Part shown: positions 1-64,000 of the stretch, one piece after another
How the letters are laid out: each line of letters starts with the position of its first letter
Position numbering within the stretch: position 1 is the first letter of the stretch
From: Chryseobacterium sp. CY350
GTDB lineage: Bacteria; Bacteroidota; Bacteroidia; Flavobacteriales; Weeksellaceae
Direction: 5' to 3'
Length of the DNA: 64,000 bases
Assembly: GCF_027945075.1 (NCBI RefSeq)
Contig: NZ_CP116034.1
Coordinates: forward strand, 2,418,001 to 2,482,000
Notes under the pieces: generated by a model
What the model was told of the DNA's origin: nothing
Database searches by the model: none
Seen by the model: only the letters and a program-made list of their open reading frames with translations
Position numbers and translations under genes: made by a program

Positions 1-1
1 A

Positions 2-919
2 TCAAATATCGAAAAGACCTTATACAGATTACTAAAACTACAGATTACGTACATGATTTTCGTAACGCTGCTGTTTTTCTTAGATTATTTTTTTAAAATA
101 TTCGGGCTCGCCTTCTTTTCTCTGGAATGGCTGCAGAAGTTCTACTCTACTTTCGGAACAAAATATTCTGCAACCAACATTTCGACAGCTCCGCAATGGC
201 AGAATCTCGGAAATTGGTATCTTCACGAATACTCAAATGCAGATACTTTTCCTGTTGTAATGGGAAGCTTTTGGTATCTTAAAGTATATTTCATTTTAAC
301 GGTTTTCGGAGTTTTAATCCTAAAATTTTTTCCAAAACATATCAATTGGTTTATCGGAATCTGTATTGCATTAACGTTAATATTTAATATTTTTCCGGAC
401 ATTTATCCCAGCGGACAAGTAGGTTACGTAGCTTTTTATATGGCTGTCTTTCTGGTAGGAAACAGAATGCGGGGCAAAAAAATCCCGACAAAAATGATCC
501 CCGTACTTTACGGATTAGTTGCAGCCGCTTTGGCCTGGATGTTCTGGTATTACGGAAATGAAGTGTTCTTTAAAATTAATAAAAAGAAATTTCCACCGCA
601 AACAGCTTACATCATCTGGACTTTCTTTTCACTCACCACTTTATTTGTTTTTTACAACAGACTGAAAATCGCAAAAGAAAGTTTCGTCACTTATATCGGG
701 AAGAATGCGATTTTCTTTTATTTCGGACAGGGAATCAGTTCGTCACTCGTCTATTTTTTAGTCGTTCCGATGAAAGATCTAATGCCTTGGTGGGTTTTGA
801 TGATCATTATTTACATTATTAACGTTATTCTAGCGTTCGTCATAGCAACAGCATTAAAGAAATTCGATACTCTTGGATGGAATTTTTTAGAATTTTTAAG
901 AAAAAAAACCGCTCAGTAA
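2..919 (+). CDS. Acyltransferase family 3 membrane protein, C-terminal part (cut by window edge)
   Basis: The reading frame is open to the first base of the window, so the gene begins outside it; an internal Met at position 53 is not a convincing start. The visible ~305 residues hold about eight hydrophobic segments, with long aromatic-rich helices and short polar loops, ending in a basic tail (EFLRKKTAQ). This fits the C-terminal half of the acyltransferase-3 (OafA/YrhL-like) family, which moves acyl groups onto surface sugars or other envelope molecules at the inner membrane. The catalytic N-terminal His region is not in view, so the substrate cannot be suggested. A strong terminator directly follows the stop codon. 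Confidence 0.7.
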   Translation, partial: SNIEKTLYRLLKLQITYMIFVTLLFFLDYFFKIFGLAFFSLEWLQKFYSTFGTKYSATNISTAPQWQNLGNWYLHEYSNADTFPVVMGSFWYLKVYFILTVFGVLILKFFPKHINWFIGICIALTLIFNIFPDIYPSGQVGYVAFYMAVFLVGNRMRGKKIPTKMIPVLYGLVAAALAWMFWYYGNEVFFKINKKKFPPQTAYIIWTFFSLTTLFVFYNRLKIAKESFVTYIGKNAIFFYFGQGISSSLVYFLVVPMKDLMPWWVLMIIIYIINVILAFVIATALKKFDTLGWNFLEFLRKKTAQ

Positions 920-942
920 TTTACTGAGCGGCAATATTTTTT
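909..942 (+). terminator. Rho-independent terminator after the acyltransferase gene
   Basis: A perfect 11-bp stem (CCGCTCAGTAA / TTACTGAGCGG, one-base loop) overlaps the acyltransferase stop codon and is followed by a T-rich run. It lies between convergent genes (the next gene is on the minus strand). Confidence 0.85.
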
Positions 943-953
943 TACAAACAAGT

Positions 954-1187
954 TTAGTCTCTTGTTCCTCTTCCGCCACCACGTACCAGCAACGCGATTA
1001 CCACGATCAAAACAACTCCACCAATGATAAGATAGGTAGGATCCATATACCATTCTTCAGTTGTTGTAGTTTTTGTTGAGGTAGTTACAGGAACAGAATC
1101 TTGAGCCCAAGATGCGATACTGATGAACATAGCAAGCATTGTAAATGCGAATTTTTGCAAATTTTTTGTAATTAATGTAGTATTCAT
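954..1187 (-). CDS. Small membrane protein with signal peptide and one C-terminal transmembrane helix
   Basis: This 77-residue protein has an N-terminal signal-like segment ending in SIASWAQDS, a Thr-rich linker (TTSTKTTTTEE), one strongly hydrophobic helix (about residues 52-69) and a Gly/Arg tail. The layout predicts a short extracytoplasmic region tethered to the inner membrane. Similar tiny proteins are common in Chryseobacterium genomes but I know of no function. It is a single-gene unit facing the acyltransferase gene. Confidence 0.65.
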   Translation of the reverse strand: MNTTLITKNLQKFAFTMLAMFISIASWAQDSVPVTTSTKTTTTEEWYMDPTYLIIGGVVLIVVIALLVRGGGRGTRD

Positions 1188-1411
1188 GATTTAAGATTTT
1201 AATGTATTTTTTCTTAATCCAACATTATGCCACAGATGATTACGATCATATAATTCTACAAATAGAAATTCATTAGAAATAAATGATTATGTGTATTAAA
1301 ACTGCCTTACATTAGTAAAACGGTATCTTTTACAATCATTTATTTTCACACGCTTCCTCGCCCGCATGATCACTTGATTTAAGTTTAAGAACATTCAACG
1401 CCACACTCAAA

Positions 1412-1675
1412 TTAGCACAGTAAAACGCCAGTAGATGTGGGTTTATCATAACAGTTATTTGTACGGCGGCACTTCGTTACGCATTGCATTATAGTCTTGT
1501 TTACAGATGCTACAGCTGGCTTGGTATCAAATATAAGTATCTTAAGATTCTCGACTGTACTATTTGAAATCTCCTTATTTCCATCAGTTGCGTAGTACGT
1601 AGCTATAGGTTTTTCGTTTTTATCTAATACCACATTAAAATAAAAGCCTTGCCCTAACGAATTTTCTTTAAACAT
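1412..1675 (-). CDS. Unrecognised 87-residue protein with a Cys-rich C-terminus
   Basis: I do not recognise this protein. Residues 1-60 look like a compact domain (NVVLDKNEKPIATYYATDG). The last 24 residues carry four cysteines (CVTKC, NNCYD and a C-terminal GVLLC). There is no signal peptide and no membrane helix. The gene stands alone, divergent from miaE, with low-complexity AT-rich flanks. A long leader-like part followed by a Cys-rich end is compatible with a ribosomal peptide precursor or a small metal-binding protein, but no modifying enzyme or exporter lies within several kb. Confidence 0.55.
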   Translation of the reverse strand: MFKENSLGQGFYFNVVLDKNEKPIATYYATDGNKEISNSTVENLKILIFDTKPAVASVNKTIMQCVTKCRRTNNCYDKPTSTGVLLC

Positions 1676-1691
1676 TTTTGATAATCATTGT

Positions 1692-1725
1692 TTTGATCAC
1701 GATAACAAAATTTTAAATATCTTTG
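1692..1725 (+). promoter_or_regulatory. Bacteroidota-type promoter for miaE
   Basis: TTTG at 1692-1695 is followed after 22 bases by TATCTTTG at 1718-1725, an exact match to the TAnnTTTG -7 box. Predicted transcription start is about 1732, leaving a 5' leader of about 100 bases before miaE. Confidence 0.55.
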
Positions 1726-1828
1726 TTACATACAAATAGTAGATAAAAATTGGTCAAAAAGACTGAGACTAAGAAAAAGACGAACAAATTGCTTTATTAA
1801 AGAGTCTTTTAGATAAAAAATAAAAATC

Positions 1829-2410
1829 ATGTTTAAGTTGAAACTTCCCACCGATCCAAGGTGGGCAAACATTGCAGAAGACAACATTCAGGAAATTCTG
1901 ACCGATCATGCGTGGTGCGAACAAAAAGCTGCTACCAATGCTATCGGACTGATCACTATGCTGCCGGAACGTCCGGACATCGTGACCGAACTTTTGGCAA
2001 TTGCCCAGGAAGAGTTGGAACATTTCGGACAGGTTTTAGAAATTATTAAAAAACGCGGTTACACTTTTGGACGTACGAGGAAAGACGATTATGTGAACGA
2101 ATTGGTGAATTTCATTCAAAAAGGAGGACACAGAGATACTTTAATTGTTGATAAAATGCTTTTTGCAGCGATGATTGAAGCAAGAAGCTGTGAGAGATTT
2201 AAAGTTTTAACAGAAAATATTAAAGACGAAGAATTAAAAACATTTTATAAAGAATTAATGATTTCTGAAGCAAATCATTACACCACATTTATAGGTTTTG
2301 CAAGACAATTGGGTAAGCCCGAAGCAGTAAATAAGCGCTGGGAAGAATGGCTGGAGTATGAAGCTAAAATCATTAAATCTTACGGTAATAGAGAAACAAT
2401 CCACGGATAA
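1829..2410 (+). CDS. miaE: tRNA-(ms2io6A)-hydroxylase MiaE
   Basis: MiaE is a non-haem di-iron monooxygenase that hydroxylates the isopentenyl group of ms2i6A at position 37 of tRNAs reading UNN codons. The 193-residue length is right for the family. The ferritin-like four-helix bundle shows the expected carboxylate/His ligands: an early E in DHAWCEQKAA, EELEHFGQ (ExxH), a later E in MIEARSCERF, and SEANHYTTF (ExxH). MiaB, which makes its substrate precursor, is also in this window (58.1-59.5 kb). It is followed after 8 bases by the DUF502 gene, suggesting co-transcription. Confidence 0.93.
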   Translation: MFKLKLPTDPRWANIAEDNIQEILTDHAWCEQKAATNAIGLITMLPERPDIVTELLAIAQEELEHFGQVLEIIKKRGYTFGRTRKDDYVNELVNFIQKGGHRDTLIVDKMLFAAMIEARSCERFKVLTENIKDEELKTFYKELMISEANHYTTFIGFARQLGKPEAVNKRWEEWLEYEAKIIKSYGNRETIHG

Positions 2411-2418
2411 GTACAACA

Positions 2419-3036
2419 TTGAAAAAACTTACATTTGAAAATCTGACCAATTTCTTCCTGAAAAACTTCTTTCAGGGACTTTTAATTATTGGCCCCATCG
2501 GATTAACAATATTTGTAATTTGGTATGTTATCTCATCCATCGACAACATTATACCTTCTGTAGCTAGAGAAATACCGGGATTGGTATTTGTTTCAACGCT
2601 TTTAGTTACCGCAATTTTAGGGTATCTCGGAAACAAATTTGTGGTCGGTAGATTCTTTGTAGACGCCATTGATCGCGTCTTAGAAAGAACTCCGGGTATC
2701 AAACACATCTATTCACCCACAAAAGACGTAATGTCTTCATTTGTAGGTGATAAGAAAAAATTTAACGATCCTGTCTGGGTAAAAACCAATGAAAATCCGG
2801 AGATCTGGAGAATTGGCTTCCTCACGCAGAAAGATATGTCAGACGTTCATAAACATGATTTCGTTGCGGTATATCTTCCGCATTCTTACGCAATCTCGGG
2901 TTGGGTAATTGTAACCGCCGAGAAAAACATCAAGCCTGTAATTGGCATGACGGCTGCCACAGCAATGAAATTTGCAGTAAGTGGCGGTGTAGCAGGTTTT
3001 CATTCAGACGACAACGTATTTAAAGCTCCGGAGTAG
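2419..3036 (+). CDS. DUF502 family inner-membrane protein
   Basis: This 205-residue protein has two transmembrane helices near the N-terminus (about residues 18-40 and 52-72, separated by a short extracytoplasmic loop) followed by a soluble domain. The Gly-Pro start of the first helix (LLIIGPIGLTIFVIWYV), the RTPGIKHIYSPTKD segment and the SGWVIV segment are typical of DUF502. The molecular role is unknown in bacteria; a plant relative (LIKE COV) affects trafficking. It probably shares a transcript with miaE. Confidence 0.85.
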   Translation: MKKLTFENLTNFFLKNFFQGLLIIGPIGLTIFVIWYVISSIDNIIPSVAREIPGLVFVSTLLVTAILGYLGNKFVVGRFFVDAIDRVLERTPGIKHIYSPTKDVMSSFVGDKKKFNDPVWVKTNENPEIWRIGFLTQKDMSDVHKHDFVAVYLPHSYAISGWVIVTAEKNIKPVIGMTAATAMKFAVSGGVAGFHSDDNVFKAPE

Positions 3037-3113
3037 ATTTAATATAATATCAGTAGATTTGATTTCGTATCATTTCTTTCTTTAATTATTATGTTAAATC
3101 AAAATTCTTTACG

Positions 3114-4112
3114 ATGGATACAGCTCTCATGACAGTTCTGTCTATACTTCTTAATTTTTTTAATGCTAATCATTTTACTACTATGAATAATAATCCTCTT
3201 CTCAATTGTGACTACGAAAAAGGTGTGTGCGAAATTCTCGAAACACCCACTGACGAATCGTCTTCCGCTGAATTTACAACAGCAAAAACCGATAAAATCA
3301 AAATCATTTATTATACAGATCCTATCTGCTCATCTTGTTGGGGAATCGAAGCTCAACTCAGAAAATTTAAGCTGGAATATGGCGATGCCGTTGAAATTGA
3401 TTACAGAATGGGCGGACTTTTGCCTTCCTGGGATATCTACAATTCTGGTGGAATAAGCAAACCGAGTGATGTTGCAGGACATTGGGAAGAAGTAAGCCCT
3501 CATTACAAAATGCCAATCGACGGCGGAGTCTGGATTGAAGATCCTTTAAACTCTTCATATCCGCCATCAATCGCTTTCAAAGCGGCACAAATGCAGGATG
3601 AAAAGAAAGCCATCGTATTTTTACGAATTCTTCGCGAAATGGTTTTCTTAGATAAATTAAATATCACGAAAGATGAACATCTCGAAAAAGCTGCAGCTTT
3701 AGCAAAACTAGATGTTAGCCAGTGGAAAGATGATTATGAATCTAAGGCTCAAATCGAATTTAAAAAAGATCTTGATCTGGGAAAACAATTGGGCGTAAGA
3801 GGTTTTCCTACTTTGATCTTCGTTAAAGATGACGAAATGCTGGATGTTCTTTATGGTTTTAAACCTTACGAAGAATTTGAGAAGAGAGTAAAAAAGATCG
3901 ATCCTGCAACAAAGAAAAAAGACTATTCTAAAGATTGGCAAAATTTGTTTGCAGTTTACCCGACATTGACAACACAGGAATTTGCAGTACTTTCTAATAT
4001 TTCATTCGAAAAATCTCAGGAGTTTTTATTGAATTTAAATACCGAAAAAAAATTGGAAAGAAAACAAATCAAAAATGGTGATCTGTGGATTTTAAATGTA
4101 AATTCTAACTAA
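3114..4112 (+). CDS. DsbA/FrnE-family thioredoxin-fold protein
   Basis: The protein has a DsbA-type thioredoxin fold with a CxxC active site in DPICSSCWG, a helical insertion, and a cis-Pro loop (RGFPTLIF), as in the FrnE / SpxH (YjbH) branch. These act as cytosolic disulfide oxidoreductases or protease adaptors, and the CxxC favours a redox role. The start is uncertain. An ATG at 3183 gives MNNNPLLNCDYEKGVC, which resembles family N-termini better, and the extra 23 residues from 3114 may be spurious. It is followed by the monooxygenase gene after one base and then by the PatB-type gene, so the three are probably an operon. Confidence 0.8.
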   Translation: MDTALMTVLSILLNFFNANHFTTMNNNPLLNCDYEKGVCEILETPTDESSSAEFTTAKTDKIKIIYYTDPICSSCWGIEAQLRKFKLEYGDAVEIDYRMGGLLPSWDIYNSGGISKPSDVAGHWEEVSPHYKMPIDGGVWIEDPLNSSYPPSIAFKAAQMQDEKKAIVFLRILREMVFLDKLNITKDEHLEKAAALAKLDVSQWKDDYESKAQIEFKKDLDLGKQLGVRGFPTLIFVKDDEMLDVLYGFKPYEEFEKRVKKIDPATKKKDYSKDWQNLFAVYPTLTTQEFAVLSNISFEKSQEFLLNLNTEKKLERKQIKNGDLWILNVNSN

Positions 4113-4113
4113 A

Positions 4114-5199
4114 ATGAGCAAAGTTGCAATTGTAGGAGCCGGCGTTTCAGGATTAAGCATGGCCAATTATTTAGAAAAAAATAATATCGACTACCATCTT
4201 TACGAAAGACGTACAAAAGACGACTTAAAAGGTCACGGATTTATCCTGCCAAAAGAAGGAATCGAACATCTTTCAGAAATCATTGATATCAACGATCTTT
4301 ATACCAAAGGCAGTTTTCTGAAAAAATACATTCATTACTGTCATAAAGGAAACGTTCTGTCAGAGAAAGATTTAGACAATGTTTTTGTCATTTCGAGAAG
4401 CACTTTGATAGAAGTTTTAAGTCAAAACATTCCGGCTGATAAAATTTCTTACAAAAATACGCTTAATTTCACAGGTTTTACTGAAGGAAAAGCCGAACTT
4501 GAATTTGAAGATAAGACAAAATTACAGGCAGAAGTTGTCATCGCATCAGACGGTTCAAGAAGCAGAATCAGAAGAGCGATCTTTAAAGACGAAGTGATGA
4601 AAGCGGTAAGAGAAAATGAGGTAGTCAACATTATCGAAAACGAAGAAATTGCCAGTCAGATAGAAGGTAATTTTCATAAATTTCACCATGAAGATGGCGG
4701 ATTGACTTTCGGAGTTTTAAAATTGTCTCCAACCAAGATTTTATGGTATTGCCAGTTTGATACTTTTAAATACACCATTAACGAAAACGATACGCCGGAA
4801 GAAATTAAGCAATTTATGCTGACTAATTTCGGAAACTGGAATCCTTTGGTTTCTTCAATTGTCAAAGAATCAAGCTACGAAAATGCGCACATATGGAGAG
4901 TTTATGAATTGGAAAAACTGAATCCTTTTTATCACGAAAATATTGCATTTTTGGGCGATGCAGCCCATCCTTTGATTCCTTTTACAAGTCAGGGAGTAAC
5001 TTCGGCTCTGAAAGATTCTTTTATTCTTACACAGCTTTTATTAGAAAACAAAGAGCTACAGGAAACCTTTGAAAAATATGAACAGGAAAGAAAACCTGAA
5101 ATAGAAATTCACATCAAAAACGGAAGAATATTACTTGAACAGTTTTTGCTGCCAGTGAACGAACAACCAAAAGATTCTTTACCAATATCTTACAAATAA
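4114..5199 (+). CDS. FAD-dependent aromatic-type monooxygenase
   Basis: A group A flavoprotein monooxygenase of 361 residues. The N-terminal Rossmann motif GAGVSG binds the ADP part of FAD, ASDGSRSRIRR is the DG motif, and GDAAHPLIPFTSQG is the GD motif near the flavin. These enzymes use NAD(P)H and O2 to hydroxylate small, often aromatic substrates; the substrate here is not evident. It is distantly like TetX-type enzymes, but nothing specifically supports tetracycline inactivation. It sits between a FrnE-like protein and a PLP C-S lyase with 1-base gaps, so the three may serve one small-molecule or sulfur-related pathway (inference). Confidence 0.82.
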   Translation: MSKVAIVGAGVSGLSMANYLEKNNIDYHLYERRTKDDLKGHGFILPKEGIEHLSEIIDINDLYTKGSFLKKYIHYCHKGNVLSEKDLDNVFVISRSTLIEVLSQNIPADKISYKNTLNFTGFTEGKAELEFEDKTKLQAEVVIASDGSRSRIRRAIFKDEVMKAVRENEVVNIIENEEIASQIEGNFHKFHHEDGGLTFGVLKLSPTKILWYCQFDTFKYTINENDTPEEIKQFMLTNFGNWNPLVSSIVKESSYENAHIWRVYELEKLNPFYHENIAFLGDAAHPLIPFTSQGVTSALKDSFILTQLLLENKELQETFEKYEQERKPEIEIHIKNGRILLEQFLLPVNEQPKDSLPISYK

Positions 5200-5200
5200 T

Positions 5201-6358
5201 ATGTTTAATAATACAGATATAAATTTTGAGGCTCTCAAAAAAAAGGCCTACAACGGAAGATGGGCAACTTTAGAAGACGGAATTATCCCTCTTACAGCTG
5301 CCGATCCGGATTTCAGAATGTCTACCGAAATTGAGCAAGGCATTATAGAATATATAAAAGACGGATACTTGAGTTACGGTCCGTTTTCAGGATTACCTGA
5401 GTTTAAAAAAAGTGTTTCAGAACATTTTAACACAGGGAAAAACGGAAATTTCGTTCCCGAAAATATATTGGCAGTCAACAGTGCCGCAATGGGAATGTTT
5501 ATGGTTGCTAAATATGTCTTAAATCCGGGAGATGAGGCAATTATCTTTGATCCGGTTGATTTTTTATTTAAAAAAACGGTCGATGCGGTTGGCGGAGTTT
5601 TAAAACTATGTCCGGTTGATTCTCAAACAGGAGATATTGATTTTGAGACTTTGGTCTCATTAATCGGTCCAAAGACGAAATTAATCAGCATCTGCAATCC
5701 TCACAATCCGGTAGGACGAGTTTATTCTAAAGAAATTTTGAAGAAAATATCTGAAATTGCATCAGCTCATGATCTTTGGGTAATGAGTGATGAGATCTGG
5801 AGTGATATTGTTTACGATAAAAGAGAATTCAATACGTATTCATCTGTTTCTGAAGAAGCTAAAAAGAAAAGTTTTACCGTTTTTGGATTTTCAAAATCAT
5901 TTGGAATTGCAGGCTTAAGAATTGGTGCGGTTTTATGCAACGATCAGGAATTGCTGGATGATTTCACAGAAAAATCTCACTTCAATTCTACGATTGAAGG
6001 TGTTTCTACTTTGTCACAAATTGCTGCAAGTGTAGCGATAGACCGAGCAAAACCTTGGTTTAATGATTTCCTGACGCATTTACAACACAACAGAGATTTG
6101 GCTCACAGCATATTAAGCAATTCAGGGATTTTAACGCCTAATCTTCCCGAAGCCACTTTTGTTATTTTCCCAAAAATTGAAAACGGAATGTCGAGTGACC
6201 AGTTTGCTCAACACGTTTTACAGCAAGGAAAAGTCGCCATCGTTCCCGGTTCTGAACGCTGGTTCGGAAAAGGCGCAGAAGGTCATATCAGAATCTGCTT
6301 CTCTACTTCCAGAGAAATTTTGGAAGAGGGTCTGAATAGAATTATTAAAAGTTTTTAA
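5201..6358 (+). CDS. PLP-dependent aminotransferase/C-S lyase of the MalY/PatB type
   Basis: A fold-type I PLP enzyme of 385 residues. The Schiff-base lysine is K232 in FSKSFGIAGLRIG, and SICNPHNPVGR and MSDEIWSDIVYD are the cofactor-binding segments. DEIWSD and the early PLTAADPDF segment are typical of the MalY/PatB group, which cleaves cystathionine and cysteine conjugates to pyruvate, ammonia and a thiol. Pure aminotransferase activity is also possible. It is the last gene of the three-gene run and is followed by a terminator. Confidence 0.8.
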   Translation: MFNNTDINFEALKKKAYNGRWATLEDGIIPLTAADPDFRMSTEIEQGIIEYIKDGYLSYGPFSGLPEFKKSVSEHFNTGKNGNFVPENILAVNSAAMGMFMVAKYVLNPGDEAIIFDPVDFLFKKTVDAVGGVLKLCPVDSQTGDIDFETLVSLIGPKTKLISICNPHNPVGRVYSKEILKKISEIASAHDLWVMSDEIWSDIVYDKREFNTYSSVSEEAKKKSFTVFGFSKSFGIAGLRIGAVLCNDQELLDDFTEKSHFNSTIEGVSTLSQIAASVAIDRAKPWFNDFLTHLQHNRDLAHSILSNSGILTPNLPEATFVIFPKIENGMSSDQFAQHVLQQGKVAIVPGSERWFGKGAEGHIRICFSTSREILEEGLNRIIKSF

Positions 6359-6373
6359 TTAATTCTAAAAATT

Positions 6374-6412
6374 AAAATGGTGTAACATCTTGAGATTTTA
6401 CACCATTTTTTT
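6374..6412 (+). terminator. Rho-independent terminator after the PatB-like gene
   Basis: An 11-bp stem (AAATGGTGTAA / TTACACCATTT, 12-base loop) is followed by a T-run. Two further small hairpins lie at 6422-6442 (perfect 9-bp arms, GAATAGGAT) and 6454-6466 (GTCCC/GGGAC), before the convergent sugar dehydrogenase gene. Confidence 0.8.
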
Positions 6413-6471
6413 GTTATTTATGAATAGGATTATATCCTATTCTTTGTTAAATCGTCCCTTCGGGACTGAAA

Positions 6472-7671
6472 TTATTTCTTAGAGACTTTGTAAAGTTTTC
6501 CGCTGTCGGTAATCCCATAAAGATTACCATCAGAACCATTCAAAACATCTCTGAATCTTTCTTTTTGATCTAAAAGCAATCGTTCTTCACCGACCACTTT
6601 ATTGTCTTTCATCACGATTCTGTTGATGTGTTGTCCGCTCAAACAGGCGATAAAAAGATTGTTTTTCCATTCCTCTATATTTCCTGTGTAGAAAGTCACT
6701 CCACTTGGTGAAACTACAGGATCCCAATAGTAAACAGGCTGTTCTGTTCCTTCTTTTTGAGTGGTTCCATTGTTAATTTTCTGTCCGGAATACTCAATTC
6801 CATAAGTAACATCTCCCCAACCATAATTTTTTCCTGGTTTTATTAAGTTAATTTCATCTCCACCTCGCGGCCCCATTTCGATGTCCCAAAGATTTCCTGA
6901 AGGATCAATTGCCATACCTTGCGGGTTTCTGATTCCATATGCATAAATTTCAGGTTTAAATCCAGATTTTCCAACGAACGGATTTCCGGGAGCCGGTTTT
7001 CCATCTCTTGTAATTTTTAAAATTTTACCTAAGTAATTATCAGTTTTCTGGGCGTAAACTCTTGTTTCTTTATCTGATCTTTCGCCTGTACTTACAAACA
7101 GATTTCCGTCTTTATCAAAAACAAGGCGGCTTCCGTAATGTTTATCACCATCATAAGTAGGTGTCGCTCTGAAGATTACTTGCACCTGAGAAATACTTTT
7201 TATATCTGCAGATAATTTTCCCTTGCCGACCGCAGTGTGATTTCCGTCTCCAGAAGGTTCAGAAAAAGAAAAATAGATCATTTGATTTGTCTTAAAATCA
7301 GGATCTAAAGCCACATCAAGCATTCCACCCTGACCTTTATCGTCAACTTTAGGAAAACCTTCAATTTTAGAAACCTGTTTGCCATCCGCAGAAACGAGAT
7401 TGATAAAACCGGATTTTTCCGTGATCAAAAATTTTCCGTCTGGCAAATTGATAATTCCCCAGGGTTTTCCTAAGTCTTTATTTAAAATTTCAATATTGTA
7501 AGGTGTGGTTGTTTTAACAGCTTTTATTCGGGTTTGCCCTTCAAAAGCAGGTTTATAATCTGTATTTGCTTTTTCCTGTGTCGCGGCCGGCTCGCTAGGT
7601 TTCCCTTTTCCCTGACATGAAACGATCATCGTAGCAGAAACTAAAAAAACGGGTAGGAGTATTTTTTTCAT
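6472..7671 (-). CDS. PQQ-dependent sugar dehydrogenase-like lipoprotein (GSDH family)
   Basis: The N-terminus is a lipoprotein signal with lipobox SATMIVSC at about residues 12-19. The rest is a six-bladed beta-propeller of the soluble glucose/sorbosone dehydrogenase family. Family hallmarks seen are PWGIINLPDG, GGMLDVALDPDF, SRLVFDKDGNLFVSTGE, GIRNPQGMAIDPSG and EMGPRGGDEINLI. Such proteins bind PQQ and Ca2+ and oxidise aldose sugars, but Bacteroidota members are often uncharacterised and some may not use PQQ. It probably faces the periplasm as a membrane-anchored protein. It is transcribed alone, divergent from the blaI-like gene. Confidence 0.85.
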   Translation of the reverse strand: MKKILLPVFLVSATMIVSCQGKGKPSEPAATQEKANTDYKPAFEGQTRIKAVKTTTPYNIEILNKDLGKPWGIINLPDGKFLITEKSGFINLVSADGKQVSKIEGFPKVDDKGQGGMLDVALDPDFKTNQMIYFSFSEPSGDGNHTAVGKGKLSADIKSISQVQVIFRATPTYDGDKHYGSRLVFDKDGNLFVSTGERSDKETRVYAQKTDNYLGKILKITRDGKPAPGNPFVGKSGFKPEIYAYGIRNPQGMAIDPSGNLWDIEMGPRGGDEINLIKPGKNYGWGDVTYGIEYSGQKINNGTTQKEGTEQPVYYWDPVVSPSGVTFYTGNIEEWKNNLFIACLSGQHINRIVMKDNKVVGEERLLLDQKERFRDVLNGSDGNLYGITDSGKLYKVSKK

Positions 7672-7722
7672 AAATAATATTTAGTTGGTTATGAGATGAA
7701 TGTAAAAATAATGCCATAAAAA

Positions 7723-7758
7723 TTTGCTCAGTTAAATTTTTATTCTACATTTGTAGAA
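7723..7758 (+). promoter_or_regulatory. blaI-type promoter with operator overlapping the -7 box
   Basis: TTTG at 7723-7726, then 19 bases, then TACATTTG at 7746-7753, is an exact Bacteroidota promoter. The -7 box lies inside a palindrome, TTCTACATTTGTAGAA (7743-7758, 7-bp arms, 2-base spacer), which matches the TACA/TGTA core of BlaI/MecI boxes. A half-site GTAGAAC lies at 7773-7779 next to the start codon. Repressor binding here would block initiation, so autorepression is expected. Confidence 0.75.
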
Positions 7759-7779
7759 CTAAATATAAATAAGTAGAAC

Positions 7780-8151
7780 ATGAAAGAAATAAAGCTTACA
7801 GATTCAGAAGAAGTCATAATGGAAATGCTTTGGGAAAAAGAGAAACTTTTTATGAAAGAGATTTTAGAATCTTATCCTGAACCAAAACCAGCATCTACAA
7901 CAGTCGCAACATTGCTGAAGAGAATGCAGAACAAAGATCTTGTGGGATACAAACTGTATGGAAATTCAAGAGAATATTTTCCTAAGGTTGCCAAAAGTGA
8001 ATATTTCAAGGAAGAAATGACTTCTATGATTGACCGATTTTTCAACAGTTCGGTGACTCAGTTTGCATCGTTTTTTACTTCCAATACAAAATTGAGTCAA
8101 AAGCAGTTAAAAGAACTTCGTGAAATTATCGACAAAGAAATAAAAGAATAG
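7780..8151 (+). CDS. BlaI/MecI/CopY-family repressor
   Basis: A winged-helix repressor of 123 residues with the family pattern: LTDSEEVIMEMLWEK at the N-terminus, the recognition helix region STTVATLLKRMQNKDLVGY (about residues 39-57), and a C-terminal dimerisation helix. In known systems a partner M56 protease senses a signal (such as a beta-lactam) and triggers cleavage of the repressor. The partner gene starts 2 bases downstream. The operator described at 7743-7758 supports autoregulation. The regulated targets here are unknown beyond this operon; no beta-lactamase gene is nearby. Confidence 0.92.
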   Translation: MKEIKLTDSEEVIMEMLWEKEKLFMKEILESYPEPKPASTTVATLLKRMQNKDLVGYKLYGNSREYFPKVAKSEYFKEEMTSMIDRFFNSSVTQFASFFTSNTKLSQKQLKELREIIDKEIKE

Positions 8152-8153
8152 CC

Positions 8154-9968
8154 ATGGAAACCATAATATTAAAAATAATTCTTTGTTCAGGAATTGTACT
8201 TGGTCTCTACTATTTATTTTTGGCAAAAGAAAAAACTCTTACCTTCAATAGATTCTACTTGTTATTTGGGCTAGTTTTCTCATATTCAGTGCCTTTTTTA
8301 GCAATTCAGACAGAACAGACTGAGAAGAAAAAACCTGCTGTTTTTTTTGAACAAGAAATTCAACAGCAATTCGAACAAACTCCGGTTGCCGCTCAAAACG
8401 ACGCTTTTGATTACTTTCAATTACTTTGGATCGCTTACTTTATCATATCAGCAATCCTTGTTTTGAAAATAATGTATTTGATTATAAAAATCAAATCATT
8501 AAAAGGTAGAAAAATTATATATCAGAACAGAACTGTTGTTTTACTTGAAAAACAGATCTCGCCTTTCAGTTTTCTTAATGTCATTTACATTTCAAAGAAT
8601 TATTACAAAGACGGAAAAATTGATGACAGAATATTTCTTCATGAAGAGATTCACGTAAAGCAAAAACATTCATTAGACGTACTATTTATAGAGTTTTTGA
8701 AAGCATTTTCATGGTTCAACCCAATTATTTATTTCTATAAAAATGCAATGATTACCAATCATGAATTTTTGGCAGATGAAGAAGTGATCCTTAAAAACGC
8801 AGGCATTAAAAATTATCAGGAGCTCATTCTGAAAGAAGTCCTTAAGCAACAGAATTTAAATTTAACACACCAATTCAATTTCAATAACACTAAAAAAAGA
8901 TTTATTATGATGACAAAAACAAATTCAAAATTTGCGAAAGCGAAAAAATATTTGGCTATTCCTGCATTTGCAGTTTTGACGGTGGTCTTTGCAGAAAAAG
9001 TTTACGCGAATGATTCATCGTCAGAAAATTTAGTTGAAAGCAATATACTTTCTGATGATCCATATACTGAGTTTAAAAAGATATTATCTAAATACTCAAA
9101 ACTACTTGAAAAGAAGGAATACGCTGAATTTGAAAAGAAAATTTCAGATGAAGAGAAGCAGAAACTTGCTGAACTCTATGGCAAACTTAGTGATCAACAA
9201 CAGAACGAACAACCTATTATATTTTTAAATCTATCTGATTACAAGAAGATAGTTCCCACAGCAAAAGAAATCATTGATTTTTCAAATGCGCGAAAATATT
9301 TAGTCGTAATTAATGGTAGACAAGTTGGTAATGCAGAACTAGCAAAGTACAAAAGCTCAGACTTTTCATATTATTCGATAACCGAAAGCAGTCCAAAGCC
9401 ATTCTCTGTGACTTTAATGACTAATGCTTATTTTAAAAAATATGTTGAAGAAAAAAAACCTGTTATGGCTTTCATAAGTTCTGATATAACTTCTCCAAGT
9501 AGTAGAAAATCATTGTCACAGGATACAATTACACCACGGAAAACTGTAGATGTAAAATTGATTGAGCAAAAGTCTGCAACTTCTACTTCTGATGCAAGAT
9601 ATGTACAGGATTTGGCTATTGACCCTCCTGTAAAGGTTTCAAACGAATATACAACTACACCAGAATATCCAGGTGGAATTAATGCTATGCGAAATAAAGT
9701 TTCACAGAATTTCAATGGTTCCATTCTTAAAGGTGATGAAGGAATTGTACGATCAGATATTCAGTTTGTTATTGATGAAAATGGAGAAGTCTCTAATATA
9801 AAAACAATGGGCAACAATGAAATATTTAATAACGAAGCATACAAGGCTGTAAGGCTGGCAAACGAAAATATCACATGGAAGCCTGCAACAAAAGACGGGA
9901 ACCCTGTCAAATACATATTCAAACTTCCATTAACAATGAAATTTGAGTCAGCAATAAAAACACAGTAA
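8154..9968 (+). CDS. BlaR1/MecR1-like M56 metallopeptidase with C-terminal TonB-like domain
   Basis: The N-terminal half is membrane-embedded (helices near residues 5-20, 33-48, 95-115) and carries the M56 zinc motif HEEIH starting at residue 163, followed by NHEFLADEEV. A further hydrophobic helix near residue 270 leads to a periplasmic region with low-complexity stretches. The last ~100 residues are a TonB_C-like domain (EYPGGINAMR, then SDIQFVIDENGEVSNI and ITWKPATKDG). This architecture is common in Bacteroidota as a sensor-protease partner for BlaI repressors, but the penicillin-binding sensor domain of true BlaR1 is absent, so the signal is probably not a beta-lactam. Confidence 0.87.
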   Translation: METIILKIILCSGIVLGLYYLFLAKEKTLTFNRFYLLFGLVFSYSVPFLAIQTEQTEKKKPAVFFEQEIQQQFEQTPVAAQNDAFDYFQLLWIAYFIISAILVLKIMYLIIKIKSLKGRKIIYQNRTVVLLEKQISPFSFLNVIYISKNYYKDGKIDDRIFLHEEIHVKQKHSLDVLFIEFLKAFSWFNPIIYFYKNAMITNHEFLADEEVILKNAGIKNYQELILKEVLKQQNLNLTHQFNFNNTKKRFIMMTKTNSKFAKAKKYLAIPAFAVLTVVFAEKVYANDSSSENLVESNILSDDPYTEFKKILSKYSKLLEKKEYAEFEKKISDEEKQKLAELYGKLSDQQQNEQPIIFLNLSDYKKIVPTAKEIIDFSNARKYLVVINGRQVGNAELAKYKSSDFSYYSITESSPKPFSVTLMTNAYFKKYVEEKKPVMAFISSDITSPSSRKSLSQDTITPRKTVDVKLIEQKSATSTSDARYVQDLAIDPPVKVSNEYTTTPEYPGGINAMRNKVSQNFNGSILKGDEGIVRSDIQFVIDENGEVSNIKTMGNNEIFNNEAYKAVRLANENITWKPATKDGNPVKYIFKLPLTMKFESAIKTQ

Positions 9969-9997
9969 TTATAAATTTCACTATTGATGTGAAGCCT

Positions 9998-10030
9998 CAC
10001 CGTAAAGTTGCAACTTTACGGTGTTTTTTA
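9998..10030 (+). terminator. Rho-independent terminator after the blaI/M56 operon
   Basis: A perfect 13-bp inverted repeat with essentially no loop (arms 9998-10010 and 10011-10023, CACCGTAAAGTTG) is followed by a T-run. The rest of 9969-10175 shows only AT-rich sequence and the uvrB -7 box. Confidence 0.88.
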
Positions 10031-10163
10031 TCTAAATGAAAAATTTAAACTAAATACGCTATCAAACAAGGCACAAAAACAGCAATGATTTTATCAATCG
10101 TGATGAATTAAAATTGATGTAATATTTATGATCGCACTCCTCTTCTCAGCATTTTTTATTTCA

Positions 10164-10171
10164 TAAATTTG
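10164..10171 (+). promoter_or_regulatory. -7 box 4 bases before the uvrB start
   Basis: TAAATTTG is an exact TAnnTTTG match ending 4 bases before the uvrB ATG. If used, transcription would start at or very near the initiation codon, giving a leaderless message. No convincing TTTG -33 element is seen upstream. Confidence 0.4.
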
Positions 10172-10175
10172 ATGT

Positions 10176-12167
10176 ATGAAATTTACGCTTCAATCAGAAT
10201 ATAAACCAACCGGAGACCAACCAACAGCCATTGAAAAACTGACCGAAGGTTTAGAAATCGGTGAAAAATATCAGACTTTACTCGGGGTGACAGGTTCCGG
10301 GAAAACTTTTACCGTTGCCAATGTTATTCATAATACCCAAAAACCAACTTTAGTTTTAGCACACAATAAAACTTTAGCAGCGCAGCTTTTCATGGAGTTT
10401 AAAGAATTCTTCCCCGAAAACGCTGTTGAATATTTTGTGAGTTACTATGATTATTATCAGCCCGAAGCTTACATCGCAAGTTCAGGAACTTATATCGAAA
10501 AGGATTTGAGTATCAATGAAGAGGTAGAAAAACTGCGACTTTCTGCGATTGCAAGTTTGCTCTCAGGGAGACGAGATGTTTTGATCGTTGCTTCAGTATC
10601 ATGTATATATGGTGTCGGAAATCCCGCAGAGTTTCATAAATCATTAATTTCTTTACAAATTGGTGAGAAGACAACCAGAACTTCTCTTCTACACTCTTTA
10701 GTTAATGCTTTATATTCCAGAACGTTGGCAGACTTCTCAAGAGGTACGTTTCGTGTGAAAGGTGATGTTGTCGACATTTTCCCCGCTTACGCTGATAATG
10801 GCGTGAGAATTCAGTTTTTTGGGGACGAAATTGAGAAGATTCAAAGTTTTGATCCCGTTTCAGGAAATACAACTGCAAATTTTGATCAGATTCAAATTTA
10901 TCCTGCAAACCTATTTGTGACTTCAAAAGAAACTTTGAATGGAGCGATTAGAAATATTCAGGACGACATGGTAAAACAGGTCGATTTTTTCTCTGAAATA
11001 GGGAAACCTTTAGAATCAAAAAGACTTCAGGAAAGAACAGAACTTGATCTTGAAATGATTAAAGAATTGGGTTACTGCTCAGGAATTGAAAACTATTCGC
11101 GTTATCTTGATGGTAGACTTCCAGGCTCAAGACCTTTCTGTCTTTTAGATTATTTCCCGAAAGATTACCTGATGGTGATTGATGAAAGTCACGTTACCGT
11201 ACCGCAAGTTCATGCTATGTATGGCGGTGACAGAAGTCGTAAGGAAGCTTTGGTAGAATACGGATTCCGACTTCCCGCCGCGATGGATAACCGACCTCTC
11301 AAATTTGAGGAATTTGAAGCCATTCAGAATCAGGTTATTTATGTTTCTGCAACTCCTGCAGATTACGAACTGGAAAAAACGGGCGGAGAATATATCGAAC
11401 AAATTATTCGTCCAACAGGACTTTTAGATCCCATTATTGAAATTCGTCCTTCTTTAAATCAGATTGATGATTTAATGGAAGAAATCAGAAAACGTGCAGA
11501 AATTGACGAACGAGTTTTAGTCACAACTTTAACCAAAAAAATGGCTGAAGAACTGACTAAATATTTTACAAAGTTCGGAATAAGAACACGATACATTCAC
11601 TCCGATGTTGAAACTTTAGAACGTATTCAGATCATGCAGGATCTTCGTCTCGGAATTTTTGATGTCCTAATTGGTGTCAATTTGCTAAGAGAAGGTTTAG
11701 ATTTACCGGAAGTTTCTTTAGTAGCCATATTAGATGCCGACAAAGAAGGAATGCTGAGAAGCAGAAGATCAATGATTCAGACGGTCGGAAGAGCAGCAAG
11801 AAACCTAAACGGAAGAGCTATTCTCTATGCAGATAAAATCACAAAATCAATGCAGTCTACCATTGATGAAACCGAATATCGCCGACAAAAACAGATGGCT
11901 TACAATGAGGAACACGGTAAAGTTCCGATGGCATTAAACAAAAAGATTTCAGAAAATTTGGTTGGAAGAAGCAAAGATTTTCCTGACGAAAAATATACAC
12001 AGAAACAAATTTTGCAAAAAGTTGCAGATGTGAAAGCTACTTACGCTACTGAAGATGTTGAGAAACTTATTGCCCAAAAGCAAAAGGAAATGGAAGGCGC
12101 GGCGAAAAATTTAGATTTTATAAAAGCTGCACAATTGAGAGATGAGATTGCTGCCTTGAAAGGATAA
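10176..12167 (+). CDS. uvrB: Excinuclease ABC subunit UvrB
   Basis: UvrB is the damage-verifying helicase-like subunit of nucleotide excision repair; it receives DNA from UvrA and recruits UvrC. At 663 residues it is full length. Seen in order: Walker A GVTGSGKTFT (about residues 39-48), the beta-hairpin SYYDYYQPEAY that clamps DNA, the DESH-type Walker B (VIDESHVTVPQ), helicase motif VI (QTVGRAARN), and the C-terminal UVR domain (LDFIKAAQLRDEIAAL) that contacts UvrC. It is a single gene between two accessory blocks. Confidence 0.97.
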   Translation: MKFTLQSEYKPTGDQPTAIEKLTEGLEIGEKYQTLLGVTGSGKTFTVANVIHNTQKPTLVLAHNKTLAAQLFMEFKEFFPENAVEYFVSYYDYYQPEAYIASSGTYIEKDLSINEEVEKLRLSAIASLLSGRRDVLIVASVSCIYGVGNPAEFHKSLISLQIGEKTTRTSLLHSLVNALYSRTLADFSRGTFRVKGDVVDIFPAYADNGVRIQFFGDEIEKIQSFDPVSGNTTANFDQIQIYPANLFVTSKETLNGAIRNIQDDMVKQVDFFSEIGKPLESKRLQERTELDLEMIKELGYCSGIENYSRYLDGRLPGSRPFCLLDYFPKDYLMVIDESHVTVPQVHAMYGGDRSRKEALVEYGFRLPAAMDNRPLKFEEFEAIQNQVIYVSATPADYELEKTGGEYIEQIIRPTGLLDPIIEIRPSLNQIDDLMEEIRKRAEIDERVLVTTLTKKMAEELTKYFTKFGIRTRYIHSDVETLERIQIMQDLRLGIFDVLIGVNLLREGLDLPEVSLVAILDADKEGMLRSRRSMIQTVGRAARNLNGRAILYADKITKSMQSTIDETEYRRQKQMAYNEEHGKVPMALNKKISENLVGRSKDFPDEKYTQKQILQKVADVKATYATEDVEKLIAQKQKEMEGAAKNLDFIKAAQLRDEIAALKG

Positions 12168-12203
12168 TTTAGATTAAATTTTGTTAGAGTAAAGGAAATC
12201 TTG

Positions 12204-13268
12204 TTATATAATGTCAAATATTCTAAGTTGTATAAAAGATATAAAACTTATTATAATGATATATAGAATAAGTGTAATCCAATTATTACTTCCAGATGTA
12301 ATTGTAATATTTGATGAGTTCGCATTATTTCTCCAAAATAAAATGCTATATAGAAAAGCAGTCAAAAAGATTATATTAATAACCCCAAATAATATTCCAC
12401 TTAAAATTACAAAAACTTGACTATTTAAATAAATCCAAGGCAAAATCAAATTGGTGACTAAACATAACATGAAAAATAAAATAACAAATTTTTCTTTACG
12501 TCTTTGACTTTTTGAAGTACTTTTCTCAATATATCTTAAATTTAAATTATATATTTTCTCAGCCGGTATATGGAATATACTACTATTAATTGGCACAAAA
12601 ACTTGTGAAGAATTTGAATACCTTCTAACAGCTGTAAGAAATATTGATTCTAATTTATTTGTAGTTTTACAAATTGTATATTGAGAAAAGAAACCTGAAT
12701 AGAGTACATTTCTATCGCCATTATTTACAACAACATCAATTATAACTTCCTCAACTCCATTTTTACCTAAAAGATTAGAGTTGGATGCATTTTCAAACTC
12801 TTTTCTTGTAATTATTTCTCCCGAGTAATAATAGTACCAATAATTTGCAAATCTAAAAGCACTAGTGTAATGGTCAAGATGTAAAAATCTTACAAGTAGA
12901 TACCCTAAAAAACCTAATGTAAAAGGAACAGTTACCAAAAGTGAAAAATAAACTAATAGGGGTAGCGAATCTTTATTATCTAAACTTAATTTAAAGGGTT
13001 TATCTGATTCTTCATTAAAACTATTTGTTAAATTACTAATAAATTCAAAGTCAACGCTGTTATCAATTGTTCGATTGTATATCAACAATATAAATATTTG
13101 CGCTATGCATCCCCAGAAAAAAGTTGTTATTATTCTATCTGAAAAATCTCCTTGACTAAATTGCTTAGTGAATTCACCTCTAAAATAAGATCTTTTTAAA
13201 ATAATTCCAGGAAATAAAATAAAAAACACAAGTAGAAAACTACTTAAAGCAAATTTAACGCTTTCCAT
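12204..13268 (-). CDS. Unrecognised membrane protein
   Basis: I do not recognise this 354-residue protein. It has an N-terminal hydrophobic helix with a Pro-Gly break (LFPGIILKRSYFRGEF), two more helices near residues 45-65 and 105-128, a cytosolic central region of about 130 residues (NNGDRNVLYSGFFSQYTICK, later VFVPINSSIFHIPAEKI), and three closely spaced helices at the C-terminus. Base composition is clearly more AT-rich than the flanking uvrB and permease genes. Its start codon overlaps the stop of the 81-residue gene upstream, so the two are translated together. This looks like an acquired two-gene unit of unknown role. Confidence 0.6.
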   Translation of the reverse strand: MESVKFALSSFLLVFFILFPGIILKRSYFRGEFTKQFSQGDFSDRIITTFFWGCIAQIFILLIYNRTIDNSVDFEFISNLTNSFNEESDKPFKLSLDNKDSLPLLVYFSLLVTVPFTLGFLGYLLVRFLHLDHYTSAFRFANYWYYYYSGEIITRKEFENASNSNLLGKNGVEEVIIDVVVNNGDRNVLYSGFFSQYTICKTTNKLESIFLTAVRRYSNSSQVFVPINSSIFHIPAEKIYNLNLRYIEKSTSKSQRRKEKFVILFFMLCLVTNLILPWIYLNSQVFVILSGILFGVINIIFLTAFLYSILFWRNNANSSNITITSGSNNWITLILYIIIISFISFIQLRIFDII

Positions 13269-13513
13269 TATTCTGAAAAGGTATCTTCTACATATAATGT
13301 AAATGAATCATGATTTTTAAGTTCAACTTCAATACTTGATTCTTTACTATTACGTAATTCTTCTAATTTTTGAAGATAAGTATTTCTGTCTTCGGGATCC
13401 CTTAAAATTCTTTTCTTTTCGATATCTGAAATATCCATATCGTTAAAAAAAACATTCCAGATATCTCCAAATGAAATAAATATAGACGATAGTGATTTGA
13501 TTACTGAATCCAT
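13268..13513 (-). CDS. Unrecognised 81-residue partner of the membrane protein
   Basis: A small, charged, soluble protein: an N-terminal amphipathic stretch (MDSVIKSLSSIFISFGDIW), then a Lys/Glu/Asp-rich middle (DISDIEKKRILRDPEDRN) and a beta-like end (IEVELKNHDSFTLYVED). It has no recognised domain. Its stop overlaps the start of the downstream membrane protein by one base, which strongly suggests a functional pair. Confidence 0.55.
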   Translation of the reverse strand: MDSVIKSLSSIFISFGDIWNVFFNDMDISDIEKKRILRDPEDRNTYLQKLEELRNSKESSIEVELKNHDSFTLYVEDTFSE

Positions 13514-13649
13514 AATTTTAATTTTTAAAGATTTGAAATATTATTGTACAAATATATAACTTTTATCAATTCCGACTTAATCTTGTTTATATTATCAAAA
13601 TTATTTAATGTTAACGCCAAAACATGTCGTATTAAAAACAATAATACTT

Positions 13650-13916
13650 TTAAAACTTATAAACCTTCGTTAGGGGTTTGTGATACTCTACTTTTCCACC
13701 CCGAAGTGGCGTAAGCAAATCCATCAAACCGTTCAGTTTTATTTCATAAACTGTAGACAGTTGCATTCCTAATTTTCCTTTAGGCATTCCTTGCCTGTGA
13801 AACCATTCGAGGTAACTTATAGGCAGATCGGCCAAAACCGTATTCTGATATTTTCCGAACGGCATTTTTACCACACAGATCTCCTGCAATATTTCCGGAT
13901 TTATTCCCTGCTCCAT
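13650..13916 (-). CDS. DUF3820 family protein
   Basis: An 88-residue protein matching the DUF3820 pattern: MPFGKYQNTVLADLPISYLEWFHRQGMPKG (residues ~18-47; the MPFGKYxG/N and YLxWF parts are diagnostic), then a helical C-terminus. Members are sometimes linked to exonuclease domains or to nucleic-acid proteins; the function of stand-alone forms is unknown. It starts 3 bases after the AI-2E-type permease stop on the same strand, so it is probably co-transcribed. Confidence 0.85.
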   Translation of the reverse strand: MEQGINPEILQEICVVKMPFGKYQNTVLADLPISYLEWFHRQGMPKGKLGMQLSTVYEIKLNGLMDLLTPLRGGKVEYHKPLTKVYKF

Positions 13917-13919
13917 TTT

Positions 13920-15014
13920 TTAAACAATTAAATCAATTTTTTCTTCGAGTTCTTCATTTTTATCTTTACTGGAAAGTTCGAGCTCAGGTATATCATCTTC
14001 TGAAAATTCATTTCTATAAACCTGAATCAGCAAAAGTGTGAAAGACACCAGAATTGGCCCAAAGACAAGCCCCATGAAACCGAAGAGTTTCATTCCCATA
14101 ATAATTCCAAACACCGTATTTAGAGGATGAATATCTTCGAGTTTTTTTAATAAAGTGAAACGCAGAATATTATCCGTAAGACCAACAACAATCACACAGT
14201 ACGCTCCCAAACCAATACCTTGCCCAGTCTGACCTTCTGCAATCATAAAAATACAGATCGGAGCGTAGATAATTGCCGCCCCCACAATTGGAATCATTGA
14301 TGCAGCTGCCGTTAAAGCGAAAAGTAAAATGGGACTTGGCGCACCGAAAATAAAATATCCTATCAAAGCAATAATTCCCTGTCCTAAAGCGACAACCGGA
14401 ATTCCGATTGCATTTGCCATGATGAGTTTACGCATTTTTTCGCCTATTAAAGACACATTAGCTCTTTTCAAAGGTGCAGCTGAAGCTAAAATTCTCTCAA
14501 ATAATCGGGGCCTTTCAAACATAAAATAAAGAATGAAATACATCGACATAATTACAGTCAATGTATTGAAAGTACCACTCAGCGCTGTAGTAGAAAAACG
14601 ACCGGCAGTATCTTTCACCTTTGTCATGTTTTCTTTACTTAGCAAATCAATTTTTGTTTTATTGTACACAAAATCGTGAATCTTATCTACAAAAATATTA
14701 AATTTTTGCATGTAAGCCTGTGCGTTCCCGAGTTTCTCAATTAAAAGATCTGCTATGAAATAAATTGGCAGAATGATAATTATTAAACTTGCAAACATCA
14801 AAAGCAATGATGATGCCCAGGGTTTCCACTTTTTTTCTTCCTGCAAATAAAAATTATATTTGCGGCAGAGCACGTAAATCGTTACTGCGCCCAAAACAGC
14901 CGGAATAAAAAGTGCAAGATTAAAACAGATTAATGCTGTTAAAATTAAAATAATTGCAAGCAATGCGATTTGCTTGATAACAACACTGCTGATTTGTTTT
15001 TCGTTGTGTGACAT
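13920..15014 (-). CDS. AI-2E family permease-like membrane protein
   Basis: A 364-residue polytopic protein of the AI-2E transporter (UPF0118, YdiK/PerM) family. There are about eight helices, arranged as an N-terminal pair, a third helix, an extracytoplasmic loop of about 60 residues rich in Lys/Asp, then the conserved C-terminal block with ALGQGIIALIGYFIFG, PIVGAAIIYAPICIF and FGFMGLVFGPILVSF. Functions vary among relatives (Na+/H+ exchange, small-molecule efflux), so the substrate is open. Its start overlaps the stop of the upstream membrane gene by one base. Confidence 0.87.
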   Translation of the reverse strand: MSHNEKQISSVVIKQIALLAIILILTALICFNLALFIPAVLGAVTIYVLCRKYNFYLQEEKKWKPWASSLLLMFASLIIIILPIYFIADLLIEKLGNAQAYMQKFNIFVDKIHDFVYNKTKIDLLSKENMTKVKDTAGRFSTTALSGTFNTLTVIMSMYFILYFMFERPRLFERILASAAPLKRANVSLIGEKMRKLIMANAIGIPVVALGQGIIALIGYFIFGAPSPILLFALTAAASMIPIVGAAIIYAPICIFMIAEGQTGQGIGLGAYCVIVVGLTDNILRFTLLKKLEDIHPLNTVFGIIMGMKLFGFMGLVFGPILVSFTLLLIQVYRNEFSEDDIPELELSSKDKNEELEEKIDLIV

Positions 15015-15748
15015 TATTTATATGTTATTTGTCTTGGTTTTCCCAAATATGCGCAATAAGTAGAATACATTACGACTGTAAAAAATGGTAATGTAAAAAT
15101 TATACCAACACAACATAAAACGATTCCGAGCACGCTTATTATTATCCCTAAAAGTGCAGCTCCCAAAAATACACCGTAGTTTTCTTTAGCAATACTGTAT
15201 GTTTTGGTTAAAGCTTCCATTGCGGTAGCATTTTCAAACAGCAAAATAGGATAGCCCAACAAAAACAGCGGATATATGAAGAAGAACGGAATAACACACA
15301 TGACAAGCGAAATCCCCAGGATAATATTTGTAATTAAACTATACAGCAGAATGTTTCCCAAATTCTGACGATAACCAATAAACAGATCTGAAAATTCTAC
15401 AGGAACCTTGGTGTTAAATTTATTTGTAACATAAATAAAACCCACAAATAGCGGCGCCATTAAGATTGATACTATACCTGAAAAAGACGAATAAGTAGAA
15501 ACTCCCGGCCTATTCCAATAACTGTAATCTGTGTAATCACCATCCATATTCCGAAAATCACTAAACCCGCTCCAATAATGAAAACCGCTAATCGACTGAA
15601 TAATAAAATCGGCGATGTAATAAATAATAGATACTACTACAACATAAAGAATTACGCCTTTATACATCTCAAATGCATGAGAAATGATGGAGCCTGTATT
15701 GCGATCAGGAGCAGATCCCTGCTGATCAAATTCGTTAAATTCTGACAT
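15014..15748 (-). CDS. Polytopic membrane protein, family shared with two neighbours
   Basis: A 244-residue membrane protein with about five or six helices. Its plan (short soluble N-terminus, helix in a GVILYVV stretch, then VEFSDLFIGYRQN on the cytosolic side, then paired helices and a final ENYGVFLGAALLG helix) is shared with the proteins at 15817-16557 and 52837-53532. Such proteins are often annotated as membrane domains of glycerophosphodiester phosphodiesterases, without the enzyme part. No catalytic motif is seen. It is coupled to the AI-2E permease gene. Confidence 0.6.
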   Translation of the reverse strand: MSEFNEFDQQGSAPDRNTGSIISHAFEMYKGVILYVVVVSIIYYIADFIIQSISGFHYWSGFSDFRNMDGDYTDYSYWNRPGVSTYSSFSGIVSILMAPLFVGFIYVTNKFNTKVPVEFSDLFIGYRQNLGNILLYSLITNIILGISLVMCVIPFFFIYPLFLLGYPILLFENATAMEALTKTYSIAKENYGVFLGAALLGIIISVLGIVLCCVGIIFTLPFFTVVMYSTYCAYLGKPRQITYK

Positions 15749-15816
15749 GGTGTTATTTTTTTAATGTTTCTCAAATTTAATTTTTTTCGAGAACAAAACT
15801 GCCACCATCCTTAAAT

Positions 15817-16557
15817 TTAATTTTTTTCTTCGAAAATGCTTTTGTAAAGCGAATAAATCATTGCGTTCCAGAAAGGGAAAGTTAATAATCCACCTACAAA
15901 AAATAATGCAAAACCAATATATTTAAATAAAAATGCAACAATTACGCAAACAAATATTTCTATAAAATACATTTTCAACGCTTTCCAGTTTAGAGCAATT
16001 CCCTCAAAAATAGTTTTGTTTTGGAAAAACATCAATGGCGCAACGAAAAGCGTTATCATTACCCAAATAACCGGAAGTATCACAGTCTGAGCAATTAAGC
16101 TATAAAAGAAAAACCAAAAGATAAAATAGCTCATATATCTAAAGAAATTCAACCCTCTATATCCTACAAATAAATCTGATAATTCAGTAGGTTCTTTTAA
16201 ATCCAACTTCTTAAAAATTTGGTAAAATCCTAAGTTTAAAGGATAAAGAAAAATAATTGTTCCTAAAACAGAATAGACAAAATTAACAGCGTTTTCTGTC
16301 TTTCCCAACTCTTGAGATTTTTGCAGATACTCGTTAAATCCTTTTTGTAAAGCTATTTGTAACTCATCATTGAATTCAAAAATTCCAAAATAATCAGCAA
16401 AGAAAAATATTGAAGAAAAAAACAAAGCAAAATAGATGATTGAAAACATCAATTGATACAGCAAAGTCCTGTTCCAATAATAAAATGCCTGTTTTAAGAT
16501 AAAGTCGAGTCCTGGTTTTTGTGGGTATTTCTCCTGCATTGAAAATATTTTGTGCAA
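15817..16557 (-). CDS. Polytopic membrane protein, paralogue of the preceding one
   Basis: A 246-residue membrane protein sharing the layout of 15014-15748, including the cytosolic motif TELSDLFVGYRGLNFFRY between the second and third helix groups and an ISFWNAMIYSLY-like end (FPFWNAMIYSLYK). It has about six helices and no enzyme motif. The first 15 residues (MHKIFSMQEKYPQKP) may be over-extended; MQEKYPQKPGLDF at 16539 is a reasonable alternative start. It is divergent from pabB. Confidence 0.6.
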   Translation of the reverse strand: MHKIFSMQEKYPQKPGLDFILKQAFYYWNRTLLYQLMFSIIYFALFFSSIFFFADYFGIFEFNDELQIALQKGFNEYLQKSQELGKTENAVNFVYSVLGTIIFLYPLNLGFYQIFKKLDLKEPTELSDLFVGYRGLNFFRYMSYFIFWFFFYSLIAQTVILPVIWVMITLFVAPLMFFQNKTIFEGIALNWKALKMYFIEIFVCVIVAFLFKYIGFALFFVGGLLTFPFWNAMIYSLYKSIFEEKN

Positions 16558-16574
16558 AAGTAAGCATCAATAAC

Positions 16575-16582
16575 TACTTTTG
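16575..16582 (+). promoter_or_regulatory. -7 box of pabB
   Basis: TACTTTTG matches TAnnTTTG, with TTTG 21 bases upstream (16550-16553) as a possible -33 element. Predicted transcription start (about 16588) falls on the ATG at 16587, so either the message is leaderless or translation starts at the next in-frame ATG, 16620. Confidence 0.45.
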
Positions 16583-16586
16583 TGAA

Positions 16587-17564
16587 ATGTTTTCTCAGAA
16601 TCATCAAAAATTTATTGAAATGGACGAACTTTCACAAAAGAAAGTTCCTTTTTTCTTCGTTATAGATTTTCTCGGAAACAAGGTGGAAATATATAATGAA
16701 AAGCAATTAGAAGAAAATAGCTTGATCGTTGATTTTCAGTCGTTTTCAAACACAAAGAAGATCGAAGCATTAGATAAAAAAACAGAATGGAAATCTTTTC
16801 CGGAAAGCCTGGAAAGTTTTAAAAAAGGATTTGAAAACGTTCAGGAAAACATCAGATTAGGAAATTCTTACCTTGTTAATTATACCCGAAAAACAAAAAT
16901 TGAGACCAATCTTAGCTTAGAAGAAATATTCTATCATTCTAAGGCAAAATACAAGGTTTTATATAAAGATTTTTTCGTATTTTTTTCTCCTGAAACTTTC
17001 GTCAAGATAACCAGTGATAAAATTTTCACATATCCGATGAAAGGCACTATTGATGCATCTCTGGAGAATGCCGAAGAAGTTTTGAAGAACGATAAGAAAG
17101 AAAAAGCCGAACATTACACTGTTGTTGATTTGCTTAGAAATGATCTCAGCATGGTTGCAGATGAGGTAAAAGTTGACAAATTTCAGTATATTGATTTTCT
17201 TAAAACCCATCAAAAAGATCTTTTTGCGATGAGTTCTGAGATTTCGGGCAATTTAAAACCTGAATTTAAAGGTAAAATAGGAAGCATAATGCAGAAACTT
17301 TTACCTGCAGGATCAATTTTAGGAGCGCCAAAACCTAAAACTTTAGAAATCATTTTGAAGGCAGAAGGTTTTAACAGAGGTTTTTACACCGGAGTTTGTG
17401 GTTGGTTTGACGGCGAAAACTTAGACAGTTGTGTGATGATTCGCTTTATCGAAAAAGAAGGCAATCAACTGTATTTCAAGAGCGGCGGCGGAATCACGCA
17501 CATGAGCAAATTAGAAGACGAGTACGAAGAAATGAAAAATAAAATCTATGTCCCAATTCATTGA
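16587..17564 (+). CDS. pabB: Aminodeoxychorismate synthase component I (PabB)
   Basis: PabB combines chorismate with ammonia to form 4-amino-4-deoxychorismate for folate synthesis. It is a short (~325 residue) chorismate-binding enzyme covering the catalytic core. Seen are YTRKTKIETN, YPMKGTIDAS, EHYTVVDLLRNDLS, LLPAGSILGAPKPKT and GGGITHMSKLEDEYEE, all parts of the chorismate/Mg2+ site. The open frame extends up to 16521, but those extra codons overlap the divergent gene's start; 16587 or 16620 (MDELSQKK) fits the promoter better. No glutamine amidotransferase partner gene is adjacent. It overlaps the class IV aminotransferase gene by 17 bases. Confidence 0.88.
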   Translation: MFSQNHQKFIEMDELSQKKVPFFFVIDFLGNKVEIYNEKQLEENSLIVDFQSFSNTKKIEALDKKTEWKSFPESLESFKKGFENVQENIRLGNSYLVNYTRKTKIETNLSLEEIFYHSKAKYKVLYKDFFVFFSPETFVKITSDKIFTYPMKGTIDASLENAEEVLKNDKKEKAEHYTVVDLLRNDLSMVADEVKVDKFQYIDFLKTHQKDLFAMSSEISGNLKPEFKGKIGSIMQKLLPAGSILGAPKPKTLEIILKAEGFNRGFYTGVCGWFDGENLDSCVMIRFIEKEGNQLYFKSGGGITHMSKLEDEYEEMKNKIYVPIH

Positions 17565-18174
17565 AAGCATTAAAGTAGAAGATCAGGAAATGTTCCTGTT
17601 AGAATTTCACCAAAAACGCGTCAACGATACTTTCTCCCATTTCGGGAAAGAAGGTTCTATTGATCTGGAAAAAATCTTTAAAAACCTGAATCACGACGAA
17701 GACGGTTTGTACAAACTCAGGCTCACATACGATCTTGATAAGAAATTCAGAACGATGATGATTCCTTACGCTATACCGGAAATACAAAGCTTTCAACTGG
17801 TTGAGAATAATATCTATGATTATTCTTTCAAGTTTGAAGATCGTAAAGAACTGGAGAAAATGAAGATGAAATCTAAATCTGAAGAAATCATCATTGTCAA
17901 AAACAATCACATCACCGATACTTCTTTTTCTAATCTTCTGTTTCAAAAAGGTAAAGAATGGTTCACGCCATCAACATATTTGTTAAATGGAGTTCAAAGG
18001 CAAAATCTTCTAAAGAAAAAGAAAATAAAAGAGGCAGAAATTACTTTACAAAACATCAAGGAATATTCACATTTCCAACTCATTAACGCACTGAATGACT
18101 TTGACGATATGTTTATATATCCGATCCATAAAATCACCAATCTTCCGGGAAATGATGATTATTTAGATCTTTAG
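17548..18174 (+). CDS. Class IV aminotransferase, probable aminodeoxychorismate lyase (PabC-like)
   Basis: A 208-residue fold-type IV PLP enzyme. The N-terminal ESIKVEDQEMFLLEFHQKRV and the later TDTSFSNLLFQKGKEWFTPSTYLLNGVQRQ segment (residues ~120-150) match the class IV substrate and cofactor regions. The overlap with pabB makes aminodeoxychorismate lyase, giving p-aminobenzoate plus pyruvate, the natural assignment. It is shorter than E. coli PabC (269 residues) but typical of Flavobacteriia. A branched-chain or D-amino acid transaminase role is less likely from context. Confidence 0.78.
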   Translation: MSQFIESIKVEDQEMFLLEFHQKRVNDTFSHFGKEGSIDLEKIFKNLNHDEDGLYKLRLTYDLDKKFRTMMIPYAIPEIQSFQLVENNIYDYSFKFEDRKELEKMKMKSKSEEIIIVKNNHITDTSFSNLLFQKGKEWFTPSTYLLNGVQRQNLLKKKKIKEAEITLQNIKEYSHFQLINALNDFDDMFIYPIHKITNLPGNDDYLDL

Positions 18175-18184
18175 AATTGAAATA

Positions 18185-18240
18185 TTTTCGCAGATTAAGC
18201 GGATTTTGCAGATTTATAAGATAATAAATCTGCATATTTA
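18185..18240. repeat. Intergenic palindromic repeat (CAGATTAAGC family), possible terminator
   Basis: The stretch contains CGCAGATTAAGCGG and then a perfect 10-bp stem GCAGATTTAT / ATAAATCTGC (18208-18217 and 18224-18233). The GATTAAGC.GATT and AATCTGC words recur in the long inverted repeat at 49334-49401. It lies between the convergent pabC-like and menD genes, where it may also end transcription. The remainder of 18241-18337 is AT-rich with nothing recognised. Confidence 0.45.
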
Positions 18241-18337
18241 TTTTATATCGTGAATTTAAACTTGCAAAAAAATCTATGGATTTTCTTAAAAGAACTCAAA
18301 GATTTAATTCACTTAATTGTTTAAAACCTTATAAATT

Positions 18338-20008
18338 TTACTTTAAAAAATTAAAATACGCTTTCAGAACATCTGCATTGTTTTTTCCTTGTGTAAAAAC
18401 CTCGATAATTTTTGGCTGAACGTCTGGTTTATAAAAATTATCTAAAACACGGTCTAGCGTTCCGTCATCTTCTACTTTTGTATAAGTAAAACCAAAATGC
18501 TTCGCTAAAAACTCGGCGTTTTTGTGATGTTTTGTCGCGATAAATTCATCTAAAGTATTCGGGTTGGCATTTCCCGGCCCCGGAATAATTTTAAAAATAT
18601 TTCCTTCACCATTATTGAAGATCATTATTCTAGTAAATGGCGGAATGTATTGATTCCACAGACCGTTAATATCATAGAAAAAGCTAAGATCTCCTGTAAT
18701 CAAAAGCGTCGGATTTTCATTTTTGATAGCAAAACCCATCGCTGTAGAAGTAGAACCGTCGATTCCGCTTGTACCGCGATTACAATAGATTTTTCTTTTT
18801 CCAAAATCGAATAACTGCGCATATCGAATTGCAGAACTGTTGCTGAAATGAATATTATAATTTTCAGGAATACTTTGTGAAGCTTTATTGAAAAAATAGA
18901 AATCCGAAAACTCAATAAGATTAAGAAATCCAGAATGTTTTTTATCTTTTTTATCTCTCAAAACATCCCAAAGATTGAAATATGGTTTTGGCTCTAAATT
19001 AATAAAGTTCAGCAATTTAGAAAAGAACACTTCAGGTTTTACTTCAATCTTTTGAGTCAGAGCGAAGTAAGTGTCTGGTTGCCATACTTCGTCCAGATGC
19101 CAATGTGCTTTCGGATTCGCCTTTCTTAAAAATTGCTTTACTCTTTTAGAAACTACATTCTGTCCGACAGTAATTAATAATTCCGGAGCATACGTTTTAT
19201 AATCTTCTTCGGAAAAATGCGTAACATAACGATCAATATGCCTGAAAAACTTATCATGATGAAGATTTGAATTGACTTCACTTAAAACTACAACGGTATG
19301 ATTTTTAACCAATTGAGTTAGCTGATTTTCGAGTTCCGGACTGTAATCTTTTGTCCCAACCAAAAGCATGATTCGTTGTGAAGTATTCCAGTCGGCAACT
19401 AAATTTGAAGGAATTTCGTATTCTTTCTTTTTGATCGTTTTCTCAATCACAGGAAATTTCGGCAATTCTGAAACCAAATCATACAATGGCTCTTCCAGTG
19501 GAATATTGATATGAACCGGACCTTGTTTTTCAAAACAAAGCTCGATTGCTTTTTTAATGATATCGGAGTTAATATCTTCCGCGTTGTCTTTACTGTCTTC
19601 CAACAGTTCAAAATCACCGTAAGAATGCTGATGAAAAATATTCTTCTGTCGAATAGTTTGTCCGTCAAAAAGATCGACATAATCCGTTGGTCTATCAGCA
19701 GTTAACACCAAAAGCGGAATATTCGAATAAAAAGCTTCTGTAACGGCAGGATAATAATTTGCTGCCGCAGAACCGCTTGTACAAGTGATTGCAACAGGTT
19801 TTTTCTCGCTTATTGCCATTCCAAGAGCTACAAATGCTGCACTTCTTTCATCAACGATACTGAAACAGTTGAAGTCATCCAATTCCGAAAAATGAATCGC
19901 CAGAGGAGCGTTTCTTGATCCCGGAGAAATGACAACGTCTAAAATTCCGTATTGCTGAAAAAGATTGGCAAGTACCTGAATACTTCTCTTGGAGGAATAT
20001 TTTTTCAT
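18338..20008 (-). CDS. menD: Menaquinone biosynthesis enzyme MenD (SEPHCHC synthase)
   Basis: MenD is the ThDP- and Mg2+-dependent enzyme joining 2-oxoglutarate to isochorismate, the first committed step to menaquinone. The 556-residue length fits. Seen are the N-terminal VISPGSRNAPLAI (PGSRNxPL signature), the ThDP glutamate in SIVDERSAAFVALG, CTSGSAAANYYPAVTEA, CNRGTSGIDGSTSTAMG, and the ThDP/Mg motif GDLSFFYDINGLWN with FNNGEG. It stands alone here. Its ATG follows a TAATTTTG box by 4 bases. Confidence 0.96.
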   Translation of the reverse strand: MKKYSSKRSIQVLANLFQQYGILDVVISPGSRNAPLAIHFSELDDFNCFSIVDERSAAFVALGMAISEKKPVAITCTSGSAAANYYPAVTEAFYSNIPLLVLTADRPTDYVDLFDGQTIRQKNIFHQHSYGDFELLEDSKDNAEDINSDIIKKAIELCFEKQGPVHINIPLEEPLYDLVSELPKFPVIEKTIKKKEYEIPSNLVADWNTSQRIMLLVGTKDYSPELENQLTQLVKNHTVVVLSEVNSNLHHDKFFRHIDRYVTHFSEEDYKTYAPELLITVGQNVVSKRVKQFLRKANPKAHWHLDEVWQPDTYFALTQKIEVKPEVFFSKLLNFINLEPKPYFNLWDVLRDKKDKKHSGFLNLIEFSDFYFFNKASQSIPENYNIHFSNSSAIRYAQLFDFGKRKIYCNRGTSGIDGSTSTAMGFAIKNENPTLLITGDLSFFYDINGLWNQYIPPFTRIMIFNNGEGNIFKIIPGPGNANPNTLDEFIATKHHKNAEFLAKHFGFTYTKVEDDGTLDRVLDNFYKPDVQPKIIEVFTQGKNNADVLKAYFNFLK

Positions 20009-20012
20009 AGGA

Positions 20013-20020
20013 CAAAATTA
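20013..20020 (-). promoter_or_regulatory. -7 box 4 bases before the menD start
   Basis: On the minus strand the sequence reads TAATTTTG, an exact TAnnTTTG match, ending 4 bases before the menD ATG. As at uvrB, pabB and the TatD gene, initiation would fall on the start codon. Confidence 0.4.
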
Positions 20021-20055
20021 ATGGTTTTTGTTGAGTTCTTAAAGTAAATTTTAAC

Positions 20056-20090
20056 ACGACAAGTTTTGTCGTTACCTGCCTCTACATTTG
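20056..20090 (+). promoter_or_regulatory. Hairpin and -7 box upstream of the toxin locus
   Basis: A 7-bp inverted repeat ACGACAA/TTGTCGT (20056-20072) is followed by TACATTTG (20083-20090), an exact -7 match 58 bases before the first toxin-locus ATG. The repeat could be an operator. The nearest TTTG (20065-20068) is only 14 bases upstream, shorter than usual. Confidence 0.35.
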
Positions 20091-20148
20091 TCTCAAAGAA
20101 AAAAAAGAACAAATGTAAAACCAAAACAGAACGACTAAAACAAATAAA

Positions 20149-20601
20149 ATGGAAAAATTTGATGACGAATTTGGGGATTTATCCGCATACAAAATATTGT
20201 CTTTCGAAGAAATAACTAAAGGCTTTGAAGGGAATAAAAATCCGTTGCAGGGACTTTCAGGAATACAAAATTCTAAAGAAATCCAAACTAAAGATGATGA
20301 ATACATCAATCTTACCAAATTGCTAGGAGATATAAAATCCAGCTATAGCGAAGGGAAAGGAAATCTGATGCAATATGTGTTTAATGACTATTTTCAAGAT
20401 ATAGCCCAAACCTATATCATGGATGGACAAAAGCATATTGATGTTTCCGCTAAGATTTACCTCAAAAATGGAATAGTAAAAGTTTCTCAAAGAGTAGGAA
20501 GCGACAAACCTCGTATGCAAATGTTTTTCGATGAAAATGATAAGCTTACCTATCTCTTACATTCCGTTACGAAGATACAATGCAGAGTGCTATACAAGTA
20601 A
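20149..20601 (+). CDS. Toxin-locus fragment 1: N-terminal part
   Basis: A 150-residue fragment beginning MEKFDDEFGDLSAYKILSF. It has no signal peptide, is acidic, and becomes out of frame around residue 138 (after LTYLLHS). The native sequence beyond it lies in the third frame from about 20562 to 20665. I do not recognise the domain. It is presumably the delivery or structural head of the toxin. Confidence 0.55.
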   Translation: MEKFDDEFGDLSAYKILSFEEITKGFEGNKNPLQGLSGIQNSKEIQTKDDEYINLTKLLGDIKSSYSEGKGNLMQYVFNDYFQDIAQTYIMDGQKHIDVSAKIYLKNGIVKVSQRVGSDKPRMQMFFDENDKLTYLLHSVTKIQCRVLYK

Positions 20602-20655
20602 GGACACATTCTTATGTAGAATACAAAAATCTTTTATTGTATTTGGGTTACGGAG

Positions 20656-21315
20656 ATGTGGAAAAAAGATTACGAAGCTTCTTCCTATTTTATCAAGGAG
20701 TTTACATATTTTTTGAAAGACCCTAAAAATAAAGTAGCTGATTTGCACAAAGTATATGCAGATTTGCCCAAAAGCTTTGTCCTACATATACATCTTCCCA
20801 CAGAAACTGTAGTAAAACATCTAAATATACTTACGAAAGAAGATGATACAGGATGGTTTAGCTGGGCAAAAGACACAAGTTCCTTGCTGATTACTGTATT
20901 GGCAATGTTTCGAGATTATGACAAGGTAGTAGATTATTTTAATGAGAACCCGAAATTAGTGAATGAGATTTATGATAATCTTGATGGACATTCTGAAATT
21001 TTGGGACAGCCAATTTCTAACCGAATACTATTTGCTTCTACATTAAATGTGTTTACACAAAAAGATAAAGATGCAAAAACAAAAATTACCAATGTTCTCA
21101 CAAGCAGAGATGGTTATTTTATAGAGTCGAATATTTTAGAATTGAATGACACCCTCAATACCATTAAAGGAATCGTAAGCTTCGATTGGGATTTCGATTA
21201 CAAAGATGCTATTTTCTTACAGCAGAAAAGGGCAACTACGACCATCCTTGAGCAACAGGAAACCGATGAATTCGGAAAAGGTGGGACAACTAGAAGAGAC
21301 CAGAACCGAAAATGA
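20656..21315 (+). CDS. Toxin-locus fragment 2: middle part
   Basis: A 219-residue open frame whose first few codons (MWKK) are an accident of the frameshift; native sequence begins at about DYEASSYFIKEF. It is predicted mostly helical (LLITVLAMFRDYDKVVDYF, then ILFASTLNVFTQ). The last ~18 codons after TDEFGK are out of frame. No domain is recognised. Confidence 0.5.
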   Translation: MWKKDYEASSYFIKEFTYFLKDPKNKVADLHKVYADLPKSFVLHIHLPTETVVKHLNILTKEDDTGWFSWAKDTSSLLITVLAMFRDYDKVVDYFNENPKLVNEIYDNLDGHSEILGQPISNRILFASTLNVFTQKDKDAKTKITNVLTSRDGYFIESNILELNDTLNTIKGIVSFDWDFDYKDAIFLQQKRATTTILEQQETDEFGKGGTTRRDQNRK

Positions 21316-22621
21316 AGACATAGATCCCGGTTATTTTTATAACCCAATGAGCCCAGTGATTTACTTAGGCGAGGAAGGAGAACCAAAGTTGATAACCGCC
21401 TTATTTATAAAAGCCATTGCCGATGAGAAAGAATGGGCACGAGTAATGCAAAACATACGCATTGGAGGAGATATTTTTGCCATCATTTTAGGAGTGATAA
21501 CATTAGGGGCTACTTCAGAATTTTCTGCATTGGCAATTGCAGATCTTGCTTTAGCAAGCGTAGATTTATCATTAATGAATGAGGATGTACAAAAATGGCT
21601 GTCTCAATATCCGGAAGGAAAATGGTTTGTAGAAAACTGGGACTTAATCTATGCCCTTGTGGGCGCAGGAATAATGAGCGTAGTGATGATTGAGGGAATC
21701 CTTACTCATGGTCCTGCACTTTTGGAAAGAGTAAAAAATCTTAAAAACATAAAAGAAAATTATCTTATTTTTACAAAACAGCTGGAGAAACTAATTGCAG
21801 AATTAGATATCTATAAAGCCAGAACTGCTACCAATATAATAGAGGAAGTAGTAATTACGGCTAAGAAAAATGCATTGTTAGAGAAGCTACTGAAACCATT
21901 TTTAAGTTCCGATGCCAATCTAGAATACATTATAGAGCAACTAGCCAAAAGAAAAATCTCAGTAAAAAAAGCAGGAGATAATCTTTATGAAATTTATTAT
22001 AATGGTAAATTAGTTACAGCAACAGATGCCAATGAAGCGGGAGTCTTCCTAAAAGATAATTTTTGGAAAACAGAAAAGCAATTGCAAGAGGTTGCAAAGA
22101 TGGCAAAACCTCACGATATTGATAAGTACTTGGGAGGGAAAATTTTAAAAGAATCACAAATCAGAAAATTTAGAGGAGACTTAAAGAAAAGAGGAACAGC
22201 ATTAATTTTAGAAGAAGATATTTTATTAAATAAATCGGGACAAATTACCAACAAGGCTGTTGTCAAAAACTTCAAGCCTGTGATTTTAGATAGATTTAAG
22301 TTTGATAACATATACGATTTGTATAATTATCTACGAAGAAAAGGTTATGCAGGATTATTTGATCATCAAAATAAACAGATTATCTTAACAAAAAATCCAA
22401 CAGAGTATTTGATATTTCACGAGATGGGGCATTTAAAACATTTAGAAGAAATAAAAGATATTTATAAAACACTACAGCCTTGGCAAAGAGAAACTTATGT
22501 GTTTGAAGAAATTTGGAAACAAAGACACCTTTGGACGAAAAAAGAGTTGCAACACGCATTAAATTATGTGAATTTCGAGAGAAAAAATGCTGGTCAATCA
22601 TTAATAATAAAAAAATTATAA
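21206..22621 (+). CDS. Toxin-locus fragment 3: hydrophobic segment, linker and zincin-like toxin domain
   Basis: Native sequence starts near 21285; the listed start is only the frame's first Met. After DPGYFYNPMSPVIYLGEEG come two hydrophobic stretches (IFAIILGVITLGATSEFSAL and IYALVGAGIMSVVMIEGIL), a helical region with IIEEVVITAKKN (a motif often seen just before toxin tips in Bacteroidota), the linker repeat (KKAGDNLYEIYYNGKLV), and a C-terminal domain with FHEMGHLKHLEE and a downstream YVFEEIW-ELQHALNYV block. That matches my memory of zincin-like metallopeptidase toxin domains (Tox-MPTase4 type). The expected activity is target-cell protein cleavage. The immunity candidate starts 5 bases downstream. 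Confidence 0.65.
   Translation: MLFSYSRKGQLRPSLSNRKPMNSEKVGQLEETRTENEDIDPGYFYNPMSPVIYLGEEGEPKLITALFIKAIADEKEWARVMQNIRIGGDIFAIILGVITLGATSEFSALAIADLALASVDLSLMNEDVQKWLSQYPEGKWFVENWDLIYALVGAGIMSVVMIEGILTHGPALLERVKNLKNIKENYLIFTKQLEKLIAELDIYKARTATNIIEEVVITAKKNALLEKLLKPFLSSDANLEYIIEQLAKRKISVKKAGDNLYEIYYNGKLVTATDANEAGVFLKDNFWKTEKQLQEVAKMAKPHDIDKYLGGKILKESQIRKFRGDLKKRGTALILEEDILLNKSGQITNKAVVKNFKPVILDRFKFDNIYDLYNYLRRKGYAGLFDHQNKQIILTKNPTEYLIFHEMGHLKHLEEIKDIYKTLQPWQRETYVFEEIWKQRHLWTKKELQHALNYVNFERKNAGQSLIIKKL
21959..22085 (+). repeat. Toxin linker repeat, copy 1
   Basis: About 127 bp encoding KKAGDNLYEIYYNGKLV...FWKTEKQL. It is repeated at 23002-23127 with roughly 90% identity. In copy 1 the A-run has seven As and stays in frame with the upstream toxin. 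Confidence 0.85.
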
Positions 22622-22626
22622 TCAAT

Positions 22627-22941
22627 ATGAAGCATACAAAAGAACAAATCATAGCAAGAGCCAAAGAAATAATGAAAGATTTAGATGGTAAATATTATTT
22701 TGAAGAATGTGTAGATGGAGCTTTTTACGATGAAAATCATAAAATTATTTCTGGAAAAAATGAAGGTAAAAGTTATTCTATGTGGGTAATAAGAATTATT
22801 GCCTTAATGGATAATTCAGATTTTTTAACAATCTCTGACGAAACAGGTGAGCCTTTATATTATCAAAACTTCAATACTTTTGTTTTTGATATAGAAAAAG
22901 ACGAAAAAGGATATTTCCGCGTAGGTTTGCCAAGAGATTAA
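22627..22941 (+). CDS. Putative immunity protein for the zincin-like toxin
   Basis: A 104-residue acidic soluble protein starting at MKHTKEQIIARAKEIM. The longer open frame upstream overlaps the toxin 3' end and is not needed. A short helical N-terminus is followed by beta-rich sequence (FEECVDGAFYDENHKI, SYSMWVIRIIALM, FDIEKDEKGYFRVGLP). I recognise no family. The role is inferred from its size, acidity and position directly after the toxin tail, as in other polymorphic toxin systems. Confidence 0.6.
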   Translation: MKHTKEQIIARAKEIMKDLDGKYYFEECVDGAFYDENHKIISGKNEGKSYSMWVIRIIALMDNSDFLTISDETGEPLYYQNFNTFVFDIEKDEKGYFRVGLPRD

Positions 22942-22950
22942 AATTAATAT

Positions 22951-22981
22951 AAAGAGGTTATCAAACGATAGTCTCTTTTCT
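22951..22981 (+). terminator. Weak hairpin after the first immunity gene
   Basis: Arms AAAGAGGTTA / TAGTCTCTTT (10 bp with two mismatches or wobbles, 8-base loop) followed by TCTTTT. It lies just before the second linker copy and so separates the two toxin cassettes. Confidence 0.4.
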
Positions 22982-22994
22982 TTTACGAAACAGC

Positions 22995-23354
22995 TTGATA
23001 TTCAGTAAAAAAGCAGGAGATAATCTTTATGAAATTTATTATAACGGTAAATTAGTTACAGCAACAGATGCAAATGAAGCGGGAATTTTTCTAAAAGATA
23101 ATTTCTGGAAAACGGAAAGGCAGTTGGAAAAAACGGTAAAGGAAATAGAAAAAAAAGCAGGCTCAAAAATTAGAAAAATTGTTGAATCTGATGGACTTAG
23201 GGGAAATAAAGCACTAACTATCAATGAGAAAAAGGAAATATTTAATTATGCTAAACAATATTTTTCTGAAAATGCTGAGGAACTAATCCAATTTGCAGAT
23301 GAGATGTCTACTAATAACACTGGATATATGGCACTTATGGAGTCTTATATATAA
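22995..23354 (+). pseudogene. Orphan toxin tail, first part (linker copy 2 plus start of second toxin domain)
   Basis: There is no proper start (first codon TTG at 22995, then native sequence SKKAGDNLYEIYYNG). The linker copy is followed by a new domain unlike that of the first toxin (KKEIFNYAKQYFSENAEEL, then NTGYMALMESYI). The frame stops at 23352 inside TATATATA. Removing one TA repeat unit joins it in frame to the next fragment (ESY-INTDIMPGTLN). This is a displaced C-terminal toxin module of the kind stored downstream of polymorphic toxin genes. Confidence 0.65.
23002..23127 (+). repeat. Toxin linker repeat, copy 2
   Basis: About 126 bp matching 21959-22085 at roughly 90%. Its A-run has six As instead of seven. 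Such repeats at toxin junctions allow recombination to swap the active tail. Confidence 0.85.
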
Positions 23355-23365
23355 ACACTGATATC

Positions 23366-23695
23366 ATGCCTGGAACACTAAATACTGCAAATTCTCGGCT
23401 AGGTTGGAAAGCTGCAATTGCACATGAATTAGAAGGACATCGTTTTGCAGCACTTACCGATAAAACTTTCTTCGATCCAAATATTTCTGCTTATGCAAAT
23501 GATTTATTAGAAGAAATTCAAGCTAGTGTAAGAGCTAGTAAAAATGGTAAAAATTTATCAAAAATTGACAAAGAAGATCTTCTACAACATGCTTTGGAAA
23601 GATATACAAATCACAAAAGATTTTTGGAGGGAACTGAATATGTGTCATTAACTTTTGAACAAATAATTGAAAAACTATGGACATTAAAATATTAA
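23366..23695 (+). pseudogene. Orphan toxin tail, second part (HELEGH domain)
   Basis: A 109-residue continuation of the preceding fragment after the TA frameshift. Key residues are AHELEGHRFAALTDKTF (His codons at 23423-23425 and 23438-23440; the H-E-x3-H spacing is not the classic zincin HExxH) and LLEEIQASVRAS. The pairing of a His/Glu motif with EEIQAS looks like an active site, and similar motifs occur in Rhs-type toxin tips as I recall, but I cannot name the activity. It overlaps the next gene by 19 bases. Confidence 0.55.
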
Positions 23696-23946
23696 AAATA
23701 GAAACTGTATTAAAATTAAAAAATAAAATTCTTTACGGTGTAATTTTGAAAGATAATACAGATTATCAGTTAAATGATATATTTAACTATCTTAAAAATA
23801 AAAAAATTAGTTATGGACAGCACGTTGCTAACATTGTAGATTTGGACGGGTATAGGTCTAAAAATAATCCAAATATAATTAATATTTTCTTTACATTAAG
23901 TAGTAAAACGTGTTTAAACATAGGAGATGATATAGAGATATCTTAA
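23677..23946 (+). CDS. Putative immunity protein for the orphan toxin tail
   Basis: An 89-residue protein (MDIKILKIETVLKLKNKILYG) with an alternating beta/alpha pattern and an acidic C-terminus (IGDDIEIS). It overlaps the orphan toxin tail by 19 bases, the usual arrangement for cognate immunity genes. It has no recognised family. Codon use is very AT-rich. Confidence 0.55.
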   Translation: MDIKILKIETVLKLKNKILYGVILKDNTDYQLNDIFNYLKNKKISYGQHVANIVDLDGYRSKNNPNIINIFFTLSSKTCLNIGDDIEIS

Positions 23947-24056
23947 ATACCAAGGCATCACAAAATTATATTGTAAAAGCAGGAGGTGATTTTAAAATGG
24001 ATTTTCCTAGAATGGCTTCCCGATGCCGCACGATTGTATCGTGTGGCTTTTTGTTT
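23943..24056 (+). pseudogene. C-terminal scrap of a third toxin or immunity cassette
   Basis: An open stretch without a start reads LNTKASQNYIVKAGGD followed by FKMDFPRMAS, then runs into the terminator stem and stops. The NYIVKAGGDF...FPRMA text looks like a real protein end, not random translation. I take it as the remnant of a cassette deleted by recombination. Confidence 0.35.
24025..24056 (+). terminator. Terminator closing the toxin locus
   Basis: A 10-bp stem GCCGCACGAT / ATCGTGTGGC (one G-T wobble, 3-base loop) is followed by TTTTTGTTTT. Confidence 0.85.
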
Positions 24057-24201
24057 TAACTTTCGAATAACCACATGAATACTCTCGTTTTGTTACAAGG
24101 AATATTTTTTCATAAAGCAAATTTAATTGATAAATGCGTAACACGAAATAAATTTTAATTCAAAAAATCTGTAAATTAGCCCCACGTAAAATTTCTATAA
24201 A

Positions 24202-25152
24202 ATGGATAAAATACCTAGTGTAGACCTGCGTGATTTCCTTTCGGGTGACCCGGAACGCAAACAGAAATTTGTAAATGAAATCGGAAAAGCTTACGAAGAA
24301 ATTGGTTTTGTTGCCTTAAAAGGACATTTCCTTGATGACCAACTCGTAGATGATCTTTATGAAGAAGTGAAAAACTTCTTTGAACTTCCTACAGAAACCA
24401 AACAAAAGTACGAGATCCCCGGAATTGGAGGACAGCGAGGCTATGTAGGTTTTGGAAAAGAAACTGCAAAAGGATTTAAAAAAGGTGATTTGAAAGAGTT
24501 TTGGCATTTTGGACAATACGTTTCGGATGACTCAAAATACAAAAGCCAATATCCTGACAATGTAACTGTTGATGAGCTTCCAAAGTTTAATGAAGTCGGA
24601 AAAGAAGCCTATCAAATGCTTGAAAAAACAGGGAAATATGTTTTGAGAGCTTTAGCGTTGTATCTTGGTCTTGATGAGTTTTATTTTGACGATAAAATTG
24701 CAGAAGGAAATTCTATTTTAAGACCTATTCACTATCCGCCAATTACTCAGGAACCGGATGATGCGGTAAGAGCAGCTGCTCATGGAGACATCAACTTAAT
24801 TACTCTTTTGATGGGTTCTCAGGGAAAAGGTCTTCAGGTTCAAAATCACAAAGGCGAATGGATTGATGCGATTGCAGAAACGGAGGAACTGATGATTAAC
24901 GTCGGAGATATGCTTTCGAGACACACCAACAATAAGCTGAAATCTACAATTCACAGAGTGGTTAATCCACCAAGAGAATTGTGGGGGACTTCAAGATATT
25001 CCATCCCCTTCTTTATGCATCCGGTAAGCGAAATGTCACTGAATGCGCTTGAAAATTGTGTGGACGAAAATCATCCTAAATTGTATGAAGATACAACTGC
25101 AGGAGAATTTTTACATGAACGACTAATCGAATTGGGACTAATAAAAAAATAA
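24202..25152 (+). CDS. Isopenicillin N synthase-like 2-oxoglutarate/Fe(II) dioxygenase
   Basis: A 316-residue non-haem iron enzyme of the IPNS family. The double-stranded beta-helix shows the iron triad: H and D in AHGDINLITLL, and the distal H in STIHRVVNPP. SRYSIPFF carries the R-x-S motif that binds 2-oxoglutarate. The N-terminal DLRDFLSGD and GFVALKGH segments are the usual DIOX_N region. The substrate is unknown; it is a single transcription unit, and IPNS itself (which lacks 2-oxoglutarate) is unlikely. It lies between the toxin locus and the RiPP island, but nothing ties it to either. Confidence 0.88.
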   Translation: MDKIPSVDLRDFLSGDPERKQKFVNEIGKAYEEIGFVALKGHFLDDQLVDDLYEEVKNFFELPTETKQKYEIPGIGGQRGYVGFGKETAKGFKKGDLKEFWHFGQYVSDDSKYKSQYPDNVTVDELPKFNEVGKEAYQMLEKTGKYVLRALALYLGLDEFYFDDKIAEGNSILRPIHYPPITQEPDDAVRAAAHGDINLITLLMGSQGKGLQVQNHKGEWIDAIAETEELMINVGDMLSRHTNNKLKSTIHRVVNPPRELWGTSRYSIPFFMHPVSEMSLNALENCVDENHPKLYEDTTAGEFLHERLIELGLIKK

Positions 25153-25155
25153 TTT

Positions 25156-25184
25156 AAGCCGGGCATTGAGTCCGGTTTTTTTTC
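25156..25184 (+). terminator. Rho-independent terminator after the dioxygenase gene
   Basis: A 9-bp stem AAGCCGGGC / GTCCGGTTT (two G-T pairs, 5-base loop) continues into an 8-T run. Confidence 0.75.
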
Positions 25185-25188
25185 ATTT

Positions 25189-26493
25189 TTAACTTTGATA
25201 CCCCAACAATTTTCTAATCTGATAGAAAAACCTTTCAATCAACCTCAAATCTTGGGTGACGATTTCAGCATTTCCCCTCAGTTCTTTATCAAACTTTAGG
25301 GTTTTATTGTAAGACGTTTTTAAACCTTTAGGCAAAACAACATCAACATAATAATTTCCTTTATCGTCGGGAATCAGAGAGATATTCTGAACTTTCCCTT
25401 CGATGATTCCGTATTCCTGAAAGCGGTAATTGTCTAATTTAATTAAAACTTTTTGTCCGGTTATAATTTTGCCGGAGTTTGCCGTTGGTACAGACATTCT
25501 TCCCACCAATTGCTCAGTATGATCCGGCAAAATTGAGATGATAGGATCACCTGCTTTTACAAATTGATTTTCACCGTAAAACTGCTGAAAACTTGCCATT
25601 CCATTGGTAGAAGAAATAATGAGATAAGTTTGTTCCCACTGTTTCAGTGATTTTCTCAACTGCTCAAACAGCTGCAAAGTTTGTGAAGAATAGGTGATTT
25701 TATCTTTTTCTGTATTGATTGCGGTTCCGCTTTTTGTTTTATTGAGATTCGAAATACTTTCCTGCATCTGAGATAAAGAAATACTGATGTTTTCTAAATT
25801 CTGCTGAGCCTGAAGATATTTTAGTTTTTCACCTTCAAGTTCTACTGCCGCAATTACGCCCTGATTGAATAATTCCTGTGAACGCTTATAATTTTTTAGA
25901 GTAAGTTCTGTTTTCGCAGCTTCAAGATTTCTTTGCTGCTTTAAAGCGATGATTCGACTTCGGGATTCTGATAAACTTTGATTAGCTGCCAGATTTTCAG
26001 GAGCATACGGTTGCAATCTCGTAAATAAATTCTCATCCTGAAAAGCTTTCGCAAAACTGTTGTAATCACTTTGCAATTCGCCCAATTTATAATGAGAAAC
26101 ATCATTCACGGGAAAAGAAAGCAGTTGATCTGAAGCGATAGAATCTACTATTTTTTTTAATTTTAACACATCCTGATAATTTGCTGTAGACTGCAAAACC
26201 AGCATCACCTCGCCTTTTTTTACTTTCTGATGATCCTTTATAAATATCTTTTCGATTTTCGAGCTGCTCCTTGCCTCAATTTTCTCAGGCGGATTTTGTG
26301 ACGTAACAATGATTGGAGCCGGAACAAATTCAGGATATTTAATGATATAACTCATCGCCAAAATCATTAACAAAATGATCAATATAATCGTGTTGCCCCA
26401 ACGAAACATCCAATGTGGCGGTTCTGTGAGAATATCCTGAACGCTTTCTGAGCGGAGTTCTATGTTGTCTAAAATGTCTTTTTTAGTTTCCAA
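25189..26493 (-). CDS. HlyD-type membrane fusion protein of a C39 exporter
   Basis: A 434-residue periplasmic adaptor with one N-terminal membrane helix (TIILIILLMILAMSYII, residues ~33-50). A split biotinyl-lipoyl domain (ARSSSKIEKIFIKDHQKVKKGEVML and ISSTNGMASF) brackets a long coiled-coil hairpin. It links an inner-membrane ABC exporter to an outer-membrane channel. It overlaps the C39-ABC transporter gene just upstream by 11 bases, so the two make one export pair. A TolC-like protein is not encoded nearby. Confidence 0.88.
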   Translation of the reverse strand: METKKDILDNIELRSESVQDILTEPPHWMFRWGNTIILIILLMILAMSYIIKYPEFVPAPIIVTSQNPPEKIEARSSSKIEKIFIKDHQKVKKGEVMLVLQSTANYQDVLKLKKIVDSIASDQLLSFPVNDVSHYKLGELQSDYNSFAKAFQDENLFTRLQPYAPENLAANQSLSESRSRIIALKQQRNLEAAKTELTLKNYKRSQELFNQGVIAAVELEGEKLKYLQAQQNLENISISLSQMQESISNLNKTKSGTAINTEKDKITYSSQTLQLFEQLRKSLKQWEQTYLIISSTNGMASFQQFYGENQFVKAGDPIISILPDHTEQLVGRMSVPTANSGKIITGQKVLIKLDNYRFQEYGIIEGKVQNISLIPDDKGNYYVDVVLPKGLKTSYNKTLKFDKELRGNAEIVTQDLRLIERFFYQIRKLLGYQS

Positions 26494-28678
26494 GTTCTAA
26501 CTGATTTTTAACGAGTCTGTAATATTCACCTTTTAAAGATACCAATTCCGCATGATTTCCTTCTTCCACCACTTTTCCCTTATCTAAGACAATTATTTTA
26601 TCGGCATGTTTTACGGTGGACAATCTGTGAGCAATCACGATGGCCGTTTTACCTTCAAAAAACTGTTCCAGATTTTCCATGATTACTTTTTCATTATTTG
26701 CATCTAAAGCACTTGTTGCTTCGTCAAAGAAAATATATTCCGGAGATTTGTAAACCGCTCTTGCGATGAACAATCTTTGTTTTTGTCCGCCACTTACGCC
26801 AAGTCCTTCGTTTCCGATCTTCGTATTGTAACTTAACGGTAGTCCTTCAATAAACTCTTTGATATTGGCAATTTCGACTGCTTTTCTAAGTTTTGTTTTA
26901 TCTACATAATCTTCACCAACAGCAATATTATTGGCAATCGTATCATTAAAAACATAACCTTCCTGCATCACAACGCCGCACTGATCTCTCCAGAATCTCG
27001 GTGAGATGTTTTTCATTTGGGTATTCCCTATTTTTATTTCTCCCTCGTTGGGTTCATAAAATTTCATTAATAATTTCAGCAGCGTCGTTTTACCACTTCC
27101 ACTAGCTCCGACAATGGCTGTTGTTTTTTGATAAGGAATATTTAAACTTAAATTTTCAAAAACAGGAACATCCGAACCGATGTATCTGAAAGACATATTG
27201 CTGATCTCTATATCTTTTTCAGGGATTTCGGTAGCATATTGCTCATCTTTGCTTTCTTCATCTTCCTTATCGTGAATTTCGCCCAATCTTTCCAAAGAAA
27301 TTTTAGCATCCTGAGTTTGTTTGATGAAATCTATTAGTTGTAAAAGCGGACTGTTTAATTGTCCGATAATGTACTGAACAGAAAGCATCATCCCCAAAGT
27401 AAGGTTTCCTTCCAAAACCAATTTGGCAGAAAGAAAACTCACCAAAATGTCTTTCATCTGATTGATAAAGTTTCCACCAACGGATTGCCATTGCTCAAGT
27501 GAAAGCGATTTTATTCTGAGTTTAAATAATTTAACCTGCAAAAACTCCCAATCCCAACGTTTTTGTTTTTCGGCGTTGTGCATTTTGATTTCCTGCATTC
27601 CATTGATCAGTTCAATGACTTTGCTTTGCTCTTGGGAAACCTGTGAAAATCTTTTATAATCGAGTTCTTTTCGTTTTCCGAGGAAAAAAGTGATCCATCC
27701 GATATATAAAATCGCCCCAACAAGATAAACAACAAATAATCTGTAATCGTAAAACAGTAAAACGATACTGAAAATAATCAGATTGACTAATGAAAACAGT
27801 GTATTTAAAGATGAATTGGTCAAAAGCTGCTCAATTCTGTGATGGTCATTGATTCTCTGCATGATATCTCCCGTCATTCTCGTATCAAAGAAACTTATTG
27901 GAAGTTTCATTAATTTAATAAAGAAATCTGAGATGATCGAAATATTAATTCTCGTGGATAGATGAAGTAAAATCCAGCTTCGGATGACTTCAATTCCCAT
28001 TCTGCCAAGAAAAAGCATGACTTGAGCCAATAAAACCAAATAGATAAAATTAAGATCTTGATTCTGAATTCCCACATCCACAATACTTTGGGTAAGGAAA
28101 GGAAGGATAAGCGACAATAAACTTCCTGCTAATAAACCCACCGCCAACTGAACAATCAATGATTTATACTTAAGCAGGTATTTAGAAAGAAAAGAAAAAC
28201 TGGCTTTACTTTCATGATCATCAAATTCGGTCTGGAAAAAAGCAGGTGTTGTTTCTAGAATCAAAACAATTCCTTCTTCTGTGTTTTCGCTGGCATTTTC
28301 GCCGATCCATCGTTTGATAAATTCTTCTCTTGTGTACGTAATCAAACCATAGCTAGGATCAGAAATGTAAACAATGTTATTTTTATCAATTTTATAAATA
28401 ACTACAAAATGATTTTTGTTCCAGTGTACAATACACGGGAAAGGAACTTCTTCAGCCAAAGTATTAAAATCGATCTGCACTCCCAAAGAACGGAAGCCCA
28501 AATCTTCAGCAGCATCACTCAACCCAAGCAAACTGCTTCCTTCTCTTGTCGTTTCTGAAAGGTTACGGATCTGTTGTAGCGAAATGCTTTTTCCGTAATA
28601 TTTGCTGACTATTCTGAGACAGGTAGGACCGCAGTCTTTGGAATCCGGCTGAAGGTAAAAGGGGAATTTTTTTTTCAA
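26483..28678 (-). CDS. Peptidase-containing ABC exporter (C39), unit A
   Basis: A 731-residue bacteriocin-type exporter. The N-terminal C39 peptidase has the catalytic Cys in SKDCGPTCLR and His in HWNKNHFVVIY, with DPSYG as the third site; it cuts leaders after double glycine while exporting. Six membrane helices follow (residues ~170-440), then the ATPase: Walker A GASGSGKTT, signature VSGGQKQR, Walker B FFDEATSALD and the H-loop AHRLST. A -7 box (TATTTTTG on the minus strand, 28703-28710) lies 24 bases upstream, and a copy of the island's TTTATAAATTTTG motif lies at 28867-28879. Likely substrates are the double-glycine peptides of this island. Confidence 0.92.
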   Translation of the reverse strand: MKKKFPFYLQPDSKDCGPTCLRIVSKYYGKSISLQQIRNLSETTREGSSLLGLSDAAEDLGFRSLGVQIDFNTLAEEVPFPCIVHWNKNHFVVIYKIDKNNIVYISDPSYGLITYTREEFIKRWIGENASENTEEGIVLILETTPAFFQTEFDDHESKASFSFLSKYLLKYKSLIVQLAVGLLAGSLLSLILPFLTQSIVDVGIQNQDLNFIYLVLLAQVMLFLGRMGIEVIRSWILLHLSTRINISIISDFFIKLMKLPISFFDTRMTGDIMQRINDHHRIEQLLTNSSLNTLFSLVNLIIFSIVLLFYDYRLFVVYLVGAILYIGWITFFLGKRKELDYKRFSQVSQEQSKVIELINGMQEIKMHNAEKQKRWDWEFLQVKLFKLRIKSLSLEQWQSVGGNFINQMKDILVSFLSAKLVLEGNLTLGMMLSVQYIIGQLNSPLLQLIDFIKQTQDAKISLERLGEIHDKEDEESKDEQYATEIPEKDIEISNMSFRYIGSDVPVFENLSLNIPYQKTTAIVGASGSGKTTLLKLLMKFYEPNEGEIKIGNTQMKNISPRFWRDQCGVVMQEGYVFNDTIANNIAVGEDYVDKTKLRKAVEIANIKEFIEGLPLSYNTKIGNEGLGVSGGQKQRLFIARAVYKSPEYIFFDEATSALDANNEKVIMENLEQFFEGKTAIVIAHRLSTVKHADKIIVLDKGKVVEEGNHAELVSLKGEYYRLVKNQLELGN

Positions 28679-28866
28679 AATTTATGCTGGTTAAACAACA
28701 CTCAAAAATAGTGATATATTTTTTATATTTTAAAATGAAAAATAAATAATTCATTATTACTAAAAAAAAGTATGTGAAGCATTTCCTGAAAACTTGTTAT
28801 CGCTTTTAGCCTGTCATTGAAGATCTCTTATCACATTTCGTTCGAGAAAGTATTATTGAGTTTTCG

Positions 28867-28879
28867 TTTATAAATTTTG
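28867..28879. promoter_or_regulatory. Putative AraC-regulator site D (TTTATAAATTTTG)
   Basis: Fourth copy of the motif seen at 33774, 33805 and 35686. It lies in the 283-base gap between the two C39 exporter genes, about 190 bases upstream of the unit A start. The rest of this gap shows only the -7 box at 28703-28710. Confidence 0.4.
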
Positions 28880-28961
28880 ACAAATCTGAAATGAGGCTAG
28901 AAATCCTAATATTAATAAAAAAAGTTTCATTACTAAATTAATCATAATACATTATTAGAGG

Positions 28962-31121
28962 TTAATTAAAATTCGTGCCCTGCTTTTCCCACATAGATTT
29001 GTAAGCAGAATCTTTGGATATCAAATCATTATGACTTCCTTGTTCTATAATTTGCCCTTCTTTCATAACCAAAATAGTATCAGCATTAGCAATAGTACTT
29101 AGACGGTGGGCTATTACGATCATTGTTTTGCCTTGATTTCTAAATTCCTGTAATGTGTTTTGGATGACCTGCTCAGATTCTGTATCCAGTGACGAGGTAG
29201 CTTCGTCCAATATCAATATTTCAGGATTTTTATATAAAGCTCTTGCTATTGCTATTCTCTGTTTTTGTCCACCAGATAATAAAGCTCCATTCTCACCTAA
29301 GTATGTTTGAAATCCGTTTGGCAACTTCTCCACAAAACCAAGTATTCCCAGTTTTTTTGTTATATCTAAGATATGTTGGATATCTGGAAAATCTTCACCA
29401 ATAGCAATGTTTTCAATTACATTTCCTGAAAACAAATCTATCTGCTGTGGCACCACTGATACTAAATTCCTAAGCGAATAATTAGATATGTAGTTTATAT
29501 CATAATCTCCAATGAGTATTTTACCCGTTTTGAGAGGATACAAATTTTGAATTAAAGAAGCTAAAGTAGTTTTACCACTACCGCTTTCTCCAACGAGTGC
29601 CGTCGTTTTACCTTTTTCAATAACGCAGTTAAAACCAGTAAAAACATCAGTTCTGCTTCCGTAGCTGAAGAACACCTCCTTAAATTGTATGTTCCCAATA
29701 TTTTCAGTTTTAAGGTCTATTTTTTCGGTATTCTCTTCCCGTTCCAAATCCATGATTTGAAAAAGGCGGTCGGCAGCTATTAAAGCATTTTGGATGGTTT
29801 TATTCATCCCTATTAATTGTGAAACAGGACCGGTAAAATATCCTATTAATGCATAAAAAGATAATAACTCACCAGGCGTTATCGTTCTGTCAATAACATA
29901 TCCCGATCCTGCCCAAAGCAATACAATAGTAAAGACTCTTGATAAAAATTCAGAAGAGTTACCGGAAAAAAACGCATTCATTGCAGAGATATAAATAGTC
30001 TTTAAAAGCTTGCTAAATGCATTATCAGTCTTATTATTGGCAAATGTCTCTATCCCAAACTGTTTAATGGTTTTTACAGATGTTATTGATTCTACCAAAT
30101 GAGATTCTAACTCTGCGCTTTCTTCCATTAATTTTCTTTCTACTTTTTTATTCAATTTATTGGTAATCAAGTATACAAAAAAATAGAATGGAATTACCAA
30201 TGCTGTAATAAGTGCCAACTTCCAATAATAGCTAAACATTAAAGCAAATGATAGAATAATAATGAAAATGTTTACAAAAATCTGTATGGAAACATCATTA
30301 ATAAAAGTCCTTATTTTAACAGCATCATTTACTCTCGATATGATTTCCCCCACTTTCATTGTATCAAAAAAACGCTGAGGAAGTTTTAATAAATGCTTAT
30401 AATATCCTAAAATGAGGTGCTTATCCATTTTTTGACCCGTCTGCAATACCAGAACAGATTTCATAGTCCCTATAAAAATCTGAAATAACAAAATAACTAT
30501 CATTCCTACTGAGAGTAGATTCAAAAGTCTCTTGTTACCATCTATCAAGACATAATCTGTAATTTTCTCAATATAAATAGAGGTGGAAAGTCCTAAAATA
30601 GTATACACAAGCGCACCCAATAATGCCTGAATTAAGATACTTTTGTGGGGCTGTACTAAGTTCCAAAATCTTTTATAAATGCTTGTTTTTTCATCTTTCT
30701 GCTCAAAGTACTCATTAGGCTCCAATAGAATAAGAACTCCTGTCCAAGTTTTAGAAAAATCATCAATAGAATATTCTTCTATTTTTCCAAAAGCAGGATC
30801 CATCACTTCTATTTTTCCCTTGGAAGCTTTGTAAATAACTACATAATGATGGTATTGTTCTTTGGTAATAATGTGCGCAATAGCAGGAAGCGGAATTTCT
30901 GGCAAAGCATCTGCACCGCCTTTTACCCCCTTAGCATTGAATCCCATTTTCTCCAAGCCTTGCACCATTCCCAATACGTTTGTTCCTCGTGTGTCGGTAT
31001 GACTTAACTGGCGGATTTTTGCAATCGGCATTTTTAGCCCATAATGCGCAGAAACAGAAGCCAAGCAAGCAGCACCACAATCTTTCAGATCGTGTTGTTT
31101 TATTAATAAATCTTTCTTCAT
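28962..31121 (-). CDS. Peptidase-containing ABC exporter (C39), unit B
   Basis: A 719-residue exporter of the same type as unit A but clearly diverged, so this is not a recent duplication. C39 domain: Cys in LKDCGAACLASV, His in QYHHYVVIYK, DPAFG. The membrane domain spans residues ~160-440. ATPase: GESGSGKTT, LSGGQKQR, LILDEATSSLD, AHRLST. It overlaps its HlyD partner upstream by one base. Together with unit A it gives the island two complete leader-cleaving exporters, which may serve different peptides. Confidence 0.92.
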   Translation of the reverse strand: MKKDLLIKQHDLKDCGAACLASVSAHYGLKMPIAKIRQLSHTDTRGTNVLGMVQGLEKMGFNAKGVKGGADALPEIPLPAIAHIITKEQYHHYVVIYKASKGKIEVMDPAFGKIEEYSIDDFSKTWTGVLILLEPNEYFEQKDEKTSIYKRFWNLVQPHKSILIQALLGALVYTILGLSTSIYIEKITDYVLIDGNKRLLNLLSVGMIVILLFQIFIGTMKSVLVLQTGQKMDKHLILGYYKHLLKLPQRFFDTMKVGEIISRVNDAVKIRTFINDVSIQIFVNIFIIILSFALMFSYYWKLALITALVIPFYFFVYLITNKLNKKVERKLMEESAELESHLVESITSVKTIKQFGIETFANNKTDNAFSKLLKTIYISAMNAFFSGNSSEFLSRVFTIVLLWAGSGYVIDRTITPGELLSFYALIGYFTGPVSQLIGMNKTIQNALIAADRLFQIMDLEREENTEKIDLKTENIGNIQFKEVFFSYGSRTDVFTGFNCVIEKGKTTALVGESGSGKTTLASLIQNLYPLKTGKILIGDYDINYISNYSLRNLVSVVPQQIDLFSGNVIENIAIGEDFPDIQHILDITKKLGILGFVEKLPNGFQTYLGENGALLSGGQKQRIAIARALYKNPEILILDEATSSLDTESEQVIQNTLQEFRNQGKTMIVIAHRLSTIANADTILVMKEGQIIEQGSHNDLISKDSAYKSMWEKQGTNFN

Positions 31122-32218
31122 TATTTTAGTTTTGGATTAAACCAATCATCTACTCTGTCAAATAATAGTTGCCATAATGTGCGGTCTATTAAATGAAAGC
31201 GAGCCGTAAAACTCATTCCTTTTCCAATATTCCCTTTATACCCACTTTTTAGCTGTAGATAATTTCTATCCATTATACAAAGAACTCTAAAAGATGCTTC
31301 CCCAGTTTGTTCATTAATTTTTATATTCTGCTCAATTTCTTGCACTTTTCCTTTTAGTAATCCCCATTGATTGTAATTATAAGTATCAATCTGGAATTTG
31401 ACTTTTTGTCCTGAATGAATAAATCCTATATCTTTTGGAGAAACCAGACATTCCGCAATGAGTGACTGCTCAGGTGAAATTTGTCCTATGGGAGTTCCTT
31501 GTACCAAAAAATTTCCTTTCTGGATTCCTGAAAAATTAATCAGCCTTCCTGAAACCGGAGCCGTTATAATGTAATTTTTTTGTTCTTGATCGATACGCTG
31601 TATTTCTGACCCTAAAGAACGTATTTGTCTTTCAACCTCTCTTTTTTGTGTTTGCCACTGAGCAATCTGTTGTTCTCTTATACCGGAAATTTGTTTTTTT
31701 AAACCTTGATAATCATAATAGTATTTATCGTATTCTGCTTTAGGAATTACACCTTGATTATAAAGAGTTGAAGTTCTTTCAAAGTCTTTCTGTGCCAATG
31801 ATAATTGTGTTTGTATCTGTGCGATTTTTTCGTGCATCGCTGATAGCTCTCTCTGAAATTGCCCGGTTTGCAGTCCTGAAATTTGTCCTCTCGTCAATTT
31901 ATTTAAATCTTGTAGCTGTGCTGAATAATCTGAACTTTGACTGTTTTGAAGATTTTTTTGAGTATCAAGTTGCTCTGCGGTAATTATTAGAAGAGTATCA
32001 CCCTGTTTTATTTGCTGATTATTTTTATCAAGTTTACTAAATATTATTTTTCCTGAAACAACAGAAGAGATTTGTGTATTCTCGTGTACTGAACGTACAA
32101 TGCCTCGTGAAGAGGAAGAAATGGGAATGTAAATAAAAGGTAATGAAGCTAAAACTGCAACGATAAAGAAGAGAATGCAGATATATATTGTATTTTTCAT
32201 TTGTTTTTTAGTTTCCAA
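31121..32218 (-). CDS. HlyD-type membrane fusion protein paired with exporter unit B
   Basis: A 365-residue adaptor. It has an N-terminal membrane helix (IYICILFFIVAVLASLPFIYI), then lipoyl halves (SSVVSGKIIFSKLDKNNQQIKQGDTL and ITAPVSGRLI) around a coiled-coil hairpin rich in Gln (QRELSAMHEKIAQIQTQLSLA). The C-terminal beta-barrel includes GQKVKFQIDTYNYNQWG. It lies first in a two-gene unit with the C39 exporter. The 191 bases upstream (32219-32409) separate it from the CPBP gene and hold nothing I recognise. Confidence 0.87.
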   Translation of the reverse strand: METKKQMKNTIYICILFFIVAVLASLPFIYIPISSSSRGIVRSVHENTQISSVVSGKIIFSKLDKNNQQIKQGDTLLIITAEQLDTQKNLQNSQSSDYSAQLQDLNKLTRGQISGLQTGQFQRELSAMHEKIAQIQTQLSLAQKDFERTSTLYNQGVIPKAEYDKYYYDYQGLKKQISGIREQQIAQWQTQKREVERQIRSLGSEIQRIDQEQKNYIITAPVSGRLINFSGIQKGNFLVQGTPIGQISPEQSLIAECLVSPKDIGFIHSGQKVKFQIDTYNYNQWGLLKGKVQEIEQNIKINEQTGEASFRVLCIMDRNYLQLKSGYKGNIGKGMSFTARFHLIDRTLWQLLFDRVDDWFNPKLK

Positions 32219-32409
32219 TAAACAAAAATTAAGATTAATGAAGTAGTAAATTGTCTAAAAAGCTTTTGATTTTTAATAATAGGAAGCATGACAAATTAGA
32301 GTTGAAATTCCGTCGATAAGATAAATGATCCGAAGATCCGGAAAATATATTTACATTTTGAAGAATTCAGATATGTGTAATAACTAATTTTTTCATAAAC
32401 AATAAATAG

Positions 32410-33207
32410 TTATTTTGAAAAAGTAGCAGATTTAATTAAAACTAAACTGAAAATTGAAAATACTAAAGTGGTTATTATAGAACCTTCAAAACCAAAATCA
32501 ACACCCGTTAAAATTTTGTTATTTGATATAAAACTATAATTAGATATACCATATATTTTTAAGCCACTTATATTGCTGCCATAGATACAACCAATTAAAA
32601 AATTCCATAAAAAATGAACGATGGTAGATATTATTATAGAATTAGTTTTTAGATAAATTAGACTTAAAAATATACCTGCAACAAAAATATTTATTAGTCC
32701 AATAATATTAAAATTTGGATTAAATAAATGGAAGCAGCTAAATATTAATGATGTTAAAAGAACATTCTTAAGCGAAAGTTCGTTCTTTAATATATTGTAA
32801 GGAATAAATCTAAAAAATATTTCTTCCATAAATGCGGATAGTAGTAATAAGAAAAAAAATGTAACAATCTCTAAGTAATCAATATCCTTGATTAAGTTTG
32901 TGTTAATTAAATTTAAGTAATTTAATATAAGACTAATAGCTGTTGGAATAAATATACCTACTGAGATTATTTTGAGATTTTTGAATGACCAAAACTTTGA
33001 AAGTAAGTTAGCCTTAAAGGCTTTTATTAAGTTTAGCTTATAAAGGAAATATATTCCACAAATTAATTCTGGGAAAAATGAAGAAATCCATAAATTAACT
33101 GTAAATGCTTTTTTAGGAAAATCTTTAAAAGCTATAAAGAAAAAAGGTATGGAAATAATAAATTGTAAAAAGAATATTTTTAGAAATAATGGAATTATTT
33201 TATTCAT
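32410..33207 (-). CDS. CPBP-family intramembrane protease (possible bacteriocin immunity)
   Basis: A 265-residue polytopic protein of the CAAX-protease/bacteriocin-processing (Abi) family. The glutamate motif is FMEEIFFRFIPYN (EExxxR), followed by SLIFSCFHLF (H motif) and TIVHFLWNFL (HxxxN). These are the catalytic residues of intramembrane glutamic proteases. In Gram-positive class II bacteriocin loci such proteins give self-immunity or help maturation. Its position 48 bases after two double-glycine peptides supports that here. It is very AT-rich. Confidence 0.85.
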   Translation of the reverse strand: MNKIIPLFLKIFFLQFIISIPFFFIAFKDFPKKAFTVNLWISSFFPELICGIYFLYKLNLIKAFKANLLSKFWSFKNLKIISVGIFIPTAISLILNYLNLINTNLIKDIDYLEIVTFFFLLLLSAFMEEIFFRFIPYNILKNELSLKNVLLTSLIFSCFHLFNPNFNIIGLINIFVAGIFLSLIYLKTNSIIISTIVHFLWNFLIGCIYGSNISGLKIYGISNYSFISNNKILTGVDFGFEGSIITTLVFSIFSLVLIKSATFSK

Positions 33208-33255
33208 AATAGATAAAAATTAGGCATGAGCAATAGTACTCATGCCTGTTATTAA

Positions 33256-33414
33256 TTATTGCTTCATTGCCTGTCCTCCTGGAAGGTGTATTTCTCTTTC
33301 ATGTTGAGCTGCAAACTCTGCACAAGCTCCTACAAATCCAATGATAGCTCCAATCAAAGAACCTCCATTTGTGTTCTTTAATTCTTTTCCTGTTAATTCT
33401 ACTAAATTTTTCAT
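33256..33414 (-). CDS. Double-glycine leader peptide 1 (bacteriocin-like)
   Basis: A 52-residue peptide too short for most gene finders. Leader MKNLVELTGKELKNTNGG has the hydrophobic positions and GG ending that C39 exporters recognise. Cleavage would release a 34-residue peptide with SLIGAIIGFVGACAEFAAQ (glycine-zipper-like GxxxG spacing, one Cys) and an EIHLPGGQAMKQ tail. It lies between peptide 2 and the CPBP gene, all on one strand, upstream of both exporter pairs. This fits a class II-type bacteriocin or signal peptide. Activity is inferred only. Confidence 0.75.
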   Translation of the reverse strand: MKNLVELTGKELKNTNGGSLIGAIIGFVGACAEFAAQHEREIHLPGGQAMKQ

Positions 33415-33423
33415 ATTCTATTA

Positions 33424-33591
33424 TTATCTATTTTTAATAAATGCTTGCCCTGCAGCATAACCTTTTTTAATATCATCTTGAGAAAAAGCAATTTCATAAG
33501 CAATTTCTGCAAGTACCCACCAAAACCCTCCTTCTATTGTAGTTAGTTCATTATTATTTAACTCAACCACGTTTAAATTTTTTAAATTCAT
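33424..33591 (-). CDS. Double-glycine leader peptide 2 (bacteriocin-like)
   Basis: A 55-residue peptide. Leader MNLKNLNVVELNNNEL + TTIEGG resembles that of peptide 1 (V-E-L core, GG end). The released 33-residue part begins FWWVLAEIAYEIAF and ends in GYAAGQAFIKNR, so it is amphipathic with an aromatic start and basic end. It is encoded 9 bases upstream of peptide 1, suggesting a two-peptide system. It is the first gene of the minus-strand half of the island. Confidence 0.75.
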   Translation of the reverse strand: MNLKNLNVVELNNNELTTIEGGFWWVLAEIAYEIAFSQDDIKKGYAAGQAFIKNR

Positions 33592-33678
33592 TTTGTTTAA
33601 ATTATAAAATTAATTAATATTTTTTGTCATACAATCCCTGACATGGGCTTTTTGCTGATCAGCGTTTCATATTTATAC

Positions 33679-33731
33679 TTTTGTACTGTACACATACAAA
33701 AAATAAACATTTGTGTTTTTGTTGAAGCAAA
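33679..33731 (-). promoter_or_regulatory. Probable promoter of the double-glycine peptide operon with inverted repeat
   Basis: On the minus strand TTTG (33728-33731) is followed after 22 bases by TATTTTTTG, a -7 box with one extra base. Just downstream is the inverted repeat TTTTGTA / TACAAAA (33679-33685 and 33695-33701), around a TGTACTGTACA palindrome. This would leave a leader of about 90 bases before peptide 2. In the 322-base region 33592-33913 I see this promoter, sites A and B, and the regulator's -7 box. Confidence 0.35.
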
Positions 33732-33773
33732 GATGCGGGCTCTTTTTTGGTGATACAAGAAAAGCATCTCGAA

Positions 33774-33820
33774 ATTTATAAATTTTAGCATATTGTTATA
33801 CAGGATTTATAAATCTTGGG
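33774..33820. promoter_or_regulatory. Putative AraC-regulator sites A and B
   Basis: Two copies of ATTTATAAAT extended by TTTTAG (33774-33788) and CTTGGG (33805-33820). The copies are 31 bp apart, three helical turns, so they face the same side of DNA. They lie between the divergent peptide operon and the regulator gene. The same motif recurs at 35686 and 28867. Confidence 0.5.
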
Positions 33821-33889
33821 AGTTATATAGATTTTAAAACATTGATTATAAGTTATTTAAAATAAGCGTTTATCTATATAAAAAAGATG

Positions 33890-33897
33890 TATTTTTG
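33890..33897 (+). promoter_or_regulatory. -7 box of the TPR-AraC regulator gene
   Basis: TATTTTTG matches TAnnTTTG exactly, ending 16 bases before the regulator ATG. The -33 region is poor. Confidence 0.45.
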
Positions 33898-33913
33898 CAT
33901 TTGAAAAAAAAAC

Positions 33914-35632
33914 ATGCACAAAACTTTCCTCATTCTTTTGTTTCTTTTCTATCAAAGTCTATGCTTTCCGCAAAGTATGAAGCAATTTAGTATTCCAGAT
34001 TCATTGAAAACAAAAAGTTTTGAACTATTGGAAAAATCCTATAGAAAAATATTACCCTTAAATAAAACTAAAGCAGCAATTTATGCTAATAGTATTCTTC
34101 TAAAAGGTAAAGTAGAAAATAGTGATGTAAGAATAGCCGATGGATATTTAATGTTATATCAACTAAGCAGTGATAAATCAGCATTATTGTATTTAGATAG
34201 TATGAGATTAGTATCTAGAAAAATGAATAATTCTCAATATTTAGCTAATAGTTATAAGTACAAAGGGAATTATTATTACATAAAAGGGGAATATCCAAAT
34301 GCATTAACTAATTATTTAATAGCAAGAGACTATTCAAAAGGTGATAGTGAAACATTTCATATTCTCAATTTCAATATTGGGTTATTAAAACTTGAACTAA
34401 AAGAATATCAATCAGCCACACAACTCTTTTTAGGTTATAAACAATATTTGGAAAAAAATAACGCAGAAAAGTCTTTTGATTACCTGAGTTCTATATATGC
34501 GTTGGCATATTCTTATAGTTTTACAAATGAGTTAGACTTATCAGATCAATATATAGAGCTTGGTCTGAAAAAAAATCAAGTAATAAAAGATGATGAAAGC
34601 AAAGCTAATTTATTAATGGTTTTAGGGATAAATGATTATAAAAGGAAAAACTATAAAGAAGCATTGAAATCTTTAAAAAGTGCGTCTAAATTAATGAGGG
34701 ATAATTATTATTACCCTCAAAATCTAGCTATTAGTGAATATTATATTGGAAGAATTTTATATAATATGAATAATGTAGATTTTTTAAGCACATTTGAAAA
34801 AGTTGATTCTATAATTATTAAAACTAAAAATGTTACAAATGAATTAAGAAATACATATCCATTATTGATTGAATATTATAAAAAAACAGGGAACAAAGAA
34901 AAACAACTATATTACATTGAACACTTATTATCCGTGGATAGTATTTTAAACAGGAACAATAGCTTTTTATCAACAGAGATCAATAAAAAATATGATACAC
35001 CTATTCTTCTAGAAGAAAAAGAAAATTTAATTGCAGATTTAAATTCAAAGAATTATACATTATTTTGGTTATTAGGAATAGGAGGCGTGCTTTTAGTGAG
35101 CCTATCAGTACTACAGGTAAAAAATAGAAAAAAAATAAAGCTATACCAAAGCAAAGCAGATTTACTCATCCAGTCTTCAATTCCAATTGAAAACATTGAT
35201 CCTATTGATATAGTAGCTATTGATGAGGTGAGAGATGATACCAAAAAAGAAAGATCGAAGAACACTTTATCAGATGATAAGCTTAAGCAGTTAAATATAA
35301 TGTTAAAAGAGTTTGAAAATGGAAAGCGTTTTTTAGATAAGACGATAAATTTAGAGGTTTTATCTAAAGAATTAAATACAAACAGGGCTTATTTATCAAA
35401 ATCCGTGAACAACCTGAAAGGATTAAATTTCCCTCAGTATCTTAATCAATTAAGAATTAAATATATTATTGAAGAATTAAAGAAAAATAAAAGCCTTCAA
35501 AAATTAACAATAGTAGCTCTTGCGGATGAAGCAGGATATAATAATGTAGAGTCTTTTACTAACGCTTTTAAAAAAATAACAGGTACTTTACCTTCATATT
35601 TCATAAAGGCATTACAAGAAAATATCAATTAA
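33914..35632 (+). CDS. Membrane-anchored TPR sensor with AraC-type DNA-binding domain
   Basis: A 572-residue regulator of a form typical of Bacteroidota. Signal peptide (LILLFLFYQSLCFPQS), then TPR-like helical repeats in the periplasm (residues ~25-370), one membrane helix (LFWLLGIGGVLLVSLSVLQV region, ~375-395), a linker, and a C-terminal AraC helix-turn-helix (residues ~455-570; LNTNRAYLSKSVNN and VALADEAGYNNVESFTNAFK then TGTLPSYF). It would sense an extracytoplasmic cue, perhaps an exported peptide, and activate nearby promoters. It is divergent from the peptide operon and upstream of the lanthipeptide-like operon; shared motifs support control of both. Confidence 0.85.
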   Translation: MHKTFLILLFLFYQSLCFPQSMKQFSIPDSLKTKSFELLEKSYRKILPLNKTKAAIYANSILLKGKVENSDVRIADGYLMLYQLSSDKSALLYLDSMRLVSRKMNNSQYLANSYKYKGNYYYIKGEYPNALTNYLIARDYSKGDSETFHILNFNIGLLKLELKEYQSATQLFLGYKQYLEKNNAEKSFDYLSSIYALAYSYSFTNELDLSDQYIELGLKKNQVIKDDESKANLLMVLGINDYKRKNYKEALKSLKSASKLMRDNYYYPQNLAISEYYIGRILYNMNNVDFLSTFEKVDSIIIKTKNVTNELRNTYPLLIEYYKKTGNKEKQLYYIEHLLSVDSILNRNNSFLSTEINKKYDTPILLEEKENLIADLNSKNYTLFWLLGIGGVLLVSLSVLQVKNRKKIKLYQSKADLLIQSSIPIENIDPIDIVAIDEVRDDTKKERSKNTLSDDKLKQLNIMLKEFENGKRFLDKTINLEVLSKELNTNRAYLSKSVNNLKGLNFPQYLNQLRIKYIIEELKKNKSLQKLTIVALADEAGYNNVESFTNAFKKITGTLPSYFIKALQENIN

Positions 35633-35685
35633 TTATTATTTTTAAATAACACATTACCAATTGGTTGTAAGTTTATTAACACGGA

Positions 35686-35742
35686 ATTTATAAATTTTGG
35701 GTTGTTTTTTTTGACTAGTTCTATATTTTATTTCGTTATTTG
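35686..35742 (+). promoter_or_regulatory. Site C and weak promoter of the lanthipeptide-like operon
   Basis: Motif ATTTATAAATTTTGGG (35686-35701) lies 8 bases before a TTTG (35710-35713). A degenerate -7 box follows: only its TTTG half is present at 35739-35742, with the TA missing. A weak core promoter with an upstream site suggests dependence on an activator, most simply the adjacent AraC-type regulator. Confidence 0.45.
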
Positions 35743-35772
35743 CAAAACATTTACAATAAATACAACAGACAA

Positions 35773-35949
35773 ATGAAACAAAAAAAACAAACTGAAAAAA
35801 AATTATCTTTAAGAAAATTACAAATGGCTAAAATCAATAATCCTCATATGATAAAAGGAGGTGATGGTAGTAGCGTTTGTAAAACTACAGCGTTTTTTGG
35901 GCTGGATGAAAATGATGGTGGACATACTGGAACAAGACCAACCAAGTAA
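35773..35949 (+). CDS. Lanthipeptide-like RiPP precursor peptide
   Basis: A 58-residue precursor. An earlier in-frame ATG at 35740 is less likely because it overlaps the promoter region. The leader MKQKKQTEKKLSLRKLQMAK then INNPHMIKGG has the KKLSLRKLxxAKxNN pattern of Bacteroidota class I lanthipeptide leaders, and ends in GG at residues 29-30, a possible C39 site. The 28-residue core starts DGSSVCKTTAFF and ends HTGTRPTK; it has two Ser, four Thr and a single Cys, so at most one (methyl)lanthionine could form. It is followed after 8 bases by the prolyl-oligopeptidase gene and then both LanB parts, so its role as their substrate is well supported by position. Confidence 0.8.
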   Translation: MKQKKQTEKKLSLRKLQMAKINNPHMIKGGDGSSVCKTTAFFGLDENDGGHTGTRPTK

Positions 35950-35957
35950 ACAAGAAA

Positions 35958-38138
35958 ATGATTAAGTCAAATCTAATCTTCTATGTAGCTTTTGTTTTTG
36001 TTGGAATGATAAATGCTCAAAAAACTAATTTAGCACCCTCTACACCATTCACTGACGAATACTTTGGAACTAAAATAGTTGATGAGTACAGAAACCTAGA
36101 AAATTTGAAAGACCCTTTAACAGTTCAATGGATGAAGGATCAGACACAATATTCTATATCTATTCTTCAAAGTATACCCAACAGAAAATATTATATTGAT
36201 AGAAGACTAGAATTTGATAAGAAAAAGTCATTTTCCGTATCTAATATAAATATTACAGAAAATGACTTTTATTTTTATTTAAAACAAAAGCCTGAAGAAA
36301 ATAACACAAAAGTTTTTTTCAAAAAAGGATTTGACGGAATTGAAAAGGAAATTTTTAATCCTCAAAACTATAAACCTGAAAATAAAAAAGATTATCAAAT
36401 AAATTATATAAAGCCTAATTATGATGGCTCAAAGCTGGCAATTGCTTTAACTGAAAGTGGCAAAGAAATTTCAGAGATGGTAATCTATGATTTAATACAA
36501 GACAGATTACTGCCTCATATCATTACTAATTGTTGGCCTTCAGATAGTGGAGGTATATCATGGCTTCCAGATAATAATAGGTTTATATATCTCTATTATC
36601 CCGTTATTGATAGTAATTCACCTTCATTTTTAAAAGATATGGAGTCTGTTATTTATAGAATTGGTGATGATCCTCAAAATCTAAATATCCTTTTGTCTAA
36701 GAAAAATAATCCAAACTTAAATATCAAATCTGAAGACTTTCCTGACGTATCGTTACTTACAAAAAGTAGTAACTATTTATTTGGATATATATCAGGTCCG
36801 GTAAAATTTATGGATACTTATTACATATCTGCGAAAGATATTGATAATAAAAATAAATGGAAATTTTTATTTAGCAAAGAAGATAAGATTACGGACTTTA
36901 TTACTAAAGGAGATAATATTATTTATATTTCAGAAAAGAATGGGACTAATGCTATATACAGTACTTCATTACAGAATCCTGATTTCAAAAATCCGTCTGT
37001 AATTGTGCCAAATATTCCTGATGAAATTATTAATGATATATCCAGTATAAAAGATGGATTTATCTTTTATAGTTCTAAAAATGGAGTAGAAGCAAAGTTA
37101 TATTTGTATAAAGAAGAAAAAATAGAATCATTAAAGCTACCGATTCCAGCGGGAGACATTTTAATTACTACTAAGAGCGACCTTTCAAATGATTTCTGGA
37201 TTTCTTGTAGTGGTTGGAAAAATGATTCTGAAAGATTTAAGTATAACTTTTTAACCAAAAAATTTGTTGCCGAAAATTTAGCACCAATTGTTGAGTATCC
37301 GGAATTCAAAGACGTTGTTATTGAAGAAATTACTGTAAAATCCCATGATGGATTAGATATTCCTCTTTCTTTAATTTACAGTAAAAATATTATAAAGAAT
37401 AAGCACAATCCTTTAATTATTGATGCTTATGGAGGGTACGGATATAACAATAGTCCATATTTTGAGAAAACATATTTGCTTTGGGTCCTGCAAGGAGGTA
37501 TTGTTGCTATTGCTCATGTAAGAGGTGGAGGTGAAAAAGGTGAAGAATGGTATAAAGGGGGATATAAAACTACCAAGCCGAACTCTTGGAAAGATGTAAT
37601 CTCTTGTGCAGAATATATGATAAAGCAGAATTACACATCCCCTGAAAATATTGCTATTTGGGGAGCAAGCGCAGGAGGTATTACTATAGGAAGAGCAATG
37701 ACTGAAAGACCTAATTTATTTAAAGTTGCAATAATTAATGCGGGTGTAGTCAATGCATTAAGAATGGAATTCACACCAAACGGCCCAAATAATGTGAAAG
37801 AATTAGGCACAGTTAAAGTTCAATCTGAGTTCAAATCATTGCTGGAAATGGATGCTTATCAACATGTCAAAAAAGGAATTAAATACCCTGCCTCTTTCAT
37901 TACCGGAGGAATAAATGATCCTAGAGTAATCCCATGGATGCCAACAAAATTTGCAGCAAAGCTGATCGCTGATAATACTTCAGACAATCCTATTCTTTTA
38001 AAAATCGATTATGAAGGAGGACATGGAGGTGATATCCCATTATTACAGAAGTATGATAACTTAGCTGACATCTTTGCCTTTGCCTTTTGGCAATTAGGAC
38101 ATCCTGATTACCAACCAAAAGAAGAAATTAAAAAGTAA
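35958..38138 (+). CDS. Secreted S9A prolyl-oligopeptidase-family peptidase
   Basis: A 726-residue serine peptidase with an N-terminal signal peptide (LIFYVAFVFVGMINAQKT). A beta-propeller domain (residues ~80-420) is followed by an alpha/beta hydrolase domain. Catalytic residues: Ser in IWGASAGGITIG, Asp in GGINDPRVIPWMPTK, His in EGGHGGD. Typical S9A enzymes cleave after Pro in short peptides; some (PCY1, POPB) ligate and macrocyclise RiPP cores. It is placed inside the lanthipeptide operon between precursor and LanB, so it most likely trims the exported peptide in the periplasm. Leader NNP and core TRPTK contain Pro sites. Cyclase activity would be speculative. Confidence 0.9.
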   Translation: MIKSNLIFYVAFVFVGMINAQKTNLAPSTPFTDEYFGTKIVDEYRNLENLKDPLTVQWMKDQTQYSISILQSIPNRKYYIDRRLEFDKKKSFSVSNINITENDFYFYLKQKPEENNTKVFFKKGFDGIEKEIFNPQNYKPENKKDYQINYIKPNYDGSKLAIALTESGKEISEMVIYDLIQDRLLPHIITNCWPSDSGGISWLPDNNRFIYLYYPVIDSNSPSFLKDMESVIYRIGDDPQNLNILLSKKNNPNLNIKSEDFPDVSLLTKSSNYLFGYISGPVKFMDTYYISAKDIDNKNKWKFLFSKEDKITDFITKGDNIIYISEKNGTNAIYSTSLQNPDFKNPSVIVPNIPDEIINDISSIKDGFIFYSSKNGVEAKLYLYKEEKIESLKLPIPAGDILITTKSDLSNDFWISCSGWKNDSERFKYNFLTKKFVAENLAPIVEYPEFKDVVIEEITVKSHDGLDIPLSLIYSKNIIKNKHNPLIIDAYGGYGYNNSPYFEKTYLLWVLQGGIVAIAHVRGGGEKGEEWYKGGYKTTKPNSWKDVISCAEYMIKQNYTSPENIAIWGASAGGITIGRAMTERPNLFKVAIINAGVVNALRMEFTPNGPNNVKELGTVKVQSEFKSLLEMDAYQHVKKGIKYPASFITGGINDPRVIPWMPTKFAAKLIADNTSDNPILLKIDYEGGHGGDIPLLQKYDNLADIFAFAFWQLGHPDYQPKEEIKK

Positions 38139-38141
38139 ATA

Positions 38142-40334
38142 ATGTCCCAATTCCCTTATCGCTTTTTTGAAGAGTATATTGTTCGTACTCCTTTATTTTC
38201 ACATAAAAACTTTAGACAAAAATTTAATACTGATGAAATTTCACATCTTGAGTTAAAAGAAATTTGCGCAGATTTAGTTTTTCAGGAAGCAATCTATTTG
38301 GCATCTCCTAATTTATATAAAGAATTAAAAAACTGGTTAGATTCAGAAAAAAAAATATCCCCAAGTCAATACCAAAAACTTAAAAACACCATCTTAAAAT
38401 ACTATATCAGAATGAGTACACGATGTACGCCATTCGGACTATTTTCAGGAGTTGGCTTGGGGAAATTTAATTACGAAAACAACAGTCTTTACGAAAATGA
38501 ATTATTAAAAGTAAGAGATACCAAATTGGACATGCATCTTTTGGTTTCTCTTGCAAAGACTTTAGAAAAGAAACCAGACATTAGAAGACGACTTCTATAT
38601 TTCCCCAATAATAGTATTTACAAAATAGGGAAGAAAATCCGTTATGTTGAGTACGAATATAAAGAAGGAAAAAGAGATTACATCATTTCTTCTGCTCCAA
38701 TTTCTGACGAGCTTTCTCAGATATTAAATTTCACAAAACAAGGGAAAACAAGCTCCCAGATTGCAGAAATTCTTATAGGTGATGAAATAAACTATGAAGA
38801 AGCAAATTCATTTATAAAAGAATTGATTGACAATCAGGTTTTAGTGAGTGAACTGGAATCCACTGTTTCAGGATGCGATTTTTTAGATACGCTAATTTCT
38901 GTTCTAAATCGAATTGGAGCTATAAATGAGACTAAAAATTTAGTTTTAATAAAAGAAAAACTGAATCAATTAGATTTTAAGATAGGAAATCAAGTTTTTC
39001 TATATTCAGAAATCGAAAATCTGATTAAATCTTTCAAAACAGATTATGAGCAAAAATATCTTTTCCAGACAGACCTTTATTTTAGAAATGAATTTACAAT
39101 TTCAGGTCATTGGAAAAAGGAAATCAAAAAAGGCTTGATTTTCCTCAATAAAATCACTTTACTCAGCAAAGACAACCCATTTGAAAATTTTAAGAAAGCA
39201 TTCTATGAGCGATTTGACACTCAGGAAATGCCCTTATCTTATGTTTTAGACACGGAAATAGGAATTGGCTACCTTCAGAATAAAAATGCTAAAGGAATTC
39301 ATCCGTATTTGGAAGATCTGAAACTTCCGCATTCTCAAAAAAAACAAAATCTTCAAATTCATCTTACTCCATTTCAAAAAATTCTTAATGAAAAAGTACA
39401 GGAAGCTTTATTAGAAAATCAATTTACTATTTCATTGAATGATGATGATATCAAAAAGTTTGAAGAAAACTGGGATGATTTGCCAGACACTTTATCTGTA
39501 ATGGCAGAAATAATATCCGAAAATAATGAAGAAAAATTGTCCCTTGGAAGTGTTGGAGGAAGCAGTGCTGCAAATCTCTTAGGTAGATTTTGTTCTGAAC
39601 AATCTAATGTTCAAAATCTTACAAAACAAATTACAAAAAAAGAAACAGAACTGAATTCTGATTATGTTTTGGCAGAAATTATACATCTTCCGGAAACCAG
39701 AATTGGAAATATCATCAGAAGACCAACGCTTCGCGAGTATGAGATTCCGTATTTAGCTGCGTCTGTTTTGCCGAAAGAGAACCAAATTCCTGTTGATGAC
39801 CTGTACATTTCTTTGAATAATAACAGAATCATTTTACGGTCGAAAAAACTCAATAAAGAGATCATGCCGTTTCTTACAAATGCACATAATTATTACTCTA
39901 ACACTTTGCCTTTATATCATTTCCTATCAGACCTGCATTCTCAAAACACTCGCACAGGTTTATACTTCGAATGGGGAGGTCTTTCACAGATTTACAAGTT
40001 TCTGCCAAGAATAGAATATAAAAAAATTGTAATATCTAAAGCCCAATGGAATGTCGTAGAAAGAGAGATCTTATCAATAGATTCAAACTCTAACAATAAA
40101 GCTGAATTCCTTGAACTCATGAAAAAATGGAGAACCAAAAGACAGGTTCCGAAATGGATTCAATGGGTAAAATCTGACAATACCTTGCCGATGAATTTAG
40201 AAAATTATGATCTGGCAAAACTATTTATTGAAACCGTAAAAAGTGAAAAACAAATCATGATTGAAGAATTTTTGTATCATGAAAAGGATGATTTTAAGCG
40301 TGAATTTATTTTTCCGATGTACAAATCCAACTAA
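38142..40334 (+). CDS. Lantibiotic dehydratase, glutamylation part (LanB N-terminal protein)
   Basis: A 730-residue protein matching the glutamylation domain of class I LanB. It uses glutamyl-tRNA to activate Ser/Thr of the precursor for dehydration. Seen are MSTRCTPFGLFSGVG (the RxTPFGLFxG signature), LFQTDLYF, a FDTQEMPLSYVLDTEIGIGY stretch, GSVGGSSAANLLGRFC, and YFEWGGLSQIYKFLPRI. The elimination domain is on the separate gene 36 bases downstream, as in thiopeptide systems and many Bacteroidota loci. Its start is 3 bases after the peptidase stop. Confidence 0.93.
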   Translation: MSQFPYRFFEEYIVRTPLFSHKNFRQKFNTDEISHLELKEICADLVFQEAIYLASPNLYKELKNWLDSEKKISPSQYQKLKNTILKYYIRMSTRCTPFGLFSGVGLGKFNYENNSLYENELLKVRDTKLDMHLLVSLAKTLEKKPDIRRRLLYFPNNSIYKIGKKIRYVEYEYKEGKRDYIISSAPISDELSQILNFTKQGKTSSQIAEILIGDEINYEEANSFIKELIDNQVLVSELESTVSGCDFLDTLISVLNRIGAINETKNLVLIKEKLNQLDFKIGNQVFLYSEIENLIKSFKTDYEQKYLFQTDLYFRNEFTISGHWKKEIKKGLIFLNKITLLSKDNPFENFKKAFYERFDTQEMPLSYVLDTEIGIGYLQNKNAKGIHPYLEDLKLPHSQKKQNLQIHLTPFQKILNEKVQEALLENQFTISLNDDDIKKFEENWDDLPDTLSVMAEIISENNEEKLSLGSVGGSSAANLLGRFCSEQSNVQNLTKQITKKETELNSDYVLAEIIHLPETRIGNIIRRPTLREYEIPYLAASVLPKENQIPVDDLYISLNNNRIILRSKKLNKEIMPFLTNAHNYYSNTLPLYHFLSDLHSQNTRTGLYFEWGGLSQIYKFLPRIEYKKIVISKAQWNVVEREILSIDSNSNNKAEFLELMKKWRTKRQVPKWIQWVKSDNTLPMNLENYDLAKLFIETVKSEKQIMIEEFLYHEKDDFKREFIFPMYKSN

Positions 40335-40370
40335 AATGTTTGAGGAATATTCATGAAAAAAAGATAGGTT

Positions 40371-41249
40371 ATGACAGTAATAAGAAAATTCGCCCCGGGA
40401 ACAGAATGGCTCTACCTGAAAATTTACACTGGAGTAAAAACAGCAGATCTCATTTTAGAAGAAGCAATACAATCAGTAGCGCAATATTTTCTCGGTAATA
40501 ATGAAATTTCAAAATGGTTTTTTATTCGCTATCATGATCCTAAACCACATTTGCGAGTAAGATTTTGCTTACATAATACTGAGGATTATTTTACTGTTCT
40601 TAACAAAATAAACGAAGAACTCCAAGAATTTACCGACAGTGGAGAAATTTCCAATATTTTAATTGAAACATATAATAGAGAAATCGAACGTTACGGACAA
40701 AACACCGTAGAAGAAGCGGAAACATTATTTCATAAAAATAGCGAATTTACTTTATTGTGTCTTCCGTACGACGATGAGGACAAGCTTATTTTCGGCATTT
40801 TTCTAATTGATCAAATATTGAATAAGCTTAATCTTGAAATTACTGAGAAATTAGCTTGGATTAGAAATTTTAATGATGCTTTCAAAGAGGAATTTAATGC
40901 TGACAAAAATCTCAACAGCCAGTTAGACAAAAAATACAGAGAGTTCAAACCAAAATTAATCAACTTTATACAGTCGGATGAGTTTTCGGATGAAAGAATT
41001 GCAATTGTTCTTCACACAGAAGAATGCGATGCTGCATTACAAAATATTCTTCAGCACCATCAAAACGATGTGTTGGGTATTTCTTTGCAAACTTTCTTTT
41101 CAAGCATATTCCATATGAATATCAATAGACTATTTGTTTCAGATCAAAGATTGTTCGAGATGGTTATTTATGATTATTTGTTGAGGTATTATAAATCATT
41201 GGCGTTCGCAACCATCAAAAAAAACGAATCTTTCCTTATCACTCAATAA
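40371..41249 (+). CDS. LanB elimination-domain protein (thiopeptide-type biosynthesis protein)
   Basis: A 292-residue stand-alone SpaB_C/TbtC-like protein that removes glutamate from the activated residues to leave dehydroamino acids. Diagnostic segments are the N-terminal WLYLKIYTGVKTADLIL, KWFFIRYHDPKPHLRVRF (the charged elimination-site region), ETYNREIERYG, and SIFHMNINRLF near the C-terminus. It is the last gene of the plus-strand operon. No LanC-like cyclase follows; the next gene is recN on the other strand. Confidence 0.92.
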   Translation: MTVIRKFAPGTEWLYLKIYTGVKTADLILEEAIQSVAQYFLGNNEISKWFFIRYHDPKPHLRVRFCLHNTEDYFTVLNKINEELQEFTDSGEISNILIETYNREIERYGQNTVEEAETLFHKNSEFTLLCLPYDDEDKLIFGIFLIDQILNKLNLEITEKLAWIRNFNDAFKEEFNADKNLNSQLDKKYREFKPKLINFIQSDEFSDERIAIVLHTEECDAALQNILQHHQNDVLGISLQTFFSSIFHMNINRLFVSDQRLFEMVIYDYLLRYYKSLAFATIKKNESFLITQ

Positions 41250-41279
41250 TAAAATTATCAAATTACATGAACACCAAAT

Positions 41280-42929
41280 CTACCCAATCAACTCCTTCGC
41301 CTGCGCCATCGCAGCCTCCGTAATTTTACTTCCGGAAAGCAATTGCGCAATTTCGTTCAACTTTTCTTCTTCATTCAAAGTAATGATAGTCGACTGCGTT
41401 TTGCCATTAATATCTTCTTTTACAACTTTATAATTATCATTTCCTTTTGCGGCAACCTGCGCTAAATGAGAAATGACGATCAACTGCATATCCTGAGACA
41501 TCTCACGCATCAGATTTCCGATTTCTTCGGCAACTTTTCCGGAAACTCCGGTGTCGATTTCGTCTAAAATAAGCGTAGGAAGCATATCGCTTTCCGCAAT
41601 GATTTTCTTTACCGCCAACATGACACGCGATCTTTCTCCGCCCGAAATAGCAGTCTGGATAGGCTTTAAAGGAAAACCTGAATTTGCCTGAAACAAAAGC
41701 TGAATATTTTCTTTCCCATATTGATTAAATTCCAGAGCGTCTACTAAATCTATATCTACTTTCGCTTTTTCAAGACCCAGTTTTTTAAGCAGATCTTCTG
41801 CTTTTTTAATGAAAACGGGAATGCTTTTCTTTCTGTTTTTTGAAAGTTTTTCGGCTAAAGACTGTAGAGATTTTTCTTTTTTGGCTATATTAATTTCAAT
41901 CTCCGCAATAGATACTTCAATTTCTGCCGTTCCTTTTTGTTCTCCGGATAGCTGATCTCTGATTTCTTTCAATTCATTCAGATCCGAAACATTATGTTTA
42001 AGAAATAAAGCATTGATTTTATTATTCAGCTCAGAAAGTATAGCCAGATTTTCAGGATTAATTTCAATATTTTCGGTTTCATCTTCCAACTCCTGAAGAA
42101 TATCTTTTAACTCAACGAAAGACCCTTCCAGTCTTTCATTCAGTTCAGAAAACGAATGAGAGACATCTGCAATTTTTGAAAGTTTATTTTTAGCTTCATT
42201 AAAGAAAGAAAGAATCCCTATTTCTTCCTGATGAAATCTCGATAGAATCTGTGCAATATTTTCAGAAATCATCCCGGCATTTTCCTGCAAAGAAAGTTGA
42301 TTTTGAAGATCATCATAATCTACATCATCCAGTTTCAGATCTTCCAACTCATTTAAAAGAAACTGTTTGTAGTCGCTTTCTTTTGTGTTTTCCGATAGTT
42401 GAATCTGGAGTTTTTTTAGCTGAGCCTTTAAACTTTGAAACTCTAAAAAATCATGTTGATATTCTTCAATAAGTTTTTTATTTTCTGAAAGTCCATCAAT
42501 TATTTTAAACTGATAATCTGCTGTAAAAAGATTTGACGTTTCAAACTGAGAATGAATATCGATCAATTGCGAAGTCAGCTCTCTCAAAACATCCAGCGTT
42601 ACAGGAACGTCATTGATAAATGCTCTGGATTTTCCCGAAGGTAAGATTTCTCTTCGGATAATTGTCTGATGCTCATAATCGAGATCATTTTCGATAAAGA
42701 ATTTTTTAAACTGATTATTCAGCTCAAATTCTGTTTCGACGATACTTTTTTCTTCGGTTTTTGAAATCGATTTTAAGTCTGCTCTTTCGCCCAATATCAA
42801 ACGAAGCGCGCCCAAAATGATTGATTTTCCGGCACCTGTTTCTCCTGTAATGACCTGTAAACCATTTTTTAAGGATACATCAAGTGCATCAATAAGCGCA
42901 AAATTTTTAATATATATTCTCGAAAGCAT
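41280..42929 (-). CDS. recN: DNA repair protein RecN
   Basis: An SMC-like ATPase of 549 residues acting in double-strand break repair. The Walker A GETGAGKSIILGALRL lies near residue 30, the coiled-coil arms occupy residues ~150-380, and the C-terminal lobe has the signature AISGGERSRVMLAVKK and Walker B LILDEIDTGVSGKVAEE. It is last in the conserved run bamD-rpoZ-coaBC-porD-recN and marks the right boundary of the RiPP island. A -7 box (TATATTTG, minus strand 42957-42964) lies 28 bases upstream. Confidence 0.96.
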   Translation of the reverse strand: MLSRIYIKNFALIDALDVSLKNGLQVITGETGAGKSIILGALRLILGERADLKSISKTEEKSIVETEFELNNQFKKFFIENDLDYEHQTIIRREILPSGKSRAFINDVPVTLDVLRELTSQLIDIHSQFETSNLFTADYQFKIIDGLSENKKLIEEYQHDFLEFQSLKAQLKKLQIQLSENTKESDYKQFLLNELEDLKLDDVDYDDLQNQLSLQENAGMISENIAQILSRFHQEEIGILSFFNEAKNKLSKIADVSHSFSELNERLEGSFVELKDILQELEDETENIEINPENLAILSELNNKINALFLKHNVSDLNELKEIRDQLSGEQKGTAEIEVSIAEIEINIAKKEKSLQSLAEKLSKNRKKSIPVFIKKAEDLLKKLGLEKAKVDIDLVDALEFNQYGKENIQLLFQANSGFPLKPIQTAISGGERSRVMLAVKKIIAESDMLPTLILDEIDTGVSGKVAEEIGNLMREMSQDMQLIVISHLAQVAAKGNDNYKVVKEDINGKTQSTIITLNEEEKLNEIAQLLSGSKITEAAMAQAKELIG

Positions 42930-42991
42930 GATCTTTAGCAGATATTATTGTGACTGCAAATATAAATTTTAGAATTCAAAAATCCTGCCTC

Positions 42992-43891
42992 TTATTTCCA
43001 TTTACTCCATTTGGTGTCGGTAAATTTTGGCGCGAATGTAATCATCAGCTGTTTCAGATCTCCGATTGCGATACCACCATTATTATTAGAATCAAAAATA
43101 TTGAAGATTTCGTCATTTTTGGTAGTAATGAAAGTATTGAAAAAATAATTTTGCTGAAAAGAGTTCTCGTATTTTTTAAGCTGCATCAGTGCATCAAAGA
43201 TAATCTTCTTCGATTGGGTCTGATCCTGATTAAACATTCCATCTAATCCTGCTCTGTGATACGTATACATTGTCTGACGGAGTTGCGCCATATTCGGATT
43301 CAGAATTTCACCGATCAAAATAGAACGACTGCGCGGATCATTGATTTGTCCCCAACCTTCGTAACCACGATTTTGAGAATTCTGTGCAATCTGCTGTGCT
43401 TTTGTAAACCATTGTGTACCACCAGATGCCTGAAAACTATCCGCGTCGTAACCTAAAATAAGGTAAACGTAAAAGCTGATTACATCGATTAAATTTTTTC
43501 CTGAAAACTGTCTTTCATTAAAAATTAAATTCTCATTTTCTACATATTCAAATGCGAATTTTGTATCCTGAAGGTTGATTAGCGGAGATTCGTAAGACGA
43601 ACTAAAAACCGGACGAACTGCCTGTACCACAATACTTCCCTTATATCTGTTGCCGTCTCTCTCACTTAAAATGATTGCGAAATTTGATTTTACTTTTTCA
43701 AAATTTTGAAGTTTTTTACCGGTCCAACTTGTATTATTAATAAAATCTTTTAAACTTTTTTCTAATGCTTTAAAAGCCTGCTGGTTACTTCCTCCCAATT
43801 GTTGAGCATTCACCTGCACAACAGACAAAAGTTCCTGAGAAAAACTAATGTTGAATAAAAGTAGAAATAATAGTATCGTATATTTTTTCAT
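42992..43891 (-). CDS. porD: Type IX secretion-associated protein PorD (DUF4835)
   Basis: A 299-residue exported protein with a signal peptide (ILLFLLLFNISFSQELL). The LLSVVQVNAQQLGGSNQQAF start of the mature part and ILGYDADSF match DUF4835/PorD, which is required for gliding and type IX secretion in Flavobacteriia (shown in relatives as PorD). The role in the periplasm or outer membrane is not well resolved. It lies between coaBC and recN as usual in this class. Confidence 0.88.
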   Translation of the reverse strand: MKKYTILLFLLLFNISFSQELLSVVQVNAQQLGGSNQQAFKALEKSLKDFINNTSWTGKKLQNFEKVKSNFAIILSERDGNRYKGSIVVQAVRPVFSSSYESPLINLQDTKFAFEYVENENLIFNERQFSGKNLIDVISFYVYLILGYDADSFQASGGTQWFTKAQQIAQNSQNRGYEGWGQINDPRSRSILIGEILNPNMAQLRQTMYTYHRAGLDGMFNQDQTQSKKIIFDALMQLKKYENSFQQNYFFNTFITTKNDEIFNIFDSNNNGGIAIGDLKQLMITFAPKFTDTKWSKWK

Positions 43892-44010
43892 ATAATTCGT
43901 TAATTTTTTTTAAATGATGACATCGCCGTTAATCATCAGCAATTGCAATTTACGATAGATCTTGATAATTTTGTCATAATTTAAATCTTGAGAACGTTAA
44001 TTTATCAAAA

Positions 44011-45213
44011 TTATTTTAAAATTTGTTCTTCAATGCAATCAAGAATGTCTTTTGCAACATTTGCCTTTGATTTGAGATCAAATTCTATCTTGTCTGTCTG
44101 AGTCAATATTTTTATCTTATTGGTATCTTGTTTAAAACCTGCGCCTTCGTCACGAAGTGAATTAAGAACAATCATGTCAAGATTTTTCTTTTTAAGTTTT
44201 GCTATTGCATTTTCTTCTTCATTTTGAGTTTCAAGAGCAAATCCTACCAGAAATTGATTTGCTTTTTTCTCACCCATGGTTTTCAGAATATCCGGATTCT
44301 TGATAAACTCTATCGTTAAACTGTCATCGTTTTTCTTAATTTTTTCTGTAGCAACTTCTTTGGGAGCGTAATCTGCAACGGCAGCACTTGCAATACCAAT
44401 GTCAATTTGATCGTAAAACTCGAATACTTTCTCGAACATTTGTTTTGCAGAAGTCACTCTGTAAAGCTGAATATTCTCATGTTTTGAATTCAGAACACTT
44501 GGTCCAGAAACTAAAATCACATTTGCGCCACGTTTTGCAGCTTCTTCAGCTAAAGAAAATCCCATTTTTCCGGAAGAATGATTTCCTATAAATCTTACAG
44601 GATCTATTGCTTCATACGTTGGCCCGGCTGTAATTAAGACTGTTTTGCCCTGTAACGATTTCTTTTCATTTAAAATAAAAAAATCCTCAACAGTTTGTGA
44701 AATTGTTTCCGGCTCAGCCATTCGTCCCTGACCGACCAAACCACTTGCTAATTCACCATTTTCCGCAGGAATTACAATATGACCATAGTCTTGAGCAAGT
44801 TCCAGGTTCTGAAGCGTTGACGGATGCTGATACATATCCAGATCCATCGCAGGAGCTATGAATACAGGACATTTTGCAGACATATAAGTAGCGATCATGA
44901 GATTATCACAAATCCCGTGAACCATCTTCGCTAAAGTATTGGCGGTACAAGGTGCCATAATAATAACATCTGCCCACAGTGCCAATTCTACATGACTGTT
45001 CCATGTTCCGTTGTCGCCATAAAATTCTGTATAAACAGGATTTTTAGATAATGTAGAAAGACTCAGCTTAGTCACAAAATTTTCCGCATCAGGAGACATA
45101 ACCACCTGAACCTCTGCTTGTTTCTTTATAAAATCTCTGATAAGAAAATGTATTTTATACGCAGCAATTCCGCCAGAAACGGCAATTAGAATCTTTTTCC
45201 CGGAAATATTCAT
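44011..45213 (-). CDS. coaBC: Coenzyme A biosynthesis bifunctional protein CoaBC
   Basis: Fused phosphopantothenoylcysteine decarboxylase (CoaC, FMN-dependent) and phosphopantothenate-cysteine ligase (CoaB) of 400 residues. CoaC part: AVSGGIAAYKI, the MAPCTANTLAKM segment, the CoaC lid Cys region YMSAKCPVFIAPAMDLDMY (PAMD motif). CoaB part from about residue 190: ITAGPTYEAIDPVRFIGNHS, then AAVADYAP and a KIKKNDDSLTIEFIKNPDIL region. Its cofactor product feeds central metabolism. Confidence 0.96.
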   Translation of the reverse strand: MNISGKKILIAVSGGIAAYKIHFLIRDFIKKQAEVQVVMSPDAENFVTKLSLSTLSKNPVYTEFYGDNGTWNSHVELALWADVIIMAPCTANTLAKMVHGICDNLMIATYMSAKCPVFIAPAMDLDMYQHPSTLQNLELAQDYGHIVIPAENGELASGLVGQGRMAEPETISQTVEDFFILNEKKSLQGKTVLITAGPTYEAIDPVRFIGNHSSGKMGFSLAEEAAKRGANVILVSGPSVLNSKHENIQLYRVTSAKQMFEKVFEFYDQIDIGIASAAVADYAPKEVATEKIKKNDDSLTIEFIKNPDILKTMGEKKANQFLVGFALETQNEEENAIAKLKKKNLDMIVLNSLRDEGAGFKQDTNKIKILTQTDKIEFDLKSKANVAKDILDCIEEQILK

Positions 45214-45277
45214 GTAGATTATTTTTAAAGCACTAAAATACTTCTTTTTTCTAAGAGTAGAAACCTATAGCAACAGC

Positions 45278-45313
45278 AAAGGTCATAAAGAAAATAATTT
45301 CTTTATGACCTTT
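45278..45313 (-). terminator. Long perfect hairpin after rpoZ
   Basis: A perfect 16-bp stem (AAAGGTCATAAAGAAA and complement, 45278-45293 and 45298-45313) with a 4-base loop. It lies 24 bases after the rpoZ stop, so it probably ends or attenuates the bamD-rpoZ transcript before coaBC. There is only a short T-run on the minus strand. Confidence 0.75.
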
Positions 45314-45336
45314 ATTTATAAAAATCACTCTCGTGA

Positions 45337-45660
45337 TTAGTTTCTCTCTTCAGTCTTTCTAAAGTAAACTTCACCATCTAGCCATTCCTGGATAGCGATA
45401 GAAGTTGGTTTTGGAAGTTTTTCATAATGTTTAGAGATCTCAATCTGTTCTCTGTTTTCGAAAACTTCTTCCAATGTGGAATTGTGAACTGCAAATTCGT
45501 CTAATTTATTATGTAATTCAGTACGAATTTCTGCATTAATCTGCTCAGCTCTTTTCCCCATGATAACAATAGCTTCATAGATTGAGCCTACGTTTGCTTC
45601 AATCTTATCTTTATCGTAAGTAATCGTGTTTACTTCTGCTTTGGTATCTTTTACGCTCAT
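45337..45660 (-). CDS. rpoZ: RNA polymerase omega subunit
   Basis: The 107-residue Bacteroidota form of omega, which stabilises beta-prime in RNA polymerase. The N-terminal half holds the conserved GSIYEAIVIMGKRAEQINAEIR helix region; the C-terminal part (KPTSIAIQEWLDGEVYFRK) is particular to this phylum. A -7 box TAAATTTG (minus strand, 45690-45697) lies 30 bases upstream. Confidence 0.9.
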   Translation of the reverse strand: MSVKDTKAEVNTITYDKDKIEANVGSIYEAIVIMGKRAEQINAEIRTELHNKLDEFAVHNSTLEEVFENREQIEISKHYEKLPKPTSIAIQEWLDGEVYFRKTEERN

Positions 45661-45701
45661 TTTCAGAAAATTATTTAATTATAAGATGGCAAATTTACGA
45701 A

Positions 45702-46697
45702 TTATCTTTGGATTCTGAAAGTCGCCGCCGGTGGAGGTGTTTGCAACGCTGCACTATCGCGCTGAATCTGCATTGCTTTCTTTTCATTATCTACCTGATC
45801 CTTGATCTGTTGCTCCGTTTTAGAATCTTCAGCAAGTTTATCTGTCAGCTTTTTTTGTCTTGCTGTAAGTACTGCAATTCTTTCTTCAGTTTGTTTTTTT
45901 ACGATAACAAAATCCTTTTTTTCTTTCTCCAGCTTTTCTCTCAGATCTAAAGCTGTTTTAGAATACTCTGTATTGGGAAGTTCTTTTTCAACTTGTCTTG
46001 TAAAGGCCAGTGCACTTTCAATACGCTCATCTTTAAGATCATAAACAGAATTTTGTGCTAAAAAATAGCGCGACTTCATCATGTAATCATATATTTTCGG
46101 ACGAAGTTTTGTACTCGGAAAATCTTCTAAAACATTTTCAAAAGCGGTACTGGTAGACTTATAATCTGCCATTTTATAATACTGCTTGGCATTCTCATAA
46201 GCTTTGAATTCTAATTTATAAGAAAGCTCCTCGATCAAAGTATTAATGTTTTTTGATCTTTCAGAATTAGGATAATTAGTCAGGAAATCCTGAAGTTCGT
46301 TGATGGCCAATTCTGTACTTGTCTGATCTAGGTTATAATCCATAGAACCGTTATAATAACACAAAGCAGACATATAAGAAGCCTCTTCTTTTCTATTATC
46401 CTGAGGAAAACTTACGGCAAAGTTTTTGAACTGGTGACCGGCAAGTTTGTAGTTTTTATCGTAGTAATTGGCATACGCAGAATTGAAAACCACGTTAGGA
46501 GCATCATCTGTACCCGCAACAAGGTTTGGAAGTCTGTCGTATAGAGCCAAAGCATTTTTCCATTTCTTTTTAGCGAAATTTTCGTTGGCAGTTTTCAGGA
46601 TAAATGTTTTATCCGCGCTTTTCATCGCTTTATCTTGCTGACTTGTGCATGCCGAAATGACAGCTATGGCAAAAATACCTAAAATATATTTCTTCAT
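45702..46697 (-). CDS. bamD: Outer membrane assembly lipoprotein BamD
   Basis: A 331-residue lipoprotein. I start at 46697 (MKKYILGIFAIAVISAC), which gives a clean lipobox (VISAC); the frame extends upstream to 46742, but that would bury the signal. TPR-type helical repeats follow (SAYANYYDKNYKLAGHQF, then FLTNYPNSERSKNI), as in the BamD/YfiO family, and a coiled Lys/Glu-rich tail ends in PPPAATFRIQR. BamD works with BamA to insert beta-barrels into the outer membrane. A -7 box (TATTTTTG, minus strand 46740-46747) lies 42 bases upstream. Confidence 0.9.
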   Translation of the reverse strand: MKKYILGIFAIAVISACTSQQDKAMKSADKTFILKTANENFAKKKWKNALALYDRLPNLVAGTDDAPNVVFNSAYANYYDKNYKLAGHQFKNFAVSFPQDNRKEEASYMSALCYYNGSMDYNLDQTSTELAINELQDFLTNYPNSERSKNINTLIEELSYKLEFKAYENAKQYYKMADYKSTSTAFENVLEDFPSTKLRPKIYDYMMKSRYFLAQNSVYDLKDERIESALAFTRQVEKELPNTEYSKTALDLREKLEKEKKDFVIVKKQTEERIAVLTARQKKLTDKLAEDSKTEQQIKDQVDNEKKAMQIQRDSAALQTPPPAATFRIQR

Positions 46698-46794
46698 ATA
46701 AGATATAACAGTTTTCGGTTTTACCGACCTATTAATTTGCAAAAATATAACTTTTTTGCTAAAAGATTTTTTTTTATGATTATTTAACGCAAAA

Positions 46795-47424
46795 TTAGTC
46801 TGCAGCGTATCCTAAAACTGCAAAAACATTCATTAAAAGATTCATTCTTACTTTTCTTTCTGCTTCTTTGGTGTAGGCTTCCTCATCTTTGTGAGGAACG
46901 TAGAGCTCGTAAAAATTTTTATTTCGAATAACAAAAAGTGTAGAGCCAATGATGGTTGTAAGTATATCTTCAGGTTTTGGAGTAAAGGTAAAGACTCCCG
47001 ATGTCACTCCTTTTTTGATCACTTCATCAAGTTTTCTTACAAATAGCTGATAAAAATCGAGAAGTTCATCTTTTAGATTTTCCGTGTGGCGCAGTTCCTG
47101 AGTTACAAAGCCGTGAAAATAATTATATTTAAAAAGTTGACCAACAATATATTTAATCATCTCTTTCATCTGCATTTCGGGTTTTCCGTCTTTAATGGTA
47201 TCTGCAAATTCAGAAAAATTTTCTCTGGTTTTCAGCACGCGATATTGATAAAGATAAGACATCATCTTTTCCTTAGAGCCAAAATAATATGAAATCATCG
47301 CAACATTTATATTCGCTTTAGAAGAAATATCTCTTACAGAAGTGCCTTCATAGCCTTTTTTTGCAATTAATTCTTCGGCGATATCTAATATATGAATCTG
47401 TTTGTCAGTGAATTTTTTCCCCAT
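46795..47424 (-). CDS. TetR/AcrR-family transcriptional regulator
   Basis: A 209-residue regulator. The N-terminal helix-turn-helix (residues ~10-55) includes AEELIAKKGYEGTSVRDISSKA and INVAMISYYFGSKEKMMSYL, both typical of TetR proteins. The C-terminal ligand-binding part is helical and not specific. No adjacent efflux gene shows what it controls; it is transcribed alone, divergent from the TatD-like gene. Confidence 0.9.
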   Translation of the reverse strand: MGKKFTDKQIHILDIAEELIAKKGYEGTSVRDISSKANINVAMISYYFGSKEKMMSYLYQYRVLKTRENFSEFADTIKDGKPEMQMKEMIKYIVGQLFKYNYFHGFVTQELRHTENLKDELLDFYQLFVRKLDEVIKKGVTSGVFTFTPKPEDILTTIIGSTLFVIRNKNFYELYVPHKDEEAYTKEAERKVRMNLLMNVFAVLGYAAD

Positions 47425-47554
47425 ACACCTGTTGTTGTTTTAGTAAAGTTAAGAATTTTTTAACACATTTATAAACAAACGTTTAATAATTTCAAAAAAA
47501 GTTCCGGTTTTTTTTTAACCTTATCAATATGATGATCGCAAAATTTAATTATCG

Positions 47555-47562
47555 TATTTTTG
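47555..47562 (+). promoter_or_regulatory. -7 box 3 bases before the TatD-like start
   Basis: TATTTTTG matches TAnnTTTG and ends 3 bases before the ATG at 47566, again pointing to a leaderless message if used. Confidence 0.35.
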
Positions 47563-47565
47563 ATC

Positions 47566-48192
47566 ATGGATTTTTTTGATTTTCATCACCACAAGAGAAA
47601 TAAAAGCAACGGAATTTATAACTTAGATTTACAAAAAACACCTCCCGACTTTTACTTTTCAGCAGGAATTCACCCGCAAGACATTCAACCAGAAAACGCT
47701 GATAATCAATTTAATTGGCTGGAATCTGTTATAAATGAAAATTGTTTCGCGATCGGAGAATGTGGTTTGGATGGATTGGTTCCTATTGGTATGAAAATTC
47801 AGGAAGAGTTTTTCTTAAGACAGATTCAGTTGGCAAACGAATTTAAAAAACCAATAATCATTCACTGTGTGAGAAAATTTTATGAAGTCATTTCTTTCAG
47901 AAAAAAAACTGAACAGGCAATGATCATTCATGGCTTTAATAAAAAACAAAGCGTTGCAGATGATCTTATAAAGAATAATTTTTATCTGAGTTTTGGAAAA
48001 CCTGTTTTGTATCATCTATCTTTGCAGGATACATTGAAAAACGTTCCTTTGGATAAATTTTTTTTAGAAACCGATAATGATGATTTTAATATTGAAGAAT
48101 TGTATCAGAAAGTTTCAGAAATAAAAAAAATATCGATAGAACAACTTCAACAACAAATTTTAGAAAATTTAGATTCAATAAAAAATGGATAA
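47566..48192 (+). CDS. TatD-family metal-dependent hydrolase
   Basis: A 208-residue TIM-barrel hydrolase, shorter than E. coli TatD (260). The start is set at the ATG at 47566, because MDFFDFHHHK places the metal-binding HxH at the very N-terminus as the family requires. Other ligand regions are AIGECGLDG (E), PIIIHCVRKFYE (H), MIIHGFNKK (H) and FLETDNDDF (D). TatD proteins are DNases or D-tyrosyl-tRNA editing-like hydrolases in different species. It overlaps tcdA by 8 bases. Confidence 0.85.
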   Translation: MDFFDFHHHKRNKSNGIYNLDLQKTPPDFYFSAGIHPQDIQPENADNQFNWLESVINENCFAIGECGLDGLVPIGMKIQEEFFLRQIQLANEFKKPIIIHCVRKFYEVISFRKKTEQAMIIHGFNKKQSVADDLIKNNFYLSFGKPVLYHLSLQDTLKNVPLDKFFLETDNDDFNIEELYQKVSEIKKISIEQLQQQILENLDSIKNG

Positions 48193-48922
48193 GTTTTGGC
48201 TGGAAAGAACTGAACTTCTGATCAAAGAAGAAGGCATTGAAAAACTGAGCAATGCAAATGTTCTCGTAGTAGGTTTAGGCGGTGTGGGATCTTTTGCAGC
48301 AGAGTTTCTGGCAAGAGCCGGGATCGGTAAAATGACCATCGTAGACGGCGACACTGTAGATATCACTAATATCAACAGACAGCTTCCTGCACTACATTCA
48401 ACCGTAGGAAAACATAAAGTGGAGGTAGTTTCAGAACGATTGATGGATATTAATCCGAAACTAGAACTGATAAAAATAAATGAATTTCTGAATCCGGAGA
48501 GAATGGCGGAAGTTCTGGACGGGGGGAAATTTGATTATATTTTGGATTGTATCGACAGCATCACGCCAAAAGTAAGTCTGATTATTGCCGCAAAGCGAAG
48601 AAAAATAAAAATCGTCAGTTCTATGGGTGCCGGCGGAAAATCTGACCCTTCTAAAGTATTGGTAAGAGATATTCATAAAACTGCGGAATGCCATTTGGCA
48701 AAACAGGTGAGAAAAAGACTGAAGAAGGAAAAAATTGACAAAGGAATTCGCTGTGTTTTCTCAACAGAAATTCAGGATGAAGAAAGCCTGAAAATGACTG
48801 ATGGAAGCAATTATAAACGATCTTTTTACGGAACGATAAGCTTTATTCCGGCAATTTTCGGATTGTATGCTGCTGCGGAAGTCATTAATCAATTAGTGAA
48901 AAAGACGGATGCAGAATTTTAA
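48185..48922 (+). CDS. tcdA: tRNA threonylcarbamoyladenosine dehydratase TcdA
   Basis: An E1-like enzyme of 245 residues that cyclises t6A37 of tRNA to ct6A using ATP. The nucleotide-binding motif VLVVGLGGVGSFAAEFLARAG is at residues ~26-46, followed by MTIVDGDTVDITNINRQ (ThiF-type adenylation motif), DYILDCIDSITPK and MGAGGKSDPSKV. It overlaps rnpA by 14 bases and tatD by 8, so these three genes form an operon. Confidence 0.93.
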   Translation: MDKFWLERTELLIKEEGIEKLSNANVLVVGLGGVGSFAAEFLARAGIGKMTIVDGDTVDITNINRQLPALHSTVGKHKVEVVSERLMDINPKLELIKINEFLNPERMAEVLDGGKFDYILDCIDSITPKVSLIIAAKRRKIKIVSSMGAGGKSDPSKVLVRDIHKTAECHLAKQVRKRLKKEKIDKGIRCVFSTEIQDEESLKMTDGSNYKRSFYGTISFIPAIFGLYAAAEVINQLVKKTDAEF

Positions 48923-49283
48923 ATATCCTAAAGAAGAAAAACTCAAAAAAAAGGATGAGATCACTTTGCTTTTTGAAAAAGGCAAATGGAAAAACAGCGG
49001 GAACCTAAGAATTATCATCCTGAAAAATCATCCTGATCTTTTGACTGAAAATGTAAAATTAGGAGTTTCCGTTTCTAAAAGATATTTTAAAAAAGCTGTC
49101 CACAGAAATCGTATTAAAAGACTTCTGAGAGAATGCTATCGCCTCAATAAAGATTTATTTAAAGAATATTTCGGACAGAAAACTATTGCCATGTTGTTTT
49201 GGGTTTCTGCGGAAATGCCTGAGAAATTTCAGAATGTTGAGGCGCAGTTTATCAAATTGTGTCAGTCGCAGAAGAAGGCTTGA
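48909..49283 (+). CDS. rnpA: Ribonuclease P protein component RnpA
   Basis: A 124-residue basic protein that assists the RNase P RNA in cutting tRNA 5' leaders. The conserved helix is HRNRIKRLLRECYRLNK (RNR motif), with KLGVSVSKRYFKKAVHRN before it. The start gives MQNFKYPKEEKLKKKDEI, which matches the family N-terminus. Confidence 0.93.
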   Translation: MQNFKYPKEEKLKKKDEITLLFEKGKWKNSGNLRIIILKNHPDLLTENVKLGVSVSKRYFKKAVHRNRIKRLLRECYRLNKDLFKEYFGQKTIAMLFWVSAEMPEKFQNVEAQFIKLCQSQKKA

Positions 49284-49333
49284 TTTTATTTCGCACAGAT
49301 TTTCTTTTTGTGCTAAAAACTTATATTCTTTTT

Positions 49334-49401
49334 ATCTCACAAATTGAGCTGATTAAGCAGATTTTATTAACAATCTGCGTCATCTGCTTGACCTGCGAGA
49401 T
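49334..49401. repeat. Long imperfect inverted repeat in an intergenic region
   Basis: Two 30-base arms (49334-49363 and 49372-49401) pair at 22 of 30 positions around an 8-base loop. Words inside (GATTAAGCAGATT, AATCTGCGTCATC) also occur at 18185-18233. The element lies between rnpA and the DUF4126 gene and resembles a mobile intergenic repeat of Flavobacteriia. A 60-codon open frame over it (49259-49441) looks accidental. Confidence 0.65.
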
Positions 49402-49508
49402 ATTTAAATTTATTGTTTTCATATTTTATTTAAATATTTAAAATAATAATTTCTGATTTACGTTTTTATAATTTTTTGTAGCTTTAAGCAAACAATTGAC
49501 GAAATAAA

Positions 49509-50120
49509 ATGTTAGATCAAATTCCTTATTTACCTTACGTTCTAAGTGCTTTCATCGGCATCGGTTTAGCTGCAGCTTCGGGTTTCAGAGTGTTTTTACC
49601 GATGTTTGCGGTAAGTTTATCCTCATATTTTCATTGGATTCCTATGAGCGAAAGTTTTGAATGGATTTCTAGTCTGCCGGCTTTAATCACTTCCGGAATT
49701 GCCATGATTGCAGAGATTTTAGCTTATTATATTCCATTTGTAGATCATCTTCTGGATACTATTTCTATACCGATGGCCACAGCTGCGGGATCAATATTGT
49801 TCGCCAGCCAATTTACCGAATTGGGAACATTTCCACAATGGGCTTTGGCTTTAATTGCTGGCGGCGGAACAGCGGCAACGATCAGTTCGGGGTTTGCCGG
49901 AATTCGGGCGGCTTCCACAGCGACTACTGGCGGATTGGGAAATTCTGTAGTAGGAACCACGGAAACTGCAGGAGCAGGAATCATGGCGATTTTAGCAATG
50001 GCAGCTCCTTTTATTGCAGTAATTTTCGCCGTGATCACTTTGATTCTTGTAATTGTATTTGGCAGAAAAGCATGGAGAATATTGAGACAAAGAAAACAGT
50101 TGAATTCTGAAAATTTATAG
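49509..50120 (+). CDS. DUF4126 family membrane protein
   Basis: A 203-residue protein with about four or five helices and very small-residue-rich segments (LSAFIGIGLAAASGFRVFLP, AGGGTAATISSGFAGIRAAS, TGGLGNSVVGTTETAGAG). The GFRxFLPxF and STATTGGLGNxVVxTxE parts match DUF4126. Function is unknown. It is a single gene ending at a strong terminator. Confidence 0.88.
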   Translation: MLDQIPYLPYVLSAFIGIGLAAASGFRVFLPMFAVSLSSYFHWIPMSESFEWISSLPALITSGIAMIAEILAYYIPFVDHLLDTISIPMATAAGSILFASQFTELGTFPQWALALIAGGGTAATISSGFAGIRAASTATTGGLGNSVVGTTETAGAGIMAILAMAAPFIAVIFAVITLILVIVFGRKAWRILRQRKQLNSENL

Positions 50121-50126
50121 AAAAAA

Positions 50127-50163
50127 CAAAAGCGGCAGAAATTTAATTACTACCGCTTTTGTT
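50127..50163. terminator. Bidirectional terminator between convergent genes
   Basis: A perfect 10-bp stem ACAAAAGCGG / CCGCTTTTGT with a 17-base loop lies between the DUF4126 gene (+) and the acidic protein gene (-). A-rich and T-rich flanks suit use in both directions. Confidence 0.85.
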
Positions 50164-50178
50164 TCTTATGTGAAAAAC

Positions 50179-52320
50179 TTAATTTTTGTTTCTGCTGTCT
50201 TTGATCTCCTGAATTTTTTCTTCGAAATATTCCTTTTTATCGGGAAATTTATTTGATAGAATTAAAAATGCATTGACGGCTTTTGAGTACAATTTTTGCT
50301 CAATATATAAATTGGCCAGTGTCTCCGTCATCAGATGAGAAATATCGTCTGTCTTTTCTTTTACAACGAAATTCACCTCATCTTTTAACTGACTGATTTT
50401 CGGATTATTTTCAATAAATGATTCGATCACTTTATTTTTAATGTCAGTTTTATCGACTGGTACATCTTCTGCACGATCGATCTTCAGCCAACTTTGCCAT
50501 GTGTTGATAAATCCCGGTACATTGCTATCATCTGCTTTTTGCTGAGCAATTTTCTCTTCCAATTCTCGGGCATCGGCTTTTTCCTTTTGATCAGATTTAA
50601 ATGACAAACCAAGACTTGCAATATCAGATCCGAAGAACGAAACATTCATCACAGGCACTTCACCATTTTTCTCAGGATTTTCTTCCGCCTGAATTTCTTC
50701 TATCTCATCAGATCCGTCTGTATTTTCTACGGTTTGCGGTATGCTTTTAAGTTCATTTTTTTGCAGAATATCTTCAGCTTCGGATTGTAATTTTTTTTCA
50801 ACTTCATGAATTTCTGATTGAGCAACTTCAGGTGTTTTGTTTAGTAAAGAATCCGGACGGCTTGCTTCAAAACTCATCGGCTTCCATGAAGAATTTACAG
50901 CAATTTCCTGGTCAACAATATCATCTTCGACGTCAAAGCTTTCAGATTTTTTCTCTTCAAGGTTCTCTTCAACAATCGACTCAGCTTCTTTTACAATCAC
51001 TTCTTCCGCCGTTTTTTGCTCTTCTCCTACGTGAAACGCCTGGGTTTCTGCAAAACTGATGTCGTGATTTATTTCCTCATCTTTAATGTCTACCTTTTCC
51101 GGCGCGTTCTCTTTTCTTTCCTTCATCCTTTTCTCCACTTCCTCAATCAAACGGCGCATTTCATCTTCATGCTTGTTGACATTTGATTTTGGAGTTTCAG
51201 CAGGTGTATTTTCTTCGGTTTTATGTGATTCTATTTTCACTTCGGGAAGGAAAGAATCTGTTCCATGAAAACTTAATTCAGAATCATTATTGATTTTTTC
51301 AGAAACGTCTTCTGAATCTATTTTTTCTTCTTCAATAATAACTTCAGCATTTAAAACTTCTTTTGATTCCTCGGTTTTAGTATGATCAGATTCTATTGAA
51401 GATCGGATTATTTTTTCTTCATTTTCAGTTTCTCCAGAGAAAGATTCGACTTTTTGAAAACTTATTTCATCTTCGTTATTGATTTTCTCTTCAACTTTTT
51501 GAGAATCTATTTTATCTTCATTAATGATAACTTCGGATTTCGGAGTTTCTGGTTCTGCAGCATTACTTACTTCAGATATAGTTACAATTTCTACTAAGTT
51601 TAATTCTGCATTATCTGTAATTTCTTCTACTTGTGATTCAGGCAGTTCGTCAGATGCACTAAGATTCTCTTCAGAAGATGTTCCTGCTAATTCTTCAGCA
51701 AAAACAGCTTCATCTTTATCTTTATTAGTAAGACTATTCTTAGCTGATAAAGATTTCTGAGTAACAATAACACCTGATTCTAAGGTAGATTCAAGATCAA
51801 TCGTTTCATTATTATCTTCATCTAAGAAGTTTTCTTCACCTTCGAATAAGATTCTGTTTCTTTCACCAGCAACAACGAGGTGAATAATTTCCGGCTTTTC
51901 GGCGATTAATCCTTCTGAAGCAGCTTCATAATCATGATCTGAAAAACTTTTCGGCTCAGTTCTTACAACATTTTCTGCCTTGGTGTGATTTTCTTCAACA
52001 TTTTCGATTTCTAAAACTGAATTTTCACTGACCTTTTCATCCACATTTGCCTTATCCGGCTCTGGCATTTGAGGTTTTATCTGCTGAATTTTACCATTAA
52101 TAAGCTGATAAAGAATCTTCTTATCAGTAGTATACGCAGCTGTTGAAGAAAGTGCTTTCTGATAATTTTCTTTGTCGTAGAGGTGAACACCATAAAGATG
52201 TAAGGCTCTGATATTCTGAACATAGGGGAAAGAATTAATTTCCTCCTTCAAAAGATTAAGATCTTCTGATTGAATATTTTTCGGATTTTTTAATAATTCT
52301 AAAACTCGAGTATTCATCAT
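50179..52320 (-). CDS. Large acidic low-complexity protein with degenerate internal repeats
   Basis: A 713-residue protein without signal or membrane helix. The N-terminal ~60 residues (LNLLKEEINSFPYVQNIRALHLYG) and C-terminal ~100 (LMTETLANLYIEQKLYSKAVNAF, FPDKKEYFEEKIQEI) look helical, the latter TPR-like. The middle is Glu/Ser/Asn/Val-rich and built of loose repeats such as EVIINEDKIDSQKVEEKIN and EVIIEEEKIDSEDVSEKIN, followed by ELSFHGTDSF or EISFQKVESF and ISFAETQAF. It lies 1 base after lptE. Order near lptE and the sigma-54 gene is conserved in Flavobacteriia, so it is a real gene; role unknown. Confidence 0.75.
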   Translation of the reverse strand: MMNTRVLELLKNPKNIQSEDLNLLKEEINSFPYVQNIRALHLYGVHLYDKENYQKALSSTAAYTTDKKILYQLINGKIQQIKPQMPEPDKANVDEKVSENSVLEIENVEENHTKAENVVRTEPKSFSDHDYEAASEGLIAEKPEIIHLVVAGERNRILFEGEENFLDEDNNETIDLESTLESGVIVTQKSLSAKNSLTNKDKDEAVFAEELAGTSSEENLSASDELPESQVEEITDNAELNLVEIVTISEVSNAAEPETPKSEVIINEDKIDSQKVEEKINNEDEISFQKVESFSGETENEEKIIRSSIESDHTKTEESKEVLNAEVIIEEEKIDSEDVSEKINNDSELSFHGTDSFLPEVKIESHKTEENTPAETPKSNVNKHEDEMRRLIEEVEKRMKERKENAPEKVDIKDEEINHDISFAETQAFHVGEEQKTAEEVIVKEAESIVEENLEEKKSESFDVEDDIVDQEIAVNSSWKPMSFEASRPDSLLNKTPEVAQSEIHEVEKKLQSEAEDILQKNELKSIPQTVENTDGSDEIEEIQAEENPEKNGEVPVMNVSFFGSDIASLGLSFKSDQKEKADARELEEKIAQQKADDSNVPGFINTWQSWLKIDRAEDVPVDKTDIKNKVIESFIENNPKISQLKDEVNFVVKEKTDDISHLMTETLANLYIEQKLYSKAVNAFLILSNKFPDKKEYFEEKIQEIKDSRNKN

Positions 52321-52321
52321 T

Positions 52322-52840
52322 TTACCAATTCGCTACGATGTCATTAAATATTTTGTTGATTATTCTGTCGGTCGCAATTTTCACCTGAGAGGTTTCAATC
52401 TGACTTTGAGAAAGACTGCTGTTGAAAACCGCCTCATCACTGTAAGTTCTGTCAAAACTTACATCAGGATGAAGTTTGTTTTCATAATGCACTTTTACGG
52501 TGATCGTCAGTTTATTCTGAGAATCCTGAATTACTCCGGCAGCCGTATTCTGCGTTGTGGAACTTATCGTGGTCGGCGTAATAGAATAATCGGTGATTTC
52601 GCCTTCGATGAGAATATCAGGATTTGTTTTTGTACCCTTCAAAGTGGTTCGCTGAAGAAATCTATTCTGAATATCTGTAGAAAACTGTTGTGATAAGGTA
52701 GGATTTACCAATGCAGAATTATTAGGAAATTCGTTGATCTGAACCGTTTTTTCATCTTTCAACGATGAGCCGGTAAAGGTGTAGCATTGTTGCAACAACG
52801 TCAGAATAACGATCCCAACAATAACTTTTATCTTACTCAT
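52322..52840 (-). CDS. lptE: LPS-assembly lipoprotein LptE
   Basis: A 172-residue lipoprotein starting at MSKIKVIVGIVILTLL. The frame runs open to 52942, but that would place 34 residues before the signal and overlap the next gene. The lipobox ends at Cys in LTLLQQCYTFTG. The mature part has the LptE-like core VQINEFPNNS, LQRTTLKGT, and ADVLIEGEIT-like DILIEGEITDYS. LptE plugs the LptD barrel that inserts LPS in the outer membrane. Its start overlaps the stop of the membrane gene upstream by 4 bases. Confidence 0.87.
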   Translation of the reverse strand: MSKIKVIVGIVILTLLQQCYTFTGSSLKDEKTVQINEFPNNSALVNPTLSQQFSTDIQNRFLQRTTLKGTKTNPDILIEGEITDYSITPTTISSTTQNTAAGVIQDSQNKLTITVKVHYENKLHPDVSFDRTYSDEAVFNSSLSQSQIETSQVKIATDRIINKIFNDIVANW

Positions 52841-53532
52841 ATAATCCTGCTTTTTTGATTTTGGGTATATAAAACATCTTTGAAGCTGACATATTTTATA
52901 CAAATTCCAATTGGTACTGTAAATAATAACCCTACTCCACATACAATAATACCTAACTGAGATATTATTCCAACTATAATACTAAAGATTAAAATCATAA
53001 AAAAATTCTTCTTTGAAATTTTCCATGAAAGTAAATATGCCTGCCTTACACTTTGAATTTTATGTAAAGAAATAATCGGCTGTACAAAATAAAGTGATAC
53101 AGTAAATGCAAATATAAATAGCAAAAACAAGACAAACCATATACCCATTCCTCCGAACAACATTGCGATATTGATATTTTCACCTGCTCCTTTTGCAGCA
53201 GCAATAATTGGAATAATTGTAATCTGCACAGGAATCATTAAGATAATAACTGCAAGCAAAACCAGAAAAAATAATTTGAAATACATCCAAAAATCTGTAA
53301 AGTCAAAAATATCACCAGCCTGTACAGATTGTCCTTCGTCTACTTTTTTACAAATTTTATAAAAATTTCCAACAGCTAAAAGACTACAAAACGGAATAAA
53401 ACTCATTACAATAGCAAGTAGTGTTGCGATGATAAATCCTCCTATATCTTTTTTAAAAAGTGTAAAGCCTTCAGAAATGTATCTTCCTATATTAAAATCA
53501 TAGCCTTGGCTAATTAATTTGTCAAAATTCAT
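52837..53532 (-). CDS. Polytopic membrane protein, third member of the 15-kb family
   Basis: A 231-residue protein with about five helices. Its layout resembles the proteins at 15014-15748 and 15817-16557: an N-terminal amphipathic stretch (GRYISEGFTLFKKDIGGFI), a central cytosolic DIFDFTDFWMYFK, and a late SWKISKKNFFMILIFSIIVG helix. No enzyme motif is present. It sits between lptE and the sigma-54 activator gene, with a 4-base overlap to lptE and a 5-base gap from the activator, so it is in this operon. Confidence 0.6.
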   Translation of the reverse strand: MNFDKLISQGYDFNIGRYISEGFTLFKKDIGGFIIATLLAIVMSFIPFCSLLAVGNFYKICKKVDEGQSVQAGDIFDFTDFWMYFKLFFLVLLAVIILMIPVQITIIPIIAAAKGAGENINIAMLFGGMGIWFVLFLLFIFAFTVSLYFVQPIISLHKIQSVRQAYLLSWKISKKNFFMILIFSIIVGIISQLGIIVCGVGLLFTVPIGICIKYVSFKDVLYTQNQKSRII

Positions 53533-53537
53533 AATTT

Positions 53538-54821
53538 TTAGTCTTCCAAGTTATATTGTTTTATTTTTCTGTATAAAGTTCTCTGCGAAATACCAAGCTC
53601 GTCTGCAGCTCTGTTTCTTCTTCCGTTATGCTTCTCTAAAGCTTTGATGATCAAATCTTTCTCGTTATTTTGAAGAGATAAGGATTCGGGTCTGTTTTCC
53701 TCAACTTCGATGTCTTCAAAATCTTCATAATGATCATCGGAATTTGATATGATTGTCGGATTCTGAACATTCTGACTGTTGTTATTTTCAAAAAACAACA
53801 AAGAGTTCGGACTCGTATTCTGCTGCGGCTCAGGCGTGTAAATTCGATTGATCAAATTCTTTTCCTGATTGCTTAGGTCTGAAGTTCCTCTGTTTTTTAT
53901 GAGTTCCGAAGTTAAGGATTTTAAATCATTAATATCATTCCGCATATCAAAGAGAATTTTGTACATAATCTCTCTTTCATTGCCAAAATCGCTCTGTTTT
54001 TGTGCATTCGGATTATTGACGACCATTGGCAAATGAGAATCCATCGGGATATATTCAGACAGTTTTCCTACCGTCACATTTCGCTCAGTTTCTACCACCG
54101 TCATTTGCTCAACCAAGTTTCTCAACTGTCTCACGTTACCGGGAAATGTGTAATTTTCGATATAGTGAACAGCACTTGCTTCAAGTTTCAGTTCGGGCAT
54201 TCTATATTTTTCAGCAAAATCGATCGCAAATTTTCTAAAAAGCAAATGAATATCTCCTTTTCTCTCTCTTAAAGCAGGCATATCAATCTGAACGGTATTC
54301 AGACGGTAAAAAAGATCCTCCCGGAATCTGTTATCCCGAATTGCCTTCATCATATTTACATTGGTTGCTGCAACGATTCTTACATTGGTTTTCTGAACCT
54401 GCGAAGAACCTACTTTCATAAATTCACCGCTTTCTAAAACCCTTAAAAGACGAACCTGCGTTTGCAAAGGCAGCTCACCTACCTCATCCAGAAATATGGT
54501 TCCGCCATCTGCAACTTCAAAATATCCTTTTCGGGTTGCCGTTGCTCCTGTAAAAGCACCCTTTTCGTGTCCAAAAAGTTCAGAATCAATCGTCCCTTCA
54601 GGAATCGCACCGCAATTCACAACAATATAAGGCTGATGTTTTCTTTTTGATTCTGAATGAATAATTTTTGGAATAAATTCTTTCCCGACACCACTTTCCC
54701 CGATAACCAGAACGGAAATATCAGTTGGTGCCACTTGTATAGATTTTTCGAGAGCACGATTCAAAGCCGGAAAATTTCCGATAATCCCAAAACGTGCTTT
54801 TATAGATTGTAAGTCTGCCAT
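53538..54821 (-). CDS. Sigma-54-dependent transcriptional activator
   Basis: A 427-residue bacterial enhancer-binding protein lacking an N-terminal receiver domain. The AAA+ domain begins almost at once: Walker A GESGVGKEF, GAFTGA loop in KGAFTGATATRKGYF, Walker B GGTIFLDEVGELP and the R-finger region FREDLFYRLNTVQI. A long variable linker (residues ~280-380) with NNSQ-rich text leads to a C-terminal Fis-type helix-turn-helix (NRAADELGISQRTLYRKIKQY). Its targets are unknown. In Flavobacteriia it normally lies next to miaB and lptE; here an accessory block separates it from miaB. Confidence 0.93.
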   Translation of the reverse strand: MADLQSIKARFGIIGNFPALNRALEKSIQVAPTDISVLVIGESGVGKEFIPKIIHSESKRKHQPYIVVNCGAIPEGTIDSELFGHEKGAFTGATATRKGYFEVADGGTIFLDEVGELPLQTQVRLLRVLESGEFMKVGSSQVQKTNVRIVAATNVNMMKAIRDNRFREDLFYRLNTVQIDMPALRERKGDIHLLFRKFAIDFAEKYRMPELKLEASAVHYIENYTFPGNVRQLRNLVEQMTVVETERNVTVGKLSEYIPMDSHLPMVVNNPNAQKQSDFGNEREIMYKILFDMRNDINDLKSLTSELIKNRGTSDLSNQEKNLINRIYTPEPQQNTSPNSLLFFENNNSQNVQNPTIISNSDDHYEDFEDIEVEENRPESLSLQNNEKDLIIKALEKHNGRRNRAADELGISQRTLYRKIKQYNLED

Positions 54822-54859
54822 TTTTATTGATTTAAATTTAAAAATTAAAGATTTAAAGT

Positions 54860-55660
54860 TTACAGTTCTTCAATCTGTGTTCTGTAAACTTTGTTAAAAT
54901 GATGAGTGTAGACATCTTTCATGGTTCTACCTTCATCGTAGCGTGTCAGAGCCATCTTTTTTAAATCTAAATAATCTTTATTTCTAATTTTTGCAACCTT
55001 ACTTTTAAAATAAATATTTTCAGCAAAATCGTTTTGTTTGCTTTGTTTTTCGAAATTCTTTAAAGCTATATCGTACTTACCAAGCTCAAAATAAGTAACA
55101 CCAAGTTGATAAAAATCGTAAAGACCAATGTTATGATCTTTTTTTGCCAACTGATTTTCAATCAGGGAAATTGCTTTTTCTTTTTTCCCTAAAGCCGAGT
55201 AACAAAGCGCTTTCGCAATATGCAATTCGTAATCGCCATTCTGAGAATATCCTAAATAACCTGTGGGATAAATTTTCTCTAAAGCCTCGATATCCGAAAT
55301 CGCACCTTTGTAATCTCTCAGAAATTGATATTTGCACCAACCTCTATAACCAAGATGTCTATGTGGATCAAGTTCTACAGCTTTATCAATCAGTATTTTC
55401 CATGTAATAAAATCTCCTCTTTTCAAATATGGAACAGATTTTTCCATGTATGCGTTTGAAAAATTAGGACATAGTTTAATTGCTTTATCAAAACCCTCCT
55501 GAGATTCTTTGGAGCCTTGATACTCTCCCCAATAATTATGTAATTCACAAGCTTTTTTGCAATCGTCACTTTGCATGACATTGCAATTTACCTGTGATTG
55601 TAAATTAGAGTAAACAACCAGAATTAGAAGGCTAAGGTAATATTTCTGAAACTTTTCCAT
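54860..55660 (-). CDS. Exported TPR protein
   Basis: A 266-residue protein, starting at MEKFQKYYLSLLILVVY (frame open two codons earlier), with a signal peptide ending near SNLQSQVNC. Tetratricopeptide-like helices follow (YMEKSVPYLKRGDFITWKIL, IAKALCYSALGKKEKAISL, GVTYFELGKYDIALKNFEK). No partner is evident. It overlaps the upstream lipoprotein gene by about 29 bases, so the two are co-translated and may work together in the periplasm. Confidence 0.75.
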   Translation of the reverse strand: MEKFQKYYLSLLILVVYSNLQSQVNCNVMQSDDCKKACELHNYWGEYQGSKESQEGFDKAIKLCPNFSNAYMEKSVPYLKRGDFITWKILIDKAVELDPHRHLGYRGWCKYQFLRDYKGAISDIEALEKIYPTGYLGYSQNGDYELHIAKALCYSALGKKEKAISLIENQLAKKDHNIGLYDFYQLGVTYFELGKYDIALKNFEKQSKQNDFAENIYFKSKVAKIRNKDYLDLKKMALTRYDEGRTMKDVYTHHFNKVYRTQIEEL

Positions 55661-56147
55661 TCTCAATTTTATAGGTTAAATATTGGTAATAATCCCTGTT
55701 TTTACCATTAATTTTCATCGGGATCCAGCCACCTAAATTTTTTGTAAAACTAAGAAGCTGATCTGAAAATGTTTTATCATATTTTATTACTTTATACTTC
55801 TCATCCATTTCCTGAACTCTGAAGTATCCGCTCCTTCCTTCGCAATTTACCAAAAATCTTACCGTAATATATCCATTTTCACTATTAGACGATCCAATTT
55901 TTAATTTTTCTAAATTCTTTATAATCGCAATTTTCTCACCTCTATATTGTATTGAAGCTGAACTCGGACCACTGTAATATTGAATTCCAAGATCATTTCC
56001 ATCACATCTTTTAAAATTTGGATCATCTTTTTTTTCATCAAAAACAATGTCTTCCACATGACTCTGATAGTTCGAAGCCGCAGATTTCTCTGTCTGACAG
56101 TTAATCAGGAGAGGAACCAGCAATATAAAGAGGAATCCATTTTTCAT
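55632..56147 (-). CDS. Small lipoprotein of unknown function
   Basis: A 171-residue lipoprotein with lipobox LLVPLLINC at the N-terminus. The mature part is beta-rich (YITVRFLVNCEGRSGYFRVQEMD, then GWIPMKINGKNRDYYQYL) and reminds one of the TonB_C-like folds common in Bacteroidota; GWIPMKINGK resembles the W.P...G pattern of that domain. It is coupled to the TPR gene by overlap. Confidence 0.65.
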   Translation of the reverse strand: MKNGFLFILLVPLLINCQTEKSAASNYQSHVEDIVFDEKKDDPNFKRCDGNDLGIQYYSGPSSASIQYRGEKIAIIKNLEKLKIGSSNSENGYITVRFLVNCEGRSGYFRVQEMDEKYKVIKYDKTFSDQLLSFTKNLGGWIPMKINGKNRDYYQYLTYKIENGKVSEILP

Positions 56148-56174
56148 TTTTGTGTCTTTATTTAAATTTTAAAA

Positions 56175-56951
56175 TTAAAGTTCGAAAGATTTTGGCAACA
56201 TACTTAAAAAATCTAAGGATTTCGAATAGTCTAATACATCATATTCTAAACCTAATTTTCTGATATTTTTATAGTATAATTGATGATTTTGATAATACAT
56301 TTTTTCACTTTGCAGAAACCAAGCCTTCTCACCTAATTTTTCTGCAATAAACCATTTTTCCAAAAGCCTTCCTAATCTACCATTTCCGTCATTCATCGGA
56401 TGAATTTTTACAAAAACCAAATGAATGACTGCTGCATAGAAAAAAACGTCTTCAGCAGAAAGTTTTATTTGCAACAGCAAGTCTACCTCGGCAAAAAAGC
56501 TTTTCATCTCATTTTCAACCTCAAACGGAGACGCGGCAACGTATTCAATCTGACCACTTTCTGTTAAAACATACATATTTGATTTTCTGTAAACTCCCTG
56601 CATATGTTTTTTCAGAATATTTGCACTCAAAATCTCATGAGCTTTAAGCACATTTTTTTCTTTTAAAAAATTCTGTTTTGCAAAACTATACGCTTCATAC
56701 AGATCATCAATTTTCTTTGTATAATCCGGTAATAATTCTATACCAAAATTTTTGTGTTTAATATAGCTGTCGAGATCAATATCTTCGCCTTCAATTTTAC
56801 TAGAAAACACCGAAGAAACAGAAGTATAAAAGCTGAAATTTTCTGACGAGATTTCAGCTTCTCTTAATCCATGAAATTTTTCCGAAATATCTAACGTTTG
56901 ATCGATATATTCAGAATACAATTTCTCTTTGATGGATCTTAGTTTCATCAT
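56175..56951 (-). CDS. Fic-domain protein (probable AMPylase)
   Basis: A 258-residue Fic protein. The active-site motif is HPMNDGNGRLGR (canonical HxFx[D/E]GNGRxxR; Met replaces Phe at the third position). An N-terminal FYTSVSSVFSSKIEGEDI segment contains the SxxIEG motif of an inhibitory helix, so activity may be self-controlled. A beta-hairpin flap region precedes the motif. Fic enzymes attach AMP or similar groups to proteins. The gene starts 1 base after the YhcG-like nuclease stop, which implies a two-gene unit. Confidence 0.92.
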   Translation of the reverse strand: MMKLRSIKEKLYSEYIDQTLDISEKFHGLREAEISSENFSFYTSVSSVFSSKIEGEDIDLDSYIKHKNFGIELLPDYTKKIDDLYEAYSFAKQNFLKEKNVLKAHEILSANILKKHMQGVYRKSNMYVLTESGQIEYVAASPFEVENEMKSFFAEVDLLLQIKLSAEDVFFYAAVIHLVFVKIHPMNDGNGRLGRLLEKWFIAEKLGEKAWFLQSEKMYYQNHQLYYKNIRKLGLEYDVLDYSKSLDFLSMLPKSFEL

Positions 56952-56952
56952 T

Positions 56953-58056
56953 TCAATTTTCCTCTAAAATTTTAATGAAATCTTCCTTACTTGGCAATAC
57001 CGTCAGATATTTGCTTGCAAAAATCTGCTCATTTTCTTCAGGTAAAGTATAACGGACGAGCGCTTCGCTTTTATCCTGACAAAGAACAATTCCTATCGTT
57101 TTGTTTTCGTCTTCTAATTTGACCTCTCGATCATAGAAATTAACATACATCTGCATTTGTCCGATATCCTGATGTTTCAGTTCGCCAATTTTTAAATCAA
57201 TTAAAACAAAACACTTCAAGATTCTGTTGTAAAAAACTAAATCGATTTTAAAGTGTTTTTCATCAAAAGTAATCCGTTTTTGCCTTGCTACAAATGTGAA
57301 ACCTGTTCCCAATTCCAGAAGAAAGTGTTCCAATTTATCAATTAAACCACTTTCAAGATCATTTTCAGAATAACTAGATTGTTCTGGTAATCCAAGAAAT
57401 TCCAGAATGTAAGGATCTTTGATAAGATCTTTTGGTTTTTCAAAAATTTGTCCTTTTTCTGAAAGCTGGAGAATTTCTTCCTTATTTTTACTTATTGACA
57501 ATCGGGAATATAATGCAGAATCGTACTGGCGTTGCAGTTCCCGCAAACTCCAATTGTTTTTAAATGATTCAATTTCATAAAATTTTCTTTCATTTAAATC
57601 TTTGATTCTCATTAATTTGAGATAGTGAGACCAAGAGAGATTGAAATTAACAGACAGTGTCTGTGATATTTTTAAATTCGTCAAAGGTGTTGACGAAATT
57701 TGATTTTCAGAAATCCGAGACAGTGTTTCGGATTTTTCTTCAATCAATTTCCGAGACGCTGTCTCGGAAATTGATTTATCTGAATATGAGATGTAAAAAT
57801 TTCTCATATTTGAAAGGTTATCTTCAGAAAAGCCTTTTCCAAATTTTTCCGTTAGGTGGACAGACAAATCCTTTAGCAGAGCTTTTCCGTACTCCGCACG
57901 ATTCTCACCGTTCTGCTCATCTTCAACGATCATTCTGCCAATTTCAAAATAGGTAAGAACCATTGTATGATTAACAGCAACAACAACTTTCTTTCTGGCA
58001 TTTTCTAATAATGCAGAAATATTCTGAAGAAGCTCTTTTGATTGCAGATTGCTCAT
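56953..58056 (-). CDS. YhcG-type PDDEXK nuclease-domain protein (DUF1016)
   Basis: A 367-residue protein. The N-terminal DUF1016 part (residues ~1-180) has HTMVLTYFEIGRMIVEDEQ and AEYGKALLKDLSVHL, then a variable linker (residues ~95-135), then NFNLSWSHYLKLMRI. The C-terminal PDDEXK fold (~240-360) has KIDLVFYNRILKCFVLIDLKIGE (D and D-x-K; many relatives have E-x-K) and GQMQMYVNFYDRE. Relatives occur with restriction systems and Fic proteins. The linker DNA holds four palindromes (57650-57776). Confidence 0.9.
   Translation of the reverse strand: MSNLQSKELLQNISALLENARKKVVVAVNHTMVLTYFEIGRMIVEDEQNGENRAEYGKALLKDLSVHLTEKFGKGFSEDNLSNMRNFYISYSDKSISETASRKLIEEKSETLSRISENQISSTPLTNLKISQTLSVNFNLSWSHYLKLMRIKDLNERKFYEIESFKNNWSLRELQRQYDSALYSRLSISKNKEEILQLSEKGQIFEKPKDLIKDPYILEFLGLPEQSSYSENDLESGLIDKLEHFLLELGTGFTFVARQKRITFDEKHFKIDLVFYNRILKCFVLIDLKIGELKHQDIGQMQMYVNFYDREVKLEDENKTIGIVLCQDKSEALVRYTLPEENEQIFASKYLTVLPSKEDFIKILEEN
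57650..57776. repeat. Four palindromes inside the YhcG-type gene
   Basis: P1 57650-57664 (6-bp arms ACAGAC, loop AGT). P2 57677-57697 (8-bp arms TTCGTCAA, 5-base loop). P3 57711-57735 (11-bp arms, one mismatch, loop AGT). P4 57742-57776 (perfect 16-bp arms AATCAATTTCCGAGAC, loop GCT). P1, P3 and P4 share a GAC-(AGT/GCT)-GT core. All keep the frame open and encode the variable linker (SISETASRKLIEEKSETLSR). Confidence 0.8.
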
Positions 58057-58099
58057 TAATTATTTAAAATTAATTTAAAATTATAACTAAAACTTTAAA

Positions 58100-59536
58100 T
58101 TATTTCACGGTCTCCCCGATAAGTGTGCCTTGCGTATTACTATACACAAAAACATCCACAATGTCACCCAGTTTCTGACCTTCAAGCATATCAAAAACGC
58201 AAACTGCATTTTGAGAGTTTCTGCCTTTCCACTGGTTTTTATTTTTCTTAGAAATTCCTTCAATCAAAACGCTGTGAACTCTTCCTACATAACCCTCCAT
58301 TCTCTTTCTGGACAATTCGCCTTGCAAAGCAATTACTTCTGCCAAACGTCTCTGTTTAACATCCGAAGAAATATTGTCTTCCATTTTTTTGTGAGCCGGA
58401 GTTCCAGGTCTTTCAGAATACGAGAACATATAACCGTAATCAAATTCTACTTCTTTCATTAAGCTTAAAGTATCCTGATGATCTTCTTCGGTCTCGTTGC
58501 AAAAACCAATGATCATATCCTGAGAAAACGAAATATCCGGAACGATTTCTTTCGCTTTTCTTATTAATTCTAAATATTCTTCACGGGTATGTTGCCTGTT
58601 CATCGCTTCCAACATTTTGTTGCTTCCACTTTGTACCGGTAGATGGCAATAATTACAGATATTATCGTGTTTTGCCATCGTTCTGAAAACATCAAGACTC
58701 ATGTCCTGAGGATTTGAAGTAGAAAATCTGATTCTCATCTGAGGAACAGCTTTGGCAACAGAATCAAGAAGTTTCGAAAAATCAACAGCTGTAGCTTTCT
58801 GCATTTCTGAAGCTTTGGCAAAATCTTTTTTGGGACCGCCACCGTACCATAAATATGAGTCAACGTTTTGTCCGAGAAGTGTTATTTCTTTGTAACCGCT
58901 TTCCCAAAGACTTTTACATTCTTCTAAAATTGAGTGCGGGTCGCGGCTTCTTTCTCTACCTCTCGTAAAAGGCACGACACAGAACGTACACATGTTGTCG
59001 CAACCTCTCGTGATCGTCACAAATGCTGTAACACCATTTCCGCCTAAACGAACCGGATTGATATCTGCGTAAGTTTCTTCTTTTGAAAGGATAACATTAA
59101 TGGCATCTCTTCCGTCTTCTGTCTCCTTTAAAAGATTGGGCAAATCTCTGTAGGCATCGGGACCCACAACCAAATCGACCAATTGCTCTTCCTCTAAAAA
59201 TTTAGTTTTAAGCCTTTCAGCCATGCAGCCCAAAACACCAACCGTCATATTTGGGCGCTCTTTTTTTAGATTTTTAAACTGTGCGAGACGCATTCTCACG
59301 GTCTGCTCAGCCTTTTCACGAATTGAACATGTATTTAATAAAATCAAATCTGCCTCTTCTACATTCAGAGTTGTATTGTAACCCTGATCATTTAGAATAG
59401 AAGCAACAATTTCAGAATCAGAGAAATTCATCTGGCAGCCGTAGCTTTCCAGAAAGAGTTTTTTAAAATTTCCGGTTTTCTCGGCTATGGCAAATGCCTC
59501 TCCTTGTTTTGTTTCGTCTATATATTTTTCCTGCAC
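58100..59536 (-). CDS. miaB: tRNA-2-methylthio-N6-dimethylallyladenosine synthase MiaB
   Basis: A radical-SAM methylthiotransferase of 478 residues converting i6A37 to ms2i6A37. The N-terminal UPF0004 domain carries three Fe-S cysteines (ESYGCQMNFSD, LNTCSIRE, GVLGCMAER). The radical-SAM cluster is GCDNMCTFCVVPFTRGRE, and the C-terminal TRAM domain ends with IGETVK. Its product is the substrate of MiaE at 1829-2410. A -7 box TATCTTTG (minus strand, 59611-59618) lies about 75 bases upstream. Confidence 0.97.
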   Translation of the reverse strand: MQEKYIDETKQGEAFAIAEKTGNFKKLFLESYGCQMNFSDSEIVASILNDQGYNTTLNVEEADLILLNTCSIREKAEQTVRMRLAQFKNLKKERPNMTVGVLGCMAERLKTKFLEEEQLVDLVVGPDAYRDLPNLLKETEDGRDAINVILSKEETYADINPVRLGGNGVTAFVTITRGCDNMCTFCVVPFTRGRERSRDPHSILEECKSLWESGYKEITLLGQNVDSYLWYGGGPKKDFAKASEMQKATAVDFSKLLDSVAKAVPQMRIRFSTSNPQDMSLDVFRTMAKHDNICNYCHLPVQSGSNKMLEAMNRQHTREEYLELIRKAKEIVPDISFSQDMIIGFCNETEEDHQDTLSLMKEVEFDYGYMFSYSERPGTPAHKKMEDNISSDVKQRRLAEVIALQGELSRKRMEGYVGRVHSVLIEGISKKNKNQWKGRNSQNAVCVFDMLEGQKLGDIVDVFVYSNTQGTLIGETVK

Positions 59537-59674
59537 GGTAAGTCTGTTTTAGGTTTAAAATTAATCACCAAAAACATTTGAATAATTAAATTTTAAACTC
59601 ATTGAATTTGCAAAGATACAAAATATTGTGACAGAATGTCAGGAGTTTAAAGCATACTTCGCAGCGAAATCTGT

Positions 59675-60397
59675 TTAATTTCCTGCAAATTTAATTGGCA
59701 TTCTAAAGACCTGTTTAACCGGAACTCCTTTGTAAAAGCCGGGTTTCCAAAATGATTTTTTTGTATTTGATGCGCATTGCACCACCATCTCATTGAACTT
59801 TTCTAAGTTTGACTGATTCTCGATGTAGAAAAACCCGGCTTCTCCCTTTGTATCTACATCAAAGTTGATTACAAAAGAATAATCTCCAATTGGGCGGTAA
59901 CGGTTTGCATCAAAACATTTCACGAAATTTTCTCTAAACTTCATAATATCACTTTCTTTATCTTTGTGCATGTAAACAGGTTTAGAAAATGCTTCTTCAT
60001 CTTTTATATTGCCCAATAAAAGGTCGTCGGAAAACAGAGCGCAAAACATCGCAGGTATTTTCTTACCATCAACTTCTGCGGGTTTCCAGTTATTTACATT
60101 TTTTATTAGTTCAAGTACTTTATCTTTTAGGCATTTATTGTTTTCAACAGCACTCACATCAGCATCAGCAACATATTTCACCTTTCCATCCGGATAAACA
60201 ACAAATCTCATGAATAAAGCTTCTGTTTTGTCGCATGGCTTAATACTATTTTTTAAAGCAAGATCTTGTATTTCTTTGTAAAGACCTTTTCGTCCACCTT
60301 CATAAAAATCCTGATTCTTCGGATAGTTATATAAAATCTGTGAACTCACGTAACCGCACATAACTAATAACGCAGCAGTAAAAAATTTAAGTATCAT
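59675..60397 (-). CDS. Secreted protein of unknown function, TonB_C-like features
   Basis: A 240-residue protein with a signal peptide (FFTAALLVMCGYVSSQILY). The mature protein contains two similar halves, each with a YPDGKVKYVADADV-like or VDTKGEAGFFYIEN beta segment followed by NVNNWKPAEVDGKKIP or SFWKPGFYKGVPVKQVFRMP. The W-K-P...G.P pattern is that of TonB C-terminal-like domains used in many Bacteroidota envelope proteins. It is transcribed alone. Confidence 0.65.
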   Translation of the reverse strand: MILKFFTAALLVMCGYVSSQILYNYPKNQDFYEGGRKGLYKEIQDLALKNSIKPCDKTEALFMRFVVYPDGKVKYVADADVSAVENNKCLKDKVLELIKNVNNWKPAEVDGKKIPAMFCALFSDDLLLGNIKDEEAFSKPVYMHKDKESDIMKFRENFVKCFDANRYRPIGDYSFVINFDVDTKGEAGFFYIENQSNLEKFNEMVVQCASNTKKSFWKPGFYKGVPVKQVFRMPIKFAGN

Positions 60398-60588
60398 ATC
60401 AAAAATTAAAATTTGTTGTAAATAAATAGATAAAGCAAACTACAATTCGTATTTCCAGAGAATCATAATATATTTCCGTTCCTCTAAATTGTAAAAATTT
60501 CTGACACAAATATAAAATTTACCTCATTTATAAAAAACAAAAACCTCACACCTGTGTGCAAAGTTTTGTTCATATAGCATTGAAAAGA

Positions 60589-61833
60589 TTACGCTGTAAT
60601 CAATTGACTTTTTGCTTTTTCTCCTGTTTCTTTTAACATGAATGAAATTAAAATTGCCAAAACAATTCCTGCAATCCAAAATAAAACAGAATGCTCAAAA
60701 TGTAAATTTCCTGAATTGACATCCAAACTTTTACCAAACCATCTGCTGAAAATAGGACTCAATAAGGTAGTAACTCCGAAAGTTATAAAGTTGATCGCTC
60801 CTGTCGCACTTCCTTTTACATAATCAGGATTGGTTTCTTTTATGACAGAATAAGGTATCATTGCCGCTCCGGAACCAACTCCAAAAATAAACATACTGAT
60901 TTTCGCAGCATATAGATCGGGAAGATAAATCATTTGAATAAAACTTAGAATCATCAATAATGCTCCACCTATTAAAACAGGTTTTCTCCGACCTATTTTA
61001 TCAGTAATAAAACCTAGTAACGGACAACCAAAAGCCCAACCAAAAGCCACCATCGCACTGGTAATCGTTGCCTCACGGAAAAGAAACTGTTTGTCTGTCT
61101 CGAAAAAAGCAACTGCCCACGTCATTGCAAAAATAGTTGTTGGAGCAAAAAGTAATCCGGAAATAATTCCACATAGCCAAGATTGTGGATTTTTAAAAAC
61201 CACTTTATACGTGTCTAAGTAACCAACTGAATGATGAGGTTTTTCTTCCGCCACATCAGTCTGATCATCTTTTGGAGTGAAAAAGTAAAGTAAAACCGCA
61301 GTTATAATTGTGATAATTCCCGACCAGAGCCAAAAACTGTTGATGTTAATTCCTTCCTCCACCCACGGCCCTACCAAGAATTGTCCGGCAGTTCCTCCTA
61401 ACATTCCGATACATTGCGTTGCTCCGATTGCGGTTGCCAAAGACTTTGACGAAAAACCTTTACTCGCAAGATAAACGCAGCCGGGAAAAGCAAAAGCACA
61501 TCCCGCACCTTGTAATAATCTGCCGGTAATTCCGGCGGTCTGACTTGAAATTAAAAATAATAAACATCCTACTCCTAAAATCAAGCATCCTGCAAACAAC
61601 GATCTTTTTCCACCAAATTTATCTAAAGCAATTCCGGCAATCAAACTACAGGTAGAATAGGTGTAATAATACGTTCCCACCATGCTGATCAGCTTCAACT
61701 CAGTAGTTTTAAAATTACTGACTAATTCCGGAATCATTACCGCCGGTGCCGACCTGATCACATAATCTAAAAAATAAAAAATAAGACCAAATACCCACGC
61801 AATGACATAAAATTTCTTCAAAGAAGCACTCAT
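60589..61833 (-). CDS. MFS transporter
   Basis: A 414-residue major facilitator with 12 predicted helices. The loop 2-3 motif is GIALDKFGGKRSLFAG and the matching loop 8-9 motif is GFITDKIGRRKPVLIGG. RLLQGAGCAFAFPGCVYLAS is a helix 4-5 signature. Substrate is unknown; relatives transport organic anions. Its start codon shares one base with the stop of the PoxB-like gene, so the two form an operon, which might suggest export or import of a carboxylate handled by that enzyme. Confidence 0.87.
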   Translation of the reverse strand: MSASLKKFYVIAWVFGLIFYFLDYVIRSAPAVMIPELVSNFKTTELKLISMVGTYYYTYSTCSLIAGIALDKFGGKRSLFAGCLILGVGCLLFLISSQTAGITGRLLQGAGCAFAFPGCVYLASKGFSSKSLATAIGATQCIGMLGGTAGQFLVGPWVEEGININSFWLWSGIITIITAVLLYFFTPKDDQTDVAEEKPHHSVGYLDTYKVVFKNPQSWLCGIISGLLFAPTTIFAMTWAVAFFETDKQFLFREATITSAMVAFGWAFGCPLLGFITDKIGRRKPVLIGGALLMILSFIQMIYLPDLYAAKISMFIFGVGSGAAMIPYSVIKETNPDYVKGSATGAINFITFGVTTLLSPIFSRWFGKSLDVNSGNLHFEHSVLFWIAGIVLAILISFMLKETGEKAKSQLITA

Positions 61834-63566
61834 TATAATATTTCCTTGATATGTTTATAATTACTTTTTACAGTGTCTAAGGCTTCTTCCATTTTTCCGC
61901 CCAACATCAGTTGCGCCATAGATTTTGTCATCCCGATTACTTGTTCAAATTCAATTTTCGGAGGTAAAGCCAATGCATTTGGATTAGTAAAAATATTAAG
62001 TAAATACGGACCGTCATGATTTAAACAGTCTGTAATAGCTCCTACAACGTCTTCTGGTTTATGAACATTTTTTCCGGGATAACCCATTGCCTGTGCAATC
62101 ATCGCAAAATCCGGATTAATCATATCGGTCTCATTATCTGGCATTCCGCCGACTTCCATTTCCAGTTTTACCATCCCAAGACTTCTGTTGTTGAAAACAA
62201 TAAGTTTTACAGGAAGCCTATACTGAAAAATGGTTGCCATATCGCCCAAAAGCATCGACAAACCGCCGTCACCACACATTGCAATGACCTGTCGTCCGGG
62301 ATAGGCCAATGAAGCTCCTATCGCCATTGGCATTGCATTCGCCATCGATCCGTGGTTAAATGATCCCAACATTTTTCGTTCACCGGTTCCTGTAATAAAT
62401 CTTGCGCCCCAGACACAGCACATTCCGGTATCTACCGTAAAAATCGCATCATTTTTGGCTATCTGATCCAAAGTATGGGCAACATATTCGGGTTGAATAT
62501 TATCTTCTGTCCCAGATTCTTTTACATAAGTCAATTGATGTTCTTTTACTTTTCCGTAAAATTCCAATTGCTGATTGAGGAAGTTTACATCTGTCTTTTC
62601 TTTTAATAATGGAAGTAAGGCTTTGATGGTTTCTTTCACATCACCTGTAAGACCCAATTCCAGTTTTGCCCTTCTGCCTAATCTTTCCGGACTTTCGTCG
62701 ATCTGAACAATTTTATTTTTTACAGGCATAAATTTTTCATAAGGGAAATCTGTTCCCAATAGCAGAACAAGATCAGCCTCGTGCATTGCGTGATAAGCTG
62801 ATGGTAATCCCAAAAGACCTGTCAAACCCACTTCATTAGGATTATTTGGCTGAATAGACATTTTTCCTCTGAAAGAATATCCAACCGGAGCTTTCAAAAA
62901 TTTTGCTAATTCTACAACCTCAACATTTGATTTTTCGGCTCCGATACCACAGTAAATCGTTACCTTTTTGCTTTCATTAATTAAATTTGCCAAATGAGTT
63001 AATTCTTCATCGGAAGGACGAATCACAGGATTTGTTTTGAAAATCTGATTAGAAGTTGTTGCCTCTTCAGCATCAAGTTCAGAAACATCACCGGGAAGTC
63101 CGATCACGGCTACACCTTTTTTAGAAATAGCATGCTGAATTGCCGTCTGCAAAGTTCTCTGAACCTGCTCTGGTCTTGTAATCATTTGATTATAATAACT
63201 GCAATCGTCAAATAATTTGATGGTGTTTGTTTCCTGAAAATAATCCATTCCCATCTCATTACTCGGAATTGTAGAGGCAATCACCAACATCGGAACATGT
63301 GAACGGTGCGCTTCGTAAACACCATTGATTAAGTGAACGTGGCCTGGACCGCAACTTCCGGCACAAACAGCAAAACCATCCAATTCCGCTTCGGCTGCTG
63401 CTGCGTAGGCTCCGACCTCTTCATGCCTCACATGAATCCATTCGATACTGCTTTTTTTCACAGCAATATTCAGATGATTCAAACTGTCGCCTGTAACAGC
63501 ATAAATTCTTTTCACATTGGCATTTTCGAGCATCTCAACAATTTGCTCTGCGATATTTTTAGCCAT
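61833..63566 (-). CDS. PoxB-like thiamine-diphosphate enzyme (pyruvate dehydrogenase/oxidase type)
   Basis: A 577-residue ThDP enzyme closest in pattern to PoxB, which decarboxylates pyruvate to acetate and passes electrons to quinone. Seen are the ThDP glutamate in HVRHEEVGAYAAAAEAEL, AGSCGPGHVHLINGVYEA, QETNTIKLFDDCSYYNQ, the FAD-domain GKMSIQPNNPNEVGLTGLLG, and the ThDP motif GDGGLSMLLGDMATIFQY with FNNRSLG. Acetolactate synthase is less likely as the family text is PoxB-like. It is coupled to the MFS gene. Confidence 0.87.
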   Translation of the reverse strand: MAKNIAEQIVEMLENANVKRIYAVTGDSLNHLNIAVKKSSIEWIHVRHEEVGAYAAAAEAELDGFAVCAGSCGPGHVHLINGVYEAHRSHVPMLVIASTIPSNEMGMDYFQETNTIKLFDDCSYYNQMITRPEQVQRTLQTAIQHAISKKGVAVIGLPGDVSELDAEEATTSNQIFKTNPVIRPSDEELTHLANLINESKKVTIYCGIGAEKSNVEVVELAKFLKAPVGYSFRGKMSIQPNNPNEVGLTGLLGLPSAYHAMHEADLVLLLGTDFPYEKFMPVKNKIVQIDESPERLGRRAKLELGLTGDVKETIKALLPLLKEKTDVNFLNQQLEFYGKVKEHQLTYVKESGTEDNIQPEYVAHTLDQIAKNDAIFTVDTGMCCVWGARFITGTGERKMLGSFNHGSMANAMPMAIGASLAYPGRQVIAMCGDGGLSMLLGDMATIFQYRLPVKLIVFNNRSLGMVKLEMEVGGMPDNETDMINPDFAMIAQAMGYPGKNVHKPEDVVGAITDCLNHDGPYLLNIFTNPNALALPPKIEFEQVIGMTKSMAQLMLGGKMEEALDTVKSNYKHIKEIL

Positions 63567-63730
63567 AATTACTATTTTTTTTGATTAATTTGGTTCTGAT
63601 ATTAAATTTGAATCATATGACTCTCAGTATTTTTCCAAAAAACAATGAGTAATCAAATGTAGTCATTAAAAGATTCTAAAAGAAGCATTGATTGTGTTTT
63701 TATTCAACTTCTTATTTTTCAGTATAAAGC

Positions 63731-63766
63731 AAAAAATACTCCGCAATTTCTCACGGAGTATTTTTT
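63731..63766. terminator. Rho-independent terminator downstream of lysA
   Basis: A perfect 13-bp stem (AAAAAATACTCCG / CGGAGTATTTTTT) with a 10-base loop; A- and T-rich sides allow function on either strand. It ends the lysA message. The other part of 63567-63797 is the AT-rich promoter region of the PoxB-like gene. Confidence 0.8.
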
Positions 63767-63797
63767 TATTAAAAATTATATTATCTTAAAAAGGCTA

Positions 63798-64000
63798 TTA
63801 TAAAACTTCAATCTGATTTCTCAAAAGATCTTCAAATTCATCTCTTTTTCTGATCAGATGAGCTTTTCCGTCTAAGAAAAGAACTTCCGCCGGTTTTAGT
63901 CTCGAATTGAAATTCGTACTCATCTCAAAACCGTAAGCTCCCGCAGTATGGAAAGCCAAAACATCGCCTTCTCTTACCTCATTCAGCTTTCTGTCCCAAG
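63798..64000 (-). CDS. lysA: Diaminopimelate decarboxylase LysA, C-terminal end (cut by window edge)
   Basis: Reading back from the right edge gives 67 codons: WDRKLNEVREGDVLAFHTAG, AYGFEMSTNFNSRLKPAEVL, then FLDGKAHLIRKRDEFEDLLR and a stop. GDxxAFxxAGAYGxxMSxxFNxRxxPAEVL is the C-terminal signature of PLP group IV decarboxylases, best fitting LysA (last step of lysine synthesis). The catalytic barrel is outside the window. Confidence 0.85.
   Translation of the reverse strand, partial: WDRKLNEVREGDVLAFHTAGAYGFEMSTNFNSRLKPAEVLFLDGKAHLIRKRDEFEDLLRNQIEVL

Follow-up and report, generated by a model that had tools for sequence, protein, structure and literature searches.

The window, by which we mean the whole 64-kb stretch of DNA that was analysed, contains an island of peptide, export, regulatory and modification genes, listed in Table 1. 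Open reading frames and profile searches recovered, each in its place, every part of the gene list given in a preliminary description of this DNA. The island encodes a TPR-AraC protein whose layout, according to Pfam and hydropathy, comprises an N-terminal signal-like segment, a TPR region, a transmembrane segment at about 381-400 and an HTH_18 domain at 483-564. Five further near-full-length relatives of this protein are encoded in the same genome, that of locus L235 among them.

Table 1 Genes and candidate control elements of the island, with their positions in the window
Feature	Position	Strand	Evidence
MFP1, HlyD-family adaptor	25189-26493	-	HlyD_3 E 4e-12
C39-ABC1, peptidase-containing ABC exporter	26483-28678	-	Peptidase_C39 2e-35, ABC domains
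C39-ABC2, bacteriocin-type operon exporter	28962-31121	-	Peptidase_C39 9e-36
MFP2, HlyD-family adaptor	31121-32218	-	HlyD_3 4e-16; adjoins most ABC2 homologues
CPBP/Rce1-like membrane protein	32410-33207	-	PF02517 8e-18
GG-leader peptide A, core SLIGAIIG...	33256-33414	-	ORF; weak class IIb leader matches, below cut-off
GG-leader peptide B, core FWWVLAE...	33424-33591	-	ORF; ComC/Bacteriocin_IIc leader matches, below cut-off
R1 element, promoter end and 5' leader of GG-peptide operon	33594-33738	-	CM match 142 bits
Candidate operator core ATTTATAAAT, proximal to R1 promoter	33774-33783	.	sequence
Candidate operator core ATTTATAAAT, distal, 31 bp from proximal site	33805-33814	.	sequence
TPR-TM-AraC regulator	33914-35632	+	Pfam and hydropathy
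Candidate operator core ATTTATAAAT before LanB precursor	35686-35695	.	sequence
LanB precursor, leader KKLSLRKLQMAKINNPHMIKGG, core DGSSVCKTTAFFGLDENDGGHTGTRPTK with one Cys	35773-35949	+	
Secreted prolyl oligopeptidase (POP, S9A)	35958-38138	+	PF00326 4e-46, PF02897 2e-27
LanB-N, glutamylation half of split dehydratase	38142-40334	+	PF04738 (Lant_dehydr_N) 3e-139
LanB-C, elimination half	40371-41249	+	PF14028 (Lant_dehydr_C) 2e-63; TIGR03891 above cut-off

The two neighbouring GG-leader peptides are accompanied by a C39-ABC exporter (C39-ABC2) and adaptor (MFP2) of their own, and similar sets occur at other loci; together with the CPBP protein they make up what, judged from its sequence, is a class-IIb-like bacteriocin operon. 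The GG peptides matched no curated bacteriocin family above its cut-off, the best matches falling below, and homologues with a like leader adjoin the same exporter in other genomes. The CPBP/Rce1-like protein, which we take to be the likely bacteriocin immunity protein, has a homologue of 84% identity in the equivalent position in L176. Plantaricin pln-type class IIb operons combine two GG peptides, a C39 exporter with its adaptor, CPBP immunity and a peptide-responsive regulon with repeated promoter sites. The island resembles them in its two GG peptides, dedicated exporter and adaptor, CPBP protein and repeated promoter sites, but has a membrane TPR-AraC protein in place of a histidine kinase and response regulator, a proposed inducer that would be LanB-modified, and a conserved structured leader, R1. 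At E<=1e-230, C39-ABC2 has 22 loci, spread over 21 of the 173 genomes. Six of these loci, the window included, have LanB-N (at least 50% identity) within 10 kb, so that the parts, which the preliminary description had joined into one system, do co-occur elsewhere; at a seventh (G064) a less similar LanB is 2 kb away, and no LanB was seen near the remaining 15, some of which are on short contigs. Among 15 fetched C39-ABC2 loci away from LanB-A (L161-L175, two of them short contigs), a TPR-AraC protein was present only in L171, and therefore the bacteriocin operon has no universal need for such a regulator.

The surroundings of these genes indicate a composite of three units and not one acquired block. 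The island had been described as an AT-rich acquisition between core genes. The AT-richness is real but uneven across the genes, the GC content being 22% in CPBP and 26% in AraC, 36% in MFP1 and C39-ABC1, 34% in C39-ABC2 and MFP2, and 33-35% in the flanks; composition therefore does not mark a single acquired block, and we reject that reading. The differing distribution of the three units and a rearranged recN edge likewise speak against one acquired island. The flanking 2OG gene and recN are indeed core (172 of 173 genomes match each), but recN is usually found elsewhere: among the matches listed, it lies 34-140 kb beyond the opposite side of the 2OG gene in all 20 of the relatives that were closest by the 2OG gene and had both genes on one contig. 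Furthermore, window positions 41282-54749 on the recN side match G143 C1:69.6-83 kb, and the 2OG gene and island match C1:127-144 kb of the same genome. The recN junction is thus a rearrangement, and an insertion between 2OG and recN was rejected. What follows the 2OG gene is a swap site: of the 16 relatives fetched, 8 have neither exporter nor cargo there and the other 8 have varying cargo. MFP1 adjoins the 2OG gene at 91-96% identity in 8 of the 16, and C39-ABC1 is present in 162 of 173 genus genomes at E<=1e-280; the MFP1/C39-ABC1 pair is a near-core exporter of the genus, adjoining the 2OG gene. The two peptide classes may share exporters, as the preliminary description proposed; C39-ABC2 belongs with the bacteriocin operon.

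The plus-strand genes belong to a recurrent module of TPR-AraC, precursor, secreted prolyl peptidase, LanB-N and LanB-C, found at 93 LanB-N loci, nearly all of them partnered. Among the 95 LanB-N loci at 48% identity or more (93 without the duplicate records L001 and L002, the window being counted), TPR-AraC accompanies 90, POP or S15 accompanies 92 and an adjacent LanB-C accompanies 86. The best PDB match of POP is the prolyl oligopeptidase 7vgb (4e-65), and its secretion was called from an N-terminal signal-like segment. Proline occurs in the precursor core at 51 of 54 POP-only loci versus 6 of 16 S15-only loci. Both the glutamylation and the elimination domain of a LanB dehydratase are present (PF04738, PF14028). 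LanB-N matches the structures 9g04 (8e-48) and 5ehk (5e-18), its RxxxRxTPFGLF and GRF motifs aligning with theirs, and the LanB-C of the window has FFIRY..HLRVRF, YxxExxRYG and HMNINR motifs, whose residues we presume to be catalytic. Across the family the motif patterns were matched by 67 and 68 of 93 LanB-N and by 65, 89 and 60 of 89 LanB-C proteins; since the misses reflect either strict patterns or lost residues, we claim motif conservation for the window protein only.

The module departs from a lanthipeptide cluster in its cyclase and its cysteines. The complete genome of the window gave no LANC_like match, and LanC was encountered at 2 of the 95 LanB-N loci in the fetched DNA, about 6 kb off; LanC is present in 84 of 173 genus genomes. 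A motif-bearing precursor was found at 72 of 93 LanB-N loci, the other 21 having none by the motif used. The 72 LanC-less cores divide into 39 without Cys and 33 with a single one, none having two or more, versus at least two Cys in 20 of 20 LanC-linked cores. On these counts and the LanC-free genome we reject a lanthipeptide cluster as improbable, and the earlier term 'lanthipeptide-like' is misleading for a Cys-poor core family.

A shared promoter element links the two operons. Exact copies of ATTTATAAAT number three in the 64 kb, all in these promoters, a pair before the GG-peptide operon and a single copy before the LanB precursor, so that the gene of the proposed signal and the operon proposed as its output have the same candidate regulator site in front of them. 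Both R1-side sites of the window are also upstream of AraC and could serve that gene. In genus-wide counts that exclude the window, the core ATTkATmAAT lies upstream of R1 in 45 of 67 regions (shuffled mean 0.7) and upstream of precursors in 57 of 71 (shuffled mean 1.7), being missing from 22 and 14 promoters, respectively. Where cores flank both sides, they are of identical type at 19 of 20 loci versus 13.2+-1.2 after shuffling; AraC is not divergent from R1 at 13 of these 20, and the sites before R1 at those loci therefore cannot belong to an AraC promoter. Where sites are paired, their spacing is 31 bp (11 cases) or 20-22 bp (14 cases), and the last site begins 47-51 bp before the R1 element in 39 of 45. 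The proposal that one regulator controls two peptide classes is strengthened by this palindrome, found before both operons in the window and across the genus, with TPR-AraC as its probable binder. AraC-family proteins usually have non-palindromic binding sites.

The GG-peptide operons are preceded by R1, a conserved, covarying leader of about 125 nt. Its alignment has 33 double-changed cells versus 9.2+-2.2 after shuffling. Over 10 pairs, 31 cells with a one-sided change are U-G or G-U and only 8 of 476 cells are unpaired, which favours an RNA over DNA dyads. R1 may nevertheless consist of DNA dyads, as its single-sequence fold is no better than that of shuffles (z -0.46) and no Rfam family was matched up to E 0.5 in positions 24000-43000. 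Among the matches listed at E<1e-10, R1 occurs in 66 of 92 LanB-A genomes (26 being without it) versus 10 of 81 others, a co-occurrence count that is biased because the model was built from loci picked mainly around LanB modules, the genomes of the genus moreover not being independent; 47 of the 107 listed copies have no LanB-A within 15 kb.

The reading that we would back about as readily as doubt is that a dehydrated, non-lanthionine peptide serves as the autoinducer of bacteriocin-type operons through TPR-AraC; its wiring can be read from the DNA (module composition, LanC absence, Cys-poverty, shared palindrome and R1 covariation), and its chemistry and signalling are proposed. The same control site stands before both operons around one membrane regulator, and this points to a possible role of the modified peptide as a bacteriocin-switching signal. 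Under this proposal, two operons pointing apart would be wired to a single membrane regulator. From the minus strand would come a class-IIb-like bacteriocin of two peptides, for which the operon encodes a dedicated C39 exporter and, probably, CPBP immunity. The plus-strand genes would make a short precursor in which the split LanB probably dehydrates Ser and Thr, LanB-N glutamylating and LanB-C eliminating; as LanC is absent from the genome and the cores have at most one Cys, the product is probably dehydrated and essentially linear, and not a lanthipeptide. Export would probably use a C39 transporter, with cleavage behind Gly-Gly, and the secreted prolyl oligopeptidase would probably then cut the exported peptide back at Pro. 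The LanB peptide would be sensed by TPR-AraC, whose TPR domain is probably periplasmic and whose HTH is cytoplasmic, and this regulator would bind the palindromic operator. A single operator before the regulator's own peptide operon would give autoinduction; the GG-peptide operon, preceded by one operator or by two at a distance of 2 or 3 helical turns, would be the output, its mRNA predicted to begin with R1.

The same wiring might instead, as a possible though rather unlikely alternative, co-express two weapons, with TPR-AraC sensing another cue and the LanB peptide acting as an antimicrobial or outer-membrane-active linear dehydropeptide. The palindrome common to both operons, the GG leaders in both kinds of precursor and the bacteriocin-type operon adjoining LanB at 6 of 22 C39-ABC2 loci would fit such an arrangement; however, the precursor cores are short and rich in Gly and Asp, with few hydrophobic residues (AILMFVWY, mean 23%), the conserved LanB module includes neither an exporter nor an immunity gene, and AraC and POP persist at five LanB-less loci (L214, L217, L218, L220, L221), four of them with a precursor, in genomes that encode LanB elsewhere. 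Co-divergence in the largest class also argues against two weapons and, like the LanB-less loci, for the autoinducer reading. Over 43 loci of that one class, core and TPR co-diverge given LanB (partial r 0.68 and 0.71, P 0.001), versus -0.11 for core and LanB given TPR; over all 63 loci the values are 0.34 and 0.26, both with P 0.001. With POP as the control, core-POP r is 0.84, core-TPR given POP only 0.22 and core-POP given TPR 0.48. The genes for POP and AraC neighbour the precursor gene. As POP co-diverges more strongly and the 63-locus contrast is weak, linkage may explain much, and this mirror test weakens the reading of TPR-AraC as the receptor.

We regard it as improbable that the operator is real but bound by a same-family regulator encoded elsewhere. 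The near-full-length relatives in the genome offer candidates, and L235, a paralogue at 30% identity, adjoins two such cores and no R1, so that the operator is not unique to the LanB module; but at R1 copies away from LanB-A the core tracks TPR-AraC adjacency, being present in 9 of 12 copies that adjoin TPR-AraC versus 1 of 12 others (Fisher P 0.003; 24 copies from 20 stretches, the 12 without TPR-AraC representing only 8 loci). In fetched DNA that was largely chosen around such loci, 73 of 91 R1 copies also have a TPR-AraC match no more than 3 kb away. A true lanthipeptide, in which a single Cys closes one ring on a Ser after its dehydration, either unaided or with a cyclase that escaped recognition, would accord with the one Cys of the window core, which is near Ser/Thr (SSVCKTT), and with the one Cys of 33 of 72 family cores, and is made quite improbable by the 39 cores that have no Cys, the lack of any with two and the LANC_like-free genome. 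It would be very surprising if two unrelated clusters merely stood side by side by chance in a hot spot: the swap site, empty in half of the fetched relatives and differing in cargo in the rest, and the 15 of 22 C39-ABC2 loci with no LanB seen nearby would allow it, but identical exact 10-mer palindromes stand in both promoters and nowhere else in the 64 kb, and the pattern recurs genus-wide.

More tentatively, and with doubt slightly ahead of belief, the autoinducer reading may extend to a pheromone system of the whole genus Chryseobacterium, in which a LanB-dehydrated, ring-free peptide, shortened by the Pro-specific peptidase encoded alongside, would engage a membrane-spanning TPR-AraC receptor. 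The receptor would turn on exchangeable bacteriocin and graspetide operons via a palindrome in helical phase and a structured 5' leader RNA of a new kind, and one LanB may serve several receptor-ligand-protease triads per genome. If true, lanthipeptide-type dehydratases would have a role beyond ring making, and a large set of Chryseobacterium LanB loci that have no LanC would be explained. It would also provide a defined operator, leader RNA and receptor for inducing silent bacteriocin and graspetide operons, and peptide sensing by Bacteroidota TPR-AraC proteins would become directly testable.

In split LanB enzymes of the thiopeptide/goadsporin type, separate glutamylation and elimination proteins produce dehydroamino acids without LanC. 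The island shares the separate halves and the lack of LanC, but no YcaO or pyridine synthase was found among the ten island proteins scanned and the precursors look unrelated. Split LanB of thiopeptides is mentioned in excerpts of PMC7268733, in which class I LanCs are counted. The same excerpts describe Bacteroidota class I lanthipeptide clusters of the pinensin type, which, like the island, have a split LanB, an LxLxKx5L-type leader ending in GG and C39 proteases nearby; unlike them, the island has no LanC, cores with 0-1 Cys, a secreted Pro-specific peptidase and a membrane TPR-AraC. ChmABC of Chryseobacterium OV715 comes from the same genus and has a LanB, which dehydrates its precursor in E. 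coli with the producer's tRNA-Glu/GluRS, but ChmABC includes a LanC, and intramolecular thioethers formed from Cys are present in its product (PMC9993889). Neither a split-LanB module that lacks LanC and includes TPR-AraC and a prolyl peptidase nor an R1 leader was met in the open-access literature listings or in excerpts of PMC9993889, PMC7268733, PMC10352776, PMC10880069 and PMC8939145. Profile scans of the island proteins detected no grasp-with-spasm genes. There is a likeness to grasp-with-spasm graspetides in location, as their gene pair (TIGR04192/04193) occupies the same swap site in L045, and at other loci R1 precedes precursors that appear graspetide-like.

The window, which lies inside the complete 4.09-Mb genome of strain CY350 (G000:C1:2418001-2482000), contains every gene part listed in the preliminary description, as ORF and family searches confirmed. 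The proposal that these parts form one acquired island is not supported, as the region consists of three units, namely the MFP1/ABC1 exporter, the C39-ABC2 set and the LanB module, and its recN edge is a rearrangement. The recN block (window 41282-54749) is collinear with C1:69.6-83 kb of genome G143; in relatives, the region matching this block sits 34-140 kb from the 2OG gene, on its opposite side. None of the three short peptides, the two GG peptides and the LanB precursor, reaches a curated family cut-off, and their status therefore rests on position, same-position homologues elsewhere and regulatory sequence.

The LanB module is common in the genus. Among 95 fetched LanB-N loci (≥48% identity), the membrane regulator TPR-AraC lies upstream at 90, a prolyl oligopeptidase (POP) or S15/CocE-type peptidase is present at 92 (POP 71, S15 25, both at four; S15 was assigned by Pfam on one protein, in L041, and extended by BLAST) and LanB-C is adjacent at 86, part of the misses being due to stretches ending early. 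At least one motif-bearing precursor was found at 72 of 93 loci, the window included and L001 and L002 dropped as repeats of L041 and L044. The nearest named relatives of the window's LanB are those of Chryseobacterium edaphi (L001) and a Chryseobacterium MAG (L002). The 21 LanB-N loci below 48% identity have LanC within 4 kb at 15, AraC upstream at 7 and POP or S15 upstream at 5. The LanB elimination domain occurs in 134/173 genus genomes; among 395 genomes of the order, LanB-N (≥50% identity along most of the protein, cut-off E 1e-120) was found outside the genus in two other genera of the same family. Both LanB halves align with the solved LanB structures 9g04 and 5ehk and carry the expected motifs, which we take to be catalytic. 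Broken modules, with LanB-N fragments or stop codons (L215, L219, L222, L224, G048, G145, G138), indicate that decay is frequent.

No LANC_like match was found in the complete own genome, and 84 of the 173 genus genomes have one. The LanC-less precursor cores are poor in Cys (none in 39 and one in 33 of 72 distinct cores) compared with at least two in 20/20 LanC-linked cores from 13/15 loci, a comparison limited by the different leader patterns used for extraction. Pro is present in 51/54 cores at POP-only loci and in 6/16 at S15-only loci. Walker et al. described class I precursors of Bacteroidota whose leader is of the LxLxKx5L type and in many cases ends in GG, together with C39 proteases and split LanB (PMC7268733); window-type precursors share these features. 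ChmABC is a Chryseobacterium system with LanC (PMC9993889). In the passages of these two papers that were consulted, neither the LanC-less module nor the operator and R1 considered below are described. We regard the system as a variant of the known peptide-controlled bacteriocin regulons.

The GG-peptide operon and the LanB precursor have a palindrome in common. Promoters of the same locus share 128 10-mers versus 58 ± 12 for mismatched promoters (35 loci), and the word common to paired promoters is ATTTATAAAT or ATTGATCAAT, mixed forms also occurring. The core was found upstream of R1, the conserved leader of the GG-peptide operon, in 45/67 copies (dinucleotide-shuffled mean 0.7, 30 shuffles) and upstream of the LanB precursor in 57/71 (shuffled mean 1.7); core type is identical on both sides at 19/20 loci, against 13.2 ± 1.2 on shuffling (reached in 0/2000). 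Paired sites are spaced by 31 bp or 20-22 bp, and the last begins 47-51 bp ahead of R1 in 39/45. In the window, where AraC and R1 are divergent, both R1-side sites precede the AraC gene as well. Of the 20 loci having cores on both sides, however, 13 do not show this divergent arrangement, and the R1-side sites there are therefore not the AraC promoter. At the remaining seven, and in the window, the precursor-side site is downstream of AraC.

Operator matches and leader in the window
Feature	Position	Strand	Remark
ATTTATAAAT	33774		sole exact occurrences in 64 kb, with the next two
ATTTATAAAT	33805		
ATTTATAAAT	35686		
ATTkATmAAT	24126		further match to degenerate core
ATTkATmAAT	42612		further match
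ATTkATmAAT	57333		further match
R1	33594-33738	minus	conserved ~125-nt stretch ahead of GG-peptide operon

R1 is a covarying leader: in 48 aligned copies its helices (6 + 4 pairs) are paired in 98.3% of 476 cells, falling to 37-58% in slid controls, with double-sided changes in 33 cells versus 9.2 ± 2.2 in 500 shuffles. At the 5' end of R1 stands a TAnnTTTG-like box, which reads CATCTTTG or, in some copies, TATGTTTG and agrees with the -7 consensus of Bacteroidota; most of the element is therefore probably a transcribed leader. R1 typically stops 12-32 bp ahead of the first gene of the GG-peptide operon, and its copies precede operons of many kinds, encoding class-IIb-like peptides, graspetide-precursor look-alikes, other GG peptides or small secreted proteins. 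A copy occurs in 114/173 genomes (E≤1e-5), the own genome having one. At E<1e-10, at least 107 copies were listed, at least 60 within 15 kb of a LanB module of the window's kind (LanB-A), of which at least 39 sit 4.38-4.72 kb upstream of LanB-N, and at least 47 not so; among the matches listed, 66 of 92 genomes with LanB-A have R1 versus 10 of 81 others.

We propose that TPR-AraC would bind the palindrome, and that the LanB product, predicted to be dehydrated and ring-free, would exit via a C39 exporter, be cut by POP and act as ligand. Among the 43 loci of the largest class (POP present, AraC on the opposite strand), the precursor core co-diverges more with TPR (r 0.80) and POP (0.84) than with LanB (0.52), the values for HTH and its own leader being 0.48 and 0.50. 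When all 63 loci are taken together this difference is weak (TPR 0.45, LanB 0.40), and adjacency may cause part of the pattern.

Twenty stretches fetched around R1 copies distant from LanB-A include 12 with TPR-AraC 100-190 bp from R1. The core is present at 9/12 copies beside TPR-AraC versus 1/12 others, the latter from 8 stretches (Fisher P 0.003, per copy). AraC and POP are kept in five of the 12 (L214, L217, L218, L220, L221), four with a precursor; LanB was not seen in the next 1.4-1.7 kb, and these genomes carry LanB elsewhere. The core lies 82 bp upstream of the motif-found precursors of L214, L218 and L221. By appearance, R1 leads graspetide-like or Cys-rich peptide operons without TPR-AraC in L227-L230, with a small XRE-like protein adjoining in L228 and L230.

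C39-ABC2, rarer than ABC1 (22 loci in 21/173 genomes), is usually accompanied by MFP2, a small membrane protein or CPBP, and GG peptides. At 15 C39-ABC2 loci distant from LanB-A (L161-L175, two being short contigs), TPR-AraC was seen only in L171, which counts against a strict two-operon system. A third short GG peptide, its core conserved around ILGNVIYT, separates the bacteriocin peptides from TPR-AraC in L176, L177 and L180, being next to AraC and upstream of the other GG peptides.

C39-ABC1 and MFP1 adjoin the 2OG gene in the window, and ABC1 is present in 162/173 genus genomes (E≤1e-280; 90-100% identity among the matches listed). Downstream of the 2OG gene in 16 stretches chosen among the closest relatives (L041-L056), MFP1/ABC1 with variable cargo is present in eight, five with a LanB module (L041-L045), and absent from eight; in L047 a PA0069-family radical SAM gene comes next. 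The L045 cargo includes a grasp-with-spasm pair (TIGR04193 over cut-off, TIGR04192 just under). Near C39-ABC1 in L041, L044-L046, L048 and L050, Cys-rich GG peptides recur with a ~502-aa VKOR-thioredoxin protein (PF07884 and PF13462, tested in L041), and are perhaps disulphide-bonded.

Elsewhere in the own genome (L235:3431-3700, C1 ~1.376 Mb), a TPR-AraC paralogue (30% identity) is flanked on one side by a divergent lipoprotein-like protein of 89 aa, which contains two PPKNGTHYR repeats, and on the other by two ATTTATAAAT cores with a spacing of 22 bp and no R1; this may be a second peptide-signal locus.
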